In this document: positions 1 through 64,000 of the stretch, piece by piece
Layout: each line of letters begins with the position of its first letter
Numbering within the stretch: the first letter of the stretch is position 1
Program-made: the position numbers and the translations under genes
The notes under the pieces: generated by a model
Database searches by the model: none
What the model was told of the DNA's origin: nothing
The model's input: the letters and a program-made list of their open reading frames with translations, nothing else
Source of the DNA: Actinomycetospora corticicola
GTDB taxonomy: Bacteria; Actinomycetota; Actinomycetes; Mycobacteriales; Pseudonocardiaceae
Assembly: GCF_013409505.1 (NCBI RefSeq)
Contig: NZ_JACCBN010000001.1
Coordinates: forward strand, 4,526,001-4,590,000
Direction: 5' to 3'
DNA: 64,000 bases

Positions 1-548
1 TGGTGTCCGACATCGCCCGGCGGCTCGAGGGCCGGATGTCCGCGGCCGGCATGGAGGCGCTGCTCTCCCACGGCCCGCAGGACTGCCCGAGCGACGCCGA
101 GCGCGCGGCCTTCGCGAACTCCGCCGGCGCGGACGTCGTGCTCTCGCTGCACGTCGACGCGAACCCGAGCACCGCCGCGAACGGGCTCGCCGCCTTCCAC
201 TTCGGCACCGGCACCGGTGCCACCTCCACGGTCGGTGAGGCCCTCGCGGGCTACATCCACCGCGAGCTGCTCGCCCGCACCCGGATGACCGACTGCGGGG
301 TCCACCCGCGGCCGTGGGAGCTGCTGCGGCTGACCCGCATGCCCGCCGTCCGGGTCGAGATCGGGTACCTCACCAACGCCGCCGACCGCGCGGCGCTGCT
401 CGACCCGGCGTTCCGCGACGTCGTCGCCGAGGGGATCCTGGTCGCGGTCAAGCGGCTCTACCTGCTGGGGCAGAACGACAAGCCCACCGGCACGTTCACG
501 TTCTCGGACATCCTCCAGCGCGAGGAAGGCAGCCCGATCGGCGCCTAG
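1..548 (+). CDS. cwlM: N-acetylmuramoyl-L-alanine amidase, 3' part (CwlM-like)
   Basis: C-terminal part of an Amidase_3 domain protein that hydrolyses, or is derived from enzymes that hydrolyse, the amide bond between muramic acid and the stem peptide. The 5' end lies before the window; full codons begin at base 3. The motif LSLHVDAN (about residues 48-55 of the visible part) carries a zinc-ligand His, and VRVEIGYLTN (about 116-125) carries the catalytic Glu region. A short tail follows the domain. Its place next to the GNAT gene and parB matches the mycobacterial Rv3915/CwlM locus. CwlM there regulates MurA rather than acting as a strong hydrolase, so the enzyme activity is uncertain. Family call is firm; the symbol rests on synteny. 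Confidence 0.8.
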   Translation, partial: VSDIARRLEGRMSAAGMEALLSHGPQDCPSDAERAAFANSAGADVVLSLHVDANPSTAANGLAAFHFGTGTGATSTVGEALAGYIHRELLARTRMTDCGVHPRPWELLRLTRMPAVRVEIGYLTNAADRAALLDPAFRDVVAEGILVAVKRLYLLGQNDKPTGTFTFSDILQREEGSPIGA

Positions 549-567
549 TGCGCTTCGCCCGCTCGAA

Positions 568-612
568 CGAACGGCACTTCCGCTCACATAGAAGCTGCGG
601 AAGTGCCGTTCG
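568..612. terminator. Bidirectional terminator hairpin between convergent genes
   Basis: Two perfectly complementary 16-nt arms (568-583 and 597-612) are separated by a 13-nt loop. They lie between the amidase stop and the GNAT stop, so one hairpin can end transcription from both sides. There is no T-tract, which is usual for actinobacterial terminators. Confidence 0.75.
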
Positions 613-638
613 TGCGTTCAGGGGTGCCGCCGGACGGC

Positions 639-1313
639 CTACCGCGGCGCCGGTGCGCCCACCGGGGCGGCGGGCGCCGTCGTCACGGTCACCGAGCCGA
701 GGAGCTGGGCGATCGCCGCCTCGACGTCCTCCTTCCAGGAGAACCCGGTGCGCAGCTCGAGGCGCAGGCGCGGCCAGCGGTGGTGCGGCGCGACGGTCTT
801 GAAGCCGACGGCGCGCAGGAACGCGGCGGGCAGCACGCAGGTGGGGCCGTCCTCCGCGGTGCGGCCGTGGGCCTCGCCGCGCGGTCGGGCGGACGCGTCA
901 CCGAAGGCCTCCACGGCCTTCACCCCGCGGCGGGAGAGGTCCCGCACGACGTCCTGCACCAGCAGACGTCCGATGCCCACCTCGGCGAAGTCGGGCACCA
1001 CGTGCAGGCCGCAGAGCAGGACGGCGTCCGGGCCCACCGGGGCCGTGGGGAACGCCGCGGCGCGGGGCACGGCGGCCGGCGGGGCGTAGAGGGCGTAGCC
1101 GGCGGGGACGCCGTCGACGTGGGCGATCCGGCCGCAGGAGCCCCACTCGAGCAGGACGCCGGAGACCCAGGCCTCCTTCTCGAGCTCCAGGGTGCCGAAC
1201 TCCTCGGCCTGGCTGCCCAGGTGCGGCGGGAGCTCCCAGTAGACGCATCGACGGCAGCCCTTGGGCAGCTCCTCGATGTTGTCGAGGGTGATCCCCACGC
1301 ACTCTCGCGACAC
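639..1313 (-). CDS. GNAT-family acetyltransferase (Rv3916c-like)
   Basis: Protein of 224 residues. An N-terminal segment with two cysteines and a YWE motif (CRRCVYWE, about residues 16-23) precedes a GNAT core with the acetyl-CoA loop EVGIGRLL in the middle of the protein. The substrate is unknown. Rv3916c-type proteins beside parB have the same Cys-rich start and GNAT core, so this is a conserved oriC-flanking gene. I chose the GTG at 1313 because GGAG stands 5 nt before it; the open frame continues far upstream, antisense to the aminotransferase gene, but that part has no homology and poor composition. The gene converges on the amidase gene across the hairpin at 568-612. Confidence 0.8.
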   Translation of the reverse strand: MSRECVGITLDNIEELPKGCRRCVYWELPPHLGSQAEEFGTLELEKEAWVSGVLLEWGSCGRIAHVDGVPAGYALYAPPAAVPRAAAFPTAPVGPDAVLLCGLHVVPDFAEVGIGRLLVQDVVRDLSRRGVKAVEAFGDASARPRGEAHGRTAEDGPTCVLPAAFLRAVGFKTVAPHHRWPRLRLELRTGFSWKEDVEAAIAQLLGSVTVTTAPAAPVGAPAPR

Positions 1314-1568
1314 CGACACTCCGTTCACCCGACTCCGCACGGTCCGGCCCGGGCGGCGCAGCACTGCGTCACCCACCCGGCCTTGGCATACGTACTCTCC
1401 CGCGCCGCTCACGACAATACGGGCGACCGGACGGGGGAAGCGGGCACCGGGGCGGCCGGAGCGACGGATGGTCGACGCCCGGGTGACGACGCTCGCTGAA
1501 TCCGGTGCGCCCCGGCGCGTACAGTCGCGCTGATCCCCCGTCGTGAAGATGATCACGGAGAGTCGCTG

Positions 1569-2969
1569 ATGACGCCGTCGTCCCCCGCCCCCCGACCCGA
1601 CGCCCTCCACGGGGCCGGCGCGGCGGCGGCGGGCGCGGCGGCAGGCACCACCGGCGACCCCCACCTCGACCGCTACGCCGCCCGCACCACGGGGATGACG
1701 GCCTCGGAGATCCGGGCGCTGTTCGCCGTGGCCAGCCGCCCCGAGGTGGTCTCGCTGGCCGGCGGGATGCCGAACCTGGCGGCGCTGCCGCTGGACTCGC
1801 TCGCCGTCGAGGTCGGTGACCTGGTCGCGACCGAGGGCCAGGGCGCGCTGCAGTACGGCTCCGCGCAGGGCGTCCCGGTCCTGCGCGAGCAGATCGGTGA
1901 GGTGATGGCCTTCGAGGCCGGCTCGCTCGCCGCGACCGGCGGGTTCGCGCCGGACGACGTGGTCGTCACGGTCGGCTCGCAGTCCGCGCTCGACATGCTG
2001 ACGCGCCTGTTCGTCGATCCCGGTGACGTCGTCCTCGCCGAGTCGCCCTCCTACGTGGGCGCGCTCGGCTCGTTCGCCGCCTACCAGGCCGAGGTCCGCC
2101 ACGTCGCGATGGACGACGACGGGCTCGTGCCGGCCGCGCTGGAGGAGGCCCTGGAGCGCCTCGCCCGCGAGGGGCGGCGCGCGAAGTTCCTCTACACCGT
2201 CCCGAACTTCCACAACCCGGTCGGCGTCTCGCTCGCCCCCGGACGGCGCGCGCAGGTCGTCGAACTGTGCCGCCGGTACGGCGTGCTCATCGTGGAGGAC
2301 AACCCCTACGGCCTGCTGGGCTTCGACGGGCAGACCTACGAGTCGCTCCGGTCGCTCGACCCGGAGAACGTCGTCTACCTCGGGTCGTTCTCGAAGATCT
2401 TCGCCTCCGGCCTGCGGGTCGGGTGGGCGCTCGCTCCCCACGGCATCCGCGACAAGCTCGTCCTCGCCGCCGAGTCGGCCACGCTGTGCCCGCCCGCCTT
2501 CACCCAGCTCGTCGTCTCGCGCTACCTCGCGACGCACGACTGGCGGAGCCTCGTGAAGTCGTTCCGCGAGATGTACCGCGAGCGGTGCGAGGCGATGCTG
2601 GGGGCGCTCGAGACGCACCTGCCGGAGGGCTGTTCCTGGACGCGGCCGCGGGGCGGGTTCTTCGTGTGGGCGACGGTGCCCGAGGGGGTGGACACCCGGG
2701 CGATGCTCCCGCGGGCCATCTCGGCCCGCGTCGCCTACGCGTCCGGCACCGGCTTCCACGCCGACGGGTCCGGGGCACGCCACATGCGGCTCTCGTTCTG
2801 CTACCCGCCGCCCGAGCGGATCGTCGAGGGCGTGCGACGCCTCGCGGGCGTGCTCGACGGGGAGCTCGAGGTGCTCCGCACCTTCGGTCTGTCCGGGTCG
2901 GGCGCGACCGGCGCCCGCCCGTCGTCGGGAACGCCGGGGCCGCAGGCGCCCTCGGTCGACACCGCCTGA
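1569..2969 (+). CDS. PLP-dependent aminotransferase, class I/II (2-aminoadipate/aromatic type)
   Basis: Fold-type I aminotransferase of 466 residues, similar to LysN/ARO8-type enzymes and to the catalytic half of MocR proteins. The PLP lysine is in SFSKIFASGLRVGW (about residues 273-286), and the NPYGLLGF and NFHNPVG segments are family hallmarks. An Ala/Gly-rich leader of about 35 residues precedes the domain, and a low-complexity tail of about 30 residues follows it. GGAG stands 8 nt before the ATG. The D-Ala-D-Ala-ligase-like gene follows 47 bp downstream. The amino acid substrate cannot be read from the sequence. The iterated 15-bp motif occurs near the 3' end (2917-2931) and in the spacer after it (2975-2989). 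Confidence 0.85.
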   Translation: MTPSSPAPRPDALHGAGAAAAGAAAGTTGDPHLDRYAARTTGMTASEIRALFAVASRPEVVSLAGGMPNLAALPLDSLAVEVGDLVATEGQGALQYGSAQGVPVLREQIGEVMAFEAGSLAATGGFAPDDVVVTVGSQSALDMLTRLFVDPGDVVLAESPSYVGALGSFAAYQAEVRHVAMDDDGLVPAALEEALERLAREGRRAKFLYTVPNFHNPVGVSLAPGRRAQVVELCRRYGVLIVEDNPYGLLGFDGQTYESLRSLDPENVVYLGSFSKIFASGLRVGWALAPHGIRDKLVLAAESATLCPPAFTQLVVSRYLATHDWRSLVKSFREMYRERCEAMLGALETHLPEGCSWTRPRGGFFVWATVPEGVDTRAMLPRAISARVAYASGTGFHADGSGARHMRLSFCYPPPERIVEGVRRLAGVLDGELEVLRTFGLSGSGATGARPSSGTPGPQAPSVDTA

Positions 2970-3002
2970 CTCCCTTCCCGACGACGGATCGCGACCCCGG
3001 AC

Positions 3003-3008
3003 TAGGGT
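3003..3008 (+). promoter_or_regulatory. -10 element (TAGGGT) for a leaderless transcript
   Basis: TAGGGT ends 8 nt before the GTG at 3017. That places transcription start at or next to the start codon. No Shine-Dalgarno sequence is visible for this gene. Confidence 0.45.
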
Positions 3009-3016
3009 CCGGGGTC

Positions 3017-3979
3017 GTGATCGACCGCACCGTCGCCGTCCTCGCCGGCGGCCTCTCCCACGAGCGTGACGTGTCGCTGCGGTCCGGCCGCCGGATCGCG
3101 GCCGAGCTGCGCGACGCCGGGGCCACGGTGGACGAGTGGGACACCGACGCCGCCCTCCTGGGCCGGCTCCGCGACACCCGGCCCGACGCCGTCGTCGTCG
3201 CCCTGCACGGCGGGGAGGGCGAGAACGGGGCCGTGCAGAGCGTCCTCGAGCTGCTCGGGGTGCCCTTCGTCGGAACCGACGGCCGGGCCTGCCGCCGCGC
3301 GCACGACAAGCCGAGCGCGAAGGCCGAGCTGACGCGGGCAGGGCTCGACACCCCGGAGTGGGTGGCGCTGCCGCACGCGACGTTCCGCGAGCTCGGTGCC
3401 GGCGCCGTCCTGGATGCCCTCGTGGCCCGGCTCGGGCTGCCGCTCATGCTCAAGCCGGACCAGGGCGGCTCCGCGCTCGGCGCCCAGGTGGTGCGGGACG
3501 CGACGCAGCTGCCGTCGGCGATGGTCGGGGCCCTGGCCTACTCCGAGACCGTGCTCGTGGAGCGCTTCGTCGACGGGGTGGAGCTCGCGGTGTCGGTGGT
3601 CGACACCGGCGACGGGCCGGTCGCGCTCCCCGCCGTCGAGGTGGACCCGGAGAGCGGGGTGTACGACTACACGGCCCGGTACACCGCCGGCCTGACCCGC
3701 TTCCACTGCCCGGCCCGGCTCGACGAGGCGGTCGCCGCGCGGGTCGCCGAGACCGCCGTCGCCGCCCACCGCGCCCTCGGGTTGCGGGACCTCTCGCGCA
3801 CCGACGCGATCGTCGACCGCGACGGCCGGGTGCAGGTGCTGGAGGTCAACGTGTCACCCGGGCTGACCGAGACCTCGCTCCTGCCGACGGCGATCGGCGC
3901 CGCGGGACTCGACCTCGGTGAGGTCTTCGGGCTCCTCGTGGAGCGCGCCGTGCGACGCGCGTCCGACCGCTCCGACTAG
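3017..3979 (+). CDS. D-alanine--D-alanine ligase family protein (ATP-grasp)
   Basis: Protein of 320 residues with the Ddl layout. The N-terminal domain has GGLSHERDVSLRSG (about residues 10-23), where Ddl enzymes bind the first D-Ala. The central ATP-grasp part has LMLKPDQGGSALG (about 143-155), and the C-terminal metal-binding region has EVNVSPGLTETSL (about 276-288). Family members join two D-Ala residues for peptidoglycan precursors in the cytoplasm. Many actinobacteria have a separate housekeeping ddl elsewhere, so this copy may be a paralogue; specificity is not provable here. The start is the GTG whose spacing from TAGGGT fits a leaderless mRNA. The gene ends 60 bp from the convergent parB, with a long palindrome between them. 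Confidence 0.8.
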   Translation: MIDRTVAVLAGGLSHERDVSLRSGRRIAAELRDAGATVDEWDTDAALLGRLRDTRPDAVVVALHGGEGENGAVQSVLELLGVPFVGTDGRACRRAHDKPSAKAELTRAGLDTPEWVALPHATFRELGAGAVLDALVARLGLPLMLKPDQGGSALGAQVVRDATQLPSAMVGALAYSETVLVERFVDGVELAVSVVDTGDGPVALPAVEVDPESGVYDYTARYTAGLTRFHCPARLDEAVAARVAETAVAAHRALGLRDLSRTDAIVDRDGRVQVLEVNVSPGLTETSLLPTAIGAAGLDLGEVFGLLVERAVRRASDRSD

Positions 3980-3990
3980 GCGTCGGGCGG

Positions 3991-4024
3991 AGCGGCGATC
4001 TCAGGGCGCCCTGAGATCGCCGCT
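3991..4024. terminator. 34-bp perfect palindrome, bidirectional terminator
   Basis: Positions 3991-4024 form an uninterrupted perfect palindrome: each half of 17 bases is the exact reverse complement of the other, centred between 4007 and 4008. It lies between the convergent ligase and parB stop codons. As RNA it would form a long GC-rich stem from either strand. Confidence 0.7.
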
Positions 4025-4038
4025 ACGGGCCCCGCCGG

Positions 4039-5109
4039 TCACTCCTCGGGTGAGGAGGCCGGGAAGCCCTTCTGGTTCATCAGCGCCGCGATGCGCTCCA
4101 GATCGTCCACCGAGCCGAACTCGACGACGATCCGACCCTTCCGCTGGCCCAGTTCGACCTTGACCCGCGTGTCGTACGCGTCGGACAGTCGCTCGGCGAG
4201 GTCCTGGAGCCCGGGCGCGTGCAGCTTGCGCGCGGGGGAGCGGCGCTTCGCGGCGGGCTCCTTCTCCCCGCGCGCCAACGTGACCGCCTCCTCCGCCGCC
4301 CGGACGGAGAGCCCCTCCGCGATGATCCGCGTCGCGAGCTCCTCCTGGGCGGTCGGGTCGTCCATGCCGAGCAGGGCCCGCGCGTGGCCGGCGGAGAGCA
4401 CGCCCGCCGCGACCCGCCGCTGCACCGCCACCGGGAGCCGCAGCAGTCGGATCGTGTTGGTGATCGCGGGGCGACTGCGCCCGATGCGGTCGGCCAGCTG
4501 CTCGTGCGTCACGGCGAACTCGGTCAGCAGCTGCTGGTAGGCCGCCGCCTCCTCGAGCGGGTTGAGCTGGACCCGGTGGATGTTCTCGAGCAGGGCGTCG
4601 CGCAGCAGGTCGTCGTCCGACGTCCGCCGCACGATCGCCGGGATGTGCGTGAGGCCGGCCCGCTGGGCGGCACGCCACCGCCGCTCGCCCATGACCAGCT
4701 CGTGGGTGACAGGAACCGCGGAGCCGCCGGTCTCGTCGGTCGCCGGGGCGTCCAGCTCGCGGACGACGATCGGCTGCAGCAGACCGAACTCGCGCACGGA
4801 GTGCTCGAGCTCGGCGAGCGCCTCCTCGTCGAAGACGGAGCGGGGCTGGCGCGGGTTGGCCCGGATGCCGTCGACCCGGACCTCGCGGTAGACCGCGCCC
4901 GCGACGTTCCCGTCGTCCCCGGTCGGGGTCGTGTGCTCCGGTGCCGTCGCCGTGGTGCTCCCCGCGGGGCGGGCACGCTGCCCGATGACCACGTCGGCGG
5001 CGCGGCTCCCCACGCCGGGCCGGGTGTCCGTGCCGCTCTCGGGCGGCCCGGTCGGGATGAGGGCGGCGAGGCCACGCCCCAGTCCGCCGCGTCGTTCGGT
5101 CACGCCCAC
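4039..5109 (-). CDS. parB: Chromosome partitioning protein ParB
   Basis: ParB/Spo0J-family protein of 356 residues. It binds parS sites, loads as a CTP-dependent clamp and spreads to form the origin partition complex. The conserved [13 protein letters not shown] (about residues 141-153) is the CTP-binding/clamp box, and the preceding [13 protein letters not shown] and following [20 protein letters not shown] (about 180-199) are ParB signatures. The helix-turn-helix region includes [11 protein letters not shown] (about 222-232). A basic linker precedes the C-terminal dimerisation domain. The N-terminal tail ([12 protein letters not shown]) is the usual ParA-contact segment. It overlaps parA by 10 bp, so the pair is translationally coupled. 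Confidence 0.95.
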
Positions 5110-6149
5110 TCACCCGCCTTCGCGCCGGCCCGGGCCTCGGCGACCGCCGCGCGCATGGCGAACTCGCGGGCCGCGTCGAGGTAGCTCATCGCGCCCCGGG
5201 AACCCGGGTCGTAGGTGAGCACCGTCTGCCCGAAGCCGGGCGCCTCGCTGACCTTGACGCTGCGGGGGATCACGGTGCGCAGGACCAGGTCGCCGAAGTG
5301 GTTGCGCACCTCGTGGGTCACCTGGTCCGCGAGCTTCGTGCGCCCGTCGTACATCGTCAGCAAGATCGTCGACACGTGCAGCCGCGGGTTGAGGTGCGAC
5401 TGCACCAGCCCGATGTTGCTCAGGAGCTGGCTGAGTCCCTCCAGGGCGTAGTACTCGCACTGGATCGGGATGAGGACCTCGGGGGCCGCCACCATCGCGT
5501 TCAGTGTGAGCAGGCCGAGCGACGGCGGGCAGTCGACCAGCACGTAGTCCACGTCGAGCCGGTCGAGCGCCTCGTCGGAGAGCGCCTGCTTGAGCCGGGA
5601 CTCGCGGTTCATCATCGACACGAGCTCGATCTCGGCGCCGGCCAGGTCGATCGTGGCGGGCACGCAGAGCAGGTCGGAGGACCGGTCGCACACCTGGGCG
5701 GCCTGGTCGAGCGTGAGCTCGCCGATGAGCACCTCGTAGATCGACGGGGTGCCGCTGCGGTGGTCGACGCCCAGCGCCGTGCTGGCGTTGCCCTGCGGGT
5801 CGAGGTCGACGACCAGGACGCGGGCACCGTGCAACGCCAGGGCCGCGGCGAGGTTCACCGTGCTCGTCGTCTTGCCGACGCCGCCCTTCTGGTTGGCGAC
5901 CGTGATCACGCGCCGGCGACTCGGCCGCGGCATGCGGTGGTCCTCGGGGTGCAGGACCCGCGCGGCCCGGGCGGCCTCCTCGGCGATCGGGGTCATGCCC
6001 CCGCCGTCGCCGTAGATGACCTCGCCGGCCCCGAGCACGCCGGCCCCCACCGTGGAGACCGCCTCGCTCACGGCCTCCCGGACCTTCTCGGCGCTGCCAC
6101 GGTCGGGCCGGGAGCGCGTTTCACGTGGAACGCCCTGTCCTTCGGTCAC
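5100..6149 (-). CDS. parA: Chromosome partitioning ATPase ParA
   Basis: ParA/Soj-type P-loop ATPase of 349 residues that moves the ParB-parS complex during origin segregation. The deviant Walker A motif KGGVGKTT (about residues 86-93) follows [21 protein letters not shown] and [14 protein letters not shown] provide the Walker A' and B regions. The first 75 residues are an extra N-terminal extension, as in other actinobacterial ParA proteins. GTG start; its first two bases overlap the rsmG stop (GTGA). A parS site (6117-6132) is embedded in its first codons, encoding VPRETR. Confidence 0.95.
6117..6132. promoter_or_regulatory. parS site 1
   Basis: CGTTTCACGTGGAACG matches the bacterial parS consensus TGTTTCACGTGAAACA in the 14-bp core except for the common A-to-G change. 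It lies inside the first codons of parA and is the inverted equivalent of the site at 6883-6898. Confidence 0.9.
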
Positions 6150-6871
6150 GAGGATCGATCCTTCCTGCCCCGACCGCGGCGCCCGCCACCGGGACCCGAA
6201 CCGGCCGCCGTACGCCGCTCCGTCCGATGTACCACCACGATGTGCGTCAGTGCGTCTCCCGCGCCGGTGGTGACGACCTCGACGTCACCACCACCCGCCG
6301 CGCGGAGCTCGACCGCGTCCCGGCGCACCTCGTCCGGGGCGCTGGCTCCCTTGAGCGCGGCCAGTGTCCCACCCGGCCGGACGAGGGGGAGCGACCACGC
6401 CGCCAGTCGACCGAGCGGCGCCACCGCGCGGGCCGTGGCCACGTCCGACTCCCCGACGGCCCGTCGGGTCTCCCGTTCCTCCGCGCGACCCCGGACGACC
6501 GTGACGTCGAGGCCGAGCGTCGCGACGACCTCCTCCAGCCACGCCACCCGGCGCGCCATCGGCTCGAGCAGCGTGATGCGGAGGTCCGGACGGGCGAGCG
6601 CCAACGGGATTCCTGGCAGGCCGGCACCGGAGCCCACGTCGACCACCGACGCGTCCTGAGGGATCACCGTGCCGACCCAGGCGGAGTTCACCAGGTGCCG
6701 GTTCCACAGGCGCGGGAGCTCCCGCGGCCCGATCACGCCCTGCTCGGTCCCCGGCCCCGCCAGCAGTTCGGCGAACCGTTGCGCGCGGGGGAGGGCGTCA
6801 CCGAAGAGCTCGACCGCCTCCGGCGTCGGCGAGGACGGGCCCTCGAGCCGGTCCTGCTCGCCGACGGTCAC
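6146..6871 (-). CDS. rsmG: 16S rRNA (guanine527-N7)-methyltransferase RsmG
   Basis: RsmG/GidB of 241 residues. It uses S-adenosylmethionine to methylate N7 of G527 in the 530 loop of 16S rRNA; loss in other bacteria gives low-level streptomycin resistance. The SAM-binding motif VVDVGSGAGLPGIPLA (about residues 76-91) is followed by LRITLLEPMARRVAWLEE. RPGGTLAALKG near residue 180 is the later methyltransferase strand. The GTG start at 6871 is followed by a typical RsmG N-terminus. It lies between khpB and parA as in most actinobacteria, and parS sites flank it on both sides. Confidence 0.95.
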   Translation of the reverse strand: MTVGEQDRLEGPSSPTPEAVELFGDALPRAQRFAELLAGPGTEQGVIGPRELPRLWNRHLVNSAWVGTVIPQDASVVDVGSGAGLPGIPLALARPDLRITLLEPMARRVAWLEEVVATLGLDVTVVRGRAEERETRRAVGESDVATARAVAPLGRLAAWSLPLVRPGGTLAALKGASAPDEVRRDAVELRAAGGGDVEVVTTGAGDALTHIVVVHRTERRTAAGSGPGGGRRGRGRKDRSS

Positions 6872-6882
6872 GACCGCGTCCC

Positions 6883-6898
6883 CGTTCCACGTGAAACG
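6883..6898. promoter_or_regulatory. parS site 2
   Basis: CGTTCCACGTGAAACG is the exact reverse complement of the parS at 6117-6132. It lies in the short spacer between khpB and rsmG. Two identical sites 766 bp apart give a strong ParB loading zone about 5.6 kb left of oriC. Confidence 0.9.
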
Positions 6899-6914
6899 GC
6901 ACCGGGTCCGGGGA

Positions 6915-7460
6915 TCACGACCGGCCGGGCAGGACGACCACGCGACGGCGCGGCTCCTCGCCCTCGCTCTCGCTGTGGACGCCCTCGACGCCCGCCACCG
7001 CGTCGTGGACGATCTTGCGCTCGAACGGCGTCATCGGCCGCATCTTCTGGCTCTCGCCCGAGTCGCGCACCTCCTCCGCCGCCCGACGTCCGAGGTCGGT
7101 GAGCTCGGAGCGCCGGTGCGACCGCCAGCCGGCGATGTCGAGCATCAGCCGGTTCCGCGTCCCGGTGGACTGCTGGACCGCCAGCCGGGTCAGCTCCTGC
7201 AACGCCTCGAGCACGTCGCCCCGCTGGCCGACGAGCTTCTCGAGGTCCTTGCCCCCGTCGATGCTCACGATCGCCCGCCCGGCCTCGACGTCGAGGTCGA
7301 TGTCCCCGTCGAAGTCGAGGATGTCGAGCAGGCGCTCGAGGTAGTCGCCCGCGATGTCGCCCTCGCGCACCAGGACGTCCTGCGCGGACGCGCCGCCCTC
7401 CGCCGCGGCCGGCGCCTCGTTCTCGTCGGCCCGGCCGTCCGACTCCAGGGTCTCGGACAC
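6915..7460 (-). CDS. khpB: KH/R3H-domain RNA-binding protein KhpB (Jag/SpoIIIJ-associated)
   Basis: Protein of 181 residues. An acidic N-terminal tail is followed by a KH-like domain (DVEAGRAIVSIDGGKDLEKLVGQRGDVLEAL region, about residues 57-87) and a C-terminal R3H domain (MTPFERKIVHDAV, about 142-154, with the Arg/His pair). KhpB binds RNA, usually with KhpA, and affects cell-envelope gene expression. Constant linkage to yidC gave it the name Jag. GTG start. A GC hairpin sits in the 122-bp gap between yidC and this gene. Confidence 0.9.
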   Translation of the reverse strand: MSETLESDGRADENEAPAAAEGGASAQDVLVREGDIAGDYLERLLDILDFDGDIDLDVEAGRAIVSIDGGKDLEKLVGQRGDVLEALQELTRLAVQQSTGTRNRLMLDIAGWRSHRRSELTDLGRRAAEEVRDSGESQKMRPMTPFERKIVHDAVAGVEGVHSESEGEEPRRRVVVLPGRS

Positions 7461-7478
7461 GATGTGTCTCCTCTCGCC

Positions 7479-7499
7479 GGGGCCGCGCGGTGCGGCCCC
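7479..7499 (-). terminator. GC hairpin between yidC and khpB
   Basis: Arms GGGGCCGC (7479-7486) and GCGGCCCC (7492-7499) enclose a 5-nt loop. In the yidC-khpB transcript this could be a partial terminator or a processing site that tunes expression of the downstream genes. No T-tract is present. Confidence 0.4.
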
Positions 7500-7582
7500 C
7501 TCCGGTCCCGGGGTGCCGATCCTCTTGGGGCGAGGGACGGCCGCCGGGTGGTGGTCGATGGACGCGTCGGGCGCGTCCGGCC

Positions 7583-8689
7583 TCAGCGGCGCTTCTTGGA
7601 CTTCTTACCCGGCCGCGACGACGCGACCTGGGCGGACCCGCGGTTCTTGGGGGCCCCACCGTTCTTGCCGGCGGGGGAGTTCACCTTGCCCGGCGCGGCG
7701 CGGCCACTGCTCTTGCCGGTGACCGGCCGGGCACCGGGTCGCGGCTTCGCGGGCAGGCTCTCCTCGAGGGCCTCGGCCGGGGCGTCGGCCGGCTCCTCGT
7801 CCACCGGCGCGGTGTGGCCGTTGGCGGCCACGCGGGTCGGCTTCTGACCCGGCTTGGGCGCCAGGAGGTCGCGCTGGGCCGCGGCCTGCTCGCGCTGCTC
7901 CTGCTCCTCCTTGGCGATCCGGCTGTAAACGAAGTACTGCTGCGCCAGCGTCCACGAGTTGTTGGAGAGCCAGTACAGGAGGATCGCGATCGGGAAGAAG
8001 ACACCGAACACGAGCACGCCGAGCGGGAACAGCCACATCGTCAGCTTCTGCATGATCGCGGCCTGCGGATTCGCGGCGGCGGCCGGCGACTGGTGGGCCG
8101 CGGAGACCCGCGCGGTGAAGTGGGTCGCGACGCTGGCGACGATCATCAGCGGCAGGGCGACCGGGATGACGTGCGGGTTGAAGTTCGAGAAGTTCAGCGA
8201 GAAGGAGCCGACGGCCTGCAGGTTGCCGCTGATCGCGTCGGACAGCTTCGCCCCGAAGATCGTCGCGTTGTCGAACGAGACGATGTCGGCGTAGCTGAAG
8301 ACGTAGTTGTAGGCGTAGTCCAGCCGGAAGCCGCGCAGCACGTGGAAGAGACCGATGAAGACCGGCACCTGCACCAGGACCGGGAGACAGCCGCCCAGCG
8401 GGTTGACGCCGTGCTCCTTCTGGAGCTTCTGCATCTCCTCCGCGAGCTTCTGGCGGTCGTTCTTGTACTTCTCCTGCAGCTTCTTGATCTGCGGCTGGAA
8501 CTCCTGCATCTTCCGCATCGAGCGGACCTGGCTGACGAACGGCTTGAACAGCAGCGCGCGCAGCGTGAAGACCAGGAAGATGACCGAGAGCGCCCAGGCG
8601 AACCCGTTGTCGGCGCCGAACAGGAAGCCGAACACCTTGTGCCAGAACCACAGGATGGCCGACACCGGGTAGTAGATGACATTCAGCAC
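7583..8689 (-). CDS. yidC: Membrane protein insertase YidC
   Basis: YidC/Oxa1-type insertase of 368 residues that inserts and folds inner-membrane proteins, alone or with SecYEG. The N-terminal membrane segment ([16 protein letters not shown]) leads into the 60KD_IMP domain with the basic cytoplasmic coiled hairpin ([20 protein letters not shown]). Several membrane helices follow and end about residue 270. The C-terminal 100 residues are a charged, low-complexity tail ending in a basic cluster (KKSKKRR), which in related proteins contacts the ribosome. GAGGAG stands shortly before the GTG start. It overlaps the yidD stop by 7 bp. Confidence 0.95.
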
Positions 8690-9036
8690 GACGCTTGCTC
8701 CTCGCTGAGGGGGGCTCCGGCTCCCCGGGGGGCGGTGCGTCCGGAGTCGGTGGACCCCGGACGACGACGGGGCGGGGGCACGGGGTCCAGGCCACCAGGG
8801 TGCCAGGGTGCGCACTTGAGCAGGCGCCAGACGGTGAGTCCGGTCCCGCGCACCACACCGTGCACGCGCAGGGCCTCGACGCCGTAGGCGCTGCAGGTCG
8901 GGTGGAAACGACAGTGCGGCAGGAACAGGGGGGAGATCCACCGCTGGTAGAAGCGGAGCACGGCGATGAGCACCCGCGCCGCCGGACCGGGGCGCGACGG
9001 TTCTGCGGCCTCCGGTCGGGTCCCGGGCTCGGTCAC
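8683..9036 (-). CDS. yidD: Membrane protein insertion efficiency factor YidD
   Basis: Protein of 117 residues of the YidD family, which aids YidC-dependent insertion. The signature [20 protein letters not shown] (about residues 28-47) and the following [11 protein letters not shown] (about 72-82) are diagnostic. The Cys-rich amphipathic core is intact. The N-terminal 20 residues and the C-terminal 35 residues are variable, low-complexity tails. GTG start. It sits in the usual order rnpA-yidD-yidC, with a 7-bp overlap into yidC. Confidence 0.92.
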
Positions 9037-9167
9037 GTCGCGTTCTCCCCTCGGCCTCCACGGCGCGGTCGCGCTCCATGGTGCCCGCGGCGACGGCCGG
9101 GGGCGACCATCCGGGACGGATCGCCCCGCAGCACCACCCGTCGTCGGGACGCGGGAGGCCGGAGGGG

Positions 9168-9536
9168 CTAGGACGGGGCGACCACGACGAGGCGTGGTCG
9201 CAGGTCCAGGCGACGGAGCGCCGCGTCGAGGTCGTCGGCGAGCTCCGCCGACGACGAGCCCGCCGCCGGCGGGTGCGCCCGGACCACCAGGGCGGTCCCC
9301 GCAGGCAGGTCCCCGAGGCGGTCCGCCACGAGGTGGCGCAGACGCCGCGAGATGCGATGCCGCTCGACGGAGTTCCCCACGGCCCGACCCACGACGAAGC
9401 CTGCCCGCGAGGGGCCGGCCGGACCGTCGGGGGTCAGCGCATGGACCGAGAGCCGACGACGGCCCGCCTTGCGTCCGCGACGCAGGACGAGCCGGAAGTC
9501 GTCGGGCCGGCGGACGCGGTGAGCCGGGGGCAGCAC
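9168..9536 (-). CDS. rnpA: Ribonuclease P protein component RnpA
   Basis: Basic protein of 122 residues that binds RNase P RNA and aids removal of tRNA 5' leaders. The N-terminal [17 protein letters not shown] and the RNR-type box [18 protein letters not shown] (about residues 53-70) identify it; the canonical NRVKRRLRE is HRISRRLRH here. The GTG at 9536 is the first good start; the frame continues upstream only as antisense of dnaA. It begins 28 bp after rpmH and is probably co-transcribed from the rpmH promoter. Confidence 0.93.
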
Positions 9537-9564
9537 GCACGGACCTCGACCGGCTCGGAGAGGA

Positions 9565-9708
9565 TCAGGCGGAGAGCTCGGCGCGGCCCTTGCGGCGGCG
9601 GTTCGCCAGCACCGCACGGCCGGCGCGCGTCGACATGCGCAGCCGGAAGCCGTGGGTCTTCGACCGACGACGGTTGTTCGGCTGGAACGTGCGCTTGCCC
9701 TTGGCCAC
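9565..9708 (-). CDS. rpmH: 50S ribosomal protein L34
   Basis: Complete L34 of 47 residues: [20 protein letters not shown] followed by [20 protein letters not shown]. It is a structural protein of the large ribosomal subunit. GTG start at 9708. It is the first gene of the leftward rpmH-rnpA-yidD-yidC-khpB-rsmG-parA-parB series, divergent from dnaA. Confidence 0.98.
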
Positions 9709-10208
9709 GACTGAGAACTCCTGCGTCGGCTCACCCCGGTCGTGGGGGAGCGCGGGTGCTCCGCGGCACGTCGAGCGGCCAGGGTTTCGTCCCTGGGCAC
9801 GACGGACCCGGATCCGGTCCCGCACAGAGTAGCCCAGCACCCGGCCGCCCCTCGGACCCGCCCCGGCCGGAGGGCGCGTGGGCGGGATGGGCCACAGTGG
9901 TCCCGGAAGCGGGCCGCAGGTGTCCGCGGTCGACGTCGGTGCCACCCGGAGGTTGTGGCTCGGCACGGCCCCTTGTTAGCGTCCGGCACCCCGAGCGGCA
10001 CCGGGCACCGCCGAGCGATCGGCCCTGGGGCCCGAGCCGGTGGGCGCAGCGGACGGGACCGGACGCAGGAACGGACCGCAGCGAGCGATGTGATTCGGTG
10101 CGGACCCCGACACTGGGGGTCCGCGCGGCCGACGGCGCCTCGTCGTGCACAGTTGTGGACAAGCCTGTGGACGCGCGCGCCCGGGACCGGATCAGGGGGA
10201 GGGCAGCG
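9709..10208. promoter_or_regulatory. Divergent rpmH/dnaA promoter region
   Basis: 500-bp spacer with no convincing gene. It holds a -10-like TACTCT on the minus strand at 9826-9831 (for rpmH), a -10-like TAGCGT on the plus strand at 9977-9982 (for dnaA, giving a long leader), and a DnaA box at 10154-10162. No clear -35 elements are visible. GGGGGAGGG just upstream of the dnaA ATG is its ribosome binding site. Confidence 0.55.
10154..10174. promoter_or_regulatory. DnaA boxes upstream of dnaA
   Basis: TGTGGACAA at 10154-10162 is a perfect inverse TTGTCCACA box. TGTGGACGC at 10166-10174 is a weaker copy 12 bp on. Their place in the dnaA leader suggests autoregulation. Confidence 0.7.
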
Positions 10209-11888
10209 ATGACGGACCAGCTCTCCGATCTGGACGAGACCTGGGCCCGCGTCGTCGCCGAGCTCACCGCGCCGACCGCCGACCCGGCCGACCGGCCGAC
10301 GCTCTCCGCGCAGCAGCGGGCCTGGATCCGTGTGACGCGACCGCTCGGGCTGCTCGACGACACCGCGCTGCTCGCCGCGCCGAGCGAGTTCGCGAAGGAG
10401 GCGATCGAACGCGTCCTGCGCGACCCGATCGTCGACGCCCTGTCCCGGCGCATCGGCCGGCCGGTCCAGCTCGCCGTCCGGGTCGACCACAGCTCCCGCG
10501 GCGGCGACGACCACGGGTCCGGTCCGGAGACCTCGCCGCTGCCGCGCCTCTCCGCGTCGGCCGGGACCTACTCCGGCGACGGCTACTCCCGCCCCGCCTA
10601 CGACGACGGCGGTCCCGACACCGGGTACCTCACCGGGGACCGCTCCCACCGCGCGGACGCGATCAGCGCCGCGGCCGGGGTCGGCCGCCTGACCAACAAC
10701 CCCGACCGCTCCCACCCCGAGGAGGAGGTCGACGAGGTCCGCGACGGCCTCGCCGCCGTCCACGAGATCTGGAGCCCGCCCGGCCGCACCGACGCCCCGA
10801 GCCGGCCGGCCCCCGAGGTGCCCGCCGACGGAGCGCGGGGTGCCCCCCGGTCGCAGACCCGGCTGAACGAGAAGTACCTCTTCGACACCTTCGTCATCGG
10901 CGCCTCGAACCGCTTCGCGCACGCCGCGGCGGTCGCGGTCGCCGAGGCGCCCGCGCGGGCCTACAACCCGCTGTTCGTGTGGGGCGACTCCGGCCTCGGC
11001 AAGACCCACCTGCTGCACGCCGTCGGGCACTACGCCCAGCGCCTCTTCTCCGGCATGCGGGTGCGGTACGTGTCGACCGAGGAGTTCACGAACGACTTCA
11101 TCAACTCGCTGCGCGACGACCGCAAGGTCGCCTTCCAGCGGCGCTACCGCGACGTCGACGTGCTGCTCGTGGACGACATCCAGTTCCTCGAGGGCAAGGA
11201 GGGGACGCAGGAGGAGTTCTTCCACACCTTCAACACCCTCCACAACGCCAACAAGCAGATCGTCGTCTCCTCCGACCGCCCGCCCAAGCGCCTGGAGACC
11301 CTCGAGGACCGGCTCCGCACGCGGTTCGAGTGGGGCCTGATCACCGACATCCAGCCGCCCGAGCTCGAGACCCGCATCGCGATCCTGCGCAAGAAGGCGG
11401 CCGGTGAGCGGATGGCCGCCCCGCCGGAGGTCCTCGAGTTCATCGCCGACCGCATCGAGCGCAACATCCGCGAGCTCGAGGGCGCGCTGATCCGCGTCAC
11501 CGCGTTCGCCTCGCTCAACCGGCAGCCGATCGACCTGCAGCTCGCCGAGATCGTGCTGCGCGACCTCATCCCGGACTCCCGCCAGTCCGAGATCACGGCG
11601 CCCACGATCATGGCGGTGACGGCCGAGTTCTACGCCGTCTCCATCGACGACCTCACCGGCCCGGGCAAGACCAAGGCCCTCGCCCTGTCCCGCCAGATCG
11701 CGATGTACCTCTGCCGCGAGTTGACCGACCTCTCGCTGCCCCGGATCGGGCAGATGTTCGGCAACCGGGACCACACGACGGTCATGCACGCGGACAAGAA
11801 GATCCGCAAGGAGATGGCGGAGCGCCGCCGGACCTACGAGCAGGTCCAGGAGCTCACCGCGCGCATCAAGCAGCGCGCCCGCAGCTGA
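10209..11888 (+). CDS. dnaA: Chromosomal replication initiator protein DnaA
   Basis: DnaA of 559 residues. Domain I (residues 1-95) begins [11 protein letters not shown] long disordered domain II (about 96-215, Ser/Pro/Asp-rich) follows, as in other actinobacteria. The AAA+ domain has Walker [10 protein letters not shown] (about 258-266) and Walker [12 protein letters not shown] (about 318-328). The C-terminal DNA-binding domain carries the signature [14 protein letters not shown] (about 519-532). The ATG at 10209 follows a good purine-rich ribosome site; the longer in-frame extension upstream is unlikely. It opens the oriC unwinding reaction and loads the helicase. Confidence 0.98.
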
Positions 11889-11940
11889 GCCTTCGCCCCT
11901 TCCCGACGGCGGGTCGCGCCGGTCCGGGCGCTCGCGCCCG

Positions 11941-12214
11941 GCGAGGTTCACATCAGGCATCCCGCCCGCCCCGCAGACCTGCCTCATGTGCACCTCGCGC
12001 CGGCGCTGCCCACCCGCGCCTCGGCGAGGTTCACGTCAGGCATCCCGTTGGCCCCGTGGACCTGCCCCCTGTGCACCTCGCGCCGGCAGCTGACCCTCCG
12101 CACCTTTCCGACGGCGGGTCGCGCCGGTCCGGGCGCGCGCGCCCACCCGCGCCTGGGCGAGGTTCACGCCAGGCATCCCGTCGGCGCCGTGAACCTGCCT
12201 TGTGTGCACCTCGC
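11941..12214. repeat. Triple 58-bp palindromic repeat in oriC
   Basis: Three 58-bp copies lie at 11941-11998, 12024-12081 and 12157-12214. They align without gaps, and 46 of 58 positions are the same in all three. Each starts GCGAGGTTCAC and ends TGTGCACCTCGC, so each can fold into a hairpin; in copy 1 the outer 19-nt arms pair at 17 positions. Copies 2 and 3 are both preceded by CCCACCCGCGCCT. A 41-nt block with 2 differences precedes copy 1 (11899-11939) and copy 3 (12104-12144). Confidence 0.85.
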
Positions 12215-12573
12215 ACCACGGCCCACGCCAGCCCGTCCCGTAGCCCGTTCCGGTGGTCCTCGACGGCCCGACGGCGTGTCCTCCCCGGTGCCGAGGACGG
12301 CCGCGACCACCGTCGACGCCTGCGGTCGCGCCACGTGGTCGTCCGGCACCGACGACCGGCCGCCACCACCGTCCCCGCCCGCGCGACCACGCTGCGCGCC
12401 CGACCAGGCCCCGGATCCGACGCTGCGTGAGCACGAATGGGACAGACGTGCGGTGCGCGGGCGACACGCGCACCCGATCGGGCCGACCGCTCGTCCGGCG
12501 CCCGCCGCGGGAGAGCCGCTCGGCGCGTCGCCGTGGCGGTGCGCGATCGTTCGACCCCCGATCGACCCACAGC

Positions 12574-12594
12574 TGGGGACAAGTCTGTGGACAG
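12574..12594. promoter_or_regulatory. DnaA box pair in oriC
   Basis: TGGGGACAA (12574-12582) and TGTGGACAG (12586-12594) are inverse forms of TTGTCCCCA and CTGTCCACA. They stand 12 bp apart in the same orientation and form the clearest DnaA-binding cluster inside the dnaA-dnaN spacer. Confidence 0.7.
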
Positions 12595-12962
12595 CCGCCC
12601 ACGACGGGTGGATGGAGGGTGGTGCGGGCCGGGGTGCCCGACGTCCGTCCACCGGACACGCCGATCCGTCCCCGGATCCGGGGACGGGCGACCGCGTCCA
12701 CCCACATCCGGTGGGGCCGCCCGACCTGCATCGACGGCGGTGCTCCACAGCGTGCACAGGACCTACTGTCATTCCTGTTCTCTCTCTTCTAGAGAACTCC
12801 TGAAGAACAGGGGTTGGGGAGCGATCGCCCCGCCGGTCCTGCACAGGGCCGGAGTGTCGGACCCCCCTGGCAAGCTCTACCGTGACGACCTGCCCGGATC
12901 CGGGGCCGACGAGTCCCGGGACCCGAGGCAGGCACGCCCGTCCGACACGTCAGGAGAGCCCG

Positions 12963-14183
12963 ATGAAGTTCCGCGTGGAGCGCGACGCCTTCGCCGACGC
13001 GGTGGCCTTCGTCGCGCGCAGCCTGCCCAGCCGGGCGCCCGTGCCGGTCCTCGGCGGGGTCCTGCTCGACGCGTCCGACGAGGGCACGCTGACCGTGTCC
13101 GGCTTCGACTACGAGGTCTCGGCCCGGGTCGAGGTGCCGGCGATGATCGGCGACGGCGGCCGCGCGCTGGTGTCCGGGCGGCTGCTCGCCGACATCACGC
13201 GCTCGCTGCCGCCGCACCCGGTGGACCTCACGGTCGACGGCCCCCGGGCCTCGCTGACCTGTGGCAACGCGCGGTTCAGCCTGCCCACGATGTCGGCCGA
13301 GGACTACCCGCAGCTCCCCGAGATGCCCCCGGTGGTCGGCGAGCTCGCGCCCGACGTGTTCGCCCGCGCCGTGTCGCAGGTCGCCGTCGCCGCCGGCCGC
13401 GACGACACGCTGCCGATGCTGACCGGCATCCGGGTCGAGATCGACGGGTCCGCGCTCACCATGGCGGCGACGGACCGGTTCCGGCTGGCCGTCCGCGAGT
13501 TCACCTGGGAGCCCGGCGAGAACCCCGCCTCGCCCGACGGCGAGCCCACCGCGATCCTCGCCCCGGCCCGCACGCTCTCCGAGGCGGCCAAGACGCTGAC
13601 GTCGGCCGGCGGCACCATCGAGCTCGCCCTCGGCCGCGGCGACGGTCTGCTCGGCCTCTCCGGCGGCGGGCGCCGGTCCACCACGCGGCTGCTCGACGCG
13701 GAGTTCCCCCGCTACCGCCAGCTGCTGCCCAAGGAGCACACCTCCGCGGCGGTCATCGAGATCGGCCCGCTGGTCGACGCGATCAAGCGCGTCTCGCTGG
13801 TGGCCGAGCGCGGCACGCAGGTGCGCCTGGAGTTCGACGAGGGCTCGCTGCGGCTCACCGCCGGCGGTGACGACGAGGGCAGCGCGGAGGAGCAGCTCCC
13901 CTGCTCGTTCGCGGGCGAGCCGCTGACGATCGCTTTCAACCCCGGCTACCTGCTCGACGGGCTCGGGGCGCTGGGCGCCGACCACGCCCACCTGTCCTTC
14001 ACCACGCCGAGCCGCCCGGCGCTGCTGCGTCCGGCGTCGGCTCCCGGCGAGGGGTCGACCGACGACGAGGCCGCCGCCCAGGGCGCCACCGCCGTCGAGC
14101 CCGGGCCGGAGACGGACACCTCCCTGCCCGAGCCGCGGCCGGGATACCTGTACCTGCTCATGCCGGTGCGTCTGCCCGGCTGA
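12963..14183 (+). CDS. dnaN: DNA polymerase III subunit beta (sliding clamp)
   Basis: Beta clamp of 406 residues that encircles DNA and tethers the replicative polymerase. It begins [20 protein letters not shown], and the three clamp domains are recognisable ([11 protein letters not shown] about residues 173-183; [13 protein letters not shown] about 244-256). It ends in the conserved [10 protein letters not shown]. An acidic, low-complexity insert of about 40 residues sits just before that last strand and makes the protein longer than most clamps. The ATG at 12963 follows AGGAG; upstream in-frame codons lack homology. Confidence 0.97.
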
Positions 14184-14302
14184 TCGCCCGATCGGCGGCC
14201 CACGATCCGCGGACGACGATCCGGGGTAGGTCAGCCGGGACGGTCGCCAGCGGGGTGGACGCAGCGGAGCTCGACCCCACGTCGGAAGAGGAGCGGATCG
14301 CG

Positions 14303-15214
14303 GTGCAGCTGGGAATGGTCGGGCTCGGTCGGATGGGCGGCAACATGGCCGAGCGGCTCCGCGCCGCCGGGCACGAGGTCGTCGGCTACGCGAACGACGG
14401 CACCGGGGACGTGCAGTCCCTCGAGGAGCTGGTGGGGGCCCTGGCGGCGCCGCGGACGGTGTGGCTGATGGTCCCCTCCGGCGACCCGACGCACTCGACG
14501 GTGGAGAGCCTCGCGGGCCTGCTGGAGTCGGGCGACCTCGTCGTCGACGGCGGGAACAGCCGGTTCACCGACGACACGGTGCACGCCGAGCGGCTGGGCG
14601 CCGGCGGGGTCCACTACGCCGACTGCGGCGTCTCCGGCGGCGTCTGGGGCCGCACCGAGGGCTACGGCCTGATGGCGGGCGGCTCCGACGAGGACATCGA
14701 GCGGCTCATGCCGGTCTTCGACGCGCTGCGGCCCGAGGGTCCGCGCGAGGAGGGCTTCGCCCACGCCGGACCGGTCGGTGCCGGCCACTACGCGAAGATG
14801 GTGCACAACGGCGTGGAGTACGGCCTCATGCAGGCCTACGCCGAGGGCTACGAGCTGCTGAGCGCGGGCGGCCCGGTCACCGACGTCGGTGCCGTGATGA
14901 AGGCCTGGAGCCGCGGCACCGTCGTGCGCAGCTGGCTGCTCGACCTCATGGTCCTCGCCCTCGAGGCCGACCCGCACCTCGACCAGATCACCGGCTACGC
15001 CGAGGACTCCGGCGAGGGCCGGTGGACCGTCGACGAGGCGATCGTGCACGCGGTGCCGCTGCCGGTGATCTCGGCGGCGCTGTTCGCCCGGTTCGCCTCC
15101 CGGCAGACCGACTCGCCCGCGATGAAGGCGGTCGCGGCGCTGCGGGCCCAGTTCGGCGGCCACGCCGTGCACAAGGCGGGCGAGGCCGCGAACGAGCCGC
15201 CGACGGGCGGCTAG
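14303..15214 (+). CDS. gnd: 6-phosphogluconate dehydrogenase, decarboxylating (short GndA/YqeC type)
   Basis: Protein of 303 residues that oxidises and decarboxylates 6-phosphogluconate to ribulose 5-phosphate in the pentose phosphate pathway. The N-terminal Rossmann motif is [16 protein letters not shown] (about residues 4-19). [11 protein letters not shown] (about 90-100), [16 protein letters not shown] (about 116-131) and [18 protein letters not shown] (catalytic Lys, about 164-181) are family signatures. The short length fits the NAD-preferring subclass. GTG start with GGAG 9 nt upstream. It lies between dnaN and recF as in many actinobacteria. Confidence 0.93.
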
Positions 15215-15248
15215 TTCCCCCGGTCGAAGCGGCGCGACGGGAGGGCCG

Positions 15249-16424
15249 ATGTACGTGCGGGAGCTGTCGGTCACCGACTTCCGGTCGTGGGCGCAGGCCG
15301 ACCTGACCTTCGAGCCCGGGGTGTCCGTGCTGGTCGGGGCCAACGGTCAGGGCAAGACGAACCTGGTGGAGGCCGTCGGTTACCTGGCCACGCTGGGCTC
15401 GCACCGGGTGTCGTCCGACGCCCCGCTCGTCCGGCGGGGCGCGGCGGCCGCCCAGGTCCGGGCCACCGTGGTCAACGGCGGCCGGGAGCTGACCGTCCAG
15501 GTCGAGATCCAGCTCGGCAAGGCCAACCGGGCCCGCGTGAACCGGTCGCCGGTGCCCCGGGCGCGGGAAATCCTGGGGATCGTCCGCACCGTGGTCTTCG
15601 CGCCCGAGGACCTCGCGCTCGTCCGGGGCGACCCCGGCGAGCGCCGGGGGTTCCTCGACGAGCTCCTGGTCGCCCGGGCGCCGCGCTGGGCCGGCGTGCG
15701 GGCCGAGTACGACAAGGTCCTCCGCCAGCGCTCCGCGCTGCTCAAGTCCGCCCGGTCGGCCCGGGGGGCGCGGGAGGCGGGCACGTTGGAGGTCTGGGAC
15801 GCCCACCTCGCCCGGGCGGGGGCGGCCCTCACCGCCGGCCGCATGCAGTTGACCGCGGCGCTGGCCCCGCACGTCACGGCCGCGTACGCGGGGGTCGCGC
15901 CCGAGTCGGTGCCGGTCGGCGCGCGCTACCGCTCGCGGGTGGCCGCGGTCGACGAGCTCGCCGCCGCGGTGGAGGGCCAGGACGACGTCACGGGCGGCGC
16001 CGCCCACGCGGAGCTGACCGCCGCGGTGGAGGGCGCGCTGCTCGAGGAGATCGGTCGGCGGCGGGACCAGGAGATCGAGCGCGGCGTCTGCCTGGTCGGG
16101 CCGCACCGCGACGAGCTCGACCTCACCCTCGGCGAGGGACCCGCCAAGGGCTACGCCAGCCACGGCGAGTCCTGGGCCCTCGCCCTGTCCCTGCGCCTGG
16201 GCGGCTTCGAGCTGCTGCGTGAGGAGGGCTCGGAGCCGATCCTGGTGCTCGACGACGTCTTCGCGGAGCTCGACGCCCGACGTCGGGACGCCCTCGCCCG
16301 GACGGCCGCGCGGGCCGAACAGGTCCTCGTGACGGCGGCCGTGGACGACGACGTCCCCACCGTTCTGAGTGGCACACGCTATGTGATCGAGGCAGGCACC
16401 GTGCGTGACGGGTTGGCGTCATGA
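15249..16424 (+). CDS. recF: DNA replication and repair protein RecF
   Basis: RecF of 391 residues, an SMC-like ATPase that binds gapped DNA and helps RecA load. Walker A is GANGQGKTN (about residues 30-38). The ABC-type Walker B/D-loop is [14 protein letters not shown] (about 331-344), preceded by a signature-like [13 protein letters not shown]. The start [14 protein letters not shown] is canonical. It lies 34 bp after gnd and runs into dciA. Confidence 0.96.
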
Positions 16425-16446
16425 CGGTCGACGGGAGTGGTTCCTG

Positions 16447-17274
16447 GTGAGCCGAATCGGTGACGGCGACGGAAAACCTGTGGACAGACCTGTGGACGCT
16501 GTGGACAACTCGGGGTCGAAGCGTCGTCCGAGCCGTCGCCGGCGCCCGGATCCGGCGGATGACCTGCAGGGTCTGCTCGACGTGACCGGCCCGGCCGTCC
16601 ACACCCCGACCACGGAGACGGACCCGGTCGTCCTGCCGCCCGCCCGTCTCGGCCCGCGGGGCGCCACGGTCGGCGCAACGGGCACCACGGAGCGTGCTCG
16701 CGGGACGGAGCCCATCGAGTCCGGTGAGACCGACCCACACGGGGGAGACCCGGACCGGCCCCGCGGCTCCGACATCGCGCGGGCCGCGCTGGAGGCCGCG
16801 CGGGCCCAGCAGGCCGAGCGCGGTCTCACGCCGGGCCGCGCGCGGCGCACCGTGCGGCGGGACGCGGGGGAGTCGACGCGGCGCCGCCGACGCCGGTGGT
16901 CCGGCCCGGGCTCGGACGACCGCGACCCGCAGACCCTCGGCCGCCTCGCGTCCCGGCTCTCCACCCAGCGCGGGTGGGCCCCACGGCTCGCGAACGGGTC
17001 CGTGTTCGGGCGCTGGGCGGAGCTGGTCGGCCAGGAGGTGGCCGAGCACGCCACCCCCACCGCGCTGCGCGACGGCGAGCTCACCGTGCAGGCCGACTCC
17101 ACGGCCTGGGCGACCCAGCTCCGCCTGCTGCAGCGCCAGCTGCTCGGTCGGATCGCCGCCGGCCTCGGTCCCGACGTCGTGACGGGCATGCGCATCCACG
17201 GTCCCACCGCGCCGAGCTGGCGGCGCGGCCCGCGGCACGTGTCGGGTCGAGGGCCCCGCGACACGTACGGGTGA
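16447..17274 (+). CDS. dciA: DciA-family replicative helicase operator (DUF721)
   Basis: Protein of 275 residues with a C-terminal DUF721/DciA domain (about residues 160-255, including GRWAELVGQEVAEHATP and ELTVQADSTAWATQLRLL). DciA is the ancestral bacterial factor that helps load or activate the DnaB helicase; the mycobacterial gene (Rv0004) is in the same place after recF. The first 150 residues are disordered and basic. I chose the GTG at 16447 because GGGAG stands about 8 nt upstream. Three DnaA boxes lie inside the first 20 codons. Confidence 0.9.
   Translation: MSRIGDGDGKPVDRPVDAVDNSGSKRRPSRRRRPDPADDLQGLLDVTGPAVHTPTTETDPVVLPPARLGPRGATVGATGTTERARGTEPIESGETDPHGGDPDRPRGSDIARAALEAARAQQAERGLTPGRARRTVRRDAGESTRRRRRRWSGPGSDDRDPQTLGRLASRLSTQRGWAPRLANGSVFGRWAELVGQEVAEHATPTALRDGELTVQADSTAWATQLRLLQRQLLGRIAAGLGPDVVTGMRIHGPTAPSWRRGPRHVSGRGPRDTYG
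16479..16508. promoter_or_regulatory. DnaA-box cluster inside dciA
   Basis: Three TGTGGAC-type boxes in the same orientation lie within 30 bp: TGTGGACAG (16479-16487), TGTGGACGC (16491-16499) and TGTGGACAA (16500-16508, a perfect TTGTCCACA). They encode the repeating PVDRPVDAVDN near the DciA N-terminus. Confidence 0.7.
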
Positions 17275-19503
<2,229 letters not shown>

Positions 19504-19527
19504 GCGCGCGCTGATCGACCGGCGCGC

Positions 19528-19543
19528 GGTTCCACGGGAAACG
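19528..19543. promoter_or_regulatory. parS-like site after gyrB
   Basis: GGTTCCACGGGAAACG differs from the window's own parS core (GTTCCACGTGAAAC) at one base, T to G in the centre. It is intergenic, 7 kb right of oriC. It may be a weak ParB site. Confidence 0.5.
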
Positions 19544-19605
19544 TCGATCGCTACCCTCCCCCCGGTGCGTCCGTCCGGACGCGTCGGAGGGGAGGGCGCG
19601 GCGCA

Positions 19606-20349
19606 GTGGACACCACCGCTGGGTTGAGCCGGTTGCTGCGGACGGTCGCTCCGCACGCCTGGTTCCTGGAGGACGAGGTCGCGGGTCTCGCGGAGTTCGT
19701 CGGTCCCGGGGCCGTGTGCGTCGACGTCGGGGCGGAGTTCGGCCTCTACACCTGGACCCTCGCCGGCCTCGTCGGCCCGCGCGGCCACGTCCACGCCGTC
19801 GAACCGCAGCCCGGGCCGGCGACGTTCGTCGACACCACCCGCCGGCTCATCGCCGCCGGGCACGTGACCGTGCACCGCACCGCCCTGGGGGCCGCCGCCG
19901 GCTCCGGGGCACTGTCCCTCCCGCGACGCGGCCTCCTCCCGGTCCACGGCCGCGCCTTCCTGACGACGGGTGCGGACGGCCTCGGCTCGAACGCCGAGTT
20001 CGCCCACCACGACGAGGTGCCCGTCGCGGTCGCCACCCTCGACGAGCTGGTCGCCGACCTGGCCCTCGAACGCCTCGACCTGGTCAAGGTCGACATCGAG
20101 GGGGCCGAGGTGAGCCTGTTGGCCGGAGCGGCGAAGACCCTCGAGAGCTTCCGGCCGGTGCTGATGCTCGAGCTCGAGGACCGCCACCTGGCCCGCTTCG
20201 GCGCCCGGGTGGCCGACGTCGTCGACGACCTCGCCGGGCTCGACTACCTCCCGCGGACGTGGCACGGCCGGTGGCTGCCCCGCCGCGCGGACGACGGGCG
20301 CCGCAACGTGCTCTTCCTCCCGGCGGAACAGGTCTTGACCGTCCCTTGA
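19606..20349 (+). CDS. FkbM-family SAM-dependent methyltransferase
   Basis: Protein of 247 residues with the FkbM fold. The SAM-binding loop VCVDVGAEFGLYTWTLA (about residues 37-53) is followed by the acidic VHAVEPQPGP (about 63-72). LDLVKVDIEGAEVSLLAGA (about 156-174) is the signature strand of the family. FkbM enzymes methylate hydroxyl groups on sugars, polyketides or lipids; the substrate cannot be told. The GTG start follows GGAGGGGAGGG. It is placed between gyrB and gyrA together with an MHS transporter, an unusual interruption. The iterated 15-bp motif occurs at 19967-19981 with one mismatch. Confidence 0.85.
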   Translation: MDTTAGLSRLLRTVAPHAWFLEDEVAGLAEFVGPGAVCVDVGAEFGLYTWTLAGLVGPRGHVHAVEPQPGPATFVDTTRRLIAAGHVTVHRTALGAAAGSGALSLPRRGLLPVHGRAFLTTGADGLGSNAEFAHHDEVPVAVATLDELVADLALERLDLVKVDIEGAEVSLLAGAAKTLESFRPVLMLELEDRHLARFGARVADVVDDLAGLDYLPRTWHGRWLPRRADDGRRNVLFLPAEQVLTVP

Positions 20350-20395
20350 CCGACCCTTCACCGTGGGCCGACCCAGCAGCCACGGGGAGGCAGCC

Positions 20396-21712
20396 ATGGT
20401 CGGTCCGACCCTCCGGGTCCCGCGCAGGGTGGCCGCGGCCAGCCTCGTCGGGACGACCATCGAGTGGTTCGACTTCTTCATCTACGGGACCGCGGCGGCC
20501 CTGGTCTTCAACAAGGTCTTCTTCCCGTCGATCGACCCGGCCCTCGGCACGATCGCGGCCCTGGGCACGTTCGCCTCCGGCTTCGTCGCCCGCCCCATCG
20601 GCGGCGCACTGTTCGCGCACTTCGGCGACCGGGTCGGGCGCAAGCCGATGCTCGTCTACTCGCTGCTGCTCATGGGCGCCGCGACCGTGTGCATCGGCCT
20701 GCTGCCCGGCTACGCGACGATCGGCGTCGCGGCGCCCGTGCTCCTGGTCCTGCTGCGGTTCTGCCAGGGCCTCGGGGTCGGCGGCGAGTGGGGCGGCGCC
20801 GCGCTCATGGCGGTGGAGAACGCCCCCGACCACCGGCGCGGCTTCTACGGCAGCTGGCCGCAGGTCGGCGTCCCGCTCGGCCTGGTCCTCGGGACCGGCT
20901 CGTTCCTGGTCCTCGACCTCACGGTCAGCGAGTCCGCGTTCCAGGCGTGGGGCTGGCGGATCCCGTTCCTCGCGAGCGCCCTGCTGATCCTGGTCGGGAT
21001 GTGGATCCGCCTGACCGTCGCGGAGAGCCCCGTGTTCCGGGCCGACGCCGAACGCCGGGAGGCGAGCCGGCTGCCGGTGCTCGACGTGCTCCGGGAACAC
21101 CCGAGGATCATCTTCCTGGCGGCCGGGTCGTTCCTGGCCACCAACGCGACGTTCTACGTGAGCTCGGTCTGGCTGGTCTCCTACGCGACCACCGAGCTCG
21201 GCTACGAACGGTCGACGATCCTCGGCGCGAACACGCTGCTCTCCGCCTCGGACATCCCGATGATCCTGCTGCTCGGGCTGCTCTCCGACCGGGTCGGGCG
21301 GCGGCCGCTCTTCCTCGTGGGGATGGGCGTCCTCGTCGTCGCCGCGGTGCCGTACTTCCTGCTCGTGGGCAGCGGGAACATCGTGCTGTTCGTCCTCGGC
21401 GGGCTGATCGTGCAGGCCTGCCGCAGCGCCGTGTACGGCCCGCAGTCGGCGTACTTCGCCGAGCAGTTCCCGACGCACCTGCGCTACAGCGGCGCGTCGC
21501 TCGCCTACCAGTTCGCCTCGATCCTGGGCGGGATCGCGCCCGCGGTCTGCGGGCTGCTGGTGCTCTGGACGGGCAGCCTGATGTCCGTGGCGGCCTACGT
21601 CGCCGCGATGGCGCTGGTGTCGCTCGCCTGTTCGTGGGCGATGTCGGAGACGCTGCGCCGCGACCTCGTCACCGTTCCGGACGACGGGGCGGGGGCTGCG
21701 GTCCGGTCCTGA
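20396..21712 (+). CDS. MFS transporter, metabolite:H+ symporter (MHS) type
   Basis: Membrane protein of 438 residues with 12 predicted helices. The N-terminal TTIEWFDFFIYGTAAAL (about residues 20-36) and the loop GDRVGRKPMLVYSLLLMG (about 79-96) are typical of the MHS group (ProP, KgtP, ShiA, citrate and shikimate carriers). GGEWGGAALMAVENAP in the middle is another MHS hallmark. Likely substrate is an organic acid or compatible solute; identity is unknown. GGGGAGG lies 6 nt before the ATG at 20396. It follows the methyltransferase by 46 bp, with gyrA next on the same strand. Confidence 0.9.
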   Translation: MVGPTLRVPRRVAAASLVGTTIEWFDFFIYGTAAALVFNKVFFPSIDPALGTIAALGTFASGFVARPIGGALFAHFGDRVGRKPMLVYSLLLMGAATVCIGLLPGYATIGVAAPVLLVLLRFCQGLGVGGEWGGAALMAVENAPDHRRGFYGSWPQVGVPLGLVLGTGSFLVLDLTVSESAFQAWGWRIPFLASALLILVGMWIRLTVAESPVFRADAERREASRLPVLDVLREHPRIIFLAAGSFLATNATFYVSSVWLVSYATTELGYERSTILGANTLLSASDIPMILLLGLLSDRVGRRPLFLVGMGVLVVAAVPYFLLVGSGNIVLFVLGGLIVQACRSAVYGPQSAYFAEQFPTHLRYSGASLAYQFASILGGIAPAVCGLLVLWTGSLMSVAAYVAAMALVSLACSWAMSETLRRDLVTVPDDGAGAAVRS

Positions 21713-21788
21713 CGCCGGGTCGTCCCCGGACGGGTCCTGACCGGCCCGGACCTGCGCGGGGCGGCCACGGACGCCCCGGTGGACTCGG

Positions 21789-21794
21789 TAGAAT
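21789..21794 (+). promoter_or_regulatory. Possible -10 element (TAGAAT) of gyrA
   Basis: TAGAAT lies 113 bp before the gyrA GTG, in the spacer after the MHS transporter. It would give gyrA its own promoter, which is expected because gyrA is separated from gyrB here. No clear -35. Confidence 0.45.
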
Positions 21795-21907
21795 CGCCGG
21801 TGTCGGGACCGGCGTGTCGCCAACCCGGCGGGACGGGCACGCCCCTGACGAGTTCGACGCGGTGACCAGCCGTGCTCCGGGGGCGCCCAGAGTGGAGTGG
21901 ACACCGC

Positions 21908-24421
<2,514 letters not shown>

Positions 24422-24476
24422 CGCGCGGGGCCGGACCCGGACCCGACCCGATCTCCCTGACGACGGAACGAGCCAC

Positions 24477-25367
24477 GTGAGCACACCGGACGAGAGCAAG
24501 GGCGGGGGCTCCGCCGAGGACACGGTCGTCACGAGCGCGGCCGGCGACGAGCCGGCCGCCAAGGGCGGCTCCGCGGCGGGCGACCGGCCCGCCGGCGGAC
24601 CGCCCCCGCCCTGGCAGCGTGCCGGGGCCCGCGGCTCCGCCGACCCGGCGCCGTCGGGTCGCGACGGCGAGCCCCGGGGCGAGTCCCCGACGTCGGGTCC
24701 GTCGGGCACCTCCGCGGGTCCCACGTCACGGCCGCCCACGGGGCCGCTCCCCGCCGGGGGACCGGGCACGCCCGCCGCGGGGACCCCCCGCCCGGGCGGG
24801 ACGGGCCAGGTCGCGCCGGGAGCGGGCGGCCAGGGACCAGCGGGCCAGGGTCAGCGGTCGACCACCGCGCTGATCGACGCGCCGACCAACCAGCTGTCCC
24901 CGGAGCAGCTCGGCATGCGGACCGGGGGGCGCGCGGAGCCGGAGCCGGACTTCGACGCCCTCGACGACGACGAGCCGCGCAGCGCGCGGCCGGCCCGGGG
25001 CAAGGTGCCGCGGCGGGCGAGCCTGCAGGTCAAGCGGTTCGACCCGTGGTCGGTGCTCAAGCTGGCCCTGGTGCTGGGCGTGGCGCTGTTCTTCGTGTGG
25101 ATGTTCGCGGTGGGCGTGCTCTACGCGGTCCTCGACGGCATGGGCGTCTGGGCGCAGCTCAACGGCACCTACCAGGACCTCACCTCGGACGCCGGGGGCG
25201 GCGGTGGCCAGCTCATCACCGCGGGCGGGGTGTTCGGGGTGGCGGCCATCATCGGCGTTGTCAACACGATCCTGTTCACCGCGCTCGCGAGCGTCTCGGC
25301 GTTCATCTACAACATCTCGGCCGACGTCGCGGGCGGCATCGAGGTCACCCTCTCCGAGCGCGACTGA
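24477..25367 (+). CDS. DUF3566 membrane protein (Rv0007-like)
   Basis: Protein of 296 residues. The first 180 residues are disordered and rich in Gly, Pro, Ala and Asp. The DUF3566 domain starts near ASLQVKRFDPWSVLKLAL (about residue 182) and has two membrane segments, one at about residues 194-218 and one at about 245-280. DUF3566 proteins lie directly after gyrA in most actinobacteria, including Rv0007 of M. tuberculosis. The function is unknown; a link to the division or growth zone has been suggested for relatives. GTG start. The iterated 15-bp motif occurs with one mismatch at 24684-24698. Confidence 0.85.
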   Translation: MSTPDESKGGGSAEDTVVTSAAGDEPAAKGGSAAGDRPAGGPPPPWQRAGARGSADPAPSGRDGEPRGESPTSGPSGTSAGPTSRPPTGPLPAGGPGTPAAGTPRPGGTGQVAPGAGGQGPAGQGQRSTTALIDAPTNQLSPEQLGMRTGGRAEPEPDFDALDDDEPRSARPARGKVPRRASLQVKRFDPWSVLKLALVLGVALFFVWMFAVGVLYAVLDGMGVWAQLNGTYQDLTSDAGGGGGQLITAGGVFGVAAIIGVVNTILFTALASVSAFIYNISADVAGGIEVTLSERD

Positions 25368-25420
25368 GCCACCCCGGTGGCGGGGGACCCGGACACCCTC
25401 CGGTAACCTCGTCACCGTTC

Positions 25421-25494
25421 GGGCCCATAGCTCAGTTGGTTAGAGCGCGTCGCTGATAACGACGAGGTCGATGGTTCAAATCCATCTGGGCCCA
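25421..25494 (+). tRNA. ileT: tRNA-Ile (anticodon GAT)
   Basis: A 74-nt cloverleaf: acceptor GGGCCCA pairs with TGGGCCC, the D loop holds AGCTCAGTTGGTTAGAGC, the anticodon loop is CTGATAA (GAT, Ile), and the T arm has GGTTCAAATCC. CCA is not encoded. It follows the DUF3566 gene as in other actinobacteria. Confidence 0.97.
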
Positions 25495-25509
25495 CTCTCC
25501 CGGACACAC

Positions 25510-25547
25510 ACGAAGGGCCCCGAAGCTCGCGCTCCGGGGCCCTTCGT
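25510..25547. terminator. Bidirectional terminator after tRNA-Ile
   Basis: Perfect 13-bp arms at 25510-25522 and 25535-25547 flank a 12-nt loop. They lie between the tRNA and the convergent lsr2 gene. Confidence 0.8.
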
Positions 25548-25573
25548 CGTCGGTGCGGTGTGACCGCGGTGCG

Positions 25574-25987
25574 TCAGCCGGAGAAGGCGGCCGCGGTGCT
25601 GCCGTTCTTGCCGCGGGACTCCCAGGCCTCCACGACGTTGTTCGGCACGCGCCCGCGATCGGACACCTCGAAGCCCTCGGCCCGGGCCCAGTCACGGATC
25701 TGCTTCGAGGTCTCGCGGTCGTACCCGCCGGGGGAGGTGGCGCGCGGCGTCCCCGTGCCGGCTCCTCCGGTGCGCTTCCGGGCGCCGGAGGCCGCGGCGC
25801 GGCGTCCCCCGGTGCGCCGGGCCGCCGCGACGTACTGCGCGAGGGTGTCCCGCAGTTCGGCACTGTTCTTGTCGTCGAGGTCGATCTCGTAGGTCACGCC
25901 GTCGAGTGCGAACTCGACGGTGGTGATGTCCTCGGACTCCTCGCCGGTCAGGTCGTCCACCAACGTGACGACGGTCTTCTGCGCCAT
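25574..25987 (-). CDS. lsr2: Nucleoid-associated protein Lsr2
   Basis: Lsr2 of 137 residues, an H-NS-like protein that binds AT-rich DNA and silences acquired genes. The N-terminal dimerisation part starts AQKTVVTLVDDLTGEESEDI (residues 2-21). The C-terminal DNA-binding part has the AT-hook-like RGRVPNNVVEAW (about residues 115-126). An Ala/Gly/Arg-rich linker joins them. AAGGAG lies 9 nt before the ATG at 25987. With a genome this rich in GC, its targets should be the rare low-GC islands. Confidence 0.96.
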   Translation of the reverse strand: MAQKTVVTLVDDLTGEESEDITTVEFALDGVTYEIDLDDKNSAELRDTLAQYVAAARRTGGRRAAASGARKRTGGAGTGTPRATSPGGYDRETSKQIRDWARAEGFEVSDRGRVPNNVVEAWESRGKNGSTAAAFSG

Positions 25988-26252
25988 CTGACGGTACTCC
26001 TTGAATCTCATGGTCGTGCTCGCGGGGGAATGCGGCCGAAATCAGTTCCGGCGCATTCACATTAGCAAGAATTCCGCGATGCGCGAGCGACCGGGGCCCT
26101 GTCACCCGACAGTGGTGCGAATTGCGTTCAGACCGCCCGGTACGGTCGGGCGAACAGACCCCGGTCGAACAACTCGTCGAGACGAGTCGGAGTAGGCGAC
26201 GTCACAGGGAGAACGACCCAGGGCGCGATCGCCGTCTCCCGTCAGTTCCGTG
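25988..26252. promoter_or_regulatory. lsr2 upstream region and end of the Tm-1-like operon
   Basis: This 265-bp spacer lies between lsr2 and the Tm-1-like pair, both on the minus strand. Around 26035-26085 the sequence is less GC-rich and is a likely lsr2 promoter. Inverted repeats at 26133-26151 and 26172-26187 (ACTCGTC/GACGAGT arms) may terminate the upstream operon. No gene is visible. Confidence 0.45.
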
Positions 26253-27083
26253 TCAGTTCCCCGGGAGGCGTAGTGCGGTGAATTCGCGGGTACGGGCGGT
26301 CAGCGCTTCCTCGGTGGGCAGTCGCTCCATGCTGCTGGCCCCGTAGAAACCGTGACAGGTCCGCGCCCGCTCCAGCACGTAGGCGGCGTCCTCGGGCGCG
26401 GACACCGGACCGCCGTGGACGAGGACGAGCACGTCGTCGCGGACCTCCCGGGCGGCGGCCGCCCACTCGTCGGTCAGCGCCACGCAGTCGTCCAGCGACT
26501 TCGCCGTGTCGGCCCCGATCGCCCCGCCCGTCGTCAGGCCCATGTGGCACACCACGACGTCGGCGCCCGCCCGGGCCATCGCGCGGGCGTCCTCGGCGGA
26601 GAAGACGTACGGCGTGGTCAGCAGGTCGTGGCGGTGCGCCGCTGCGACGAGGTCCACCTCGTGGGCGAAGCCCATCCCGGTCTCCTCGAGATTCGCGCGG
26701 AAGGTGCCGTCGATGAGGCCGACGGTCGGGAAGTTCTGGATTCCGGCGAACCCGAGGTCGGCGAGTTCACGGAGGAATCGTTCGCGCAGCATGAAGGGAT
26801 CGGTCCCGTTCACCCCCGCGAGCACCGGGGTGTGCCGGACGACCGGCAGCACCTCGGCCGCCATCTCGACGACGATCTCGTTGGCGTTGCCGTACGCGAG
26901 CAGACCCGCGAGCGATCCACGTCCGGCCATCCGATAGCGGCCCGAGTTGTAGATGACGATGAGGTCGATGCCGCCCTCCTCCTCACAGCGGGCCGACAAT
27001 CCGGTGCCGGCGCCGCCGCCGACGATCGGTTCACCCCGACCGACCTTCTCGCGCAACCGCTCCACGATCTCCTGCCGACTCAT
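26253..27083 (-). CDS. TIM-barrel protein, phosphoenolpyruvate hydrolase-like (Tm-1 C-terminal type)
   Basis: Protein of 276 residues with a TIM-barrel-like pattern. [20 protein letters not shown] (about residues 20-39) and the central [15 protein letters not shown] (about 114-128) are conserved in the family named after PEP hydrolase/PEP mutase-like proteins. In the plant virus-resistance protein Tm-1 this domain is fused behind a UPF0261 domain. Here the two are separate genes overlapping by ATGA. The reaction is unknown in bacteria. The ATG at 27083 is unambiguous. Confidence 0.8.
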
Positions 27084-28261
27084 GCGTCTCCTCGCATCAC
27101 CTCGTGGAGGTTCGCGACCAGCATCGCCGCGAACTCCGGGTCGTTGACGTGCAGATCGGTCTCGACCAGCCGCCGGTCGTCGGTCTGCTGCAGTTCCGCG
27201 CGCAGGGTGTCCAGCAACGCCGCGGTCGCCTCCGGGTCGGCGAAGGGACCGCCGGCGACGTCGAGGGCCGAGACACCCGCCGTCGGGAAGACCAGGCGCA
27301 CCGGGCCCTCGCAGGCGTTGAGACCCGCCGCGAGGAACCGCGCGGCGGCGCGGCACTCGTCGGGGGTGGTGCGCATGAGGGTCACCTGCGCGTTGTGCTC
27401 GTAGAGGGTCCGGCCCCGGTACCGCTCGGGCACGGTGTCGGGTGCCCCGAAGTTGACCATGTCGAGCGCGCCGACGCTGCCCACCCACGGGACCCGGCGT
27501 CGGGCGATCGCGCCGAGCCGGTCGTCGGTGGCGGCCATGATCCCGCCGGCCACGAGGTCGGCGATCTCGGTGGTGGAGACGTCGACGACCCCGGAGATCA
27601 GTCCGTCGTCGACGAGCTTCTCCATGGCGCGCCCACCCGTGCCGGTGGCGTGGAAGACCAGGCAGTCGTAGGCGTCGGCGAGCTGCTCGGTGACGGCTGT
27701 GACGCACGGCGTGGTCACCCCGAACATCGTGAGGCCCAGCGCCGGCTTGTCGACCGCCTCGACCGGCGGTGCGGACAGGGCCCCGGCGAGGGCGTGCGCC
27801 GCGTTGGAGAGCACCACGCGGCTGATGCGGTTGAGCCCGGCGACGTCGGTGACGGAGTACATCAGCGTGATGTCCGAGGACCCGACGTACGGCGCGGTGT
27901 TCCCCGACGCGACCGTCGAGACGACGATCTTCGGCACGCCCACCGGCAGCCGCTGCAGCGCCGGGGTGACCAGCGCGGTCCCGCCCGAGCCGCCGAGCCC
28001 GATCACCCCGTCCGGGTCCTGCTCCGGCAACCAGCGCTCCAGGGCGTCGGCCATCGCGGCCACCGAGGTGCCGCGGTCGCCGGTGAACGCGGCCCGGTCG
28101 GCGACGTCGGCCGGCGTGACGTCGGCCCGTCGTGCGTCGGGATCCGAGGTCCCGACGTCGACCGTCGTCACCTCGTGTCCCGCGCCCCGGATCGCGTCGG
28201 CGACGTAATGCAGCTCGTCGCCCTTCGTGTCGAACGTGCCCACCACGTAGGCGTGCGCCAT
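27080..28261 (-). CDS. Tm-1-like ATP-binding protein (UPF0261)
   Basis: Protein of 393 residues of the UPF0261/Tm-1 N-terminal family. [20 protein letters not shown] (residues 3-22) is the usual start. Glycine-rich [18 protein letters not shown] (about 86-103) and [20 protein letters not shown] (about 200-219) are the nucleotide-binding loops expected from the Tm-1 structure. GGGAGG lies 4 nt before the ATG. It is the first gene of a two-gene operon with the TIM-barrel protein. Bacterial function is not established; the pair probably forms one enzyme. The iterated motif occurs exactly at 27275-27289. Confidence 0.82.
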
Positions 28262-28332
28262 GAGGCCTCCCGAGTCATCCGACGTCGTCGTCCCCCGAGT
28301 CCTATCGCAGAACCGTGGTCGGCGGGGGCTGC

Positions 28333-28338
28333 TAGCGT
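28333..28338 (+). promoter_or_regulatory. -10 element (TAGCGT) of the DLW-39 gene
   Basis: TAGCGT ends 6 nt before the GTG at 28345, the spacing expected of a leaderless transcript. Confidence 0.5.
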
Positions 28339-28344
28339 GGTGGC

Positions 28345-28461
28345 GTGAAGAAGCTGGTCGTGCTCGTTGCGGCGACGTTCGGGGTGGCCCACCTCGTGCG
28401 GCGCAAGCAGCAGGAGCGGCCGGCGGCGGAGGTCTGGCGCGAGGCGACCCGCGCCTCCTGA
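28345..28461 (+). CDS. DLW-39 family small protein
   Basis: A 38-residue protein: KKLVVLVAATFGVAHLVRRK then a Gln/Glu-rich linker and EVWREATRAS at the end. DLW-39 proteins have a short N-terminal hydrophobic stretch, a basic stop-transfer segment and a conserved (D)LW-E-AT ending, and lie next to tRNA-Ala in actinobacteria. All three hold here, with EVW in place of DLW. A single membrane segment is likely. No function is known. Confidence 0.75.
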   Translation: MKKLVVLVAATFGVAHLVRRKQQERPAAEVWREATRAS

Positions 28462-28472
28462 TCTCTCCTCAC

Positions 28473-28545
28473 GGGGACATAGCTCAATTGGCAGAGCACC
28501 GCCTTTGCAAGGCGGGGGTTAGGGGTTCGATTCCCCTTGTCTCCA
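28473..28545 (+). tRNA. alaT: tRNA-Ala (anticodon TGC)
   Basis: A 73-nt cloverleaf: acceptor GGGGACA pairs with TGTCTCC (one G-U pair), the anticodon loop is TTTGCAA (TGC, Ala), and the T arm is GGGGTTCGATTCCCC. CCA is not encoded. The 3' end overlaps the last codons of the antisense TetR gene. Confidence 0.97.
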
Positions 28546-29058
28546 CCCCGCGGCGTCGCGCAGGACGCCGAGCACCGTCGCCTCGTCGAGCTCGGCGAGC
28601 GCGGCCTGCAGCCACAGGCCGTCGACGGCCGCCGCGAGGAGCGCGGGCCGCGGTGCCCCCAGTCGCGCGGCGAGCCCGGCGAGCGTGGTGCGCCAGCGAT
28701 CGACCTCGCCCCGCAGGTCGGCGCGGCGGGCGGCGAGCAGGAACAGGTCGTACTCGGCGATGAGCGTCGACCGGTCCGACGCCGCGATCACGGCGGCGAG
28801 CCCCGTCAGCGTCGTGACGGCCTCGAGCTCGGCGACGTAGCGGTCGTTGACCTCGACCAGCGTGCTCACGAGCAGGTCGTCCACCGACGCGAAGTGGTAG
28901 AGCACCGCGCTCGGCGGCACGCCCGCCTCGTCGGCGACCCGGCGCTGGCTCACGCCCGCCGGTCCGTCCCGCGCGATCACCCGCAGGGTGGCGTCGAGGA
29001 GTTCCCGACGCCGGGTCGCGCCACGGCGCCGTCGCCCGTCGGCGATCGGCTCAGCCAC
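28519..29058 (-). CDS. TetR/AcrR-family regulator of the SMR pump
   Basis: Protein of 179 residues. The N-terminal HTH is intact: RRELLDATLRVIARDG, then VSQRRVADEAGVPPSAVLYHFAS (about residues 36-58). The C-terminal ligand domain is typical. It overlaps the SMR gene stop by 8 bp, so it is co-transcribed behind it and is probably its repressor; a palindrome before the SMR start is the likely operator. Its last nine codons lie antisense within tRNA-Ala, giving a tail GWRQGESNP with no family counterpart. The true protein may depend on transcription running into the tRNA. The iterated motif occurs exactly at 29002-29016. Confidence 0.85.
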   Translation of the reverse strand: MAEPIADGRRRRGATRRRELLDATLRVIARDGPAGVSQRRVADEAGVPPSAVLYHFASVDDLLVSTLVEVNDRYVAELEAVTTLTGLAAVIAASDRSTLIAEYDLFLLAARRADLRGEVDRWRTTLAGLAARLGAPRPALLAAAVDGLWLQAALAELDEATVLGVLRDAAGWRQGESNP

Positions 29059-29395
29059 CGTGCGGCCCGGGGTGCGCGCCGCCGAGCTCCAGCGCCAGCA
29101 CGCCCGCGATCACGAGCCCGATCCCGCCGACCTGCACCCACGTCAGCGACTCCCGGAGGAACAGGGCCCCGATGATCGCGATCGCGGCGACGCCGGTGGC
29201 GGCCCAGATGCCGTAGGCGACCCCGACGGGCAGCCCGCCCGTCAGGGCCTGCGAGAGCGAGAAGAAGGCCACCAGGTACCCGACGACAGTCACGAGCGAC
29301 GGCACGAGCCGGCTGAACCCCTCCGACAGCTTGAGGGAGATCGTCCCCGCCACCTCCGCGGCGATCGCGACGGCGAGCCAGAGCCAGAGCCACAT
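29051..29395 (-). CDS. Small multidrug resistance (SMR/EmrE-like) efflux protein
   Basis: Protein of 114 residues with four predicted membrane helices. The membrane-embedded Glu needed for proton exchange lies in the first helix (AIAAEVAGTISLK, about residues 9-21), and VAYGIWAATGVAAIA (about 54-68) is the SMR signature. It exports cationic drugs or guanidinium-like compounds. I chose the ATG at 29395; the longer open frame adds 26 residues without membrane character. It is the first gene of an operon with the TetR gene. Confidence 0.88.
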   Translation of the reverse strand: MWLWLWLAVAIAAEVAGTISLKLSEGFSRLVPSLVTVVGYLVAFFSLSQALTGGLPVGVAYGIWAATGVAAIAIIGALFLRESLTWVQVGGIGLVIAGVLALELGGAHPGPHGG

Positions 29396-29411
29396 GACGA
29401 CCAGACTACTG

Positions 29412-29423
29412 GAGCGATCGCTC
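29412..29423. promoter_or_regulatory. Palindromic operator upstream of the SMR gene
   Basis: GAGCGATCGCTC is a perfect 12-bp palindrome 17 bp upstream of the SMR start codon. Its place fits autorepression by the TetR protein encoded behind the pump. Confidence 0.5.
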
Positions 29424-29500
29424 AGGAATCTCCTCCACGACGGTGTGGCGTTCCTGCCACTGGACGACAGCAACGACGCTTCGTTGCCACGAGGGGATGG

Positions 29501-30736
29501 TCAGCGCGGGTGGAGTCGCAACGGCAGGGAGGCCCACTCGCGCATCGTGTTGTTCGCCCGGCGCACCGGCTCGCCTGCGGGTTCGATCCGCTCCACCCGG
29601 TCGGCGAGGGCCGCGAGCAGGGCGTCGGCCTCGAGCCGGGCGACGTGCTGGCCCACGCACTGGTGCAGGCCGAACCCGAAGCCCACGTGGCCCGACGGGT
29701 CGCGGCGCAGGTCGAAGCGTTCGGGGGCGTCCCAGTGGCGCGGGTCGTGGTTCGCCGAGCCGAGGTACAGGAGGATCTTCGAGCCCTCCGGCACGACGGT
29801 GTCCCCGACCGGCACGTCGACCTCGGCGGTGCGGAAGAACGTCTGCACCGGGGAGCCCCAGCGGACCGCCTCGTCGAAGCAGACCCGTCGTCGGGAATCG
29901 TCGGAGCGGTAGAGCGCCCACTGGTCGGGGTGCGTGGCCATCCCGTGCAGCACCCAGCCGAGCCCGTGCACCGTGGTGTCGACCCCGGCCGAGAGCAGCG
30001 ACCGCACCACCAGCGGGGCCTGCTCGGCCGTGAGGTCACCGCGGTCGGCGGCGGCCCAGATGTCGGCGCCGAAGCCCTCCGCGGCGAGCGTCGCCCGGGT
30101 GCACTGGCCGTTCACCCACGCCGCGTGCTCCCCGGCCTCGACGGCACCGGCCGCGACCAGCTCGTTGTGCGGCCCGAAGGCGTTGAAGAGGTACTCGCCG
30201 TAGGGCAGCAGGTGCTCCCGGCCCTCGCGGGCGATGCCCACGGCGTCGGGGAACACCCGCAGCGGGAAGGCCTCGGCGAGCGCGGTCATCCCGTCCACCT
30301 CGACGGGCCCGCCCCCGGTCCCGAGCAGGGCGTCGACGTGCTCGACGGCCGCGGCGAACCACCGGTCCCGCCAGCGCCGCAACGCGCGCGGGCCGAGGAT
30401 CGCGGAGAGCACGCGACGGGGGGCGTCGTGGTGCGGCGGATCGGCCTCGAGCAGCAACGACGGCGGGCGCCACGGCTCCTCGCGGCGGAAGTTCGACAGG
30501 CCCACCCCGGCCGACGAGCAGAACCGCTGCCAGTCGGTCAGCGCGGCCCGGACCTCGGCGTAGCGGCCCATCGCGTAGAGGTCGTGGGCCGCCAGGTACT
30601 GCACCGGGCCGGCGTCCCGCAGGGCGGCCTGGAACGGCAGCGGATCGGTGAGGACGTCGACGGAGAAGGGGTCGACGTGGGAGACGGGGACGTCGGGGGC
30701 GGGCGCAGCGACGGGAAGGGGCTCGGCAGCAGTCAT
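29501..30736 (-). CDS. Cytochrome P450, CYP199-like (para-substituted benzoate oxygenase)
   Basis: P450 of 411 residues. The heme-binding loop is GFGFGLHQCVGQ (Cys near residue 350). The I-helix has LLSAGVDTTVHG and the K-helix EAVRWGSP. The N-terminal half closely follows Rhodopseudomonas CYP199A4: HVDPFSVDVLTDPLPFQ, FCSSAGVGLSNF, EPWRPPSLLLEADPPHH and FNAFGP all have near-identical counterparts there. CYP199A enzymes O-demethylate 4-methoxybenzoate and oxidise other para-substituted benzoates. The TGATG overlap with the reductase gene couples the two. The ATG at 30736 fits; an upstream in-frame start would lie inside the reductase gene. Confidence 0.9.
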   Translation of the reverse strand: MTAAEPLPVAAPAPDVPVSHVDPFSVDVLTDPLPFQAALRDAGPVQYLAAHDLYAMGRYAEVRAALTDWQRFCSSAGVGLSNFRREEPWRPPSLLLEADPPHHDAPRRVLSAILGPRALRRWRDRWFAAAVEHVDALLGTGGGPVEVDGMTALAEAFPLRVFPDAVGIAREGREHLLPYGEYLFNAFGPHNELVAAGAVEAGEHAAWVNGQCTRATLAAEGFGADIWAAADRGDLTAEQAPLVVRSLLSAGVDTTVHGLGWVLHGMATHPDQWALYRSDDSRRRVCFDEAVRWGSPVQTFFRTAEVDVPVGDTVVPEGSKILLYLGSANHDPRHWDAPERFDLRRDPSGHVGFGFGLHQCVGQHVARLEADALLAALADRVERIEPAGEPVRRANNTMREWASLPLRLHPR

Positions 30737-31656
30737 CACAGGTCCAGGACGAGGTGGTCGGTGGCGGCGCGCGAGACGCACGGCAGCATGCAGTCGCCGG
30801 CGGCCCGTTCGTGGTCGGCGAGGACCTGGTCACGGTGGTCGGGGACCCCGGCCAGCACGGTCGTCTCGCACGTCCCGCAGGTGCCGCGCTCGCACGAGGA
30901 CAGCGTCGTGGCCCCCTCGCGGCGCATCGCCTCCAGCACCGAGACCGACGCGTCCACCGTCACCGTGGTCCCGCTGCGCGCGAGCTCGACGGTGAAGGGC
31001 GTGTCGCGGACCGGCGCGGCGATCTCGGTGGTGGTGAACCGTTCGGTGCGCAGCCGGGCGGCGGGGACGAGGGCCTCGACGGCGGCCAGTAGTGGTGCAG
31101 GGCCGCAGGCGTAGACGACGGTGTCGTCGTCCACGGTCCCGAGCCACGACGCGAGGGGCAGCAGGCCCGCCTCGTCCTGCGGCACGACCGTGGCGTGCCC
31201 GGCCGGGAGCTCGTCGAGGAACGCCATGGACGCCCGCCGTCGTCCGCCGTAGAGCAGGGACCAGTCCGCGCCGAGCACCTCGGCCGCGGCGATCATCGGG
31301 AGCAGCGGCGTGACGCCGATGCCGCCGGCCACGAAGCGGTACCTCGGCGCGGGGACCAGCGGGAAGTGGTTGCGGGGGCCGCCGAGCTCGACCGGGTCGC
31401 CGACCGCGAGCACATCGTGCACGTAGCGGGAGCCGCCCCGCCCGTCCGGCTCGCGCAGCACTGCCACCCGGTACGACGACGGGTCCCACCGGTCGCCGCA
31501 CAACGAGTACTGCCGGGTCTCCCCGGAGCCGAGCGTCAGGTCGACGTGCGCGCCGGGGGTCCAGTCCGGCAGCCGCCCACCGTCGGGCCGTGCCAGGGTC
31601 AGGGCGACGACGCCGTCGGCGACGACGTCCTTGGCGGTCACCACCAACGAGGTCAT
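30736..31656 (-). CDS. PDR/VanB-type oxidoreductase with C-terminal [2Fe-2S] domain
   Basis: Protein of 306 residues that passes electrons from NAD(P)H through flavin to a plant-type ferredoxin domain. The flavin part has RQYSLCGD (about residues 48-55). The nucleotide part has FVAGGIGVTPLLPMI (about 108-122) and VYACGP (about 178-183). The C-terminal ferredoxin has SSCERGTCGTCETTVL plus a distant Cys, giving the four cluster ligands. Such phthalate-dioxygenase-reductase proteins can serve as the single redox partner of an oxygenase. It directly precedes and overlaps the CYP199-like P450, so the two probably form a two-component monooxygenase. Confidence 0.9.
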   Translation of the reverse strand: MTSLVVTAKDVVADGVVALTLARPDGGRLPDWTPGAHVDLTLGSGETRQYSLCGDRWDPSSYRVAVLREPDGRGGSRYVHDVLAVGDPVELGGPRNHFPLVPAPRYRFVAGGIGVTPLLPMIAAAEVLGADWSLLYGGRRRASMAFLDELPAGHATVVPQDEAGLLPLASWLGTVDDDTVVYACGPAPLLAAVEALVPAARLRTERFTTTEIAAPVRDTPFTVELARSGTTVTVDASVSVLEAMRREGATTLSSCERGTCGTCETTVLAGVPDHRDQVLADHERAAGDCMLPCVSRAATDHLVLDL

Positions 31657-31723
31657 GGCGGCAGCGTGCGTGGCGACCCGGCGGTGCCGGTAGCCCCCGA
31701 CCGTTGAATGGGCGGACCCGGCG

Positions 31724-32470
31724 TCAGGAAGTCCCCAGCCGGGCGCGGATGCGCCGGGCCGCCTCGGTCAGCGCGGGCACGGTGCGCGCGGCCTCGCCGT
31801 CGTTCGGCACCACGACCGACACCGCGGCGACCACGTGCCCCCCGGGGTCGCGGACGGGCACGGCGACGCCGGTGGCGTCGAGGTGGATGTAGCCGGGGCA
31901 GAGGGCCACGCCGCGATCGCGGACCTCGGCGAGCCGGGCCCGCAGCACGCCGGCGTCGGTGATCGTGTTCCGCGTGAAACCGGCCAACGGGCGCGCGAGG
32001 ACGCGCTCCTGCAGCGTGGTCGAGGCGAAGGCGAGCAGCACCAGTCCCGACGACGAGGCGTGCAGCGGGAGCCGGGCGGCGATCCGGGTCAGGTTGATCA
32101 CCGCGTGGTCGGCGGAGAGCCGTTCGACGAAGAGCACCTCGTCGCCGTCGAGCACCCCGAGCTGGGCGTGCTGGGCGATCGTGCGGTGCAGGTCCTCCAG
32201 CACCGGCATCGCGGTCTCGCGCAGCGAGAGAAAGGACGACGCCCGGGCCGCGAGCTCCCACAGGCGGGTGCCCACCCGCAGCCGCCGGTCGTCCCGCACG
32301 AGCAGCCCGTGCCCGACCAGCTCCGCGACCAGCCGGGACGCCGTCGCGGGCGGGAGGTCGGCCCGCCGGGCGATCTCGGTGACGGCGAGCGCCGGCGCCT
32401 CGGGCGTGAAGCACTCCAGGATGCGGACGATCCGCTCGAGCACCGACTCGCCGGAGTCGGACCGCGCCAT
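31724..32470 (-). CDS. IclR-family transcriptional regulator
   Basis: Protein of 248 residues. The winged HTH is at the N-terminus (ILECFTPEAPALAVTEIARR, then DLPPATASRLVAELVGHGLL, about residues 38-57). The effector domain has the typical GLVLLAF and CPGYIHLDATGVAVPV segments. IclR proteins such as PcaR and PobR control aromatic catabolism, and this one sits between the MFS transporter (TGATG overlap) and the reductase-P450 pair. A parS-like sequence (31966-31981) lies inside the gene. It probably senses the aromatic substrate of the cassette. Confidence 0.88.
   Translation of the reverse strand: MARSDSGESVLERIVRILECFTPEAPALAVTEIARRADLPPATASRLVAELVGHGLLVRDDRRLRVGTRLWELAARASSFLSLRETAMPVLEDLHRTIAQHAQLGVLDGDEVLFVERLSADHAVINLTRIAARLPLHASSSGLVLLAFASTTLQERVLARPLAGFTRNTITDAGVLRARLAEVRDRGVALCPGYIHLDATGVAVPVRDPGGHVVAAVSVVVPNDGEAARTVPALTEAARRIRARLGTS
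31966..31981. promoter_or_regulatory. parS-like site in the IclR gene
   Basis: TGTTCCGCGTGAAACC has one mismatch (A to G) to the 14-bp core GTTCCACGTGAAAC. It is intragenic and about 19 kb right of oriC. Weak ParB binding is possible. Confidence 0.4.
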
Positions 32471-33639
32471 CAGACGGTGCGGCGGCGGACCCGGAGCCCG
32501 CCGAACGCGGTGAGCGCGACCAGCACCGCGATCCCGAGGAACCCGCCGCCCAGCCCGAACGCGGCGGCGAGCACGCCGGTGAGGAACGGCCCGCCCGCCT
32601 CGCCGATCTCGCGGCCGATCTCCGCCGATCCCATCGTCTGCCCGATGCGCTCGGGCGGGCTCCACGCGGCCAGCACGGCGAACGCGACCGGGGTGATCAC
32701 GGCGGTCCCCAGCCCGATGACCGCCGCCGCGACGAGCAGACCGACGAGGTGTCCGACCACGGCGGGGACGGCCAGCCCGACGGCGGTGAGGAGGGTCCCG
32801 ACGACGAGGGCGGTGCGGTCGGGCAGCCGGCCCGCGTCGCGAATCCGGCCGACGATCGGCTGGCTCACGGCGGCGACGACGGCGAGCACGGAGACCGCGG
32901 CGCCGGTCGCGACCGGGGAGAGTCCGTCGGAGGCCCCGACCAGCGGCAGGAAGCCCACCCCGCAGGAGAGCGCGGCGGCGCTGGAGGCCAACGCGAGGGT
33001 GGGCGGGAGGAAGCCGGGGTCGGCGAGTCCCCGCAGGGCCTGCCCGAGACCCTGACGGCGACGGGGGAGCGGCGGCGGGTCGGGCACCAGGATCACGGCC
33101 CAGACGAACACCGCGATCGCGAGAACGGTCAGCACCGTGAACAGCAGCGGGTAGCCGCCGGCGGCGACGAGGACGCCCCCGAGCAGCGGACCCGCCGTGT
33201 ACCCGAGGCCCTTCCAGGCGCCGTACCCGCCGAAGGCGCGGCCCTGCCCCGTCGACGGGGCGATCCGGCCGATGAGCGCCCCGGCGGACGGGGAGAACGC
33301 GGCGGCGGCCGCACCCTGCGCGAAGCGGGCCAGTCCGAGCAGCGCGGGGTTGCCCACGAGCACGAACGCCGCGGAGGCGAGGGCGAAGCCGAACAGCCCG
33401 CCGAGCAGCACCGGCCGCAGGCCCACGCGGTCGGCGAGGGCGCCGAAGACCGGCTTGAGCACGATCTCGGCGCCGTCGTAGAGCGCGAGCAGGATGCCGA
33501 GGGTGACGAGCTGTTCGCCGAGGTCGCCGGTGAACCCGAGATTGGCCGCGATGCCGTGCGACCCGAAGGCGGTGACGAACCCGGCCGCGTAGAGGGGCAG
33601 GATCGCCCCGCGCGACGCGGTGCCGGCTGCTTCGCTCAC
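32470..33639 (-). CDS. MFS transporter of the P450 cassette
   Basis: Membrane protein of 389 residues with 12 predicted helices. The loop GALADRVGLRPVLLGGLFG (about residues 66-84) between helices 2 and 3 is the MFS signature, and PSAGALIGRIAP follows in helix 4-5. It is the first gene of the leftward cassette MFS-IclR-reductase-P450. Uptake of an aromatic acid or export of its product is likely, but the substrate is not readable. GTG start. Confidence 0.88.
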   Translation of the reverse strand: MSEAAGTASRGAILPLYAAGFVTAFGSHGIAANLGFTGDLGEQLVTLGILLALYDGAEIVLKPVFGALADRVGLRPVLLGGLFGFALASAAFVLVGNPALLGLARFAQGAAAAAFSPSAGALIGRIAPSTGQGRAFGGYGAWKGLGYTAGPLLGGVLVAAGGYPLLFTVLTVLAIAVFVWAVILVPDPPPLPRRRQGLGQALRGLADPGFLPPTLALASSAAALSCGVGFLPLVGASDGLSPVATGAAVSVLAVVAAVSQPIVGRIRDAGRLPDRTALVVGTLLTAVGLAVPAVVGHLVGLLVAAAVIGLGTAVITPVAFAVLAAWSPPERIGQTMGSAEIGREIGEAGGPFLTGVLAAAFGLGGGFLGIAVLVALTAFGGLRVRRRTV

Positions 33640-33667
33640 ACCCCCATCACACCAGGAACCCGGACCG

Positions 33668-34078
33668 TCAGTCCCGCGGCTGCGCGATGTTGACCAGCCA
33701 GGTCACCCCGAACCGGTCGGTGCACTGCCCGAACTCGTCGCCCCACATCTGCTTCTCCAGCGGTACCGACACGGTGCCGCCGTCGGACAGTCGGGCGAAC
33801 CAGTCGCGCAGTCGGTCGCCGTCGTCGCCGGAGAGGCTCACCGAGACCGAGGAGCCGGAGGGCCGGTCCATGCCGGGCGGGGTGTCGGAGGCCATCAGCA
33901 CGAGGCCCTGCTCGGTCTCCAGTTGCGCGTGCATGACGCCGGTGGCCTCGGGTCCCTCGGCGCCCATGTCACCGAAGGTCATCACGTTCAGCGTGCCGCC
34001 GAGGACGTCCCGGTAGTGCTCCATGGCGTCGCGGGCGGAGTCGGCGAAGTGCAGGTAGGGGTTGAGGTGGATGCCCAT
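33668..34078 (-). CDS. VOC/PhnB-like glyoxalase-fold protein
   Basis: Protein of 136 residues of the PhnB-like vicinal oxygen chelate group. The start GIHLNPYLHFADSARDAMEH and the end DRFGVTWLVNIAQP are typical. These proteins include 3-demethylubiquinone methyltransferase-like folds with unknown reactions. TAACAT stands 6 nt before the ATG at 34078, so the transcript may be leaderless. It is not clearly linked to its neighbours. Confidence 0.85.
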   Translation of the reverse strand: MGIHLNPYLHFADSARDAMEHYRDVLGGTLNVMTFGDMGAEGPEATGVMHAQLETEQGLVLMASDTPPGMDRPSGSSVSVSLSGDDGDRLRDWFARLSDGGTVSVPLEKQMWGDEFGQCTDRFGVTWLVNIAQPRD

Positions 34079-34284
34079 GGAGGGATGTTAGCCAGATCAC
34101 AGCGGGTGGTGGACGCCCGACGCGGCGTGGTCGCCCGGTCCGCCTCCACCGGCACGACGAGCGTCGCCGAGGCGGGGGCGGGGCCGGACGAGGCCTGGCG
34201 CAGCAGGGCGAACTCCACCGCGGCGGCCGCCAGGACGAGGACGACCGCCATCGCCACCAGGACGGGCGTGCTCCGGCGCCTCAC
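33988..34284 (-). CDS. Possible small single-pass membrane protein
   Basis: A 98-codon frame starts with the GTG at 34284, overlapping the previous stop as GTGA. It has a basic start (RRRSTPV) and a strong membrane segment (LVAMAVVLVLAAAAVEFALL). After a short Pro/Ala linker the frame runs 91 bp into the VOC gene in another frame, and that last third reads like a shadow. Either a short membrane protein with an overlapping 3' end or a decayed gene. Evidence is weak. Confidence 0.35.
   Translation of the reverse strand: MRRRSTPVLVAMAVVLVLAAAAVEFALLRQASSGPAPASATLVVPVEADRATTPRRASTTRCDLANIPPWASTSTPTCTSPTPPATPWSTTGTSSAAR
34085..34090 (-). promoter_or_regulatory. -10 element (TAACAT) of the VOC gene
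   Basis: Read on the minus strand, TAACAT ends 6 nt before the ATG at 34078. This gives the VOC gene its own leaderless-type promoter. Confidence 0.45.
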
Positions 34285-34688
34285 ATGGTCAGTATGCCCG
34301 GTTCGTCCCATCGGAGACCCGGCGCGGTCGGGCGATACGTACCGAACGACCAGCGGTTCCCCTCGGCGTCCCGCACGGCGAACTCCCGCGAGCCGTAGTC
34401 CTGGTCGGTGAGCTCCTGCACGACGTCGCCACCGGCCGCCACGACGCGGGCGTGGTGGGAATCCGGGTCGTCGAGCACGAGGTAGGTGACGGCGCGCCCG
34501 GTGTCCCAGGGGTCGTCGGCCGTGCGGGGGCCGAGCAGCACGGCGCCGTCGCCCCAGAACAGCTCGGCGTGTCCGGGGGAGACGTGGCCGGCGGTCAGAC
34601 CCAGGACCTCGGTGAGCCACCGGGCCAGGGCGAGGACGTCGTCGGAGCGGAGCGTCACGCAGATCATGCGCACGATGGTCGGGCGCAC
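34281..34688 (-). CDS. VOC-family glyoxalase/dioxygenase-fold protein
   Basis: Protein of 135 residues. CVTLRSDDVLALARWLTEVLG (split by the N-terminal strand and helix) and the C-terminal REFAVRDAEGNRWSFGTY (about residues 101-118) show the paired beta-alpha-beta-beta-beta modules of the VOC fold. It resembles glyoxalase-like proteins of actinobacteria with unknown substrate. GTG at 34688; an ATG seven codons in (34667) is an alternative start. Confidence 0.75.
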   Translation of the reverse strand: MRPTIVRMICVTLRSDDVLALARWLTEVLGLTAGHVSPGHAELFWGDGAVLLGPRTADDPWDTGRAVTYLVLDDPDSHHARVVAAGGDVVQELTDQDYGSREFAVRDAEGNRWSFGTYRPTAPGLRWDEPGILTM

Positions 34689-34733
34689 GACCCGACGGTG
34701 TCTTGGACGTCGGGGACCTCGATCGTCCTGGGC

Positions 34734-35534
34734 TCAGCCGTGCTCGACCTCGGCGGGGTCCACCGCGACCGTGCTCCACCCGAGCCGGTACGCCGTCGGG
34801 GAGCAGCCGGCGAGAGCCGCGAACTCCCGGTCGAGGTGCGCGTGGTCGGCGAACCCGCAGGCGGCCGCGACGTCCGCGACGGAGGACGGGACCGCGGGCG
34901 TCCCCGGCGGGGGGACGAGCAGGTCCGCGGCCCGACGGAACCGCAGCACGCGGCCCGCCGTCGTGGGGGACAGCCCGACCTGCGCGGAGAACCGGCGGGA
35001 CAGGTGGCGTCGGCTCCACCCGACCTCGTCGGCCAGCGCCGCGACCGGGGTGCGGCCCGACGACCGCTCCAGGCGCCACCACGCCCGGGCGACCTCGGCG
35101 TCGGCGCCGCGGCCCGACGTCGCGAGCCGACCCTCGAGGACGGCGACCACCGCGGCCAGCCGGGCCGACCACGACGGCAGGTCGGCCAGCCGCCCGGGCA
35201 GTCGGGCGAGCTCCGGGTCGAGTTCGTCGAGGGCGACGAGGCCCGGGAGGGCGACCCCGAACAGCCGGAACGCGCCCAGCGGCGTCAGGTCGGCCTGCAC
35301 GCCGGCCTGGTGTCCGGCGAACTCGGTGAGCGCGGCGGCGTCGGTGAGGCCGCCGACGAACGCCGCGCGTCCGGTGCCGTCCACGCGCAGCGGATCGGCG
35401 AGCCCGACGACCAGCGTGCAGGTCGACGTCGGGGCCTGCCGCCGCCGGACCACCGTCGCCGAGACCTCGTCGTAGGCCACCAACCGCCGCACCACCCCGC
35501 GCAACGACGGCGGGACGACGGCGAGGCGGAACAT
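34734..35534 (-). CDS. AraC-family transcriptional regulator
   Basis: Protein of 266 residues. The C-terminal double HTH is clear: VAALADEVGWSRRHLSRRF (about residues 165-183) and SVADVAAACGFADHAHLDREF (about 218-238), followed by GCSPTAYR. The N-terminal part resembles the DUF6597-type sensor domain. It diverges from the amidase gene with 29 bp between the starts, so it may control that gene. Confidence 0.85.
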   Translation of the reverse strand: MFRLAVVPPSLRGVVRRLVAYDEVSATVVRRRQAPTSTCTLVVGLADPLRVDGTGRAAFVGGLTDAAALTEFAGHQAGVQADLTPLGAFRLFGVALPGLVALDELDPELARLPGRLADLPSWSARLAAVVAVLEGRLATSGRGADAEVARAWWRLERSSGRTPVAALADEVGWSRRHLSRRFSAQVGLSPTTAGRVLRFRRAADLLVPPPGTPAVPSSVADVAAACGFADHAHLDREFAALAGCSPTAYRLGWSTVAVDPAEVEHG

Positions 35535-35550
35535 CCGGTGATGATGCCGC

Positions 35551-35556
35551 TAGCGT
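35551..35556 (+). promoter_or_regulatory. -10 element (TAGCGT) of the amidase gene
   Basis: TAGCGT ends 7 nt before the GTG at 35564, which fits leaderless transcription and favours that start over the GTG at 35555. Confidence 0.5.
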
Positions 35557-35563
35557 GCCGCCC

Positions 35564-36835
35564 GTGTCCGCCCCCGATGAGGTTCGCACCGCCGTCCGCA
35601 GCGCGATCCGTCGTGCGCACGAGACGCAACCGACGCTCAACGCCTTCGTCTCGATCGTCGAGGACCCGCCCTCGCCCGGGCCGGGAGCGTCGCCGCTGCA
35701 GGGGCTGCCGATCGCGATCAAGGACGACGTCGGCGTGGCCGGGGAGGTGACCGGCCGGGGCAGCCGGGCCTTCACGACGCCGGAGGCGGCCGACGACTCC
35801 TTCCTGGCCGCGATCCGCCGGGCCGGGATGGTGCCGATCGGACGCACCACGCTCCCCGAACTGGCGGCCTTCGGCGTCACCGACTCCGCCGCGCGGGGCG
35901 TCACCCGCAACCCGCTCGCCCTCGGGCACACCCCGGGCGGGTCATCGGGCGGGTCGGCGGCGGCCGTCGCGGCCGGGGTCGTGGACCTCGCGACGGCGAG
36001 CGACGGGGCCGGGTCGATCCGCATCCCGGCGGCCTGCTGCGGGCTGCCGGGCTTCAAGCCGACGACGGGGACGATGCCGGGGCCCGGGGGCTGGCGCGGC
36101 CTCGCGACGGTCGGGTGCCTCACCCGGGAGCTGGCGCTCGCGGCGTCGTTCTACGACGCCGTCGGGTCCTTCGGCACCTCGCTGCGGGACGCGCTCGACG
36201 TCGAGCCGGGCCGGCTGCGCGTCGGCGTGGCCGTCGACCCGCTCCCCGTGGCGCCGCCGCTGCCGCTCGACCCGTACGTCGGTGGCGCGGTCCGGCTCGT
36301 CGCCGACCGGCTCGCCGCGGCCGGACACCGCGTCGTCCCCGTGCGGATGCGGCCCGACCGCGCCCGGGCGGCCGCGCTCGCCGTCGTGACGCGGATGCTG
36401 CGGGGGCTCGCGGACGCGGCGGCCGGGGCCGACCACCCGGAGCGCCTCGAGCCGCGGATCGCCGACCTCGTCCGGGCCGGTTCGCTGATCCCCGAGTCGG
36501 TGGCGGCGGCCGCGCAGGCCCACGGGCAGCGGCTCGGCGACCGGCTGCTCGACCAGCTCGGGGACGTCGACGTGCTGCTCACCCCGACGATGCGGGGGAC
36601 CGCGCCGCTGGTCGACCGGTGGGGCGGCCCGGACCGCAACGGCCTGCTGACCCTCACCGCGATGGGCCGCTTCTACGGGCACACCCCCCTCTACAACCAC
36701 ACCGGGCAGCCCGCGGTCACCCTCCCCGTGGACACCGGAGCGCCCCTTCCCGCCGCGGTGCAGCTGGCGGCGGCCCCGAGGCGCGACGCCCTGCTGATGG
36801 CCGTGGCGGGGCAGGTGCAGCGGGCCCTGCGCTGA
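35564..36835 (+). CDS. Amidase-signature family protein
   Basis: Amidase of about 423 residues. The catalytic Lys lies in GLPIAIKDDVG (about residues 46-56). The Gly/Ser-rich signature [20 protein letters not shown] (about 122-141) holds the first catalytic Ser, and DGAGSIRIPAACCGLPGFKP (about 147-166) holds the second. Members hydrolyse amides such as nitrile-derived amides, indoleacetamide or the Glu-tRNA(Gln) partner reaction; this single-chain form is not GatA. The length is slightly short for the family. It is divergent from the AraC regulator. Confidence 0.87.
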   Translation: MSAPDEVRTAVRSAIRRAHETQPTLNAFVSIVEDPPSPGPGASPLQGLPIAIKDDVGVAGEVTGRGSRAFTTPEAADDSFLAAIRRAGMVPIGRTTLPELAAFGVTDSAARGVTRNPLALGHTPGGSSGGSAAAVAAGVVDLATASDGAGSIRIPAACCGLPGFKPTTGTMPGPGGWRGLATVGCLTRELALAASFYDAVGSFGTSLRDALDVEPGRLRVGVAVDPLPVAPPLPLDPYVGGAVRLVADRLAAAGHRVVPVRMRPDRARAAALAVVTRMLRGLADAAAGADHPERLEPRIADLVRAGSLIPESVAAAAQAHGQRLGDRLLDQLGDVDVLLTPTMRGTAPLVDRWGGPDRNGLLTLTAMGRFYGHTPLYNHTGQPAVTLPVDTGAPLPAAVQLAAAPRRDALLMAVAGQVQRALR

Positions 36836-36844
36836 CCTCGGTGC

Positions 36845-37246
36845 CTACCGGCCGGCGCACTCCGTCGGGTGGGACTCGCAGTAGGGCGTCATCCCCGGGA
36901 AGCGGCCGCGGTGGTCGGCGACCCACTGGTAGACGCGCTCCTGGAGCCCCGCCGTCGCGCGGTAGACCGTCGACGGCAGCCGCGTCCCGGTCACGGTGTC
37001 GAGCACCGCGTTGACCGCCGCGGCGCCCTCGAGGCGCACGCCGTCGGGCCCCCGCCACTGCACGGCCTCCGCGCAGGTCGCGGCGTCGGTGCCGATCGAC
37101 TCGGGCACGCCCGGCTCCTGGTAGGGCCGCTGCTCGATGCGGCCACGGCGGTCCAGCGCGCGGACCCAGCCGACGCTGCGGGTGCAGAAGCCGCACCGGC
37201 CGTCGAAAACGAGCAAACCAGCGCGGCAGGGATCCGGCGGAGTCAT
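36845..37246 (-). CDS. DCC-family thiol-disulfide oxidoreductase-like protein (DUF393)
   Basis: Protein of 133 residues. The signature VFDGRCGFCTRSVGWVRALD (about residues 13-32) holds the DxxCxxC core of the DCC family, related to thioredoxin-fold proteins. Substrates are unknown. TAACCT stands 7 nt before the ATG at 37246, so the mRNA may be leaderless. It is divergent from the monooxygenase gene across 24 bp. Confidence 0.85.
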   Translation of the reverse strand: MTPPDPCRAGLLVFDGRCGFCTRSVGWVRALDRRGRIEQRPYQEPGVPESIGTDAATCAEAVQWRGPDGVRLEGAAAVNAVLDTVTGTRLPSTVYRATAGLQERVYQWVADHRGRFPGMTPYCESHPTECAGR

Positions 37247-37253
37247 GACTCCC

Positions 37254-37263
37254 AGGTTAGGTT
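37254..37263. promoter_or_regulatory. Overlapping divergent -10 elements
   Basis: AGGTTAGGTT contains TAGGTT on the plus strand (37258-37263, 7 nt before the ATG at 37271) and TAACCT on the minus strand (37254-37259, 7 nt before the ATG at 37246). The two hexamers share 2 bp, so polymerase can use only one direction at a time. Confidence 0.5.
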
Positions 37264-37270
37264 CCCCGGC

Positions 37271-38743
37271 ATGACCAGGCGCGTGGTGATCATCGGAGCG
37301 GGGTTCGGTGGGATCGGGGCAGCCATCGAGCTGCGGGCCCACGGCTACACGGACGTGACGATCCTCGACGCCGCGCCCGGCATCGGCGGAACGTGGCTCG
37401 CGAACACCTATCCCGGCGCGGCCTGCGACGTGCCGAGCCACCTGTACTCGTACTCGTTCGCGCAGAAGCGCTCCTGGTCGCGGCTCTGCTCCCCGCAGGA
37501 GGAGATCCTCGAGTACCTGCGCAACGTGGCCCGCGAGCACTCGGTGGACCAGCTCGTCCGGCCGAACACCAAGGTCACGGCCTGCCGCTGGGACGACGAC
37601 GCCCGGCTGTGGCGCGTCGCGACCGAGCAGGGCGACGAGTACACCGCCGACGCCGTGGTGATCGCGACCGGCCAGCTCGCGCAGCCCTCGATCCCGAACA
37701 TCCCGGGGCGCGAGGACTTCGCCGGGAAGGAGTTCCACTCGGCGGAGTGGGACCACGAGCACGACCTGACGGGCCGGAAGGTCGCCGTGATCGGCACGGG
37801 GGCGAGTGCCGTGCAGTTCGTGCCGGCGATCGCGCCCGTCGTCGGGAGGATGTCGGTGTTCCAGCGCACCGGGAACTGGTTCCTGCCGCGCAAGAACCTG
37901 CCCTACCCGCGGTCGGTCCAGCGGCTGATCAAGGCGCCCGGCGTGCAGAAGCTGCGGCGGTGGGGCCTCAAGCGGCTCTACCTCGAGTCGTTGACGCTCT
38001 CGATCCGCCACCCGCGGACCGTCGGGCCGGTGCTGAAGCTCAAGTCGCAGATCTTCATGCGGCACCAGCTGCGCGACCCCGAGGTGCGTCGCAAGGTCTG
38101 GCCCGACTACACCTTCGGGTGCAAGCGGGTGCTGTTCAGCTCCTACTGGCTGCCCGCGCTGCAGCGCGACAACGTCGAGGTCGTCACCGACTCGGTGGAG
38201 CGCATCGAGGCCGACGGCGTCCGGACGGCCGACGGCCGGCTGCACGAGGTCGACACCATCATCTGGGGCACGGGCTTCCGGACGACGAGCTTCATGTTCC
38301 CCATGGAGGTCGTCGGGCGGGAGGAGCGGTCGCTGCGCGAGGAGTGGGCGGACGGCCCGCACGCGCACCTGGGGATGACGGTGCCGGGCTTCCCGAACCT
38401 GTTCGTCATGTACGGCCCGAACACGAACACCTCGGGCGGGTCGATCATCGTCTACCTGGAGTCGCAGGCGCGGTACGTGCGCACGGCGTTGCAGGAGGCC
38501 GACCGTCGCGGGGCCGCGGCGGCGGATGTCCGCCCCGAGGTGGAGGCGGCGTCCGACGCCGAGGTCCAGGCACGGTTCGAGGGCACGGCCTGGCAGGCGT
38601 GCGACTCCTGGTACCGCGACGAGACCGGCCGGATCATCACCAACTGGCCCGGCTACATGCACGAGTACGAGAAGGCGACCGAGGCGATCGACCCGTCCGA
38701 GTACCTGTGGCTGGAGCCAGGTGAGCAGAAAGTGGGGTCATAG
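37271..38743 (+). CDS. Baeyer-Villiger-type flavin monooxygenase
   Basis: Protein of 490 residues. FAD Rossmann motif VVIIGAGFGGIGAAIELRAH (about residues 5-24), then the BVMO fingerprint FxGxxxHxxxWD as FAGKEFHSAEWD (about 154-165), then the NADPH loop VAVIGTGASAVQFVPAI (about 174-190). Such enzymes insert oxygen into ketones or oxidise heteroatoms; 4-hydroxyacetophenone and cyclic-ketone monooxygenases are relatives. The substrate is unknown. The ATG at 37271 follows TAGGTT by 7 nt. The stop codon lies in the loop of a terminator hairpin. Confidence 0.9.
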   Translation: MTRRVVIIGAGFGGIGAAIELRAHGYTDVTILDAAPGIGGTWLANTYPGAACDVPSHLYSYSFAQKRSWSRLCSPQEEILEYLRNVAREHSVDQLVRPNTKVTACRWDDDARLWRVATEQGDEYTADAVVIATGQLAQPSIPNIPGREDFAGKEFHSAEWDHEHDLTGRKVAVIGTGASAVQFVPAIAPVVGRMSVFQRTGNWFLPRKNLPYPRSVQRLIKAPGVQKLRRWGLKRLYLESLTLSIRHPRTVGPVLKLKSQIFMRHQLRDPEVRRKVWPDYTFGCKRVLFSSYWLPALQRDNVEVVTDSVERIEADGVRTADGRLHEVDTIIWGTGFRTTSFMFPMEVVGREERSLREEWADGPHAHLGMTVPGFPNLFVMYGPNTNTSGGSIIVYLESQARYVRTALQEADRRGAAAADVRPEVEAASDAEVQARFEGTAWQACDSWYRDETGRIITNWPGYMHEYEKATEAIDPSEYLWLEPGEQKVGS

Positions 38744-38760
38744 GCCCACTTTCTGCTCAC
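38721..38760. terminator. Terminator hairpin with the stop codon in its loop
   Basis: Perfect 16-nt arms at 38721-38736 and 38745-38760 enclose 8 nt that contain the TAG stop of the monooxygenase. It also serves the convergent SDR gene ending at 38772. Confidence 0.75.
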
Positions 38761-38771
38761 GTGAGCTTCGC

Positions 38772-39536
38772 TCACATGCGTGGCTGGCCGTTCGAGGCGC
38801 CCAGCCCGCCGTCGACCGGGACGTGCGCCCCGGAGACGAAGCGGGCGTCGTCGCTGGCGAGGAAGGCGATGACATCGCCGACCTCGGCCGGCTCGGCGGG
38901 GCGCCCGAACGGGATCCGGTCGCGGAACTTGTCCATGACCTCGTCGTCGGACCGGATCCCCTCGCTCATGTCCGTCGCGGTGAGCGAGGGGTGGACGGCG
39001 TTGACCCGCACGCCGTCGGGGCCGTGGTCGAGGGCCATGGCGTTGGTCAGGTTGACCACCGCGCCCTTGGCCGCGTTGTAGGCGGCCATGCCCCAGTCGC
39101 CGCCGAGGCCCGACACGGACCCGACGTTGACGATGCTGCCGCGGGTCGCCCTGAGGTGGTCGATCGCGGCCTTCGACGCGTAGAACACGCCGTCGACGTC
39201 GGTGGCCATCACCTCGCGCCAGGTCGCGGCGTCCAGGTCGGCGACGGTGCCGGGCCGGGCGATCGCCGCGTTGTTCACGAGCGTGTCGAGCCGGCCGTGC
39301 TCGCGGGCGACCTCGTCGACCAGGCGCGTGACCGCCTCCTGGTCGGAGGTGTCGCACGCCTTCGCGACGACCGTCGACCCGGCGGGCGCGTCGGCGACCG
39401 TCTTGTCGAGCTTGTCCTGCGACCGACCCGCGATGACGACGGTGGCGCCGTCGGCGGCGAACCGGTGCGCAGCGGCGGCGCCGATGCCGGAGCCCCCTCC
39501 GGTGATGATGACGACCTTGCCGGTGAAGCGACCCAT
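38772..39536 (-). CDS. SDR-family oxidoreductase
   Basis: Classical short-chain dehydrogenase of 254 residues. The cofactor motif is TGGGSGIG (about residues 12-19); NNAA is near residue 89; the catalytic triad is Ser in VGSVSG, and Tyr and Lys in YNAAKG (about 152-157). The Gly pattern and Arg after the first strand (AGRSQDK) suggest NADP(H), but this is not certain. It converges on the monooxygenase gene. The substrate is unknown; a pathway link with the monooxygenase is possible. Confidence 0.9.
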   Translation of the reverse strand: MGRFTGKVVIITGGGSGIGAAAAHRFAADGATVVIAGRSQDKLDKTVADAPAGSTVVAKACDTSDQEAVTRLVDEVAREHGRLDTLVNNAAIARPGTVADLDAATWREVMATDVDGVFYASKAAIDHLRATRGSIVNVGSVSGLGGDWGMAAYNAAKGAVVNLTNAMALDHGPDGVRVNAVHPSLTATDMSEGIRSDDEVMDKFRDRIPFGRPAEPAEVGDVIAFLASDDARFVSGAHVPVDGGLGASNGQPRM

Positions 39537-39593
39537 GCGGGCCGGGTCCCCGGGGGCGCGCGGTGTCGAACGCGGTCACCCGTCACACCGCGG

Positions 39594-39692
39594 TTGTCCC
39601 CAGGGGTTGTCCACAGTGGGGACGAAATGACATCGGTGTGATTCATCCACAGGGTCCGTCCACAGTGTGGATGAACGACAGCGGTGTGATTC
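39594..39692. promoter_or_regulatory. DnaA-box cluster with 40-bp tandem repeats upstream of map
   Basis: Boxes: TTGTCCCCA (39594-39602), TTGTCCACA (39607-39615, perfect), TCATCCACA (39643-39651), CCGTCCACA (39656-39664) and TGTGGATGA (39666-39674, inverse of TCATCCACA). Two related 40-nt units, 39605-39644 and 39653-39692, each end CGGTGTGATTC. The region lies in the SDR-map spacer, about 27 kb from oriC. Confidence 0.65.
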
Positions 39693-39715
39693 GCGCCGGG
39701 TCCCGGGACGCGGGC

Positions 39716-39721
39716 TACTGT
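39716..39721 (+). promoter_or_regulatory. -10 element (TACTGT) of map
   Basis: TACTGT ends 7 nt before the GTG at 39729, a leaderless spacing. It lies just downstream of the DnaA-box cluster, so DnaA binding could influence map. Confidence 0.5.
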
Positions 39722-39728
39722 CGCGTCG

Positions 39729-40511
39729 GTGAGACGACGCGAGACGATCGGGCTGAAGTCGCCCGCCGAGATCGAGCTGATGCGCGAGGCCGGCCGGGTC
39801 GTCGCGCGCTGCCTGGACGCGGTGCGGACCGCCAGCGCCCCCGGGGTCACGCTCAAGGAGCTCGACACCGTCGCGCACGACGTGATGAACGACCACGGCG
39901 CGAAGCCCGCGTTCCTCGACTACCACCCGCGCTTCGCACCGTCGCCCTACCCGGGCGTGATCTGCGCGAGCGTGAACGACGCGGTCGTCCACGCCATCCC
40001 CGGCTCCTACCGTCTGGTCGACGGCGATCTGGTCAGCATCGACATCGGCGCCTTCGTCGAGGGCTGGTGCGGCGACGCCGCCGTCAGCTACGTCGTGGGG
40101 GACGCCGACCCGGGCGACCTCGCGCTCATCGACGCCACCGAGCGGGCGCTGTACGCCGGCATCGCGGCGGCGCGGAAGGGCAACACGCTCGGCGACGTCG
40201 GGGCCGCCATCGCCGGGGTCGCGCGGCCGGAGGGCTACGGGATGCTCGCCGACCACGGCGGCCACGGCATCGGGCGCGCCATGCACGAGCAGCCGCACGT
40301 CCCCAACGAGGGGAAGCGCGGCAAGGGCATGAAGCTCGTGCCCGGCCTCGTCATCGCCATCGAGCCGATGTTGCACCGCGGCGGCGAGGACGACTACCGC
40401 CACGACCCCGACGGCTGGACGCTGCGCACCGCCGACGGCAGCCGTGCCGCGCACGTCGAGCACACGGTGGCGATCACCCCGGACGGGCCGCGGATCCTCA
40501 CCGAGCTGTGA
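39729..40511 (+). CDS. map: Methionine aminopeptidase, type I
   Basis: Protein of 260 residues that removes the initiator methionine. Metal ligands fit type I enzymes: Asp in VSIDIGAF (about residue 101), Asp in GDAAVSY (about 112), His in GHGIGR (about 179), Glu in AIEPM and Glu in VEHTVAI (C-terminal). CASVNDAVVHAIPG (about 79-92) is the family signature. No N-terminal zinc-finger or SH3 tail is present. GTG start with a leaderless-type promoter. Its stop overlaps the next start (GTGA). Confidence 0.95.
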   Translation: MRRRETIGLKSPAEIELMREAGRVVARCLDAVRTASAPGVTLKELDTVAHDVMNDHGAKPAFLDYHPRFAPSPYPGVICASVNDAVVHAIPGSYRLVDGDLVSIDIGAFVEGWCGDAAVSYVVGDADPGDLALIDATERALYAGIAAARKGNTLGDVGAAIAGVARPEGYGMLADHGGHGIGRAMHEQPHVPNEGKRGKGMKLVPGLVIAIEPMLHRGGEDDYRHDPDGWTLRTADGSRAAHVEHTVAITPDGPRILTEL

Positions 40512-41377
40512 CCCCGCCCTGGTTCCACGTCCGCCCGGTCGCCCGGGACGTGTGGCTGGTGGCGGAGCCCTCGCACGTCAACTCGTGGCTGGTCGCGGGC
40601 CGCGACCGGGCCCTGCTCGTGGACACCGGGCTCGGGATCGTGCCGATCCGCCCGGTGATCGAGACGCTGTGCCCGCTTCCGGTCGACGTCGTGAACACGC
40701 ATGCGCACGTCGATCACGTCGGCGGCAACGCCGAGTTCGACCGGGTCTCGGGTTCTCCCGTCCCGACGGCGGGGGTGGATCCGGCCGAGCGCGCGTCCTA
40801 CCTCGGCTGGATGCGGGAGGTCCTCTCGGCGGCGCAGGCGTACCGGGAGCTCGACCACCGGTACTTCCACCTGCTCTCCGCCGACTCCGACCCGCGGCCG
40901 CTGCCCGAGGGCGTCGAGCGCTGGGTCGAACCCGGCCCGGCGTCGGGACCGGAGCCCGAGCCCCTGGCCGACGGCGACGCGATCGACCTCGGCGGCCGCA
41001 CGCTGACCGTGCTCCACACCCCGGGCCACAGTCCCGACTCGCTCTGTCTGCTCGACGACCGCGACGGGGTGCTGTTCGCGGGCGACACCGTGAACACGGG
41101 ACCGATCTACGCCCAGGCGCCGGAGTGCGACCTGTCGGCCTTCGCCCGCTCGACCGCACGACTGGCGGCGCTGGCGGACGACGTCTCGCTGGTCGCGATG
41201 TCGCACTTCGGCCGCGGGGTGGCGGAGCCGCGGTACCTGCACGAGGTCGCGGTGGCCTTCGAGCGGATCGTCGGGGACGACCCGGACGTGGTGTCCCGCC
41301 CGGCGCGGGACTGCACGGGTGACGTCGTGCGCGAGGCCGTCTTCGACGCGTGCTCGGTGTACCTGCCCGCCGGGTAG
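40508..41377 (+). CDS. MBL-fold metallo-hydrolase
   Basis: Protein of 289 residues. The zinc motif HAHVDH (about residues 61-66), a second His in TPGHSPDSLCL (about 174-184), Asp in FAGDTVNTG and a late His in MSHFGRG complete the metal site. This is the general glyoxalase-II-like MBL group; the substrate is unknown. The GTG overlaps the map stop as GTGA, so it is translationally coupled to map. A central stretch near 40760 carries a degenerate copy of the iterated motif. Confidence 0.88.
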   Translation: MTPPWFHVRPVARDVWLVAEPSHVNSWLVAGRDRALLVDTGLGIVPIRPVIETLCPLPVDVVNTHAHVDHVGGNAEFDRVSGSPVPTAGVDPAERASYLGWMREVLSAAQAYRELDHRYFHLLSADSDPRPLPEGVERWVEPGPASGPEPEPLADGDAIDLGGRTLTVLHTPGHSPDSLCLLDDRDGVLFAGDTVNTGPIYAQAPECDLSAFARSTARLAALADDVSLVAMSHFGRGVAEPRYLHEVAVAFERIVGDDPDVVSRPARDCTGDVVREAVFDACSVYLPAG

Positions 41378-41384
41378 GGACGGG

Positions 41385-41951
41385 TCAGGACTGCGTCGCC
41401 CCCGCGCGCTCCCGGTGGGCGGTCTCCCAGTCGGAGTCGTCGCGTCCGGTGTCCTCGCCCGACCGGTGGTCGGGCCGGCGCCGCACGCCGCGGTTCTCCA
41501 CCCGGTGCAGCTGCCCGTGGCCGTCGCGGCCCCAGTGCGTGCCGTGCGAGTCGGTGAACCGCATCTCGGGCACCGCCGGCGCCGAGTACAGCTCCTCGCG
41601 CGACACCTCGTCGGACCCGAAGGGCAGCGACCGCACCGCGTCGTGCGCCGGCGGCAGCAGGGCGAGCTCGACCGCGTGCTGGTCGTCGCTCGAGGGCAGC
41701 GAGAACAGGCACCGCACGTTGAAGACCGGCGAGTCCCCGCCGTTGTGCACGCAGAGGACGTAGTCCTCGTCGCGCTCGTGCCGCTCCCCGTCGTCGAGCC
41801 AGGCGGTGACGCCCTGCGCCTGCTGCTCCTGCCGGACCTCCACCGAGTCCTTCCGGTTCAGCAACATGATCCAGACGTAGGCGGCGAACCCGAGGAGGGA
41901 GCCGGCGCTGCCGATCGCGGACACCCACTGGGCCAGGGTCTGGGAGCTCAT
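41385..41951 (-). CDS. Hypothetical protein with one N-terminal membrane segment
   Basis: Protein of 188 residues. A membrane segment of about 20 residues near the N-terminus (GSLLGFAAYVWIMLL) is followed by a basic residue and a soluble part with DYVLCVHNGGDSPVFNVRCL, a beta-rich stretch seen in small actinobacterial membrane-anchored proteins. The C-terminal 40 residues are charged and disordered. I recognise no family. It converges on the MBL gene. The ATG at 41951 is chosen; the GTG at 41969 is possible. Confidence 0.6.
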   Translation of the reverse strand: MSSQTLAQWVSAIGSAGSLLGFAAYVWIMLLNRKDSVEVRQEQQAQGVTAWLDDGERHERDEDYVLCVHNGGDSPVFNVRCLFSLPSSDDQHAVELALLPPAHDAVRSLPFGSDEVSREELYSAPAVPEMRFTDSHGTHWGRDGHGQLHRVENRGVRRRPDHRSGEDTGRDDSDWETAHRERAGATQS

Positions 41952-42030
41952 GGGCGCGCAGGTGCCCACTCGGGGGTCGGTCCATCCCTCACCGGTGGGC
42001 GGCCGTCGCGCGCCGCTCCGCGCAGGGTCC

Positions 42031-42036
42031 TAGGTT
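42031..42036 (+). promoter_or_regulatory. -10 element (TAGGTT) of the SnoaL-like gene
   Basis: TAGGTT ends 7 nt before the ATG at 42044, a leaderless spacing. Confidence 0.5.
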
Positions 42037-42043
42037 CCCTCCC

Positions 42044-42559
42044 ATGTCGCCCAGCGCCGGTCCGCCCGCCCCCACCCCGCCCGGCCCCGACGCCACCCCC
42101 GGCGAGGTCGTGCGCTGGACCTTCGACGTGCTCAACACCCACACCGCGGCTCCCCTGCGGGCGGTGTGGACCAACGAGACGCGTGAGCGGATGCCGAGCG
42201 CCACCTACCGCGGTGCGGCCGAGATCGAGGGCTACTTCGAGGCCCTGTTCGCCGCCGTCCCCGACGTCACGCTCACGATGCAGGCCATGGCCGAGCAGGG
42301 TGAGGACGTGTTCGTGCGCTGGACGCTCACGGGGACGCACACCGGCGCCGCCCTCGAGGGTGTGGAGCCGACCGGCGCCCGCATCGACCTCGACGGCGTC
42401 GACCACTTCACGGTGCGCGCGGGGAAGGTCGTGTCGAACTTCGTCATCTTCGACCAGATGCAGTTCGCGCGTCAGCTCGGCCTGCTGCCCGCGGACGGCT
42501 CCCGGCTCGACGCGGGGCTCAAGTACGGCTTCAACCTGCTGACCCGGTTCCGCCGCTAG
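42044..42559 (+). CDS. SnoaL-like (NTF2-fold) protein
   Basis: Protein of 171 residues with a Pro-rich start and an NTF2-like core (about residues 22-145). SATYRGAAEIEGYFEALFAA and VFVRWTLTGTHTGAALEGV match the SnoaL/ester-cyclase group. These folds bind small hydrophobic ligands, and few have a known reaction. No catalytic assignment is possible. Leaderless-type promoter directly upstream. Confidence 0.75.
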   Translation: MSPSAGPPAPTPPGPDATPGEVVRWTFDVLNTHTAAPLRAVWTNETRERMPSATYRGAAEIEGYFEALFAAVPDVTLTMQAMAEQGEDVFVRWTLTGTHTGAALEGVEPTGARIDLDGVDHFTVRAGKVVSNFVIFDQMQFARQLGLLPADGSRLDAGLKYGFNLLTRFRR

Positions 42560-42617
42560 GACAGGTCACGCCGAGGCCCGTCTGGTCGTCCGGAGGGCGG
42601 GCCGGAGGGACGCGCGG

Positions 42618-42845
42618 CTACTCGGCCTTCTTGCGCGCGCGCCCGTGGGTCCCGCCGCGGCCGCGGAACTCGACGCCCGCATCCACCAGCAGTCGGCGGA
42701 CCCGGCCGATGCTGTAGCCGGTGTCGGCGCAGATCTCGCGGATGCTGGCGCCCTTCTGGTAGCGCTTCAGCAGCTCGCCGGACAACTTCTCGCGCTCGGC
42801 GCCGGTCACCCGCTGGTTGCGCGCCAGGTCGGGGGTCTTCGTCAT
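42618..42845 (-). CDS. Small conserved actinobacterial HTH protein
   Basis: Protein of 75 residues: TKTPDLARNQRVTGAEREKL, then LLKRYQKGASIREICADTGY and SIGRVRRLLVDAGV, a single helix-turn-helix, and an Arg/Lys/Gly-rich end (RGRGGTHGRARKKAE). Very similar short proteins occur throughout actinobacteria. It is a DNA-binding protein of unknown regulon. It is not a restriction-control protein by its sequence, although it lies next to a restriction-modification pair. Confidence 0.8.
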   Translation of the reverse strand: MTKTPDLARNQRVTGAEREKLSGELLKRYQKGASIREICADTGYSIGRVRRLLVDAGVEFRGRGGTHGRARKKAE

Positions 42846-42984
42846 GCGCGCATTATCACCGTGAGTGGCCGCTGACCGCCAGAACTTGCTCGTACAGACC
42901 GGACAAGCGGTCGCTGCTGACGTCCGAACGACGGAACGTGCTCACCCTTGGTGCGTTGGAGTGACGCTTTGTGTCAAATCCGCG
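42846..42984. promoter_or_regulatory. Spacer upstream of the small HTH gene
   Basis: This 139-bp spacer separates the MT-A70 stop from the HTH start, both on the minus strand. A GATAAT hexamer 6 nt before the HTH ATG on that strand resembles a leaderless -10. I see no RNA gene in it. Confidence 0.4.
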
Positions 42985-43770
42985 TCAGCTCGGCTCCGGC
43001 GGCGCCGAGCGGTAGGCCGGGTACTGCCGCCCGCGGGGCGTCACGTCCTCGGCCGCCTCCGCGCCCCAGACCGTCCAGCCCGGCCGCGGGTAGCGCGCGA
43101 ACATCTCGAGGTACGGGCCCGGCGAGCACTCCTCGATGAGGTCGTAGGCCTCGTCGGGCTTGCGGGAGTGCTCGCGCTTCATCGTCTCGATCATGTTCAC
43201 CTGCCGGCGCGCCGGCGGGAGCGTGCGCATCGACCCCCGCACACCGAACAGGATCAGCTCGGTGACGTTGCGGAAGTAGAAGCCGACCCCGCGCCCGTCG
43301 GGCCCGCCGTCCTTGCGGCGCTTGGCCCAGACGAGGTTCGAGACGTACCGGAAGCCCCACCCCTGCATCACCGCGAGGCCCTCGGGCAGCAGGGCGTTCG
43401 GCACCCACAGGTAGAGGTGCGCGTTGGCGGCGACCACGTCGGCCACCGGGAGGGCCGCGATCTCGGGCGCCGTCATCGTGTCGTACCGGTCGAGCCGGCG
43501 GTGCTCGGGCGCGACCTTCCCCGTGCGGTTGGTGAACCGCCACGGCGGGTCGGCGTACACGCACGGCCAGCCACCCTCGACCGTCGGCAGCGGCACGGCC
43601 TCGACCGGCGTGACGTCGGCCCGCAGCGGCTCGGCCCGGCGGGCGCGGCGCTCGACCGCGTCGGGCGAGGTCGCGGGCGGGGCGTCGAGGGTGTCGAGCG
43701 GTGGTGCGGTCACGGGCGGCACGGTAGCGAGGGGGTCCGACAGCCTCGGCCCGTCGTCGTGCGGGCTCAC
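42985..43770 (-). CDS. MT-A70-family adenine methyltransferase
   Basis: Protein of 261 residues. The catalytic DPPW motif is in CVYADPPWRFTN (near residue 70), and the later HLYLWVPNALLPEGL and WGFRYVSNLVWAKRR are MT-A70 hallmarks. Members methylate N6 of adenine in RNA or, in bacteria, mostly DNA. It follows the BglII-like nuclease with a GTGA overlap, so I read the pair as a type II restriction-modification system with this as the protecting enzyme. GTG at 43770; the longer frame upstream overlaps the nuclease gene and looks like shadow. Confidence 0.85.
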   Translation of the reverse strand: MSPHDDGPRLSDPLATVPPVTAPPLDTLDAPPATSPDAVERRARRAEPLRADVTPVEAVPLPTVEGGWPCVYADPPWRFTNRTGKVAPEHRRLDRYDTMTAPEIAALPVADVVAANAHLYLWVPNALLPEGLAVMQGWGFRYVSNLVWAKRRKDGGPDGRGVGFYFRNVTELILFGVRGSMRTLPPARRQVNMIETMKREHSRKPDEAYDLIEECSPGPYLEMFARYPRPGWTVWGAEAAEDVTPRGRQYPAYRSAPPEPS

Positions 43771-44543
43771 CCGGACCACCCCTCGAGCACCGGCTGATCC
43801 TCCCGGCGACCCGACCACCCGACCGGCACCGACCCGTCGTCGGGAACGAAGCACCGCGCACTGATCGCGACCGCCAGGAGCGGGCAGCCGCCCGCGTCCC
43901 CGCGCGTCATGCGCGACTCGAGCTTGCCGAGGTGCGTCGTCGTGGAGGTGGAGAACCGGCTGCGCACCTGCTCGTCGGACTGTCCCGCGGCGCGGGAGAG
44001 CCGCCGGGCGAGGTCGCGCAGGTCGTCGTGGGTGCGGGTGAGGAGCACCGCCCCGTCGATGAGGCCCGCGTCATAGAGGCTGCGGTAGGCGCCGATGTCG
44101 CGGTCGAGGTTGCCGTCCTTGGCGTTCCACTCGACGTCCAGCGCGACCCGCCCCTTGACGTTGTCGACCTTGTACCCCTCGTTGCGGACCTCGTCGGTCC
44201 GTTCGACGACCTCGTGCTCCCCGGCCGGGGCCCACGGCTGCACCTGCAGCACGGAGCGCACCACGGTGTCGACCCGGCCCTCGCGCCAGCCCCGGGAGCG
44301 GAAGTCGGTGTTGAGCCGCGCGGCCAGCTTCGACTCGTTCCCGCCGGCCTCGGTGAGGTCGACGGTGGTCAGGACGAAGGCGGCGAGCACGGCACAGAGC
44401 TCACCGAATTCCTCCGGTCCCGTGGCGGCCAGGATCGCCGCCGCGTTGCGGGTCTCGCGCAGCTCGTAGCGCTCCGCGAGGTCGGCCAGCACACCCAGTG
44501 AGCCACCCGGCACCGCCTGCGACCAGCTGTGCGTGAGCTCCAC
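43767..44543 (-). CDS. BglII/BstYI-like type II restriction endonuclease
   Basis: Protein of 258 residues. VALDVEWNAKDGNLDRDIGA (about residues 132-151) carries the D/E-x-n-E-x-K-type catalytic site expected of the BglII/BstYI family, and NKD-like AKDGNLDRD is typical there. HLGKLESRMTRGDAGGCPLL near the C-terminus is another conserved block. BglII cuts AGATCT and BstYI RGATCY; the target here is unknown. It lies before the methylase gene, overlapping by GTGA. GTG start. The iterated 15-bp motif occurs exactly in its 3' end (43832-43846), encoding VPDDGS. Confidence 0.8.
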   Translation of the reverse strand: MELTHSWSQAVPGGSLGVLADLAERYELRETRNAAAILAATGPEEFGELCAVLAAFVLTTVDLTEAGGNESKLAARLNTDFRSRGWREGRVDTVVRSVLQVQPWAPAGEHEVVERTDEVRNEGYKVDNVKGRVALDVEWNAKDGNLDRDIGAYRSLYDAGLIDGAVLLTRTHDDLRDLARRLSRAAGQSDEQVRSRFSTSTTTHLGKLESRMTRGDAGGCPLLAVAISARCFVPDDGSVPVGWSGRREDQPVLEGWSG

Positions 44544-44611
44544 GGTCGGTCAGTCTCCCAGGTGGGCCACCCGCTACCGTCCCCGGACGGGGGCCGGACG
44601 GAGGGGTGGGC

Positions 44612-46132
44612 ATGACGACGACACCCGCCCGCGGGACCGCGCTCCCGCCACTCACCGTCCGTCCTGCGGTGGCACCGTTCGCCCGACGTCCGGTGCTGCT
44701 GATCGCGGCGGCGGTCGCGCTCCTGCTCGGAGCCGTCTCGTCGCGCTACGGCTGGTTCGGCGACGAGTACTACTTCGTCTCGGCCGGCGCCCGCCCGAGC
44801 CTCGGGTACGCCGACCAGCCGCCGCTGCTCCCGCTGCTCGCGGCCCTCCTCGACCGCCTCGCGCCGGGGAACCTGGTCGTCCTGCGGCTCCCCGCGACCC
44901 TCCTGACCGCCGCCGGCACCGTCGTCGCGGCCCTCATCGCGCGGGAGTTCGGCGGTGGTCGTCGCGCCCAGGTGCTCGCGGCCGCCGTCACCGCGATCAG
45001 CCCGTACCTGCTCGCCACCGGCCACCTGCTCGCCACCTCGACCCTCGACCCGGTCTGCTGGGCCGTGGTGCTCTGGCTGCTCGCCCGGTGGATGCGTCAG
45101 CAGCGCGACGGTGCCGCGGACGACCGGCTGCTGGCCTGGCTCGGGCTGGCCGTCGCGGTGGCGCTGTTCGGCAAGGTGCTGATCGTCGTGCTGCTGGGCG
45201 CGGTACTGGTCGGGGTGGTCGTGTCCGGCCCGCGGCGGCTGCTCGGCCGACCGTGGTCGTGGGTCGGTCTCGGCCTCGCCGCCCTCACCACGATCCCGAC
45301 CCTCGTCTGGCAGGCCACCCACGGCTGGCCCCAGCTGCGGATGGGCTCGGTCGTCGCGGGCGAGTCCGACCTCTTCGGCGACCGCTGGCAGTTCCTGCCG
45401 CGCGCGTTGTACTACGCCGGCGTGCTGCCGGGCGCGGTGCTCGTCGTGGTCGGGGTGTGGGCGCTGCTGCGGTACCCCCCGCTGCGGGCATGGCGCGCGC
45501 TCGGGTGGGCGTCGGTACTGGTCACCGCCGTCCTGCTCGCGGCGGGTGGGCGGCCCTACTACCTCTCCGGCCTCTACGCGCTGCTCATCGCGGCGGGGTC
45601 GGTGGCGGCCTGCTCGCTGCCTGCTTCCCGACGTCGGGCGTGGTGGCGGTGGGTGGTCCACCCGGCGGTGGTCGTCGTCGCGGCGGTGGTGACGGTGCTG
45701 TGGGTGCTGCCCTTCGGGCCGGCGTCGTGGCGGGCCACGTCCGAGTTCGAGACGATGGGCCAGGTCGGCTGGTCGGACTTCGCGGCCGGCGTCGCGCGGC
45801 AGTGGCGGGCGCTGCCGCCCGGGACGGTCGTCGTGGCCTACTCGTACTGGTACGCGAGCGCGCTGGAGCACGAGGGCCCGAGGTATGGGCTGCCGACGCC
45901 CGTGTACTCGACGCACCGCGGGTTCGGGTACTTCGACGTCCCGCCGGGCTCGGCCGACGCGCTGCTCGTGGGCGACGTGAAGTGGGCGCCGCGGTTCTGC
46001 TCCCGGTTGGTGCCGCTCCCCACCTACGTGGGGCCGCAGGTCACGCCGGTGAACGACCGGGTGCTGCTCGCCGTCTGCACGCCCTCGCGGCCCTGGTCGG
46101 AGGCGTGGCCATCGTTGCGGAACCTGGCCTGA
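44612..46132 (+). CDS. GT39-family membrane glycosyltransferase (ArnT/PMT-like)
   Basis: Protein of 506 residues with about 11-12 membrane helices. The first loop has the catalytic acidic pair in GWFGDEYYFVSAG (about residues 47-59), typical of the dolichyl-phosphate-mannose-type GT-C fold. GYADQPPLLPLLAALL follows. The C-terminal 130 residues are a soluble extracytoplasmic domain. Such proteins transfer a sugar from a polyprenyl phosphate to a protein or lipid at the outer membrane face. GGAGG 7 nt before the ATG at 44612 decides the start. It is divergent from the restriction gene. Confidence 0.85.
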   Translation: MTTTPARGTALPPLTVRPAVAPFARRPVLLIAAAVALLLGAVSSRYGWFGDEYYFVSAGARPSLGYADQPPLLPLLAALLDRLAPGNLVVLRLPATLLTAAGTVVAALIAREFGGGRRAQVLAAAVTAISPYLLATGHLLATSTLDPVCWAVVLWLLARWMRQQRDGAADDRLLAWLGLAVAVALFGKVLIVVLLGAVLVGVVVSGPRRLLGRPWSWVGLGLAALTTIPTLVWQATHGWPQLRMGSVVAGESDLFGDRWQFLPRALYYAGVLPGAVLVVVGVWALLRYPPLRAWRALGWASVLVTAVLLAAGGRPYYLSGLYALLIAAGSVAACSLPASRRRAWWRWVVHPAVVVVAAVVTVLWVLPFGPASWRATSEFETMGQVGWSDFAAGVARQWRALPPGTVVVAYSYWYASALEHEGPRYGLPTPVYSTHRGFGYFDVPPGSADALLVGDVKWAPRFCSRLVPLPTYVGPQVTPVNDRVLLAVCTPSRPWSEAWPSLRNLA

Positions 46133-46312
46133 GACGATCGTGACCCATTCGTGATGCTGTCGCCGGAGCCGGTCTGCGCTGCGCGAGTGGTACGTGAGAC
46201 AGGTTCGCCGGGTTCGATGGCTGCCTGATGTCACCCTCGCGTCGCAGCCCTCTCGCGAGACCCCTTCTCGGGCCGGCCATGACTGTCGGGGGTTCGTACT
46301 AGTGTTCGAATC
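46133..46312. promoter_or_regulatory. Promoter region of the DUF222-HNH gene
   Basis: This 180-bp spacer ends in a LexA-like box (46294-46309) that overlaps a -10 hexamer TAGTGT (46300-46305), 7 nt before the GTG at 46313. Nothing else coding is visible. Confidence 0.6.
46294..46309. promoter_or_regulatory. LexA (SOS) box upstream of the DUF222-HNH gene
   Basis: TCGTACTAGTGTTCGA fits the actinobacterial/mycobacterial SOS box TCGAAC-N4-GTTCGA with one mismatch (T for A at the fourth base). It covers the -10 element, so LexA would block transcription. Confidence 0.7.
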
Positions 46313-46648
46313 GTGGCGGTGGAAGCGGGATTCGCGGTCGGCGACGGGGTGTTCGACACCCCGTTGCCCGCCGTCCCGCTGAGCGACCCGCGCGAGTCGG
46401 TCGGGCAGGAGTGCGAGGCCGGGCTGGTGGCCTGGCAGGCGCGGTTGGTGCACGCGGAGTGGCGCAGGGCGTGCTGGATGCTCGAGACCGCCCGATCCCG
46501 GGCCGACACGCTGGAGCGCTGGCCGGAGCCGGATCCGCGGATCATCGCCGCGCGGTTGGGGTGGTCGGTGACGATGGCCGCCGCCCGGTTGGAGACCGCT
46601 CAGGGGGCTCTGGAACGCCTGCCCCGGCTCCGGGGTGGCGATGTGTGA
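46313..46648 (+). CDS. DUF222 protein, N-terminal fragment of a frameshifted gene
   Basis: A 111-residue frame with the N-terminal part of a 13E12/DUF222 protein; RIIAARLGWSVTMAAARLE (about residues 75-93) is the first conserved helix pair. It stops at 46648, eight bases into the next frame (ATGTGTGA). Deleting one base from the GGGG run at 46632-46635 would join both frames as LPRLRVAMCEGWL. Start is the GTG 7 nt after a -10 element covered by a LexA box. It is therefore probably one gene broken by a one-base insertion. Confidence 0.7.
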   Translation: MAVEAGFAVGDGVFDTPLPAVPLSDPRESVGQECEAGLVAWQARLVHAEWRRACWMLETARSRADTLERWPEPDPRIIAARLGWSVTMAAARLETAQGALERLPRLRGGDV

Positions 46649-48710
46649 GGGCTGGTTGGAGCACGCCAAGGCCGCGGTGTTCGTCTCCGGGCTGCGGGAT
46701 GTCACCGACGAGCAGGCCGCGGTGGTGGTGGACCGGTTGATCGAGCAGGCCCCTCGTCTGGGGATGTTCGAGCTTCAGCAGCGGGTCGCCGCCGCGGTCA
46801 ATGACGTCGACCCGCTCGGGGCGGAGAACCGACGCAATGCTGCGGTCGCCCGCAGCCGGGTCTCGACGCGGATCGCGCCGTCGGGCGCGGCGGAGATCCA
46901 CGGCCTGGACTTGGACCCGTTGATGGCGGAGCCGGCGTTCGAGCGGATCGTCGCGGTCGCCGAGGAGGCGTTGGAGCGGTTGAAGGCCGCGGGTTCGTCG
47001 GTCGGGGCGGCGAAGGTGCAGGCCCAGGTGTACCTGCGGTTGCTGCACGGCTGCCCCGCCGGCTCCGACGACCTTGCGGTCGCCGCGCAGGTCGTTCTGG
47101 ACCTCACTCCGACCCCGCCTGAGCAGGAGCCGATCGACCTCGACGACCTCCCCGACGACAGCCCTGACGACCCGGACGACGACGGCCCGGACGACGACGG
47201 CCCGGACGACGACGGCCCGGACGACGGCGGCCCGAACGACGGCCCGAACGACGGCGGCCCCGACGACAACTCGGCTGGCGCCAGCGAGGGCGGGTCGGAC
47301 GACGGCCCGGACGACCGCGGACCTGGCGACGAGCCGGGTGGCCTGGACGACGCACCTCACGCCGGTCCTGTGGACGGCGGCCCGGGCGGCGCTGACGTTC
47401 GTGGCGGTGACGGCCCCGACGACGGTGCCTCCCGCCCTCACAGCTCCGGCCCTCACAGCTCCGGCCACGGCCGCTCGAGCAACGACGCCGGTGGGCCGGT
47501 TGTCGGCCCGAACGACAGCCGTCGCAAGGGCCCCACCGATCCTGGTCTTGGGCCGGAAGGTAACGCTGACGACCCTCGCGACTTCGGTGACGGGCATCCG
47601 GCGGACCGGGTGAACCCCCACGAAGCTGCGCCCGAGTGGTCCGGGCACCTGGGCACTCCCCCGGCGTCGGGTTCGGCTCGCGGGTGGCAACCCGGGGACC
47701 CCGAACCCGACCCACCGCCACCGGACACCCCCGATCCGCGGATCCCGACCACCGACCCGCCGCCGCCCCTGGCCGCGCGGCTGACCGAACGCGGCCTGGT
47801 GTTCTTCCCGGCGACGTTGCGCACCACGTGGGCGACCGTGCTCGGGCTCGAACGCGCCCACGGCCGCCTCCGCGCCGGCACGTTGACCGGGTGGGACGCC
47901 TACCGCGCCGCCTGGACCCGGACCTGTGCCCAGTGGCGGGTCCTGCTCTACAACGACATCGGTGCACTGCAATGGGTGCTGCTCGTGCGGCCGCCGCTTC
48001 AACCCGACGCCGACCCGCGATATCGCCGACAGGTCGTCGAACTCACCGCCCACACGCGCGAGGTCGACGCCCTCGACCTCGACGCTCCTGACGACGATGG
48101 ATCACTGGTGGGGATCTGGGCCGAGCTGGCCCGCCGCACGAAGCGTGCCCTGGCCGCGGCCCGGGCCCGGCCACCCGAGGAACACCCGGCCGTCACCACC
48201 CGGGAAGCCGGGAACCGGTTCCCCGGAGCCGAGCTGACCCGCTGGATCCACGCCCGCGACCAGACCAGCCGCTTCCCCATGTCCACCGTGCCCGCCGTGG
48301 CCTGCCCCATCGACCACACCCACGACCACACCCTCGGCGGCCCCACCCAGGCCGACAACCTCGGCCCCCTCTCCGTCGGGGACCACCTCCGCAAACACGA
48401 CCCGCTCTCCGGGTGGACCGTCCGCCAGACCCGCCCCGGCCGCTTCGTCTGGACCGCGCCGACCGGCACCCACCACGTCGTCGAACCCGACTCCTACCGG
48501 CCCCTCCGGCCCGTGGCCCGCGCCCTGTTCGACCACGGCATCACCGACATCCGCGCCGAACCCCGACCCCAGACACCGTGGCGGCCCCGCACCGACAAGC
48601 ACGGCCACCTCACCGACGCCCAACAGGCCACCCTGCGCGACCTCGACCGCCGACAACGGCAGAAAGAACGACGACCCCCGAACCCCCTCGACGACGACCC
48701 ACCCTTCTGA
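46641..48710 (+). CDS. DUF222/13E12-family HNH endonuclease-like protein, main part
   Basis: A 689-residue frame. The DUF222 core continues (GWLEHAKAAVFVSGLRDVTD; AVAEEALERLKAAG). A long disordered acidic region (about residues 155-390) contains six 15-nt tandem repeats (47171-47257). The C-terminal HNH part reads CPIDHTHDHTLGGPTQADNL with GDHLRKHD after it: His, Asn and His are present, but the second zinc Cys of the usual LCRxHH box is Ser. 13E12 genes are multicopy in mycobacteria and several are SOS-regulated. Catalytic competence is doubtful. Confidence 0.7.
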   Translation: MCEGWLEHAKAAVFVSGLRDVTDEQAAVVVDRLIEQAPRLGMFELQQRVAAAVNDVDPLGAENRRNAAVARSRVSTRIAPSGAAEIHGLDLDPLMAEPAFERIVAVAEEALERLKAAGSSVGAAKVQAQVYLRLLHGCPAGSDDLAVAAQVVLDLTPTPPEQEPIDLDDLPDDSPDDPDDDGPDDDGPDDDGPDDGGPNDGPNDGGPDDNSAGASEGGSDDGPDDRGPGDEPGGLDDAPHAGPVDGGPGGADVRGGDGPDDGASRPHSSGPHSSGHGRSSNDAGGPVVGPNDSRRKGPTDPGLGPEGNADDPRDFGDGHPADRVNPHEAAPEWSGHLGTPPASGSARGWQPGDPEPDPPPPDTPDPRIPTTDPPPPLAARLTERGLVFFPATLRTTWATVLGLERAHGRLRAGTLTGWDAYRAAWTRTCAQWRVLLYNDIGALQWVLLVRPPLQPDADPRYRRQVVELTAHTREVDALDLDAPDDDGSLVGIWAELARRTKRALAAARARPPEEHPAVTTREAGNRFPGAELTRWIHARDQTSRFPMSTVPAVACPIDHTHDHTLGGPTQADNLGPLSVGDHLRKHDPLSGWTVRQTRPGRFVWTAPTGTHHVVEPDSYRPLRPVARALFDHGITDIRAEPRPQTPWRPRTDKHGHLTDAQQATLRDLDRRQRQKERRPPNPLDDDPPF
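47171..47257 (+). repeat. 15-nt tandem repeats in the DUF222 gene
   Basis: Six units of CCCGGACGACGACGG type, 15 nt each except one of 12, encode PDDDG/PNDGG-like acidic repeats. Length varies in whole codons, so slippage keeps the frame. Confidence 0.85.
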
Positions 48711-48739
48711 CACGCCGATCCGTGCTAACACTCCCCCCG

Positions 48740-50212
48740 ATGCGCAGCGCCCTCTGGTTCGTCCTCGTCCTCGTCCTGCTGGTCGCGGCGTGCTCCGGGC
48801 CGACGCCGGCACCGGCCCCGGCCGCGGAGGGGCCCGCTCTGGTGACAGGGGCGCTGGTCGGGACGGGCAGGGCCACCGTGCCGCGCCTCGACTGGCGGCC
48901 CTGCGGGACGTTCCAATGCGCCACGCTCACCGCGCCGATGGACTACCGGAACCCCACGGGCCCGACGATCGCGCTCGACGTCACCCGCCTGCCCGCGCTC
49001 GACCCGACGTCGCGGATCGGGACGGTCGCGGTCAACTACGGCGGGCCCGGGACGCCGGGCACGACCAGCCTGCGTCGACTCGCCGGGCGCTTCGACGGGG
49101 TCCGCGCCCGGCTCGACGTCCTCGCCCTCCAGCCACGCGGCGTCGACCAGGTGCGGTGCGGTCCGTACGACGGCGAGCCGGCGCAGCCGGTCGGGTCGCC
49201 CCTGTCGGACCCGGCGGGCTTCTGGACCTCCGCCCGGGCGATCGGGCAGGCGTGCCGAGCCGGCACCGGTGAGCTCCTCGGTCACCTCTCCACGGCGAAC
49301 GCGGCCCGTGACCTCGACCTGCTCCGCCAGGCCCTCGGCGAGGCCACGATCAGCGTGTACGGCTACTCCTACGGGACCTACCTCGGCGCCACCTACGCCA
49401 ACCTGTTCCCCGGTCAGCTGCGCGCGCTGGTCGTCGACGGTGCGCTCGACCTCGTCGCCAACGCCGGCACCGACGACCCGACGCGGCCGGTCGACGTCCG
49501 CGCCCACGTCGCCGCCGCGCGCGAGGAGGCCCTCGACGCCTTCGTCGCCGCGTGCGCCGCCGCCGGCCCCCGCTGCGCCGCCAACCCCGATCCCGGTGCT
49601 CGCGTCGCCGCCGCGGTCGGTGCAGCCACGCGGGCCGGGACGTCCGCGCAGCTCGCGGCGCGCGTCGGCACCGCGCTGGAGTCGGGCGGGCGCCTCACCG
49701 GGCTCGCCCGCGCCTTCCCGACGTCAGGTCCGGTCCCGCCGGTCCCCGACCTCGCGGCCGGGGCGCCACCGCACTCGACCGACTTCCTCGCCGTGCAGTG
49801 CACCGACGTCGTCACCCCGAGCGCCGAGCAGACGACCGCGCTCCTGCCGGCCGAGCAGGCCGCGCACCCGCTGTTCGGGGTGCCGGTCGCCCTCAACACC
49901 GCGGCGTGCGTCGACTGGCCCGCGATCGACCCCGACCGCTACCTCGGGCCCTGGAACGCTCCGCTCCCCGCGCCCGCGCTGGTCGTGAACTCCCGCTACG
50001 ACCCGGAGACCCCGCTCGCGAACGCCCGCGCGACGGCGGCCCAGCTCTCCGCGGCCCGGCTCCTGGTCGTCGACGGCTTCGGCCACACCACGCTCGACCT
50101 GCCGAGCCGGTGCGCCACCGACGCGGCGGCCGCATACCTCCTCGACCCCACGCGTCTCCCCGCCGAGTGGACGGTGTGCCCGCCCGACCCCGGCGGCGTG
50201 CCGTTCGCGTGA
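48740..50212 (+). CDS. Secreted tripeptidyl-aminopeptidase-like alpha/beta-hydrolase (lipoprotein)
   Basis: Protein of 490 residues. A lipoprotein signal is present: ALWFVLVLVLLVAACSGP, with the lipobox Cys about residue 19. The alpha/beta-hydrolase core has the nucleophile Ser in GYSYGTYLGATYANLFP (about residues 211-227), an acid in NSRYDPETP, and the catalytic His in GFGHTTLD (about 450-457). The TAP-like C-terminal domain is typical of actinobacterial tripeptidyl aminopeptidases (SlpD/SlpE type) and related Mtb lipoproteins. It is anchored outside the cell, and the natural peptide is unknown. Confidence 0.88.
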   Translation: MRSALWFVLVLVLLVAACSGPTPAPAPAAEGPALVTGALVGTGRATVPRLDWRPCGTFQCATLTAPMDYRNPTGPTIALDVTRLPALDPTSRIGTVAVNYGGPGTPGTTSLRRLAGRFDGVRARLDVLALQPRGVDQVRCGPYDGEPAQPVGSPLSDPAGFWTSARAIGQACRAGTGELLGHLSTANAARDLDLLRQALGEATISVYGYSYGTYLGATYANLFPGQLRALVVDGALDLVANAGTDDPTRPVDVRAHVAAAREEALDAFVAACAAAGPRCAANPDPGARVAAAVGAATRAGTSAQLAARVGTALESGGRLTGLARAFPTSGPVPPVPDLAAGAPPHSTDFLAVQCTDVVTPSAEQTTALLPAEQAAHPLFGVPVALNTAACVDWPAIDPDRYLGPWNAPLPAPALVVNSRYDPETPLANARATAAQLSAARLLVVDGFGHTTLDLPSRCATDAAAAYLLDPTRLPAEWTVCPPDPGGVPFA

Positions 50213-50224
50213 TGGGGTGAGCGG

Positions 50225-50833
50225 GTGCTCGTCACGACGACCTACCTGGAGCAGACCTCCCCCGACCAGCTCCGACCGGCCGCGACACCGGCCGAACCCC
50301 TCGAGATCGTGCGCGCCGAGGACCCGTCACCCGAGTTCAGCCGGTTCCTGTACACCGCGGTCGGCGGCCCCTGGACGTGGACCGACAAGCTCGGCTTCAC
50401 GTGGAACGACTGGTACCTCCACATCACCCAGGAGGGCCGCGAGACCTGGGTCGCGCACCACCGGGGCACCCCGGCCGGCTTCGCCGAGCTGCAGGCCGTG
50501 CCGACGGACGGGGGGACGGAGGTCGAGATCGAGTCGTTCGGTCTCCTCCCGCACGCGATCGGCCGCGGGTTCGGCGGGCACCTGCTCACGCGGGCGCTGA
50601 CCGAGGCGTGGCGGCTCGACGGCCGGTGGGACGACCTCGCGCCGGTCACCCGCGTCTGGCTGCACACCTGCACCCTCGACTCGCCGCACGCCCGCCGGAA
50701 CTACGAACGCCGCGGGCTGGTGGCGTACGACGCGCGGACCGAGGAGCAGCCGGACCTCGACCCGCCCGGTCCGTGGCCGCACGCCTACGCCGACACGTCG
50801 GCCCCGATCCGCGACGTCCGCGACCACAGGTAG
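50225..50833 (+). CDS. GNAT-family N-acetyltransferase
   Basis: Protein of 202 residues. The acetyl-CoA loop region GRGFGGHLLTRAL (about residues 114-126) is preceded by VEIESFGLLPHAIGRG and followed by WLHTCTLDSPHARRNYERRG, a strong GNAT pattern. The substrate is unknown. It follows the lipoprotein by 12 bp and probably shares its mRNA. Its last 49 bp overlap the convergent flavin monooxygenase gene. A parS-like sequence lies inside (50393-50408). Confidence 0.85.
   Translation: MLVTTTYLEQTSPDQLRPAATPAEPLEIVRAEDPSPEFSRFLYTAVGGPWTWTDKLGFTWNDWYLHITQEGRETWVAHHRGTPAGFAELQAVPTDGGTEVEIESFGLLPHAIGRGFGGHLLTRALTEAWRLDGRWDDLAPVTRVWLHTCTLDSPHARRNYERRGLVAYDARTEEQPDLDPPGPWPHAYADTSAPIRDVRDHR
50393..50408. 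promoter_or_regulatory. parS-like site in the GNAT gene
   Basis: GGCTTCACGTGGAACG has one mismatch in the 14-bp core to GTTTCACGTGGAAC, and the central ten bases are intact. It is about 38 kb right of oriC and intragenic. Confidence 0.4.
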
Positions 50834-52209
50834 CCGTCGGGCCGGATGACGACGACCGTCCCGTCCGTCGCCCCGTAGGCCTCCCGCAGCGTCCCGGCGG
50901 CGGCGAGGGCGTCCGCGTCGAGCACCTGCACGGTGCCGCCGGGGAGGTCGCGCGGTGCATCGACCGCTCCTCCGAACGCGAGCACCGTCCAGTCCGTGGC
51001 CCGGCGACGGAGGAACAGCGTCGAGCCGTCCACGAGCGGCGCGTCCGGAGCACGGTCCCCGGCCTCCGGTCCCGGCCCGACGGCAGGGGTGGTCCGGTAG
51101 GTGATGCCGAACCCGCGGGTGTCGCGCAGCTGCTCGGCGGTCCGGGCGAACACCTGCCGTCCGGTCAGCTCGCCGGAGAGCCCGAGGACGTGGGCCGCGA
51201 CGGGCAGCCGTTCCGCGGTGTAGGTGTCCAGCAGGGACCGGTCGGCCCCGTGCACCACGGCGGCCAGCTTCCAGCCGAGGTTCACGGCGTCCCCGATGCC
51301 GGTGTTCATCCCCATGCCGCCCGCGGGGGAGTGGACGTGGGCGGCGTCGCCGGCGAGGAACACCCGTCCGACCCGGTACTCGTCGACCATGCGCACGTTG
51401 AGCCGCCAGTCCGAGGCGGTCTCCACCCGCCGCACGCGGACCCGCGGACCGAGAGCCCCGACCAGCTCGGTGAGGAGCTCCGGAGTGGCGTGCCGCTCCG
51501 GGTCGGTGTGGGCGATCTGGATCTGCCAGGTCGGGGTCGCCGGGAGCGGGCAGAGCGCGAAGAAGACCGCGCCGGTGCCGACCAGCGGTCCCGCGGCGGA
51601 CCACTGATGCCAGTGGTCGCGGTCGAGCCCGTCGATCTCGGCGTCCCCCAGGAGCAGTCGGACCTCCTCGTGGGTCTCGCCGAGGAAGCCGACGCCCAGC
51701 TCGCGGCGCACCGTGCTCGACCCGCCATCGGCTCCGACCACCCACGCGGACCGCAGGCGGGACCCGTCGTCGAGCACGAGCTCCACCCCGGCGTCGTCCT
51801 GGTGCAGCGAGGCGATCCGCGTGCCGTAGGAGACCTCGACGCCCTCCTCGGCCAGCCGCTCGCGCAGCACCTGCTCGGTGCGCCACTGCGGGATGATCAT
51901 CGAGGTGCGCCACGGGGTCGTCGGGTCGGGCGCCGCGTCGAGGTCGGTGGCGCGCTCCTGGTCGCGGACCACGCCGCCGGCCTCGTGGTGCCGGAAGGGC
52001 AGGTCGAAGGAGCCGAGCGACACCAGGCGGTCGGTGACGCCGAGTGGGTCGAGCAGTTCCAGCGTGCGCGGCTGCATGCCCTTGCCCCGCGACCCGCGGT
52101 GCGGTCCGTCGAGGCCCTCCAGCACCCGGACCGGCACCCCCCGCCGCGCCAGCTCGATCGCCGCCGTCAGCCCGGTCGGCCCCGCTCCCACCACGATCAC
52201 GTCGTCCAC
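50785..52209 (-). CDS. FAD-dependent aromatic monooxygenase (PHBH/Rox-type)
   Basis: Protein of 474 residues. Rossmann motif VIVVGAGPTGLTAAIELARR (about residues 4-23), FAD-binding DG motif WVVGADGGSSTVRRELG (about 156-172), and VFLAGDAAHVHSPAGGMGMN (about 278-297). The C-terminal thioredoxin-like part (VIRPDGYLW) occurs in PHBH relatives such as rifampin monooxygenase and PheA-type phenol hydroxylases. The enzyme hydroxylates an aromatic compound or inactivates a drug. TAGGGT 8 nt before the GTG suggests a leaderless mRNA. It is divergent from a TetR gene. Confidence 0.87.
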   Translation of the reverse strand: MDDVIVVGAGPTGLTAAIELARRGVPVRVLEGLDGPHRGSRGKGMQPRTLELLDPLGVTDRLVSLGSFDLPFRHHEAGGVVRDQERATDLDAAPDPTTPWRTSMIIPQWRTEQVLRERLAEEGVEVSYGTRIASLHQDDAGVELVLDDGSRLRSAWVVGADGGSSTVRRELGVGFLGETHEEVRLLLGDAEIDGLDRDHWHQWSAAGPLVGTGAVFFALCPLPATPTWQIQIAHTDPERHATPELLTELVGALGPRVRVRRVETASDWRLNVRMVDEYRVGRVFLAGDAAHVHSPAGGMGMNTGIGDAVNLGWKLAAVVHGADRSLLDTYTAERLPVAAHVLGLSGELTGRQVFARTAEQLRDTRGFGITYRTTPAVGPGPEAGDRAPDAPLVDGSTLFLRRRATDWTVLAFGGAVDAPRDLPGGTVQVLDADALAAAGTLREAYGATDGTVVVIRPDGYLWSRTSRIGADVSA

Positions 52210-52217
52210 GGGTCGTG

Positions 52218-52223
52218 ACCCTA
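52218..52223 (-). promoter_or_regulatory. -10 element (TAGGGT) of the flavin monooxygenase
   Basis: Read on the minus strand, TAGGGT ends 8 nt before the GTG at 52209. It lies next to the operator-like palindrome at 52233-52247. Confidence 0.45.
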
Positions 52224-52232
52224 CGCTTCAAG

Positions 52233-52247
52233 TGAGACTGAGTGTCA
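52233..52247. promoter_or_regulatory. Palindromic operator between monooxygenase and TetR genes
   Basis: TGAGACTGAGTGTCA is a 15-bp imperfect palindrome: 12 of 15 positions match its reverse complement. It lies in the 65-bp divergent spacer and is the likely TetR operator for both genes. Confidence 0.5.
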
Positions 52248-52274
52248 AATAATCTGGCGTGTCAGAATCAGGAC

Positions 52275-52898
52275 ATGGGCCTGCGGGAACGGAAGAAGCA
52301 GCGCACGCGCGCGGAGCTGCAGCGCCACGCGCTGCGTCTGTTCCGCGACCACGGGTACGCCGCGACCACGGTCGACGACATCGCGGCGGCGGCGGAGGTC
52401 AGCCGCAGCACGTTCTTCCGCTACTTCCCGACGAAGGAGGACGTCGTCCTGTTCGACGACGTCGACCCCGCGATGGAGCGCGTCGCGGCGGGACTGGTGC
52501 CGGGGACGCCTCTGCTCGAGGCCGTCCGCACCATCGTGCGCGAGGGGTTCGGCTCGCTCGACGACGAGGCCCGCGCCCTCGAGGAGGTGCGGATGGAGCT
52601 CGCGCGCTCGGTGCCCGAGATCGCCGCGATCCTCCGCGAGCGCAACTCCTTCGGGGTCGAGCAGATCGCCGGCATGGTGTCGCGGGCCGTGGGGCGCCCG
52701 GCTGACGATCCCGACGTCGTGCTCTTCGCGGGCGTGATCTGCGGGACCCGCCTCGCCGCCGTCGCCCGGGTGCACGCCGACGGCACCCGGTCCTACGTCG
52801 ACGAGCTCGACCGGATGCTGGCCCACCTCGCCGCCGGCATCCCGCTGGCGGACGCGCCGATCACTCGTCCCGGCGACCCAGCACGATCTCCGGCATGA
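52275..52898 (+). CDS. TetR-family regulator
   Basis: Protein of 207 residues. The HTH (about residues 9-55) has LRLFRDHGYAATTVDDIAAA and EVSRSTFFRYFPTKEDVVLF, a very typical TetR pattern. The ligand domain has no known match by eye. It diverges from the flavin monooxygenase across 65 bp with a palindrome between them, so it probably represses that gene and itself. The last 38 bp overlap the convergent DUF5313 gene. Confidence 0.9.
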   Translation: MGLRERKKQRTRAELQRHALRLFRDHGYAATTVDDIAAAAEVSRSTFFRYFPTKEDVVLFDDVDPAMERVAAGLVPGTPLLEAVRTIVREGFGSLDDEARALEEVRMELARSVPEIAAILRERNSFGVEQIAGMVSRAVGRPADDPDVVLFAGVICGTRLAAVARVHADGTRSYVDELDRMLAHLAAGIPLADAPITRPGDPARSPA

Positions 52899-53181
52899 AG
52901 CCGTGCTGGTAGAGCCGCTTCTCCCGGATCAGCGGCGAGAAGATCGCGGCCATGAACATCGCGGAGAACCACACGAAGCAGGGCAGGGCCACCCGTAGCC
53001 AGCCCGGTCCCGGCAGCAGGGCGAGCAGGGCCACGGGCAGGCACTGCACGGTGGTCCGCGCGAGCTGACGCAGGAACCAGGTGCGCACGGTGAGGTCGTG
53101 CAGCACCCAGCTCCCGTACGTCACCGGCAGCCGGGCCCCGAACGCATAGCCCAGCCACCGCAGGACCCCGGGTCTACGCAC
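52861..53181 (-). CDS. DUF5313 small membrane protein
   Basis: Protein of 106 residues. LRWLGYAFGARLP, WVLHDLTVRTWFLRQLARTT and MFMAAIFSPLIREKRLYQHG follow the DUF5313 pattern of actinobacteria, with two predicted membrane segments. The function is unknown. GTG start; its first 8 bp overlap the end of the FAD/Fe-S gene, so it is the last gene of that operon. Confidence 0.75.
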   Translation of the reverse strand: MRRPGVLRWLGYAFGARLPVTYGSWVLHDLTVRTWFLRQLARTTVQCLPVALLALLPGPGWLRVALPCFVWFSAMFMAAIFSPLIREKRLYQHGFMPEIVLGRRDE

Positions 53182-56116
53182 GCAGCCCCAGTGCCTGCGC
53201 CGTGAGCCGCGCGAGGTGGGTCGGCTCGTGCCCGGCGCTGTCCAGCTGGCGGATCTGGGTCCGGCAGGAGTAGCCGTCGGCGAGCACGGTGGTGTCCGCC
53301 GCCGCCTCCCGGACCTTCGGCATCAGGCCGCGCTCCGCGCACGCCGTCGAGACCTCGTAGTGCCCGTCCTCGAACCCGAAGTTCCCGGCCAGGCCGCAGC
53401 AGCCCTCGTCGAGCACGTCGGCCTGCACCCCGAGCGCCGCCATCACCGCGCGGTCGGCGTCGGTGCCCAGCTCGGCGTACTGGTGGCAGTGGATCTGGAC
53501 GAGGGCCTTCCGCTCGGCCCCGTCGGTCAGCTCCGCGAGCTGGTCGGTGTGGTCCGCGAGCACCTCGGCGAACGTCCGGATGGACTTCGACGCCACCTGC
53601 GCGAGGTCGTGGTCGCGCCCCAGCACCTTGAGCGAGTCACCGCGTAGCGCGGCGGTGCACGAGGGCTCCAGGCCCACGATCGGCACCCCGTCCTCCAGCC
53701 ACGGCCGGATGCGCTCCAGCGACCGCTCGATCACCTTCCGCGCGACCGACACCTGTCCCGTGGTCACCCACGTCAGTCCGCAGCACACCGTCTTCTGCGG
53801 CAGCTCCACGCGGTACCCGAGCGCCTCGAGCACCGCGATCGCGTCGAGCGCGAGCTCCGGGTCGAAGGCCGGGGTGAAGGAGTCGGTCCACAGCAGGATG
53901 CGCTTCCCGACGTCGGGTCGCGCCTGGTGCTTCTTCACGTCCATCAGCCGCCGCAGCGGCTTGGGCGCGAACGGCGGGATCGAGCGCTGCGGGGCGATGC
54001 CGCCGGCCTTCTTCGCGATCGACGCCAGGGCGGGGCGCTTCGCCAGCGCGTTGGCCATCCGCGGGGCGCCCGGGATCTTCGAGGTGATCGCGAGCCACGC
54101 CGGCAGCCAGCCCATCGACCAGTGCGAGCGCGGCCGGTCCTTCGCGCGCCCGGCGTAGTGCTGGGCGAGGAACTCGGTCTTGTAGGTCGCCATGTCGACG
54201 CCGACCGGGCAGTCCCGCGAGCAGCCCTTGCAGCTCAGGCACAGGTCGAGGGCGTCCTCGACCTCCTGGGACTGCCACCCGTCGGGCACGGTCTGCCCGG
54301 ACGCCATCTCGAACAGCAGGCGGGCGCGACCCCGGGTGGAGTGCTTCTCCTCGCCGGTGACGCGGTAGCTCGGGCACATCACGCCGCCGCTCGCGGTGAT
54401 GCACTTCGCGACGCCGATGCAGCGCCGGGTCGCCGACGCGAAACCGGTCTCCGGGTCGCCGTCGTGGATGAAGTCGAGCTGCGTGCGGGTCGGGATCGTC
54501 GGCTGCCCGATGAAGACCCGGATGTCGGAGTCGATCTTCGGCGGGTCGACCACGCGGTGCGGGTTCATCCGCCCGTCCGGGTCCCACGCCGCCTTGAAGT
54601 CGGAGAACGCCTCCATCATCTTCGGCGAGTACATCCGCGAGAGGAGCTCGGCGCGGGCCTGCCCGTCGCCGTGCTCGCCGGAGAGCGACCCGCCGTGCGC
54701 GACGGCGAGGTCGGCGGCGTCCTCGAGGAACGCCCGGAAGTTCTTCAGACCCGCCGTCGTGAGCAGCTGGAAGTCGATCCGGACGTGCACGCAGCCGTCG
54801 CCGAAGTGCCCGTAGTAGGCGCCGGTCCGGCCGTGCTTGCTCAGCAGGTCGTCGAACTCGCGCAGGTAGGAGCCGAACTTCGCGGGCTGGACGGCGGCGT
54901 CCTCCCAGCCCGGCCAGGCCTCGACGCCGCCGGGACCGCGCGTGACGATGCCCGACCCGTCCTCGCGGATCTTCCACAGCGCCCGCATGGCCTTCGGCTC
55001 GCTGACGACCTTGGAGTCGACCGTCGCCCAGGCCATCTCCTTCGCGATGGCCTCGGCCTTCTCGTGCGCCTCGCCGCGGGTCTCGCCGCCGGTCTCGACG
55101 TAGAGCCAGCCCTTGCCCCGGGGGAGCGCCTCGTGGGTGCGGTCGTCGGGCCGGGCGGAGCGCAGGGCGCCGATCACGCCGACGTCCATGCCCTCGATCG
55201 TCAGCGGCGCGTGGTCGCGGATCGGGACGACGTGGTCGGCGGCGGCGTAGGCGTCGGAGAACCCGAGGACGGCGAGCGCGCGGACCGGCGGGCTCGCGAC
55301 CATGTCGACGGTGGCCTCGAGGATCGTCACGCAGGTGCCCTCGGTCCCGACCAGCGCCTTCGCGAGGTCGAAGCCGTGCTCGGGCAGCAGCTGGTCGACG
55401 TTGTAGCCGCTCACGCGACGGGTCAGGTCGGGGGTGTCGGTGCGCACGAGGTCGGCCGTCCGGTCCCGGAGCGCCTTGAGGTCGCGGTAGACCCGGCCCT
55501 CGCTGCCGGCCCGGCGGGCGGCGGCGTCGATCGCGGCGTCGTCCATCGGGCCGCCGACGTGCATCCGCGTGCCGTCGGCGAGCAGGACGTCCAGCTCGCG
55601 GACGTTGTCGACGGTCTTGCCCCACGCCACCGAGTGCGACCCGCAGGCGTTGTTGCCGATCATCCCGCCGAGCGTGCAGCGGTTGTGGGTCGACGGGTCC
55701 GGGCCGAAGGTCAGCCCGTGCGGCTTCCCGGCGTCGCGCAGGTCGTCCAGCACGGTGCCGGGCTGCACCCGTGCCGTTCCCGACGACGGGTCGATCTCCA
55801 GCACCCGGCGCATGTGCCGGGAGAAGTCCACGACGACGGCCTCGTTCACCGACTGGCCGCAGATGCTCGTCCGGGCCCCGAGGGGGAGCAGCGGCACCCC
55901 GTGGCGCCGGGTGACCTCGACGGCCCGCTCGACGTCGTCGCCGTCGACGGGCTGGACGACTCCGAGCGGCACGTGCCGGTAGTTCGACGAGTCCGCGGAC
56001 CACATCGCCCGCGTCGCGGTGTCGAAGCGGACCGATCCGCGGACGGCTCCGGCGAGCTCCTGGGCGAGCAGGGAGTGCTCCGCGTCTGCGCCGGGGCGGA
56101 TCGGTGCGGTGGTCAT
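53174..56116 (-). CDS. FAD-binding and Fe-S oxidoreductase fusion (GlcD-GlcF/D-2-hydroxyacid dehydrogenase type)
   Basis: Protein of 980 residues. The N-terminal half is a PCMH-type FAD domain (GVPLLPLGARTSICGQS about residues 69-85; TLGGMIGNNACGSHS about 136-150). The C-terminal half has two 4Fe-4S motifs, one near residue 565 (RRCIGVAKCITASGGVMCP) and one at about 621-637 (CLSCKGCSRDCPVGVD), and two CCG repeats (VCCGLTW, GCCGLAGNFGFE) of the heterodisulfide-reductase kind. E. coli YdiJ, a D-2-hydroxyglutarate dehydrogenase, has the same layout. Substrate: a D-2-hydroxyacid. Two exact copies of the iterated motif lie inside (53904, 55777). ATG at 56116. Confidence 0.88.
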   Translation of the reverse strand: MTTAPIRPGADAEHSLLAQELAGAVRGSVRFDTATRAMWSADSSNYRHVPLGVVQPVDGDDVERAVEVTRRHGVPLLPLGARTSICGQSVNEAVVVDFSRHMRRVLEIDPSSGTARVQPGTVLDDLRDAGKPHGLTFGPDPSTHNRCTLGGMIGNNACGSHSVAWGKTVDNVRELDVLLADGTRMHVGGPMDDAAIDAAARRAGSEGRVYRDLKALRDRTADLVRTDTPDLTRRVSGYNVDQLLPEHGFDLAKALVGTEGTCVTILEATVDMVASPPVRALAVLGFSDAYAAADHVVPIRDHAPLTIEGMDVGVIGALRSARPDDRTHEALPRGKGWLYVETGGETRGEAHEKAEAIAKEMAWATVDSKVVSEPKAMRALWKIREDGSGIVTRGPGGVEAWPGWEDAAVQPAKFGSYLREFDDLLSKHGRTGAYYGHFGDGCVHVRIDFQLLTTAGLKNFRAFLEDAADLAVAHGGSLSGEHGDGQARAELLSRMYSPKMMEAFSDFKAAWDPDGRMNPHRVVDPPKIDSDIRVFIGQPTIPTRTQLDFIHDGDPETGFASATRRCIGVAKCITASGGVMCPSYRVTGEEKHSTRGRARLLFEMASGQTVPDGWQSQEVEDALDLCLSCKGCSRDCPVGVDMATYKTEFLAQHYAGRAKDRPRSHWSMGWLPAWLAITSKIPGAPRMANALAKRPALASIAKKAGGIAPQRSIPPFAPKPLRRLMDVKKHQARPDVGKRILLWTDSFTPAFDPELALDAIAVLEALGYRVELPQKTVCCGLTWVTTGQVSVARKVIERSLERIRPWLEDGVPIVGLEPSCTAALRGDSLKVLGRDHDLAQVASKSIRTFAEVLADHTDQLAELTDGAERKALVQIHCHQYAELGTDADRAVMAALGVQADVLDEGCCGLAGNFGFEDGHYEVSTACAERGLMPKVREAAADTTVLADGYSCRTQIRQLDSAGHEPTHLARLTAQALGLRA

Positions 56117-56136
56117 ACCCCCATCATCGCGGGCGC

Positions 56137-57363
56137 TCAGGGCGCCTGCAGGGTCGCCGTCGTCACGGTCTCCGCCACGAGGCGTCCGCCGCTGACCACG
56201 AGGCGTCGCGACACGCGGTCGAGCAGGGCGGTGTGGTGGTCCGCGCCCGGGGCGTCGAGGACGACGAGGTCGGCGCGGGAGCCGGGCGCGAGGTCGTGGC
56301 CCCCGGTCCCGAGCATGGCCGCCGCCCCGGCGGTGACGCGGTCGAGCAGGCGGTCGAGGCCCGCGGTGGTGCCGAACGGCTGGGTGTGGGCGGCCAGCAG
56401 GGTCACGTCGAGCATGTCGACGGTGCCGAACGGGGTGAAGGCGTTGCGGACGTTGTTGCTGGAGAGCGCCGTGGCCACCCCGGCGTCGAGCAGCTCGGCC
56501 ACCGGTGCGGCCCGTCCCTGCAGGTAGAGGTCGGTCGGCGGGAGCACCACCACACCGACCCCGGCCCCCGCCAGCCGCTCCGTGATCCCCCGCCGGGTGT
56601 CGGTGGTGAGACCGGCCATCGTCGTGACGTGCCCGAGCGTCGTCCGGCCGCCCCAGCCGCGCTCCGCGGTGACGTCGGCGACGAAGGTCGCGAGGGTGTG
56701 CCGCGGGTCGTCCGGTCCGGCCGCGAAGTCGGCGTGGATGTCGACGTCGACGTCGAAGCGCGCCGCGAGATCGAACACCCGCCGCACGTGCTCGCGGCAG
56801 CCCTCGACGTCGTCCTCGGCGTAGCTGCACCCGCCGATCACGTCGGCGCCGCGCCGCAGGGCCTCGACGAGCAGGTCGTCGGTGCCGGGGCGGGCGGCGA
56901 TCCCCTCCTGCGGGAAGGCGACGACCTGCAGCTCGACGACCCCGGCCCACCGCTCCTTCAGCTCGAGCAGGGCGTCGAGGCTCGTGAGGCCGACGGTGGG
57001 GTCGACGTCGACGGGCGTGCGGACGAGCGTCGTGCCGTGGCGCAGCGCCCGCCGCAGGACGTCCTCGGCGCGGGCGAGCACGTCGTCGTGGGTGAAGTGC
57101 TCCTTGGCCTCCGCCGTCGCGCTCACCGCGCCCTGCAGCGTGCCGTCCCCGCCGCCGAGCAGTGCCTTGTCGAGGTGCAGGTGCGGTTCGACCAACCCGG
57201 GCAGGACGGGGCGGCCGCCGCCGTCGAGGGTCTCGACGGCGGGTGCGGTCAGGTCCGGCCCGACCTCCGCGATCTTCCCGTCCTCGACGCGGACGTCGAC
57301 GGGGGTGTCGTGTCCGCGCGGGAGGACGTTCGTCAGGAGGAGGTCGTGGGGGCCAGGAGCCAT
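56137..57363 (-). CDS. Cytosine deaminase-like amidohydrolase
   Basis: Protein of 408 residues of the amidohydrolase superfamily. The first metal motif is GLVEPHLHLDKALLG (HLHLD, about residues 56-70). Metal His are near DVDIHADF (about residue 211) and TLGHVTTM. SSNNVRNAFTPFGTVDML (about 314-331) is the CodA-type Asn/Asp loop. It resembles cytosine deaminase and N-isopropylammelide hydrolase. It deaminates or hydrolyses a cyclic nitrogen compound. Its start overlaps the pepE 3' end by 31 bp. Confidence 0.85.
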   Translation of the reverse strand: MAPGPHDLLLTNVLPRGHDTPVDVRVEDGKIAEVGPDLTAPAVETLDGGGRPVLPGLVEPHLHLDKALLGGGDGTLQGAVSATAEAKEHFTHDDVLARAEDVLRRALRHGTTLVRTPVDVDPTVGLTSLDALLELKERWAGVVELQVVAFPQEGIAARPGTDDLLVEALRRGADVIGGCSYAEDDVEGCREHVRRVFDLAARFDVDVDIHADFAAGPDDPRHTLATFVADVTAERGWGGRTTLGHVTTMAGLTTDTRRGITERLAGAGVGVVVLPPTDLYLQGRAAPVAELLDAGVATALSSNNVRNAFTPFGTVDMLDVTLLAAHTQPFGTTAGLDRLLDRVTAGAAAMLGTGGHDLAPGSRADLVVLDAPGADHHTALLDRVSRRLVVSGGRLVAETVTTATLQAP

Positions 57364-58037
57364 GAGACGTCGGTACCCGGTGCGAGCTCGATCGGCTCCT
57401 CGTCGCGACGGAAGAGACGAGCGGTGTTCCCGCCGAGGGTCACCGTGTCGCCGGTGCGGTGCAGCCAGGCACCTTCGCGCAGCCCGACGACGGGGACGGT
57501 GTTCAGCTCGTGGAACTCCCGGATCCGTTCCTCGCGGGTCTCGCCCTGGTGGGTGCTCGTGGGGTCGAGGTCGAGGTAGTGCGGGTTCACCTGGAACGGC
57601 ACGCGGTGCAGGGCGTCGAGGCCACCGGGGTCGACGATCGGCATGTCGTTCGTCGTCCTGATCGTCGGCTGGGCGAGGTTGGTGCCGGCCGAGCTGCCGG
57701 TGTAGCGGCAGGCGTCGTTCCCGCGCAGGGCGTCGAGGACGCCGAGCCGGCGCACGTCGTGGAGCAGGCGGAACGTGTTGCCGCCCCCGACGAACACGGC
57801 GTCCGCGGTCGCGGCCGTGGCGGCCGGGTCGGGCTCGCGGTGCAGGGGGCGGACGTCCAGCGGCGCGAGGGCCCGGGCCACCCAGGCGTGGTAGGCGTCG
57901 TGGTCGGCCTGCGCGTAGGGCAGGAACCAGACCGTCCGCCCGCCGAGGTGCTCGTCCAGCACCTCGCGGGCGTGCGTGAACGGCTCCGCACCGCCCGGCG
58001 GGCGGGAGTTGGACAGCAGCAGGACGTCGCCGGACAC
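57333..58037 (-). CDS. pepE: Dipeptidase E (aspartyl dipeptidase, S51)
   Basis: Protein of 234 residues. SGDVLLLSNSRPPGG (start), VFVGGGNTFRLLH (about residues 81-93) and the nucleophile Ser in YTGSSAGTNLAQPTIRTTND (about 113-132), then MPIVDP, follow E. coli PepE closely. PepE cleaves dipeptides with an N-terminal Asp. The GTG at 58037 aligns with the E. coli start; GGGAG lies 10 nt upstream. An earlier GTG (58061) is less likely. It heads the operon pepE-deaminase-FAD/Fe-S-DUF5313. Confidence 0.9.
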   Translation of the reverse strand: MSGDVLLLSNSRPPGGAEPFTHAREVLDEHLGGRTVWFLPYAQADHDAYHAWVARALAPLDVRPLHREPDPAATAATADAVFVGGGNTFRLLHDVRRLGVLDALRGNDACRYTGSSAGTNLAQPTIRTTNDMPIVDPGGLDALHRVPFQVNPHYLDLDPTSTHQGETREERIREFHELNTVPVVGLREGAWLHRTGDTVTLGGNTARLFRRDEEPIELAPGTDVSWLLAPTTSS

Positions 58038-58134
58038 GCCGGTCAGTCTCCCGAGGGTCACGTGGGGCAGGTCCCGGGGCCCCGGAACCTGCGTGGTGTG
58101 ACCCTCGTCGGGCCGGGAGCTGAGCGACCCGTCG

Positions 58135-59865
58135 TCAGGAACCCGCGACCGGGACGCGCGGCGGCACAGTCGGGACGGGCAGCGTGACGGTGCGCAGGGC
58201 ACCCGGGGCGTCGGCCGGCACGACCGGGTGCACCGGGGCGACCGGCTCCAGCCGCTCGTACCCCGCACCGAGCGGCGGGCGCGGGTCGGTCTCGCCCTTG
58301 TTCGGCCAGAACGACATGGCGCGCTCGGCCTGCGCGGTGATCGTGAGCGACGGGTTGACGCCGAGGTTGGCCGAGAGCGCCGAGCCGTCCACGACGTGCA
58401 GGCCCTCGTACCCGTACAGCCGCTGGTAGGCGTCGATGACGCCGTCCGCGGGCGAGCTGCCGATCGCGCAGCCGCCGATGAAGTGGGCGGTCATCGGCAT
58501 GTTCACGGCCTCGCCCCAGGTGCCGCCCGGGTCGCCGTCGATGATCTCGGCCATCCGCCGGGTGGTGGCGTTCGCCGCGGGGATCCACGTCGGGTTCGGG
58601 GTGCCGTGGCCCTGACGGGAGACCAGGCGGCCGAAGCGGCGGCGGACGGTGATCGAGTTGTCGAGCGACTGCATCACGAGCGCGATGACGGTGCGCTCCG
58701 ACCAGCGGCGCTTGTCGAAGGACCGCGCGAACCGTCCGGGGTGGCGCACGGCCTGACCGAGGATCTTCAGCCCGCGCGGGACGCGGCCGCCGCCGTCGGT
58801 CATGAGCGTGGTGAGCAGGCCCATCGCGTTCGAGCCGTAGCCGTAGCGGCAGGGCTCGATGTGGGTGTCGGGGTCCGGGTGCCACGACGAGGTGATCGCG
58901 ACGCCCTGGGTGAAGTCGCGGGGGCCGCCCCGCTCGGAGGCGCGGCGGGACATCGCGCCGACGAGGGCCTCGGAGTTCGTGCGGGTCAGGTGTCCGAGCC
59001 GCGCGGAGATGCTCGGCAGCACGCCCGTGTCGCGCAGGCGGTGCAGCAGCGACTGCGTGCCCCAGGTCCCGGCCGAGAAGATCACCTGGTCGGCCGTGTA
59101 GACCGTCCGGCGCCGCCGGCCCTTCCGCGTCGGCCGCGTGACCACCTCCCACCCCCCGTCAGGACGCGGACGCACCGAGAGCACCGTCGTCTCCGGGTAC
59201 ACGAGCGCCCCGGCCCGCTCGGCGAGACCGAGGTAGTTCCGGTCGAGGGTGTTCTTCGCGCCGTGGCGGCAGCCGGTCATGCACTCGCCGCACTCGATGC
59301 AGCCGGTGCGGTCGGGTCCCGCGCCGCCGAAGAACGGGTCGGGCACCGTGACGCCCGGGCCCTCGCCGAAGTACACGCCCACCTGCGTCGGGGTGACGGT
59401 GTCCTCGCGGCCCCACTCGCGTGCGACCTGGCGCATGACCTCGTCCGACGGGGTCACGGTCGGCTGCGTGACGACGCCGAGCATGCGCTGGGCCTGCTCG
59501 TAGAACGGGTCGAGCTCGGCGCGCCAGTCGGTGATCGAGGCCCACTGCGGGTCGCGGTAGAACGCCTCGGACGACGGCTGGTAGAGCGTGTTCGCGTAGT
59601 TCAGCGAGCCGCCGCCGACACCGGCCCCCGCGAGCACGACGACGTCGCGCAGCACGTGGATCCGCTGGATGCCGTAGCAGCCGAGCGCCGGGGCCCAGAG
59701 GAAGTTGCGGACGTCCCAGGACGTGGAGGGCAGCGTCTCCGGGCTGAACCGCCGCCCCGCCTCGAGCACCCCGACCCGGTACCCCTTCTCGGTCAGACGC
59801 AGCGCGGAGACGCTGCCGCCGAAGCCGGAGCCGATGACCAGGACGTCGTGGTGGTGGTCGCGCAC
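58135..59865 (-). CDS. GMC-family oxidoreductase (ChoD/cholesterol-oxidase-like)
   Basis: Protein of 576 residues. The FAD motif is VLVIGSGFGGSVSALRLTEK (about residues 8-27). GAGVGGGSLNYANTLYQP (about 80-97) and IGGCAIGSSPADGVIDAYQR plus LHVVDGSALSANLGVNPSLT (about 504-523) are the GMC C-terminal hallmarks. A cysteine-rich GCIECGECMTGCRHGAKNT (about 188-206) is as in Mtb ChoD (Rv3409c). Such proteins oxidise sterols or other alcohols. TAACGT stands 6 nt before the GTG at 59865, a leaderless spacing. It lies 97 bp upstream of pepE. Confidence 0.87.
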   Translation of the reverse strand: MRDHHHDVLVIGSGFGGSVSALRLTEKGYRVGVLEAGRRFSPETLPSTSWDVRNFLWAPALGCYGIQRIHVLRDVVVLAGAGVGGGSLNYANTLYQPSSEAFYRDPQWASITDWRAELDPFYEQAQRMLGVVTQPTVTPSDEVMRQVAREWGREDTVTPTQVGVYFGEGPGVTVPDPFFGGAGPDRTGCIECGECMTGCRHGAKNTLDRNYLGLAERAGALVYPETTVLSVRPRPDGGWEVVTRPTRKGRRRRTVYTADQVIFSAGTWGTQSLLHRLRDTGVLPSISARLGHLTRTNSEALVGAMSRRASERGGPRDFTQGVAITSSWHPDPDTHIEPCRYGYGSNAMGLLTTLMTDGGGRVPRGLKILGQAVRHPGRFARSFDKRRWSERTVIALVMQSLDNSITVRRRFGRLVSRQGHGTPNPTWIPAANATTRRMAEIIDGDPGGTWGEAVNMPMTAHFIGGCAIGSSPADGVIDAYQRLYGYEGLHVVDGSALSANLGVNPSLTITAQAERAMSFWPNKGETDPRPPLGAGYERLEPVAPVHPVVPADAPGALRTVTLPVPTVPPRVPVAGS

Positions 59866-59871
59866 CGACGC

Positions 59872-59877
59872 ACGTTA
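59872..59877 (-). promoter_or_regulatory. -10 element (TAACGT) of the GMC gene
   Basis: Read on the minus strand, TAACGT ends 6 nt before the GTG at 59865, consistent with a leaderless transcript. Confidence 0.45.
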
Positions 59878-59924
59878 ACCCGCCGGTAGATGTGACGGAA
59901 GGTCACAGGTACGGACTGTCCGGT

Positions 59925-60455
59925 CTAGTGCGCCATGCTCCGGTCGAGCCCGAGCCACCGCGCGGTCTCGTCGTCGACGAGCCGGCGCAGGATCACGGCG
60001 TTGGCCGGGACGACGGGCGCGCCGTCCTTGAACTGCCGGCCCTTGGCGCCCATGTACGGGGCGCTGGGCTTCCAGTCGGGGTGCGCCATGATCGTCTCGG
60101 CCGTCACCCGGTCCTCCTCGGGGATGACCCCGAGGATGCCGTCGGCGTACCACTCGGCCTCGTTGTCGGCGCCGGTGCGCGAGTACGGGTTCGAGTCGAA
60201 GACGACCACGGCGGCGATGCGGCCGCGGCCGTTCCACTCGTGCACCCACCCGACGGTGCCCGGCCCGACGCGCTTCTCGCGCGAGTGCGAGACGGCGAGC
60301 TTCCAGGAGGTGCGGGTCCCCGTGCGGTCCCCGTCGGAGTCGAAACGGGCGGCGGGCGAACGCATCCACGCGGCCTCGTCCTCGGCGTTCTCCGCCGGAT
60401 TCCACGCGAGCATCACGTCTCCGATCACCTCGAAACGTGCGGAACGGCTGACCAC
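59925..60455 (-). CDS. Conserved hypothetical protein
   Basis: Protein of 176 residues with no membrane segment and no recognisable domain. Trp-rich stretches (GTVGWVHEWNGRGRIAAVVV; WYADGILGVIPEE) suggest a globular beta-rich fold. The start could be the GTG at 60455 or a later Met. It is separated by about 60 bp from the GMC gene and by 48 bp from the quinone reductase gene. I do not recognise it and give no function. Confidence 0.6.
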   Translation of the reverse strand: MVSRSARFEVIGDVMLAWNPAENAEDEAAWMRSPAARFDSDGDRTGTRTSWKLAVSHSREKRVGPGTVGWVHEWNGRGRIAAVVVFDSNPYSRTGADNEAEWYADGILGVIPEEDRVTAETIMAHPDWKPSAPYMGAKGRQFKDGAPVVPANAVILRRLVDDETARWLGLDRSMAH

Positions 60456-60503
60456 GGACGGCCTCCCCGGGGGTCGATTCCCGGGAGGCGTCCGCCTCCC
60501 GGC

Positions 60504-61472
60504 TCAGGGGACAAGCATGACCTTCCCGACCGCGCCGTTCTCCACCGCCTCCTGAGCTGCGACGACGTCGTCGAGCGGAAAGGTCGTCACCTCGAGCGGA
60601 ATGAGGGCCCCGGAGGCCACCGCACCCCGTACCCAGGCGACGTCGGCGGCCAGATCCGCGGCGGTGATGTTGTAGAGCAGCACGAAGTGGATCGCGGTGT
60701 TGGTGACCATCAGCCGGCGCACCGGGACGGTCGGGTCGTTCGGCTCGTTGGCGTAGACCGCGATCGTCGTGTTGTCGCTGACGGCGAGGTCCAGGTCGAG
60801 GTTCGCGCCCAGGGCGACCTCGACGATGCGGTCGACGCGCTCGGCGAAGGCGCGGATCTTCTCGGCCGCCCCGTCCTCCCGGTAGTTCACGACGAGGTCC
60901 GCCCCGGCCGCGCGGGCCCGCTCGCCCTTGGCCTCGGAACTGACGGTGGAGACCACCCGCGCGCCGGCGTACTTGGCCAGCCCGATCGCGAAGTGCCCGA
61001 CGGCACCGGCACCGCCCGCGACCAGGACCGTCTTCCCCGCCAGCGCCGACGGGTCGCCGCCGAGGCAGTGCGCCGCGGTGACCGCTGGGACCCCGAGACA
61101 GGCCCCGAGCTCGTCCGAGGCGTCGTCGGGCAGCGGCACCGCGCGCTCGGCCGGGAGCAGGCTGAACTCCGCGGCGGTCCCGTAGCGGTTGCCGAACGCC
61201 CCGAGGTGGATCCACACCCGCTGGCCGACCTCGCGGCCCTCCACACCCTCGCCGACGGCGTCGATCACGCCGGCCCCGTCCTGGTGCGGGATCTGGAAGT
61301 CCTGCGGCTCGCCGCCGGTCAGTCCCGCACGGGTCTTCCAGTCGGTGGGGTTGATCGCGGAGCGGGTGATCCGGACGCGGACCTGGCCGGCCCCCGGGTC
61401 GGGGACGTCGACGTCCTCGACGTGCAGGACGTCCGCGGCGGACCCGGTCTTGCGGTACACGGCTGCCTTCAT
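60504..61472 (-). CDS. NADPH:quinone reductase-like MDR-family protein
   Basis: Protein of 322 residues of the zinc-free medium-chain dehydrogenase group. MKAAVYRKTGSAADVLHVED (start), DGAGVIDAVGEGVEGREVGQ (about residues 69-88), and the cofactor loop VLVAGGAGAVGHFAIGLAKY (about 149-168) fit quinone reductase-like proteins. No structural zinc Cys cluster is present. It likely reduces quinones or enals with NADPH. Its ATG overlaps the YihY stop (ATGA). Confidence 0.88.
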   Translation of the reverse strand: MKAAVYRKTGSAADVLHVEDVDVPDPGAGQVRVRITRSAINPTDWKTRAGLTGGEPQDFQIPHQDGAGVIDAVGEGVEGREVGQRVWIHLGAFGNRYGTAAEFSLLPAERAVPLPDDASDELGACLGVPAVTAAHCLGGDPSALAGKTVLVAGGAGAVGHFAIGLAKYAGARVVSTVSSEAKGERARAAGADLVVNYREDGAAEKIRAFAERVDRIVEVALGANLDLDLAVSDNTTIAVYANEPNDPTVPVRRLMVTNTAIHFVLLYNITAADLAADVAWVRGAVASGALIPLEVTTFPLDDVVAAQEAVENGAVGKVMLVP

Positions 61473-62332
61473 GACGGCGGGGTTTCCCCGTGCGGGGGTG
61501 CGTCAGACGCCGTGCGCCGGTGCAGGAGGGCCTGGTCGAGCACCACCGTGGCGCGGAAACCGCACAGCACGAGGATGTGCAGCAGGAACAGCCACAGCGC
61601 CAGCGCGGACACCGCACCCACGATCGGCAGGCCGCCGAAGGGCGCCGACCACTCGATCGGGATCGCCAGGAAGACCACGAAACCCTGCAGGAACCCGGCG
61701 AGTACCGAGCCGGTGGCGAACGCCCCGATCAGGAGCGCCTTCCAGCCGAGCCGGCCCGGCGCGACGAACCGGAACAGCGCGACGAGGGCGAGCGAGACGG
61801 TCAGGAACACCACGTGGAAGGCGATGACCACGCCGAGGACGAGCGACCAGCCGCCCTCGGCGTAGAGCGGCCCGACGACGGGTGCCGCGGCCAGCACCAC
61901 GACGACGAGGAACGGGGCGACCGCCGCGACGCCCAGCAGTCCGGCGCGGCCCCGCCAGCCGGTGAGCCGGTCGGGGACGTCGGAGAACTGCCGGAAGGCC
62001 CGCCGCAGGCCCTCGCCGTAGAGGCTGGCCGGGAACAGCACGACGAGCGTCTTCCACCACGGCATCCCGAGCGCGACGGCGGTGAGCGTGCGCAGGGCGT
62101 CCGGCGTCCCGTGGCCCTGCGGCAGGCCGCCGATCGCGGCCTCCATCGCCTCCGTCAGCACGTCGCCGCCGACCAGGCGGCCGACCGCCCAGAGCGAGGC
62201 CAGCGCGAGCGGCACCAGCCCGATCACGCCGAAGTAGGTGGCGCCCGCCGCCCACAGGGCGACGTCGCTGACCGGGAAGGTCCGCCCGACCTCCCGCGCG
62301 AGTCCCGTCGCCCGCTCCCGTCGGGTGGTCAT
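61469..62332 (-). CDS. YihY/virulence-factor BrkB family membrane protein
   Basis: Protein of 287 residues with six predicted membrane helices. AAGATYFGVIGLVPLALASL (about residues 28-47) and FPASLYGEGLRRAFRQFS (about 98-115) are family segments. The name comes from a brk locus, and the family's role is not settled. GGAGG 5 nt before the ATG at 62332 fixes the start. It is co-transcribed with the quinone reductase gene (ATGA). It diverges from the phosphatidyltransferase gene. Confidence 0.8.
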   Translation of the reverse strand: MTTRRERATGLAREVGRTFPVSDVALWAAGATYFGVIGLVPLALASLWAVGRLVGGDVLTEAMEAAIGGLPQGHGTPDALRTLTAVALGMPWWKTLVVLFPASLYGEGLRRAFRQFSDVPDRLTGWRGRAGLLGVAAVAPFLVVVVLAAAPVVGPLYAEGGWSLVLGVVIAFHVVFLTVSLALVALFRFVAPGRLGWKALLIGAFATGSVLAGFLQGFVVFLAIPIEWSAPFGGLPIVGAVSALALWLFLLHILVLCGFRATVVLDQALLHRRTASDAPPHGETPPS

Positions 62333-62359
62333 CGCGGCCTCCGGTGGCACCCTGGCGGG

Positions 62360-63067
62360 ATGGCAACGGACCCGGACGCCGGCTGGTCGGCGCGCCACGG
62401 CGGTCTGGAGCCGTCCGTGGTGGTGCGCGGCTGGCTGCGGCTGGTCCGGGCGTGCGTCCGCCCCGTCCGGCGGGTCCCGCCGGACGTGCTCTCGGTCGCG
62501 GGGGTGCTGGTCCTCGCGGCCGCGGTCCCGGTCGCGACGACGGGTGCGCCGTGGGTCGCGCTCGCCGGGGTGCTGGTGGTGCTCGGCGGGGTGCTCGACG
62601 GGCTCGACGGCGCGGTCGCGCTGGCCACCGAACGGGCCCGCCCGCTCGGGGCCGTCGTCGACGCGGTGTGCGACCGGCTGGGCGACCTGGCGCTGCTCGC
62701 GGTGCTCGTCGTGCTCGGCGCCCCGGTCGCCGGGGCCGTCGCGGTGGCGGCGGTGACCCTGCTGCACGAGTACGCCCGGGCGCGGGCCCAGTCGGTGGGC
62801 ATGCCCGGCGCCGGTGCGGTGACGGTGGCCGAGCGGCCGACGCGGATCATCGTCGTCGCCCTCCCGGCGCTGGGGGCCGCGGTCCTGCCGGCGGTGCCGG
62901 GACCGGGGTGGAGCTGGGGGACGACGTTCCTGACGACGTGGGCGGTGCTGGCGCTGGTGGGGCTGGTGCAGCTCGGCGTGGGGATCCGTCGGACGATCCC
63001 TGCGGCGTTCCCACCGGAGCCGCCGTTGCCGCCGGACCTGCCGGACCTGCCGTCGCCGGGCCGATGA
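62360..63067 (+). CDS. CDP-alcohol phosphatidyltransferase family protein
   Basis: Protein of 235 residues with several membrane helices. The CDP-OH motif D-x2-DG-x2-AR-x8-G-x3-D-x3-D reads DGLDGAVALATERARPLG then AVVDAVCD (about residues 76-101). All acidic residues are present, but the motif Arg after Ala is Leu. The enzyme should transfer a phosphatidyl or related group from a CDP-linked donor to an alcohol in the membrane. The Arg change casts some doubt on activity. ATG at 62360. The 3' end overlaps the convergent CrtI-like frame by about 220 bp. Confidence 0.82.
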   Translation: MATDPDAGWSARHGGLEPSVVVRGWLRLVRACVRPVRRVPPDVLSVAGVLVLAAAVPVATTGAPWVALAGVLVVLGGVLDGLDGAVALATERARPLGAVVDAVCDRLGDLALLAVLVVLGAPVAGAVAVAAVTLLHEYARARAQSVGMPGAGAVTVAERPTRIIVVALPALGAAVLPAVPGPGWSWGTTFLTTWAVLALVGLVQLGVGIRRTIPAAFPPEPPLPPDLPDLPSPGR

Positions 63068-64000
63068 GCCCCGCGACGATCTCGGCCGACATCAGCACGA
63101 GCGGGATGCCGCCACCGGGATGGGCCGACCCACCGACGAGGTGGAGACCCGGTAGCGGCCCGGCGTTCGACGGGCGCTTCAGCGCGGCGCGCGGGCCGTG
63201 CGAGGCGGTGCCGTAGATGGCCCCGCCGGGCGAGCCGGTCCGGCGTTCGAGGTCCGCGGGCGTGAGCACCTCCACGAACCGCAGGCGCGGCCGGACGTCG
63301 ACGCCGCGGGCGGCGAGCACGTCGAGGATCCGGTCCGCGTACGCCTCGCGCAGCCCCGGGGCGTCCCAGTCGACCCCGCGGGCCGGGTCGTGCACCGGGG
63401 CGTTGACCAGCACGAACCAGCCCTCGGAGTCGTCGTCGGGGCGCAGTGCCGGGTCGTCGGGGGCGTGCACGTAGACGGTCGGGTCCTCGACCGGACGGGG
63501 TCGCCGACCGAACACGGCGTCGAACTCGGCGGCGTAGTCGGCGGGGAAGAACACCCGGTGCGCGGCGGGCGCCTCCCGGCCCGACAGCCCGAGGAGCAGC
63601 ACGAACCCGGCGCTGGACGGCGGGATGCGGCGCAGCCGGCGGCGGGCCCGGGAGGCCGTCCCGCGGGCCAGCAGCTGCTCGTGGAGCACCGCGGCGTCCG
63701 CGTTGCAGACCACCGCGTCCGCCCGCCGCTCCTGTCCGGCCACCCGCACCCCGACGACGCGGCCGGACTCGACGAGCACCTCCTGCACCGGCGACGACAG
63801 GTGCACCGCCACACCGAGGGTGCGGCAACGCTCCGCCAGCGTGTCGACGATCCGCCGCAGGCCGCCCGGCACGTACCAGGCCCCGAACTCCTGCTCGACG
63901 AACGACGTCACCGACAGGACGGCCGGGGTGCGGCGCGGGTCGGAGCCGGAGTAGGTGGCGTACCGCTCCAGCCACGTGCGCATCCGCGGGTCGGCGAACG
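62847..64000 (-). CDS. CrtI-like phytoene desaturase/FAD-dependent oxidoreductase, 3' part
   Basis: About 380 residues are visible; the 5' end lies beyond the window. WYVPGGLRRIVDTLAERCRT, ADAVVCNADAAVLHEQLL and the C-terminal signature LHLVGGSAHPGGGIPLVLMS are typical of CrtI-type carotenoid desaturases and related NAD(P)/FAD oxidoreductases. After GLIG (about 63067) the open frame runs about 70 codons antisense to the CDP-alcohol gene, low-complexity and probably with no fold. It may be a pigment gene, as carotenoids are common in these bacteria. Confidence 0.8.
   Translation of the reverse strand, partial: FADPRMRTWLERYATYSGSDPRRTPAVLSVTSFVEQEFGAWYVPGGLRRIVDTLAERCRTLGVAVHLSSPVQEVLVESGRVVGVRVAGQERRADAVVCNADAAVLHEQLLARGTASRARRRLRRIPPSSAGFVLLLGLSGREAPAAHRVFFPADYAAEFDAVFGRRPRPVEDPTVYVHAPDDPALRPDDDSEGWFVLVNAPVHDPARGVDWDAPGLREAYADRILDVLAARGVDVRPRLRFVEVLTPADLERRTGSPGGAIYGTASHGPRAALKRPSNAGPLPGLHLVGGSAHPGGGIPLVLMSAEIVAGLIGPATAGPAGPAATAAPVGTPQGSSDGSPRRAAPAPPAPAPPTSSGTSSPSSTPVPAPPAGPRPPAPGGRRR

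Follow-up and report, generated by a model that had tools for sequence, protein, structure and literature searches.

Long iterated words with many genic copies are, to our knowledge, known mainly from the uptake sequences of two Gram-negative families and from the HIP1 word of cyanobacteria. The DNA uptake sequences (DUS) of Neisseriaceae and the USS of Pasteurellaceae are clade-specific and occur in hundreds to thousands of copies, both genic and intergenic, in permissive DNA, combining a conserved core with tolerated outer bases and forming inverted pairs at some gene ends. HIP1 and the alternate HIPs are iterated near-palindromic words that are mostly genic and limited to some lineages, and the sites of Noc, ParB, MatP and SlmA are dyad-like, 14–16 bp long and scattered over the chromosome.

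Excerpts from the neisserial literature report that DUS dialects follow the core-genome tree (PMC3630211), that DUS show an excess over point mutation, a permissive core location and conservation (PMC2397512), and that DUS pairs form inverted-pair hairpins at terminators (PMC2397512, PMC3630211). Extracts from other sources state that HIP abundance goes with cognate methyltransferases (PMC4390886) and that transformation of Micrococcus luteus requires the tad genes and is lost without comEC (PMC4322843).

The 64,000-nucleotide stretch analysed here (the window), from the oriC region of an Actinomycetospora genome (Pseudonocardiaceae; G000), carries the dispersed motif TTCCCGACGNCGGGT, which shares most of the listed features of DUS/USS and may share the inverted pairs at gene ends, but is of unrelated sequence, belongs to another phylum, and is longer and sparser. 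Like the HIPs, it is an iterated near-palindromic word, mostly genic and restricted in lineage; unlike them, it has 14 fixed bases instead of 8, is an incomplete palindrome and is enriched intergenically. It also resembles the Noc, ParB, MatP and SlmA sites, but is far more numerous and, in the sample, shows no obvious ori/ter pattern; G000 has no extra ParB. No description of the motif in this group was found among openly licensed PMC papers, in agreement with an earlier note on this DNA.

Abundance and form of the motif

The window holds 7 exact, 10 one-mismatch and 15 two-mismatch copies (Table 1), the first two counts being those of the earlier note, and its 32 sites at no more than two mismatches compare with 2.44 expected and a maximum of 7 in 100 dinucleotide shuffles. 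The strong over-representation claimed there extends beyond the window to the whole genome and to relatives, and the equal strand use to the whole genome: the genome contains 490 exact copies (239 forward and 251 reverse) against a chance expectation of ~1, scaled from a sample, and none (0 + 0) of the reversed-pattern control. A 464-kb sample has 37 exact copies (36 when piece ends are skipped), far above Markov expectations of 0.043 (order 3) to 0.082 (order 5), and the 9- to 11-mers of the motif top its ranking of over-represented words. The relaxed form KTCCYGACGNCRGGT is present in 932 copies (control 0), and the density with variants included is one site per 4–7 kb. Sites with at most one mismatch occur 1–8 times in every one of twenty 20-kb pieces, with Poisson-like spacing. 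Among the 12-mers of the 464-kb sample, a different dispersed repeat ranks first.

The site is polar, since position 10 favours A, with G as second choice, and its dyad is broken by T2/T15. In 190 one-mismatch sites, C5 was changed to T in 24 and its dyad partner G12 to A in 12, whereas C8, G9 and C11 were unchanged in all, and G6 was altered twice, neither time to A; the hint of CpG decay in the earlier note is thus not borne out. The 38 TTCCTGACG sites at no more than two mismatches overlap a TGA stop in 14 cases, an in-frame CTG (Leu) in 16 and neither in 8. A+T is elevated at flank offsets +24 and −12 (297/298 sites), with codon periodicity as a confounder.

Table 1. Exact and one-mismatch sites in the window. 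Positions are window coordinates; genes are the calls of our own simple caller, not annotation; mm, mismatches.
Site	Position	Strand	Context	Same place in relatives
Exact TTCCCGACGGCGGGT	11900..11914	+	Intergenic, 11 nt past dnaA stop	G001 exact; G016, G009 1 mm; G014, G006 2 mm
Exact TTCCCGACGGCGGGT	27275..27289	-	In gene 27080-28261(-)	G001, G014, G016 exact; G006 2 mm; G015, G009, G004 6, 5, 6 mm
Exact TTCCCGACGCCGGGT	29002..29016	+	Antisense in gene 28519-29058(-)	G001, G016, G006 exact with another N base; G014 7 mm
Exact TTCCCGACGACGGGT	29883..29897	-	In gene 29501-30736(-)	G016, G006 1 mm; G001 2 mm; G014 5 mm
Exact TTCCCGACGACGGGT	43832..43846	-	In gene 43767-44543(-)	G001, G016 exact; G006 2 mm; G015, G009 3 mm
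Exact TTCCCGACGTCGGGT	53904..53918	+	Antisense in gene 53174-56116(-)	G001, G014, G015 exact; G006 1 mm; G009 3 mm
Exact TTCCCGACGACGGGT	55777..55791	+	Antisense in gene 53174-56116(-)	G001, G014, G006 exact; G009 6 mm
One-mismatch	2917..2931	-	Antisense in gene 1569-2969(+)	
One-mismatch	2975..2989	+	5 nt past stop of gene 1569-2969	
One-mismatch	9136..9150	-	Intergenic, 17 nt past a stop	
One-mismatch	12105..12119	+	Intergenic, 216 nt past dnaA stop	
One-mismatch (C5>T)	19957..19971	+	Gene 19606-20349, CTG in frame	Identical word in G001, G014, G016, G006, G015, G009; G004 3 mm
One-mismatch	24684..24698	+	Gene 24477-25367	At least 4 mm in all seven aligned relatives
One-mismatch (C5>T)	31716..31730	-	Supplies the TGA stop of gene 31724-32470(-)	
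One-mismatch	45625..45639	+	Gene 44693-46132	G001, G016 exact; G006 7 mm
One-mismatch (G12>A)	49715..49729	+	Gene 48740-50212	G014 exact
One-mismatch (C5>T)	58127..58141	-	Supplies the TGA stop of gene 58135-59865(-)	

Placement, conservation and distribution of the sites

Most exact sites (75 of 108) are genic, with all six frames represented (41 sense and 34 antisense), and the sites alter protein sequence; the proposal of the earlier note that selection acts on DNA and not on protein is supported. The remaining 33 are intergenic, a threefold enrichment over the 9.6% of the G000 sample that is intergenic (p = 1e-9). Of the 79 intergenic sites at no more than one mismatch, 20 on the same strand and 4 on the opposite strand lie within 20 nt past a stop, and genic one-mismatch sites have a sense:antisense ratio of 95:49 that stems in part from in-frame CTG and other codon effects. 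Unlike REP/BIME- or MITE-like elements, which are mainly extragenic, inserted copies, the exact sites are mostly genic; several site-free orthologs align without insertion (e.g. at 4581777, 4699411 and 4844263), and others are gapped.

Like Chi and KOPS, the motif is a short polar word spread genome-wide, but it follows no strong strand rule, as had been noted earlier. Exact sites right of oriC number 20+/22− in G000 and 22+/14− in G006, with a mild lean when one-mismatch sites are added (60:48 and 58:34, respectively), and sites co-oriented with or opposite to the fork number 51:43 (twenty pieces, terminus assumed opposite oriC). Pairs of sites 16–40 bp apart, at up to two mismatches per site in 1.33 Mb, were inward in six cases, outward in one and direct in six. 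All six inward pairs are 22–26 bp apart, and four of them are at gene ends, where the hairpins have folding energies of −31 to −38 kcal/mol. Taking all close pairs together, G000 shows no surplus (7 vs 6.7); G006 has 10 vs 4.3.

Conservation was assessed over 494 kb of G000 compared with G006 and G015, the mismatch test using ungapped orthologs only (23 and 9 of 43 exact G000 sites, respectively) and the column-identity test requiring well-aligned flanks (30 and 23 of 43). Ten of the 23 sites were exact in G006, where flank divergence predicts 3.5 (P = 0.0006); reciprocally, 10 of 18 exact G006 sites were exact in G000. Identity between the two genomes (30 sites) was 0.86–0.93 in inner columns 3–14 minus N and 0.68 at N; over all 15 columns, with T1 at 0.59 and T15 at 0.70, the motif (0.843) was hardly more identical than its flanks (0.833/0.808). 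The 29 one-mismatch sites showed no conservation excess (2.34 vs 2.45 mismatches, by a yardstick that ignores their starting mismatch). Site flanks are 0.75–0.76 identical to G015, against 0.81 at random sites. The sites thus occupy permissive DNA yet persist within the clade, as seen for exact sites and inner columns.

Against G015, at least five mismatches were found in 6 of 9 exact sites (2.0 expected from flanks) and in 14 of 23 exact and one-mismatch sites (6.5 expected). Sites common to G000 and G006 mostly leave no trace there (4.36 vs 3.12 mismatches; 14 of 37 alignable). Unshared DNA (92 kb) holds 13 sites against ~21 expected, a weak depletion (G000 p = 0.05, G006 p = 0.36), and G000 DNA unmatched in the G015 stretch shows no site depletion. 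No between-species recombination mosaics were seen among the compared species, which are near synonymous saturation.

The motif is restricted to one branch of the genus. Among 18 Actinomycetospora genomes, five species carry 463–529 copies, the two species most closely related to them 24 and 44, ten others 0–1 and one genome that is 59% complete 18, and each of 395 further genomes of the phylum has at most two. As regards decay versus build-up of the motif in the low-copy species, 8 of 15 sites at no more than one mismatch have a same-place copy (up to two mismatches) in G000 or G006, two of the eight being one orthologous site, and one additional site has a same-place copy in G016. A search of 80 kb of the motif-free G004 found no comparable word, the top 12-mer being seen 8 times vs 0.79 expected. 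The 80 matches listed from a scan of viral contigs, 79 with one copy and 1 with two, were uninformative; no relative turned up when viral contigs were scanned with the DnaA frame.

Explanations for the upkeep of the motif

Exact sites survive near-saturated synonymous divergence, and upkeep is therefore called for. We propose that the motif owes its upkeep at hundreds of places to a clade-specific machine that reads it, whether on the chromosome or on DNA released by conspecifics. The reading to which we lean, with confidence somewhat short of even, is a sequence-specific uptake or recombination tag that most likely works as DNA uptake sequences do. The competence apparatus would have a DNA receptor that favours site-bearing DNA, and imported DNA would recombine, so that sites would spread and be preserved where coding sequence permits. 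The intergenic and gene-end habits of the motif suit uptake sequences better than HIP.

The main rival, which we consider unlikely, is that the motif is bound by an intracellular protein, be it a chromosome organiser or another DNA binder (nucleoid, condensin-loading or repair factor), whose specificity was born in the clade, and that the sites are kept for chromosome structure or repair. This would be consistent with the chromosome-wide, Poisson-like spread, the long, dyad-like core that tolerates change symmetrically at C5/G12 and the conservation of exact sites, but it does not predict the same-strand bias past stops or the inverted pairs, and no ori/ter gradient is evident in the pieces by inspection (no formal test). 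ParB was rejected as the reader, since G000 has a single ParB_N match, with parS-like sites nearby, and its helix-turn-helix stretch looks identical by eye in the motif-free G004 and G008. Selfish spread, in which a site-specific nuclease or converting enzyme copies the motif to new places without host benefit, would explain why some sites replace ~15 bp amid well-conserved flanks (e.g. 4844263 vs G006) and why site divergence from G015 exceeds flank divergence; the survival of exact sites noted above, and the many differences between high-copy species that amount to one or two substitutions, make it improbable.

A HIP-like origin, through a methyltransferase acting together with methyl-directed repair, appears slightly less probable still. 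The likeness to HIP raised in the earlier note stands insofar as a near-palindrome is iterated mainly in genes, as HIP1 is, but its mechanistic form is not supported: none of the three methyltransferase families tested (PF00145, PF01555 and PF02384) is common to all five high-copy genomes, and they were rejected as a common cause for this set. Four of these genomes do match PF02384 (G014, G001 and, weakly, G016 and G006), but the single-contig G000 has no PF02384 or PF01555 match, and its sole PF00145 gene is missing from G001, G006 and G016; a 14-base specificity is, moreover, long for a methyltransferase. Transcription terminators or RNA elements at gene ends would fit the intergenic enrichment, the same-strand bias past stops, the inverted-pair hairpins and, codon effects aside, the sense lean of one-mismatch genic sites, but they are very improbable given the genic majority of exact sites on both strands and the weak folding of a single site (z −1.4, one hand-assembled 25-mer). 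Chance, codon usage or a repeated peptide might be invoked for the recurrent PDDGS-type peptides and the 30 of 75 genic exact sites in sense frame 1; with a reversed control of 0, and with ten of the genus's 17 other genomes having 0–1 copies, this explanation is refuted, and the use of all six frames and of intergenic DNA also speaks against it.

If the motif is a true uptake signal, self-preferring transformation would have evolved on at least one further occasion, and with another pilus. It is possible, although more doubtful than the uptake reading itself, that a DNA uptake sequence is seen here for the first time in a Gram-positive or actinobacterial lineage, that a Tad/Flp-pilus competence system reads it and that one genus shows three stages of it (0–1, tens and ~500 copies). 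Because Actinomycetospora has species that carry the motif, relatives with few copies and others that lack it, one could trace how such a signal originates, and the 15-bp motif offers a defined bait to fish out its reader.

Candidate uptake machinery

On the uptake reading, these bacteria would be competent and their DNA uptake would prefer the site. By analogy with M. luteus, the receptor may be a Tad/Flp pilus acting with ComEA/ComEC. G000 encodes comEA (HhH and SLBB), comEC (PF03772) and a Tad pilus locus with tad-like genes. Both comEC and tadA (split in G015) are present in 16 of 18 genomes, including motif-free relatives; the presence of this machinery thus does not follow that of the motif. 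In a further difference from DUS/USS, the type IVa pilus marker PilM_2 was detected in none of 15 near-complete genomes, with one weak match in the 59%-complete genome, indicating, by this marker, that there is no Neisseria-type receptor system of type IVa pilus and ComP.

Comparison of com loci in ten genomes and tad loci in thirteen, by our own gene calls, revealed no extra gene confined to high-copy genomes; the few unmatched genes (TadB in G001 and TadF in G009) are perhaps a gene-calling effect. Comparing gene presence over 494 kb yielded no usable candidate, as the G015 stretch spans just a portion of that length. A gene of ~215 aa is found in the six motif-free tad fragments and is unmatched in G000. 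Adjoining comEA/comEC is a 197-aa gene that is unmatched in the three motif-free genomes compared and present in each of the six other clade genomes in the comparison, four of them high-copy and two low-copy.

Abundance and phylogenetic range of the motif

The over-representation in the window that the earlier note described, seven exact and ten one-mismatch copies of the near-palindromic 15-bp motif, was confirmed (32 sites when two mismatches are allowed, where 2.4 would be expected) and extends to the whole single-contig genome under study, G000 (6,166,488 bases). There we found 490 exact copies, evenly split between the strands as proposed (239 and 251), and no copy of the reversed word. 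Markov models of orders 3 to 5 predict 0.043–0.082 copies in a 464-kb sample, and thus about one in the whole genome, whereas 37 were observed in the sample. For the relaxed word KTCCYGACGNCRGGT the count is 932, and for its reversed control zero. Given dnaA, gyrB and gyrA (Pfam) together with tRNA-Ile and tRNA-Ala, we infer that the window (G000:C1:4526001-4590000) is the oriC region.

When a protein encoded in the window was used to scan a genome collection, at least 18 relatives were recovered (13 Actinomycetospora, 4 Rhodococcus and 1 Arthrobacter among the matches listed). Across 18 genomes of the genus, five carry 463–529 exact copies (G000, G001, A. termitidis G006, A. chiangmaiensis G014 and A. 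soli G016), A. endophytica G015 has 44, G009 24, the 59% complete G013 18, and the remaining ten 0–1. The relaxed word follows the same order (813–959; 119, 102 and 54; 0–4), with 0–1 reversed controls. GyrA of G000 is 97% identical to that of the other high-copy genomes, 95% to those of G015 and G009 and 91–93% to the rest; in oriC-region DNA, G015 and G009 are closest to each other (85%). Since the other 82 of the 100 relatives have at most three copies each and 395 further genomes of a phylum sample at most two, the signal is confined to one branch of one genus. The earlier note did not recognise the motif as described in this group, and openly licensed PMC papers yielded no report of it in Actinomycetospora, of actinobacterial uptake sequences or of the word itself.

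Anatomy, placement and turnover of the sites

The strongest core is GACGNCGG, with changes tolerated at T1, C4, C5, G12 and T15, A and then G preferred at the N position, and a weak C 5' and G 3' in the flanks. The dyad CCCG-ACGN-CGGG fails at T2/T15, and the purine breaks it as well, which gives the motif a direction. In a set of 190 one-mismatch sites (from 854 kb of G000 and 480 kb of G006), T1>G is the leading change (54 sites), followed by C5>T with 24, T15>C with 17, and three changes seen 12 times each (G12>A, C4>A, T1>A); C5 and G12 are partners across the dyad. The earlier note had hinted at CpG decay for such changes, but of 38 TTCCTGACG sites 14 supply a TGA stop codon and 16 an in-frame CTG, a pattern more suggestive of a compromise with coding that is tolerated than of methyl-CpG decay.

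Intergenic positions hold 33 of 108 exact, 46 of 190 one-mismatch, 41 of 316 two-mismatch and 105 of 860 three-mismatch sites, against 9.6% of the G000 sample as background. Among the 79 intergenic sites with at most one mismatch, 20 start no more than 20 nt past a same-strand stop codon, compared with 4 in the opposite orientation (p 0.002), counts that include orthologous G000/G006 sites and hence are not independent; a further eight overlap the stop codon of their own gene. The 75 exact genic sites (41 sense, 34 antisense) use all six frames, though unevenly, one sense frame holding 30. Right of oriC, exact sites in G000 number 20 plus and 22 minus, and with one-mismatch sites the strand lean is mild (60 to 48 in G000, 58 to 34 in G006). 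Fork-co-oriented and opposite sites stand at 51 to 43 in twenty scattered pieces, with the terminus assumed opposite oriC, in agreement with the view that this is no KOPS- or Chi-like signal. Spacing is Poisson-like (CV 0.93 in G000, 1.24 in G006).

Identity between G000 and G006 is 0.845 across the aligned portion of the stretch, falling to 0.63 at fourfold-type sites. Ten of 23 ungapped exact G000 sites are exact in G006, against 3.5 expected from the flanks; by the same yardstick, 29 one-mismatch sites showed no excess conservation. Over 30 sites, column identity is 0.86–0.93 at positions 3–14 except N (0.68), 0.59 at T1, 0.70 at T15 and 0.81–0.83 in the flanks. In the comparison with G015, exact sites match less well than the sequence around them (identity 0.655 and about 0.756, 23 sites), with 4.8 mismatches where the flanks predict 3.1 (9 ungapped exact sites), or 4.9 against 3.4 with one-mismatch sites included (23 sites). 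Of the 253 codons covered by genic sites with no more than one mismatch, 139 specify an unchanged residue in G015, a lower share than among flanking codons (1119 of 1679; Fisher p 0.0004) or random genic ones (0.79). The word has therefore arisen at the expense of protein sequence, and a good part of its sites was kept afterwards, which bears out the proposal that selection acts on DNA rather than protein. In the comEA–comEC region, three motif positions, matched unaligned by offset from comEC, recur in 5, 4 and 4 of the five high-copy species.

Candidate functions

Work on the DNA uptake sequences (DUS) of Neisseriaceae describes conserved words at permissive core-genome places, many recent copies too unlike site-free orthologues to be point mutants, and inverted pairs at terminators (PMC2397512, PMC3630211); much of this description also fits the present motif. 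In Micrococcus luteus, transformation needs tad genes and is abolished by comEC deletion (PMC4322843). G000 has comEA, comEC and a tad-like cluster: in a profile scan of seven proteins, ComEA, ComEC, TadA (T2SSE), TadB (T2SSF) and a small pilin-like protein (Tad) matched as expected, the Flp-like pilin matched DUF4244 and the TadE-like protein had no domain match. On these grounds we tentatively favour an uptake tag, with somewhat less than even confidence. This reading is weakened in three ways: across the 18 genus genomes the distribution of comEC and tadA does not track the motif, no candidate reader emerged among the genes examined, and the type IVa pilus marker PilM is absent from 15 near-complete genomes.

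The main rival reading is that a chromosome-organising protein reads the motif. The earlier note likened the motif in its behaviour to the highly iterated palindromes (HIP) of cyanobacteria; a methyltransferase-driven word of the HIP kind is unlikely, as searches covering three Pfam methyltransferase families argue against it.

Gene-end pairs and other loci

Besides the three inward pairs between convergent genes (Table), a fourth adjoins one gene end and two more lie inside called genes, all six being 22–26 bp apart; other pairs at 16–40 bp comprise one outward and six direct. The four gene-end pairs fold at -31 to -38 kcal/mol, with z below -4 in three and -1.6 in one.

Table. Coordinates of motif-associated and other loci
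Feature	Location	Observation
Presumed oriC, before presumed dnaN	window 11888-12963	gap 3' of dnaA; motif copies at 11900 and 12105
Imperfect parS sites	window 6117 and 6883	near parB; CGTTTCACGTGGAACG, CGTTCCACGTGAAACG
Inward motif pair	G000 4620350/4620376	22–26 bp apart, between convergent genes
Inward motif pairs	G006 253783 and 287241 (stretch coordinates)	22–26 bp apart, between convergent genes
Motif cluster	G009, L330:6291-6377	two exact and one one-mismatch motif in 87 bp, immediately upstream of comEA
tadA	G015:C9 about 1815236-1872585	split near Walker A codons by ~57-kb insert
tadA match	G001:C4:248833-250107	crosses one TGA
C5 methyltransferase gene (PF00145)	G000:C1:291217-292230	among high-copy genomes, family in G000 and G014 only
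gyrA	G006:C1:527569-531378	~1.24-kb interruption near residues 139-146, frame open (1272 aa)
Dispersed repeat	G015:C9 about 1523175 and elsewhere	8 of 9 listed between convergent genes, often two inverted arms
Dispersed repeat	G006 7285 (stretch coordinate) and others	10 of 11 listed between convergent genes, often two inverted arms

The cluster upstream of comEA stands in a genome with just 24 exact copies. The insert in G015 tadA, which starts with a gene whose sequence resembles a serine recombinase, is probably a prophage or integrative element within the pilus ATPase gene and is reminiscent of the prophages in comK; the gyrA interruption in G006 is intein-like. No perfect 12-bp parS core was found in the tested stretches of nine genomes. 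G000, G006 and G015 each have their own, different dispersed repeat: those of G015 and G006 probably represent families of bidirectional terminators, different in each species, and that of G000 (GACAGCAACGACGCTTTCCTGCCA) lies within called genes in three of four listed matches.
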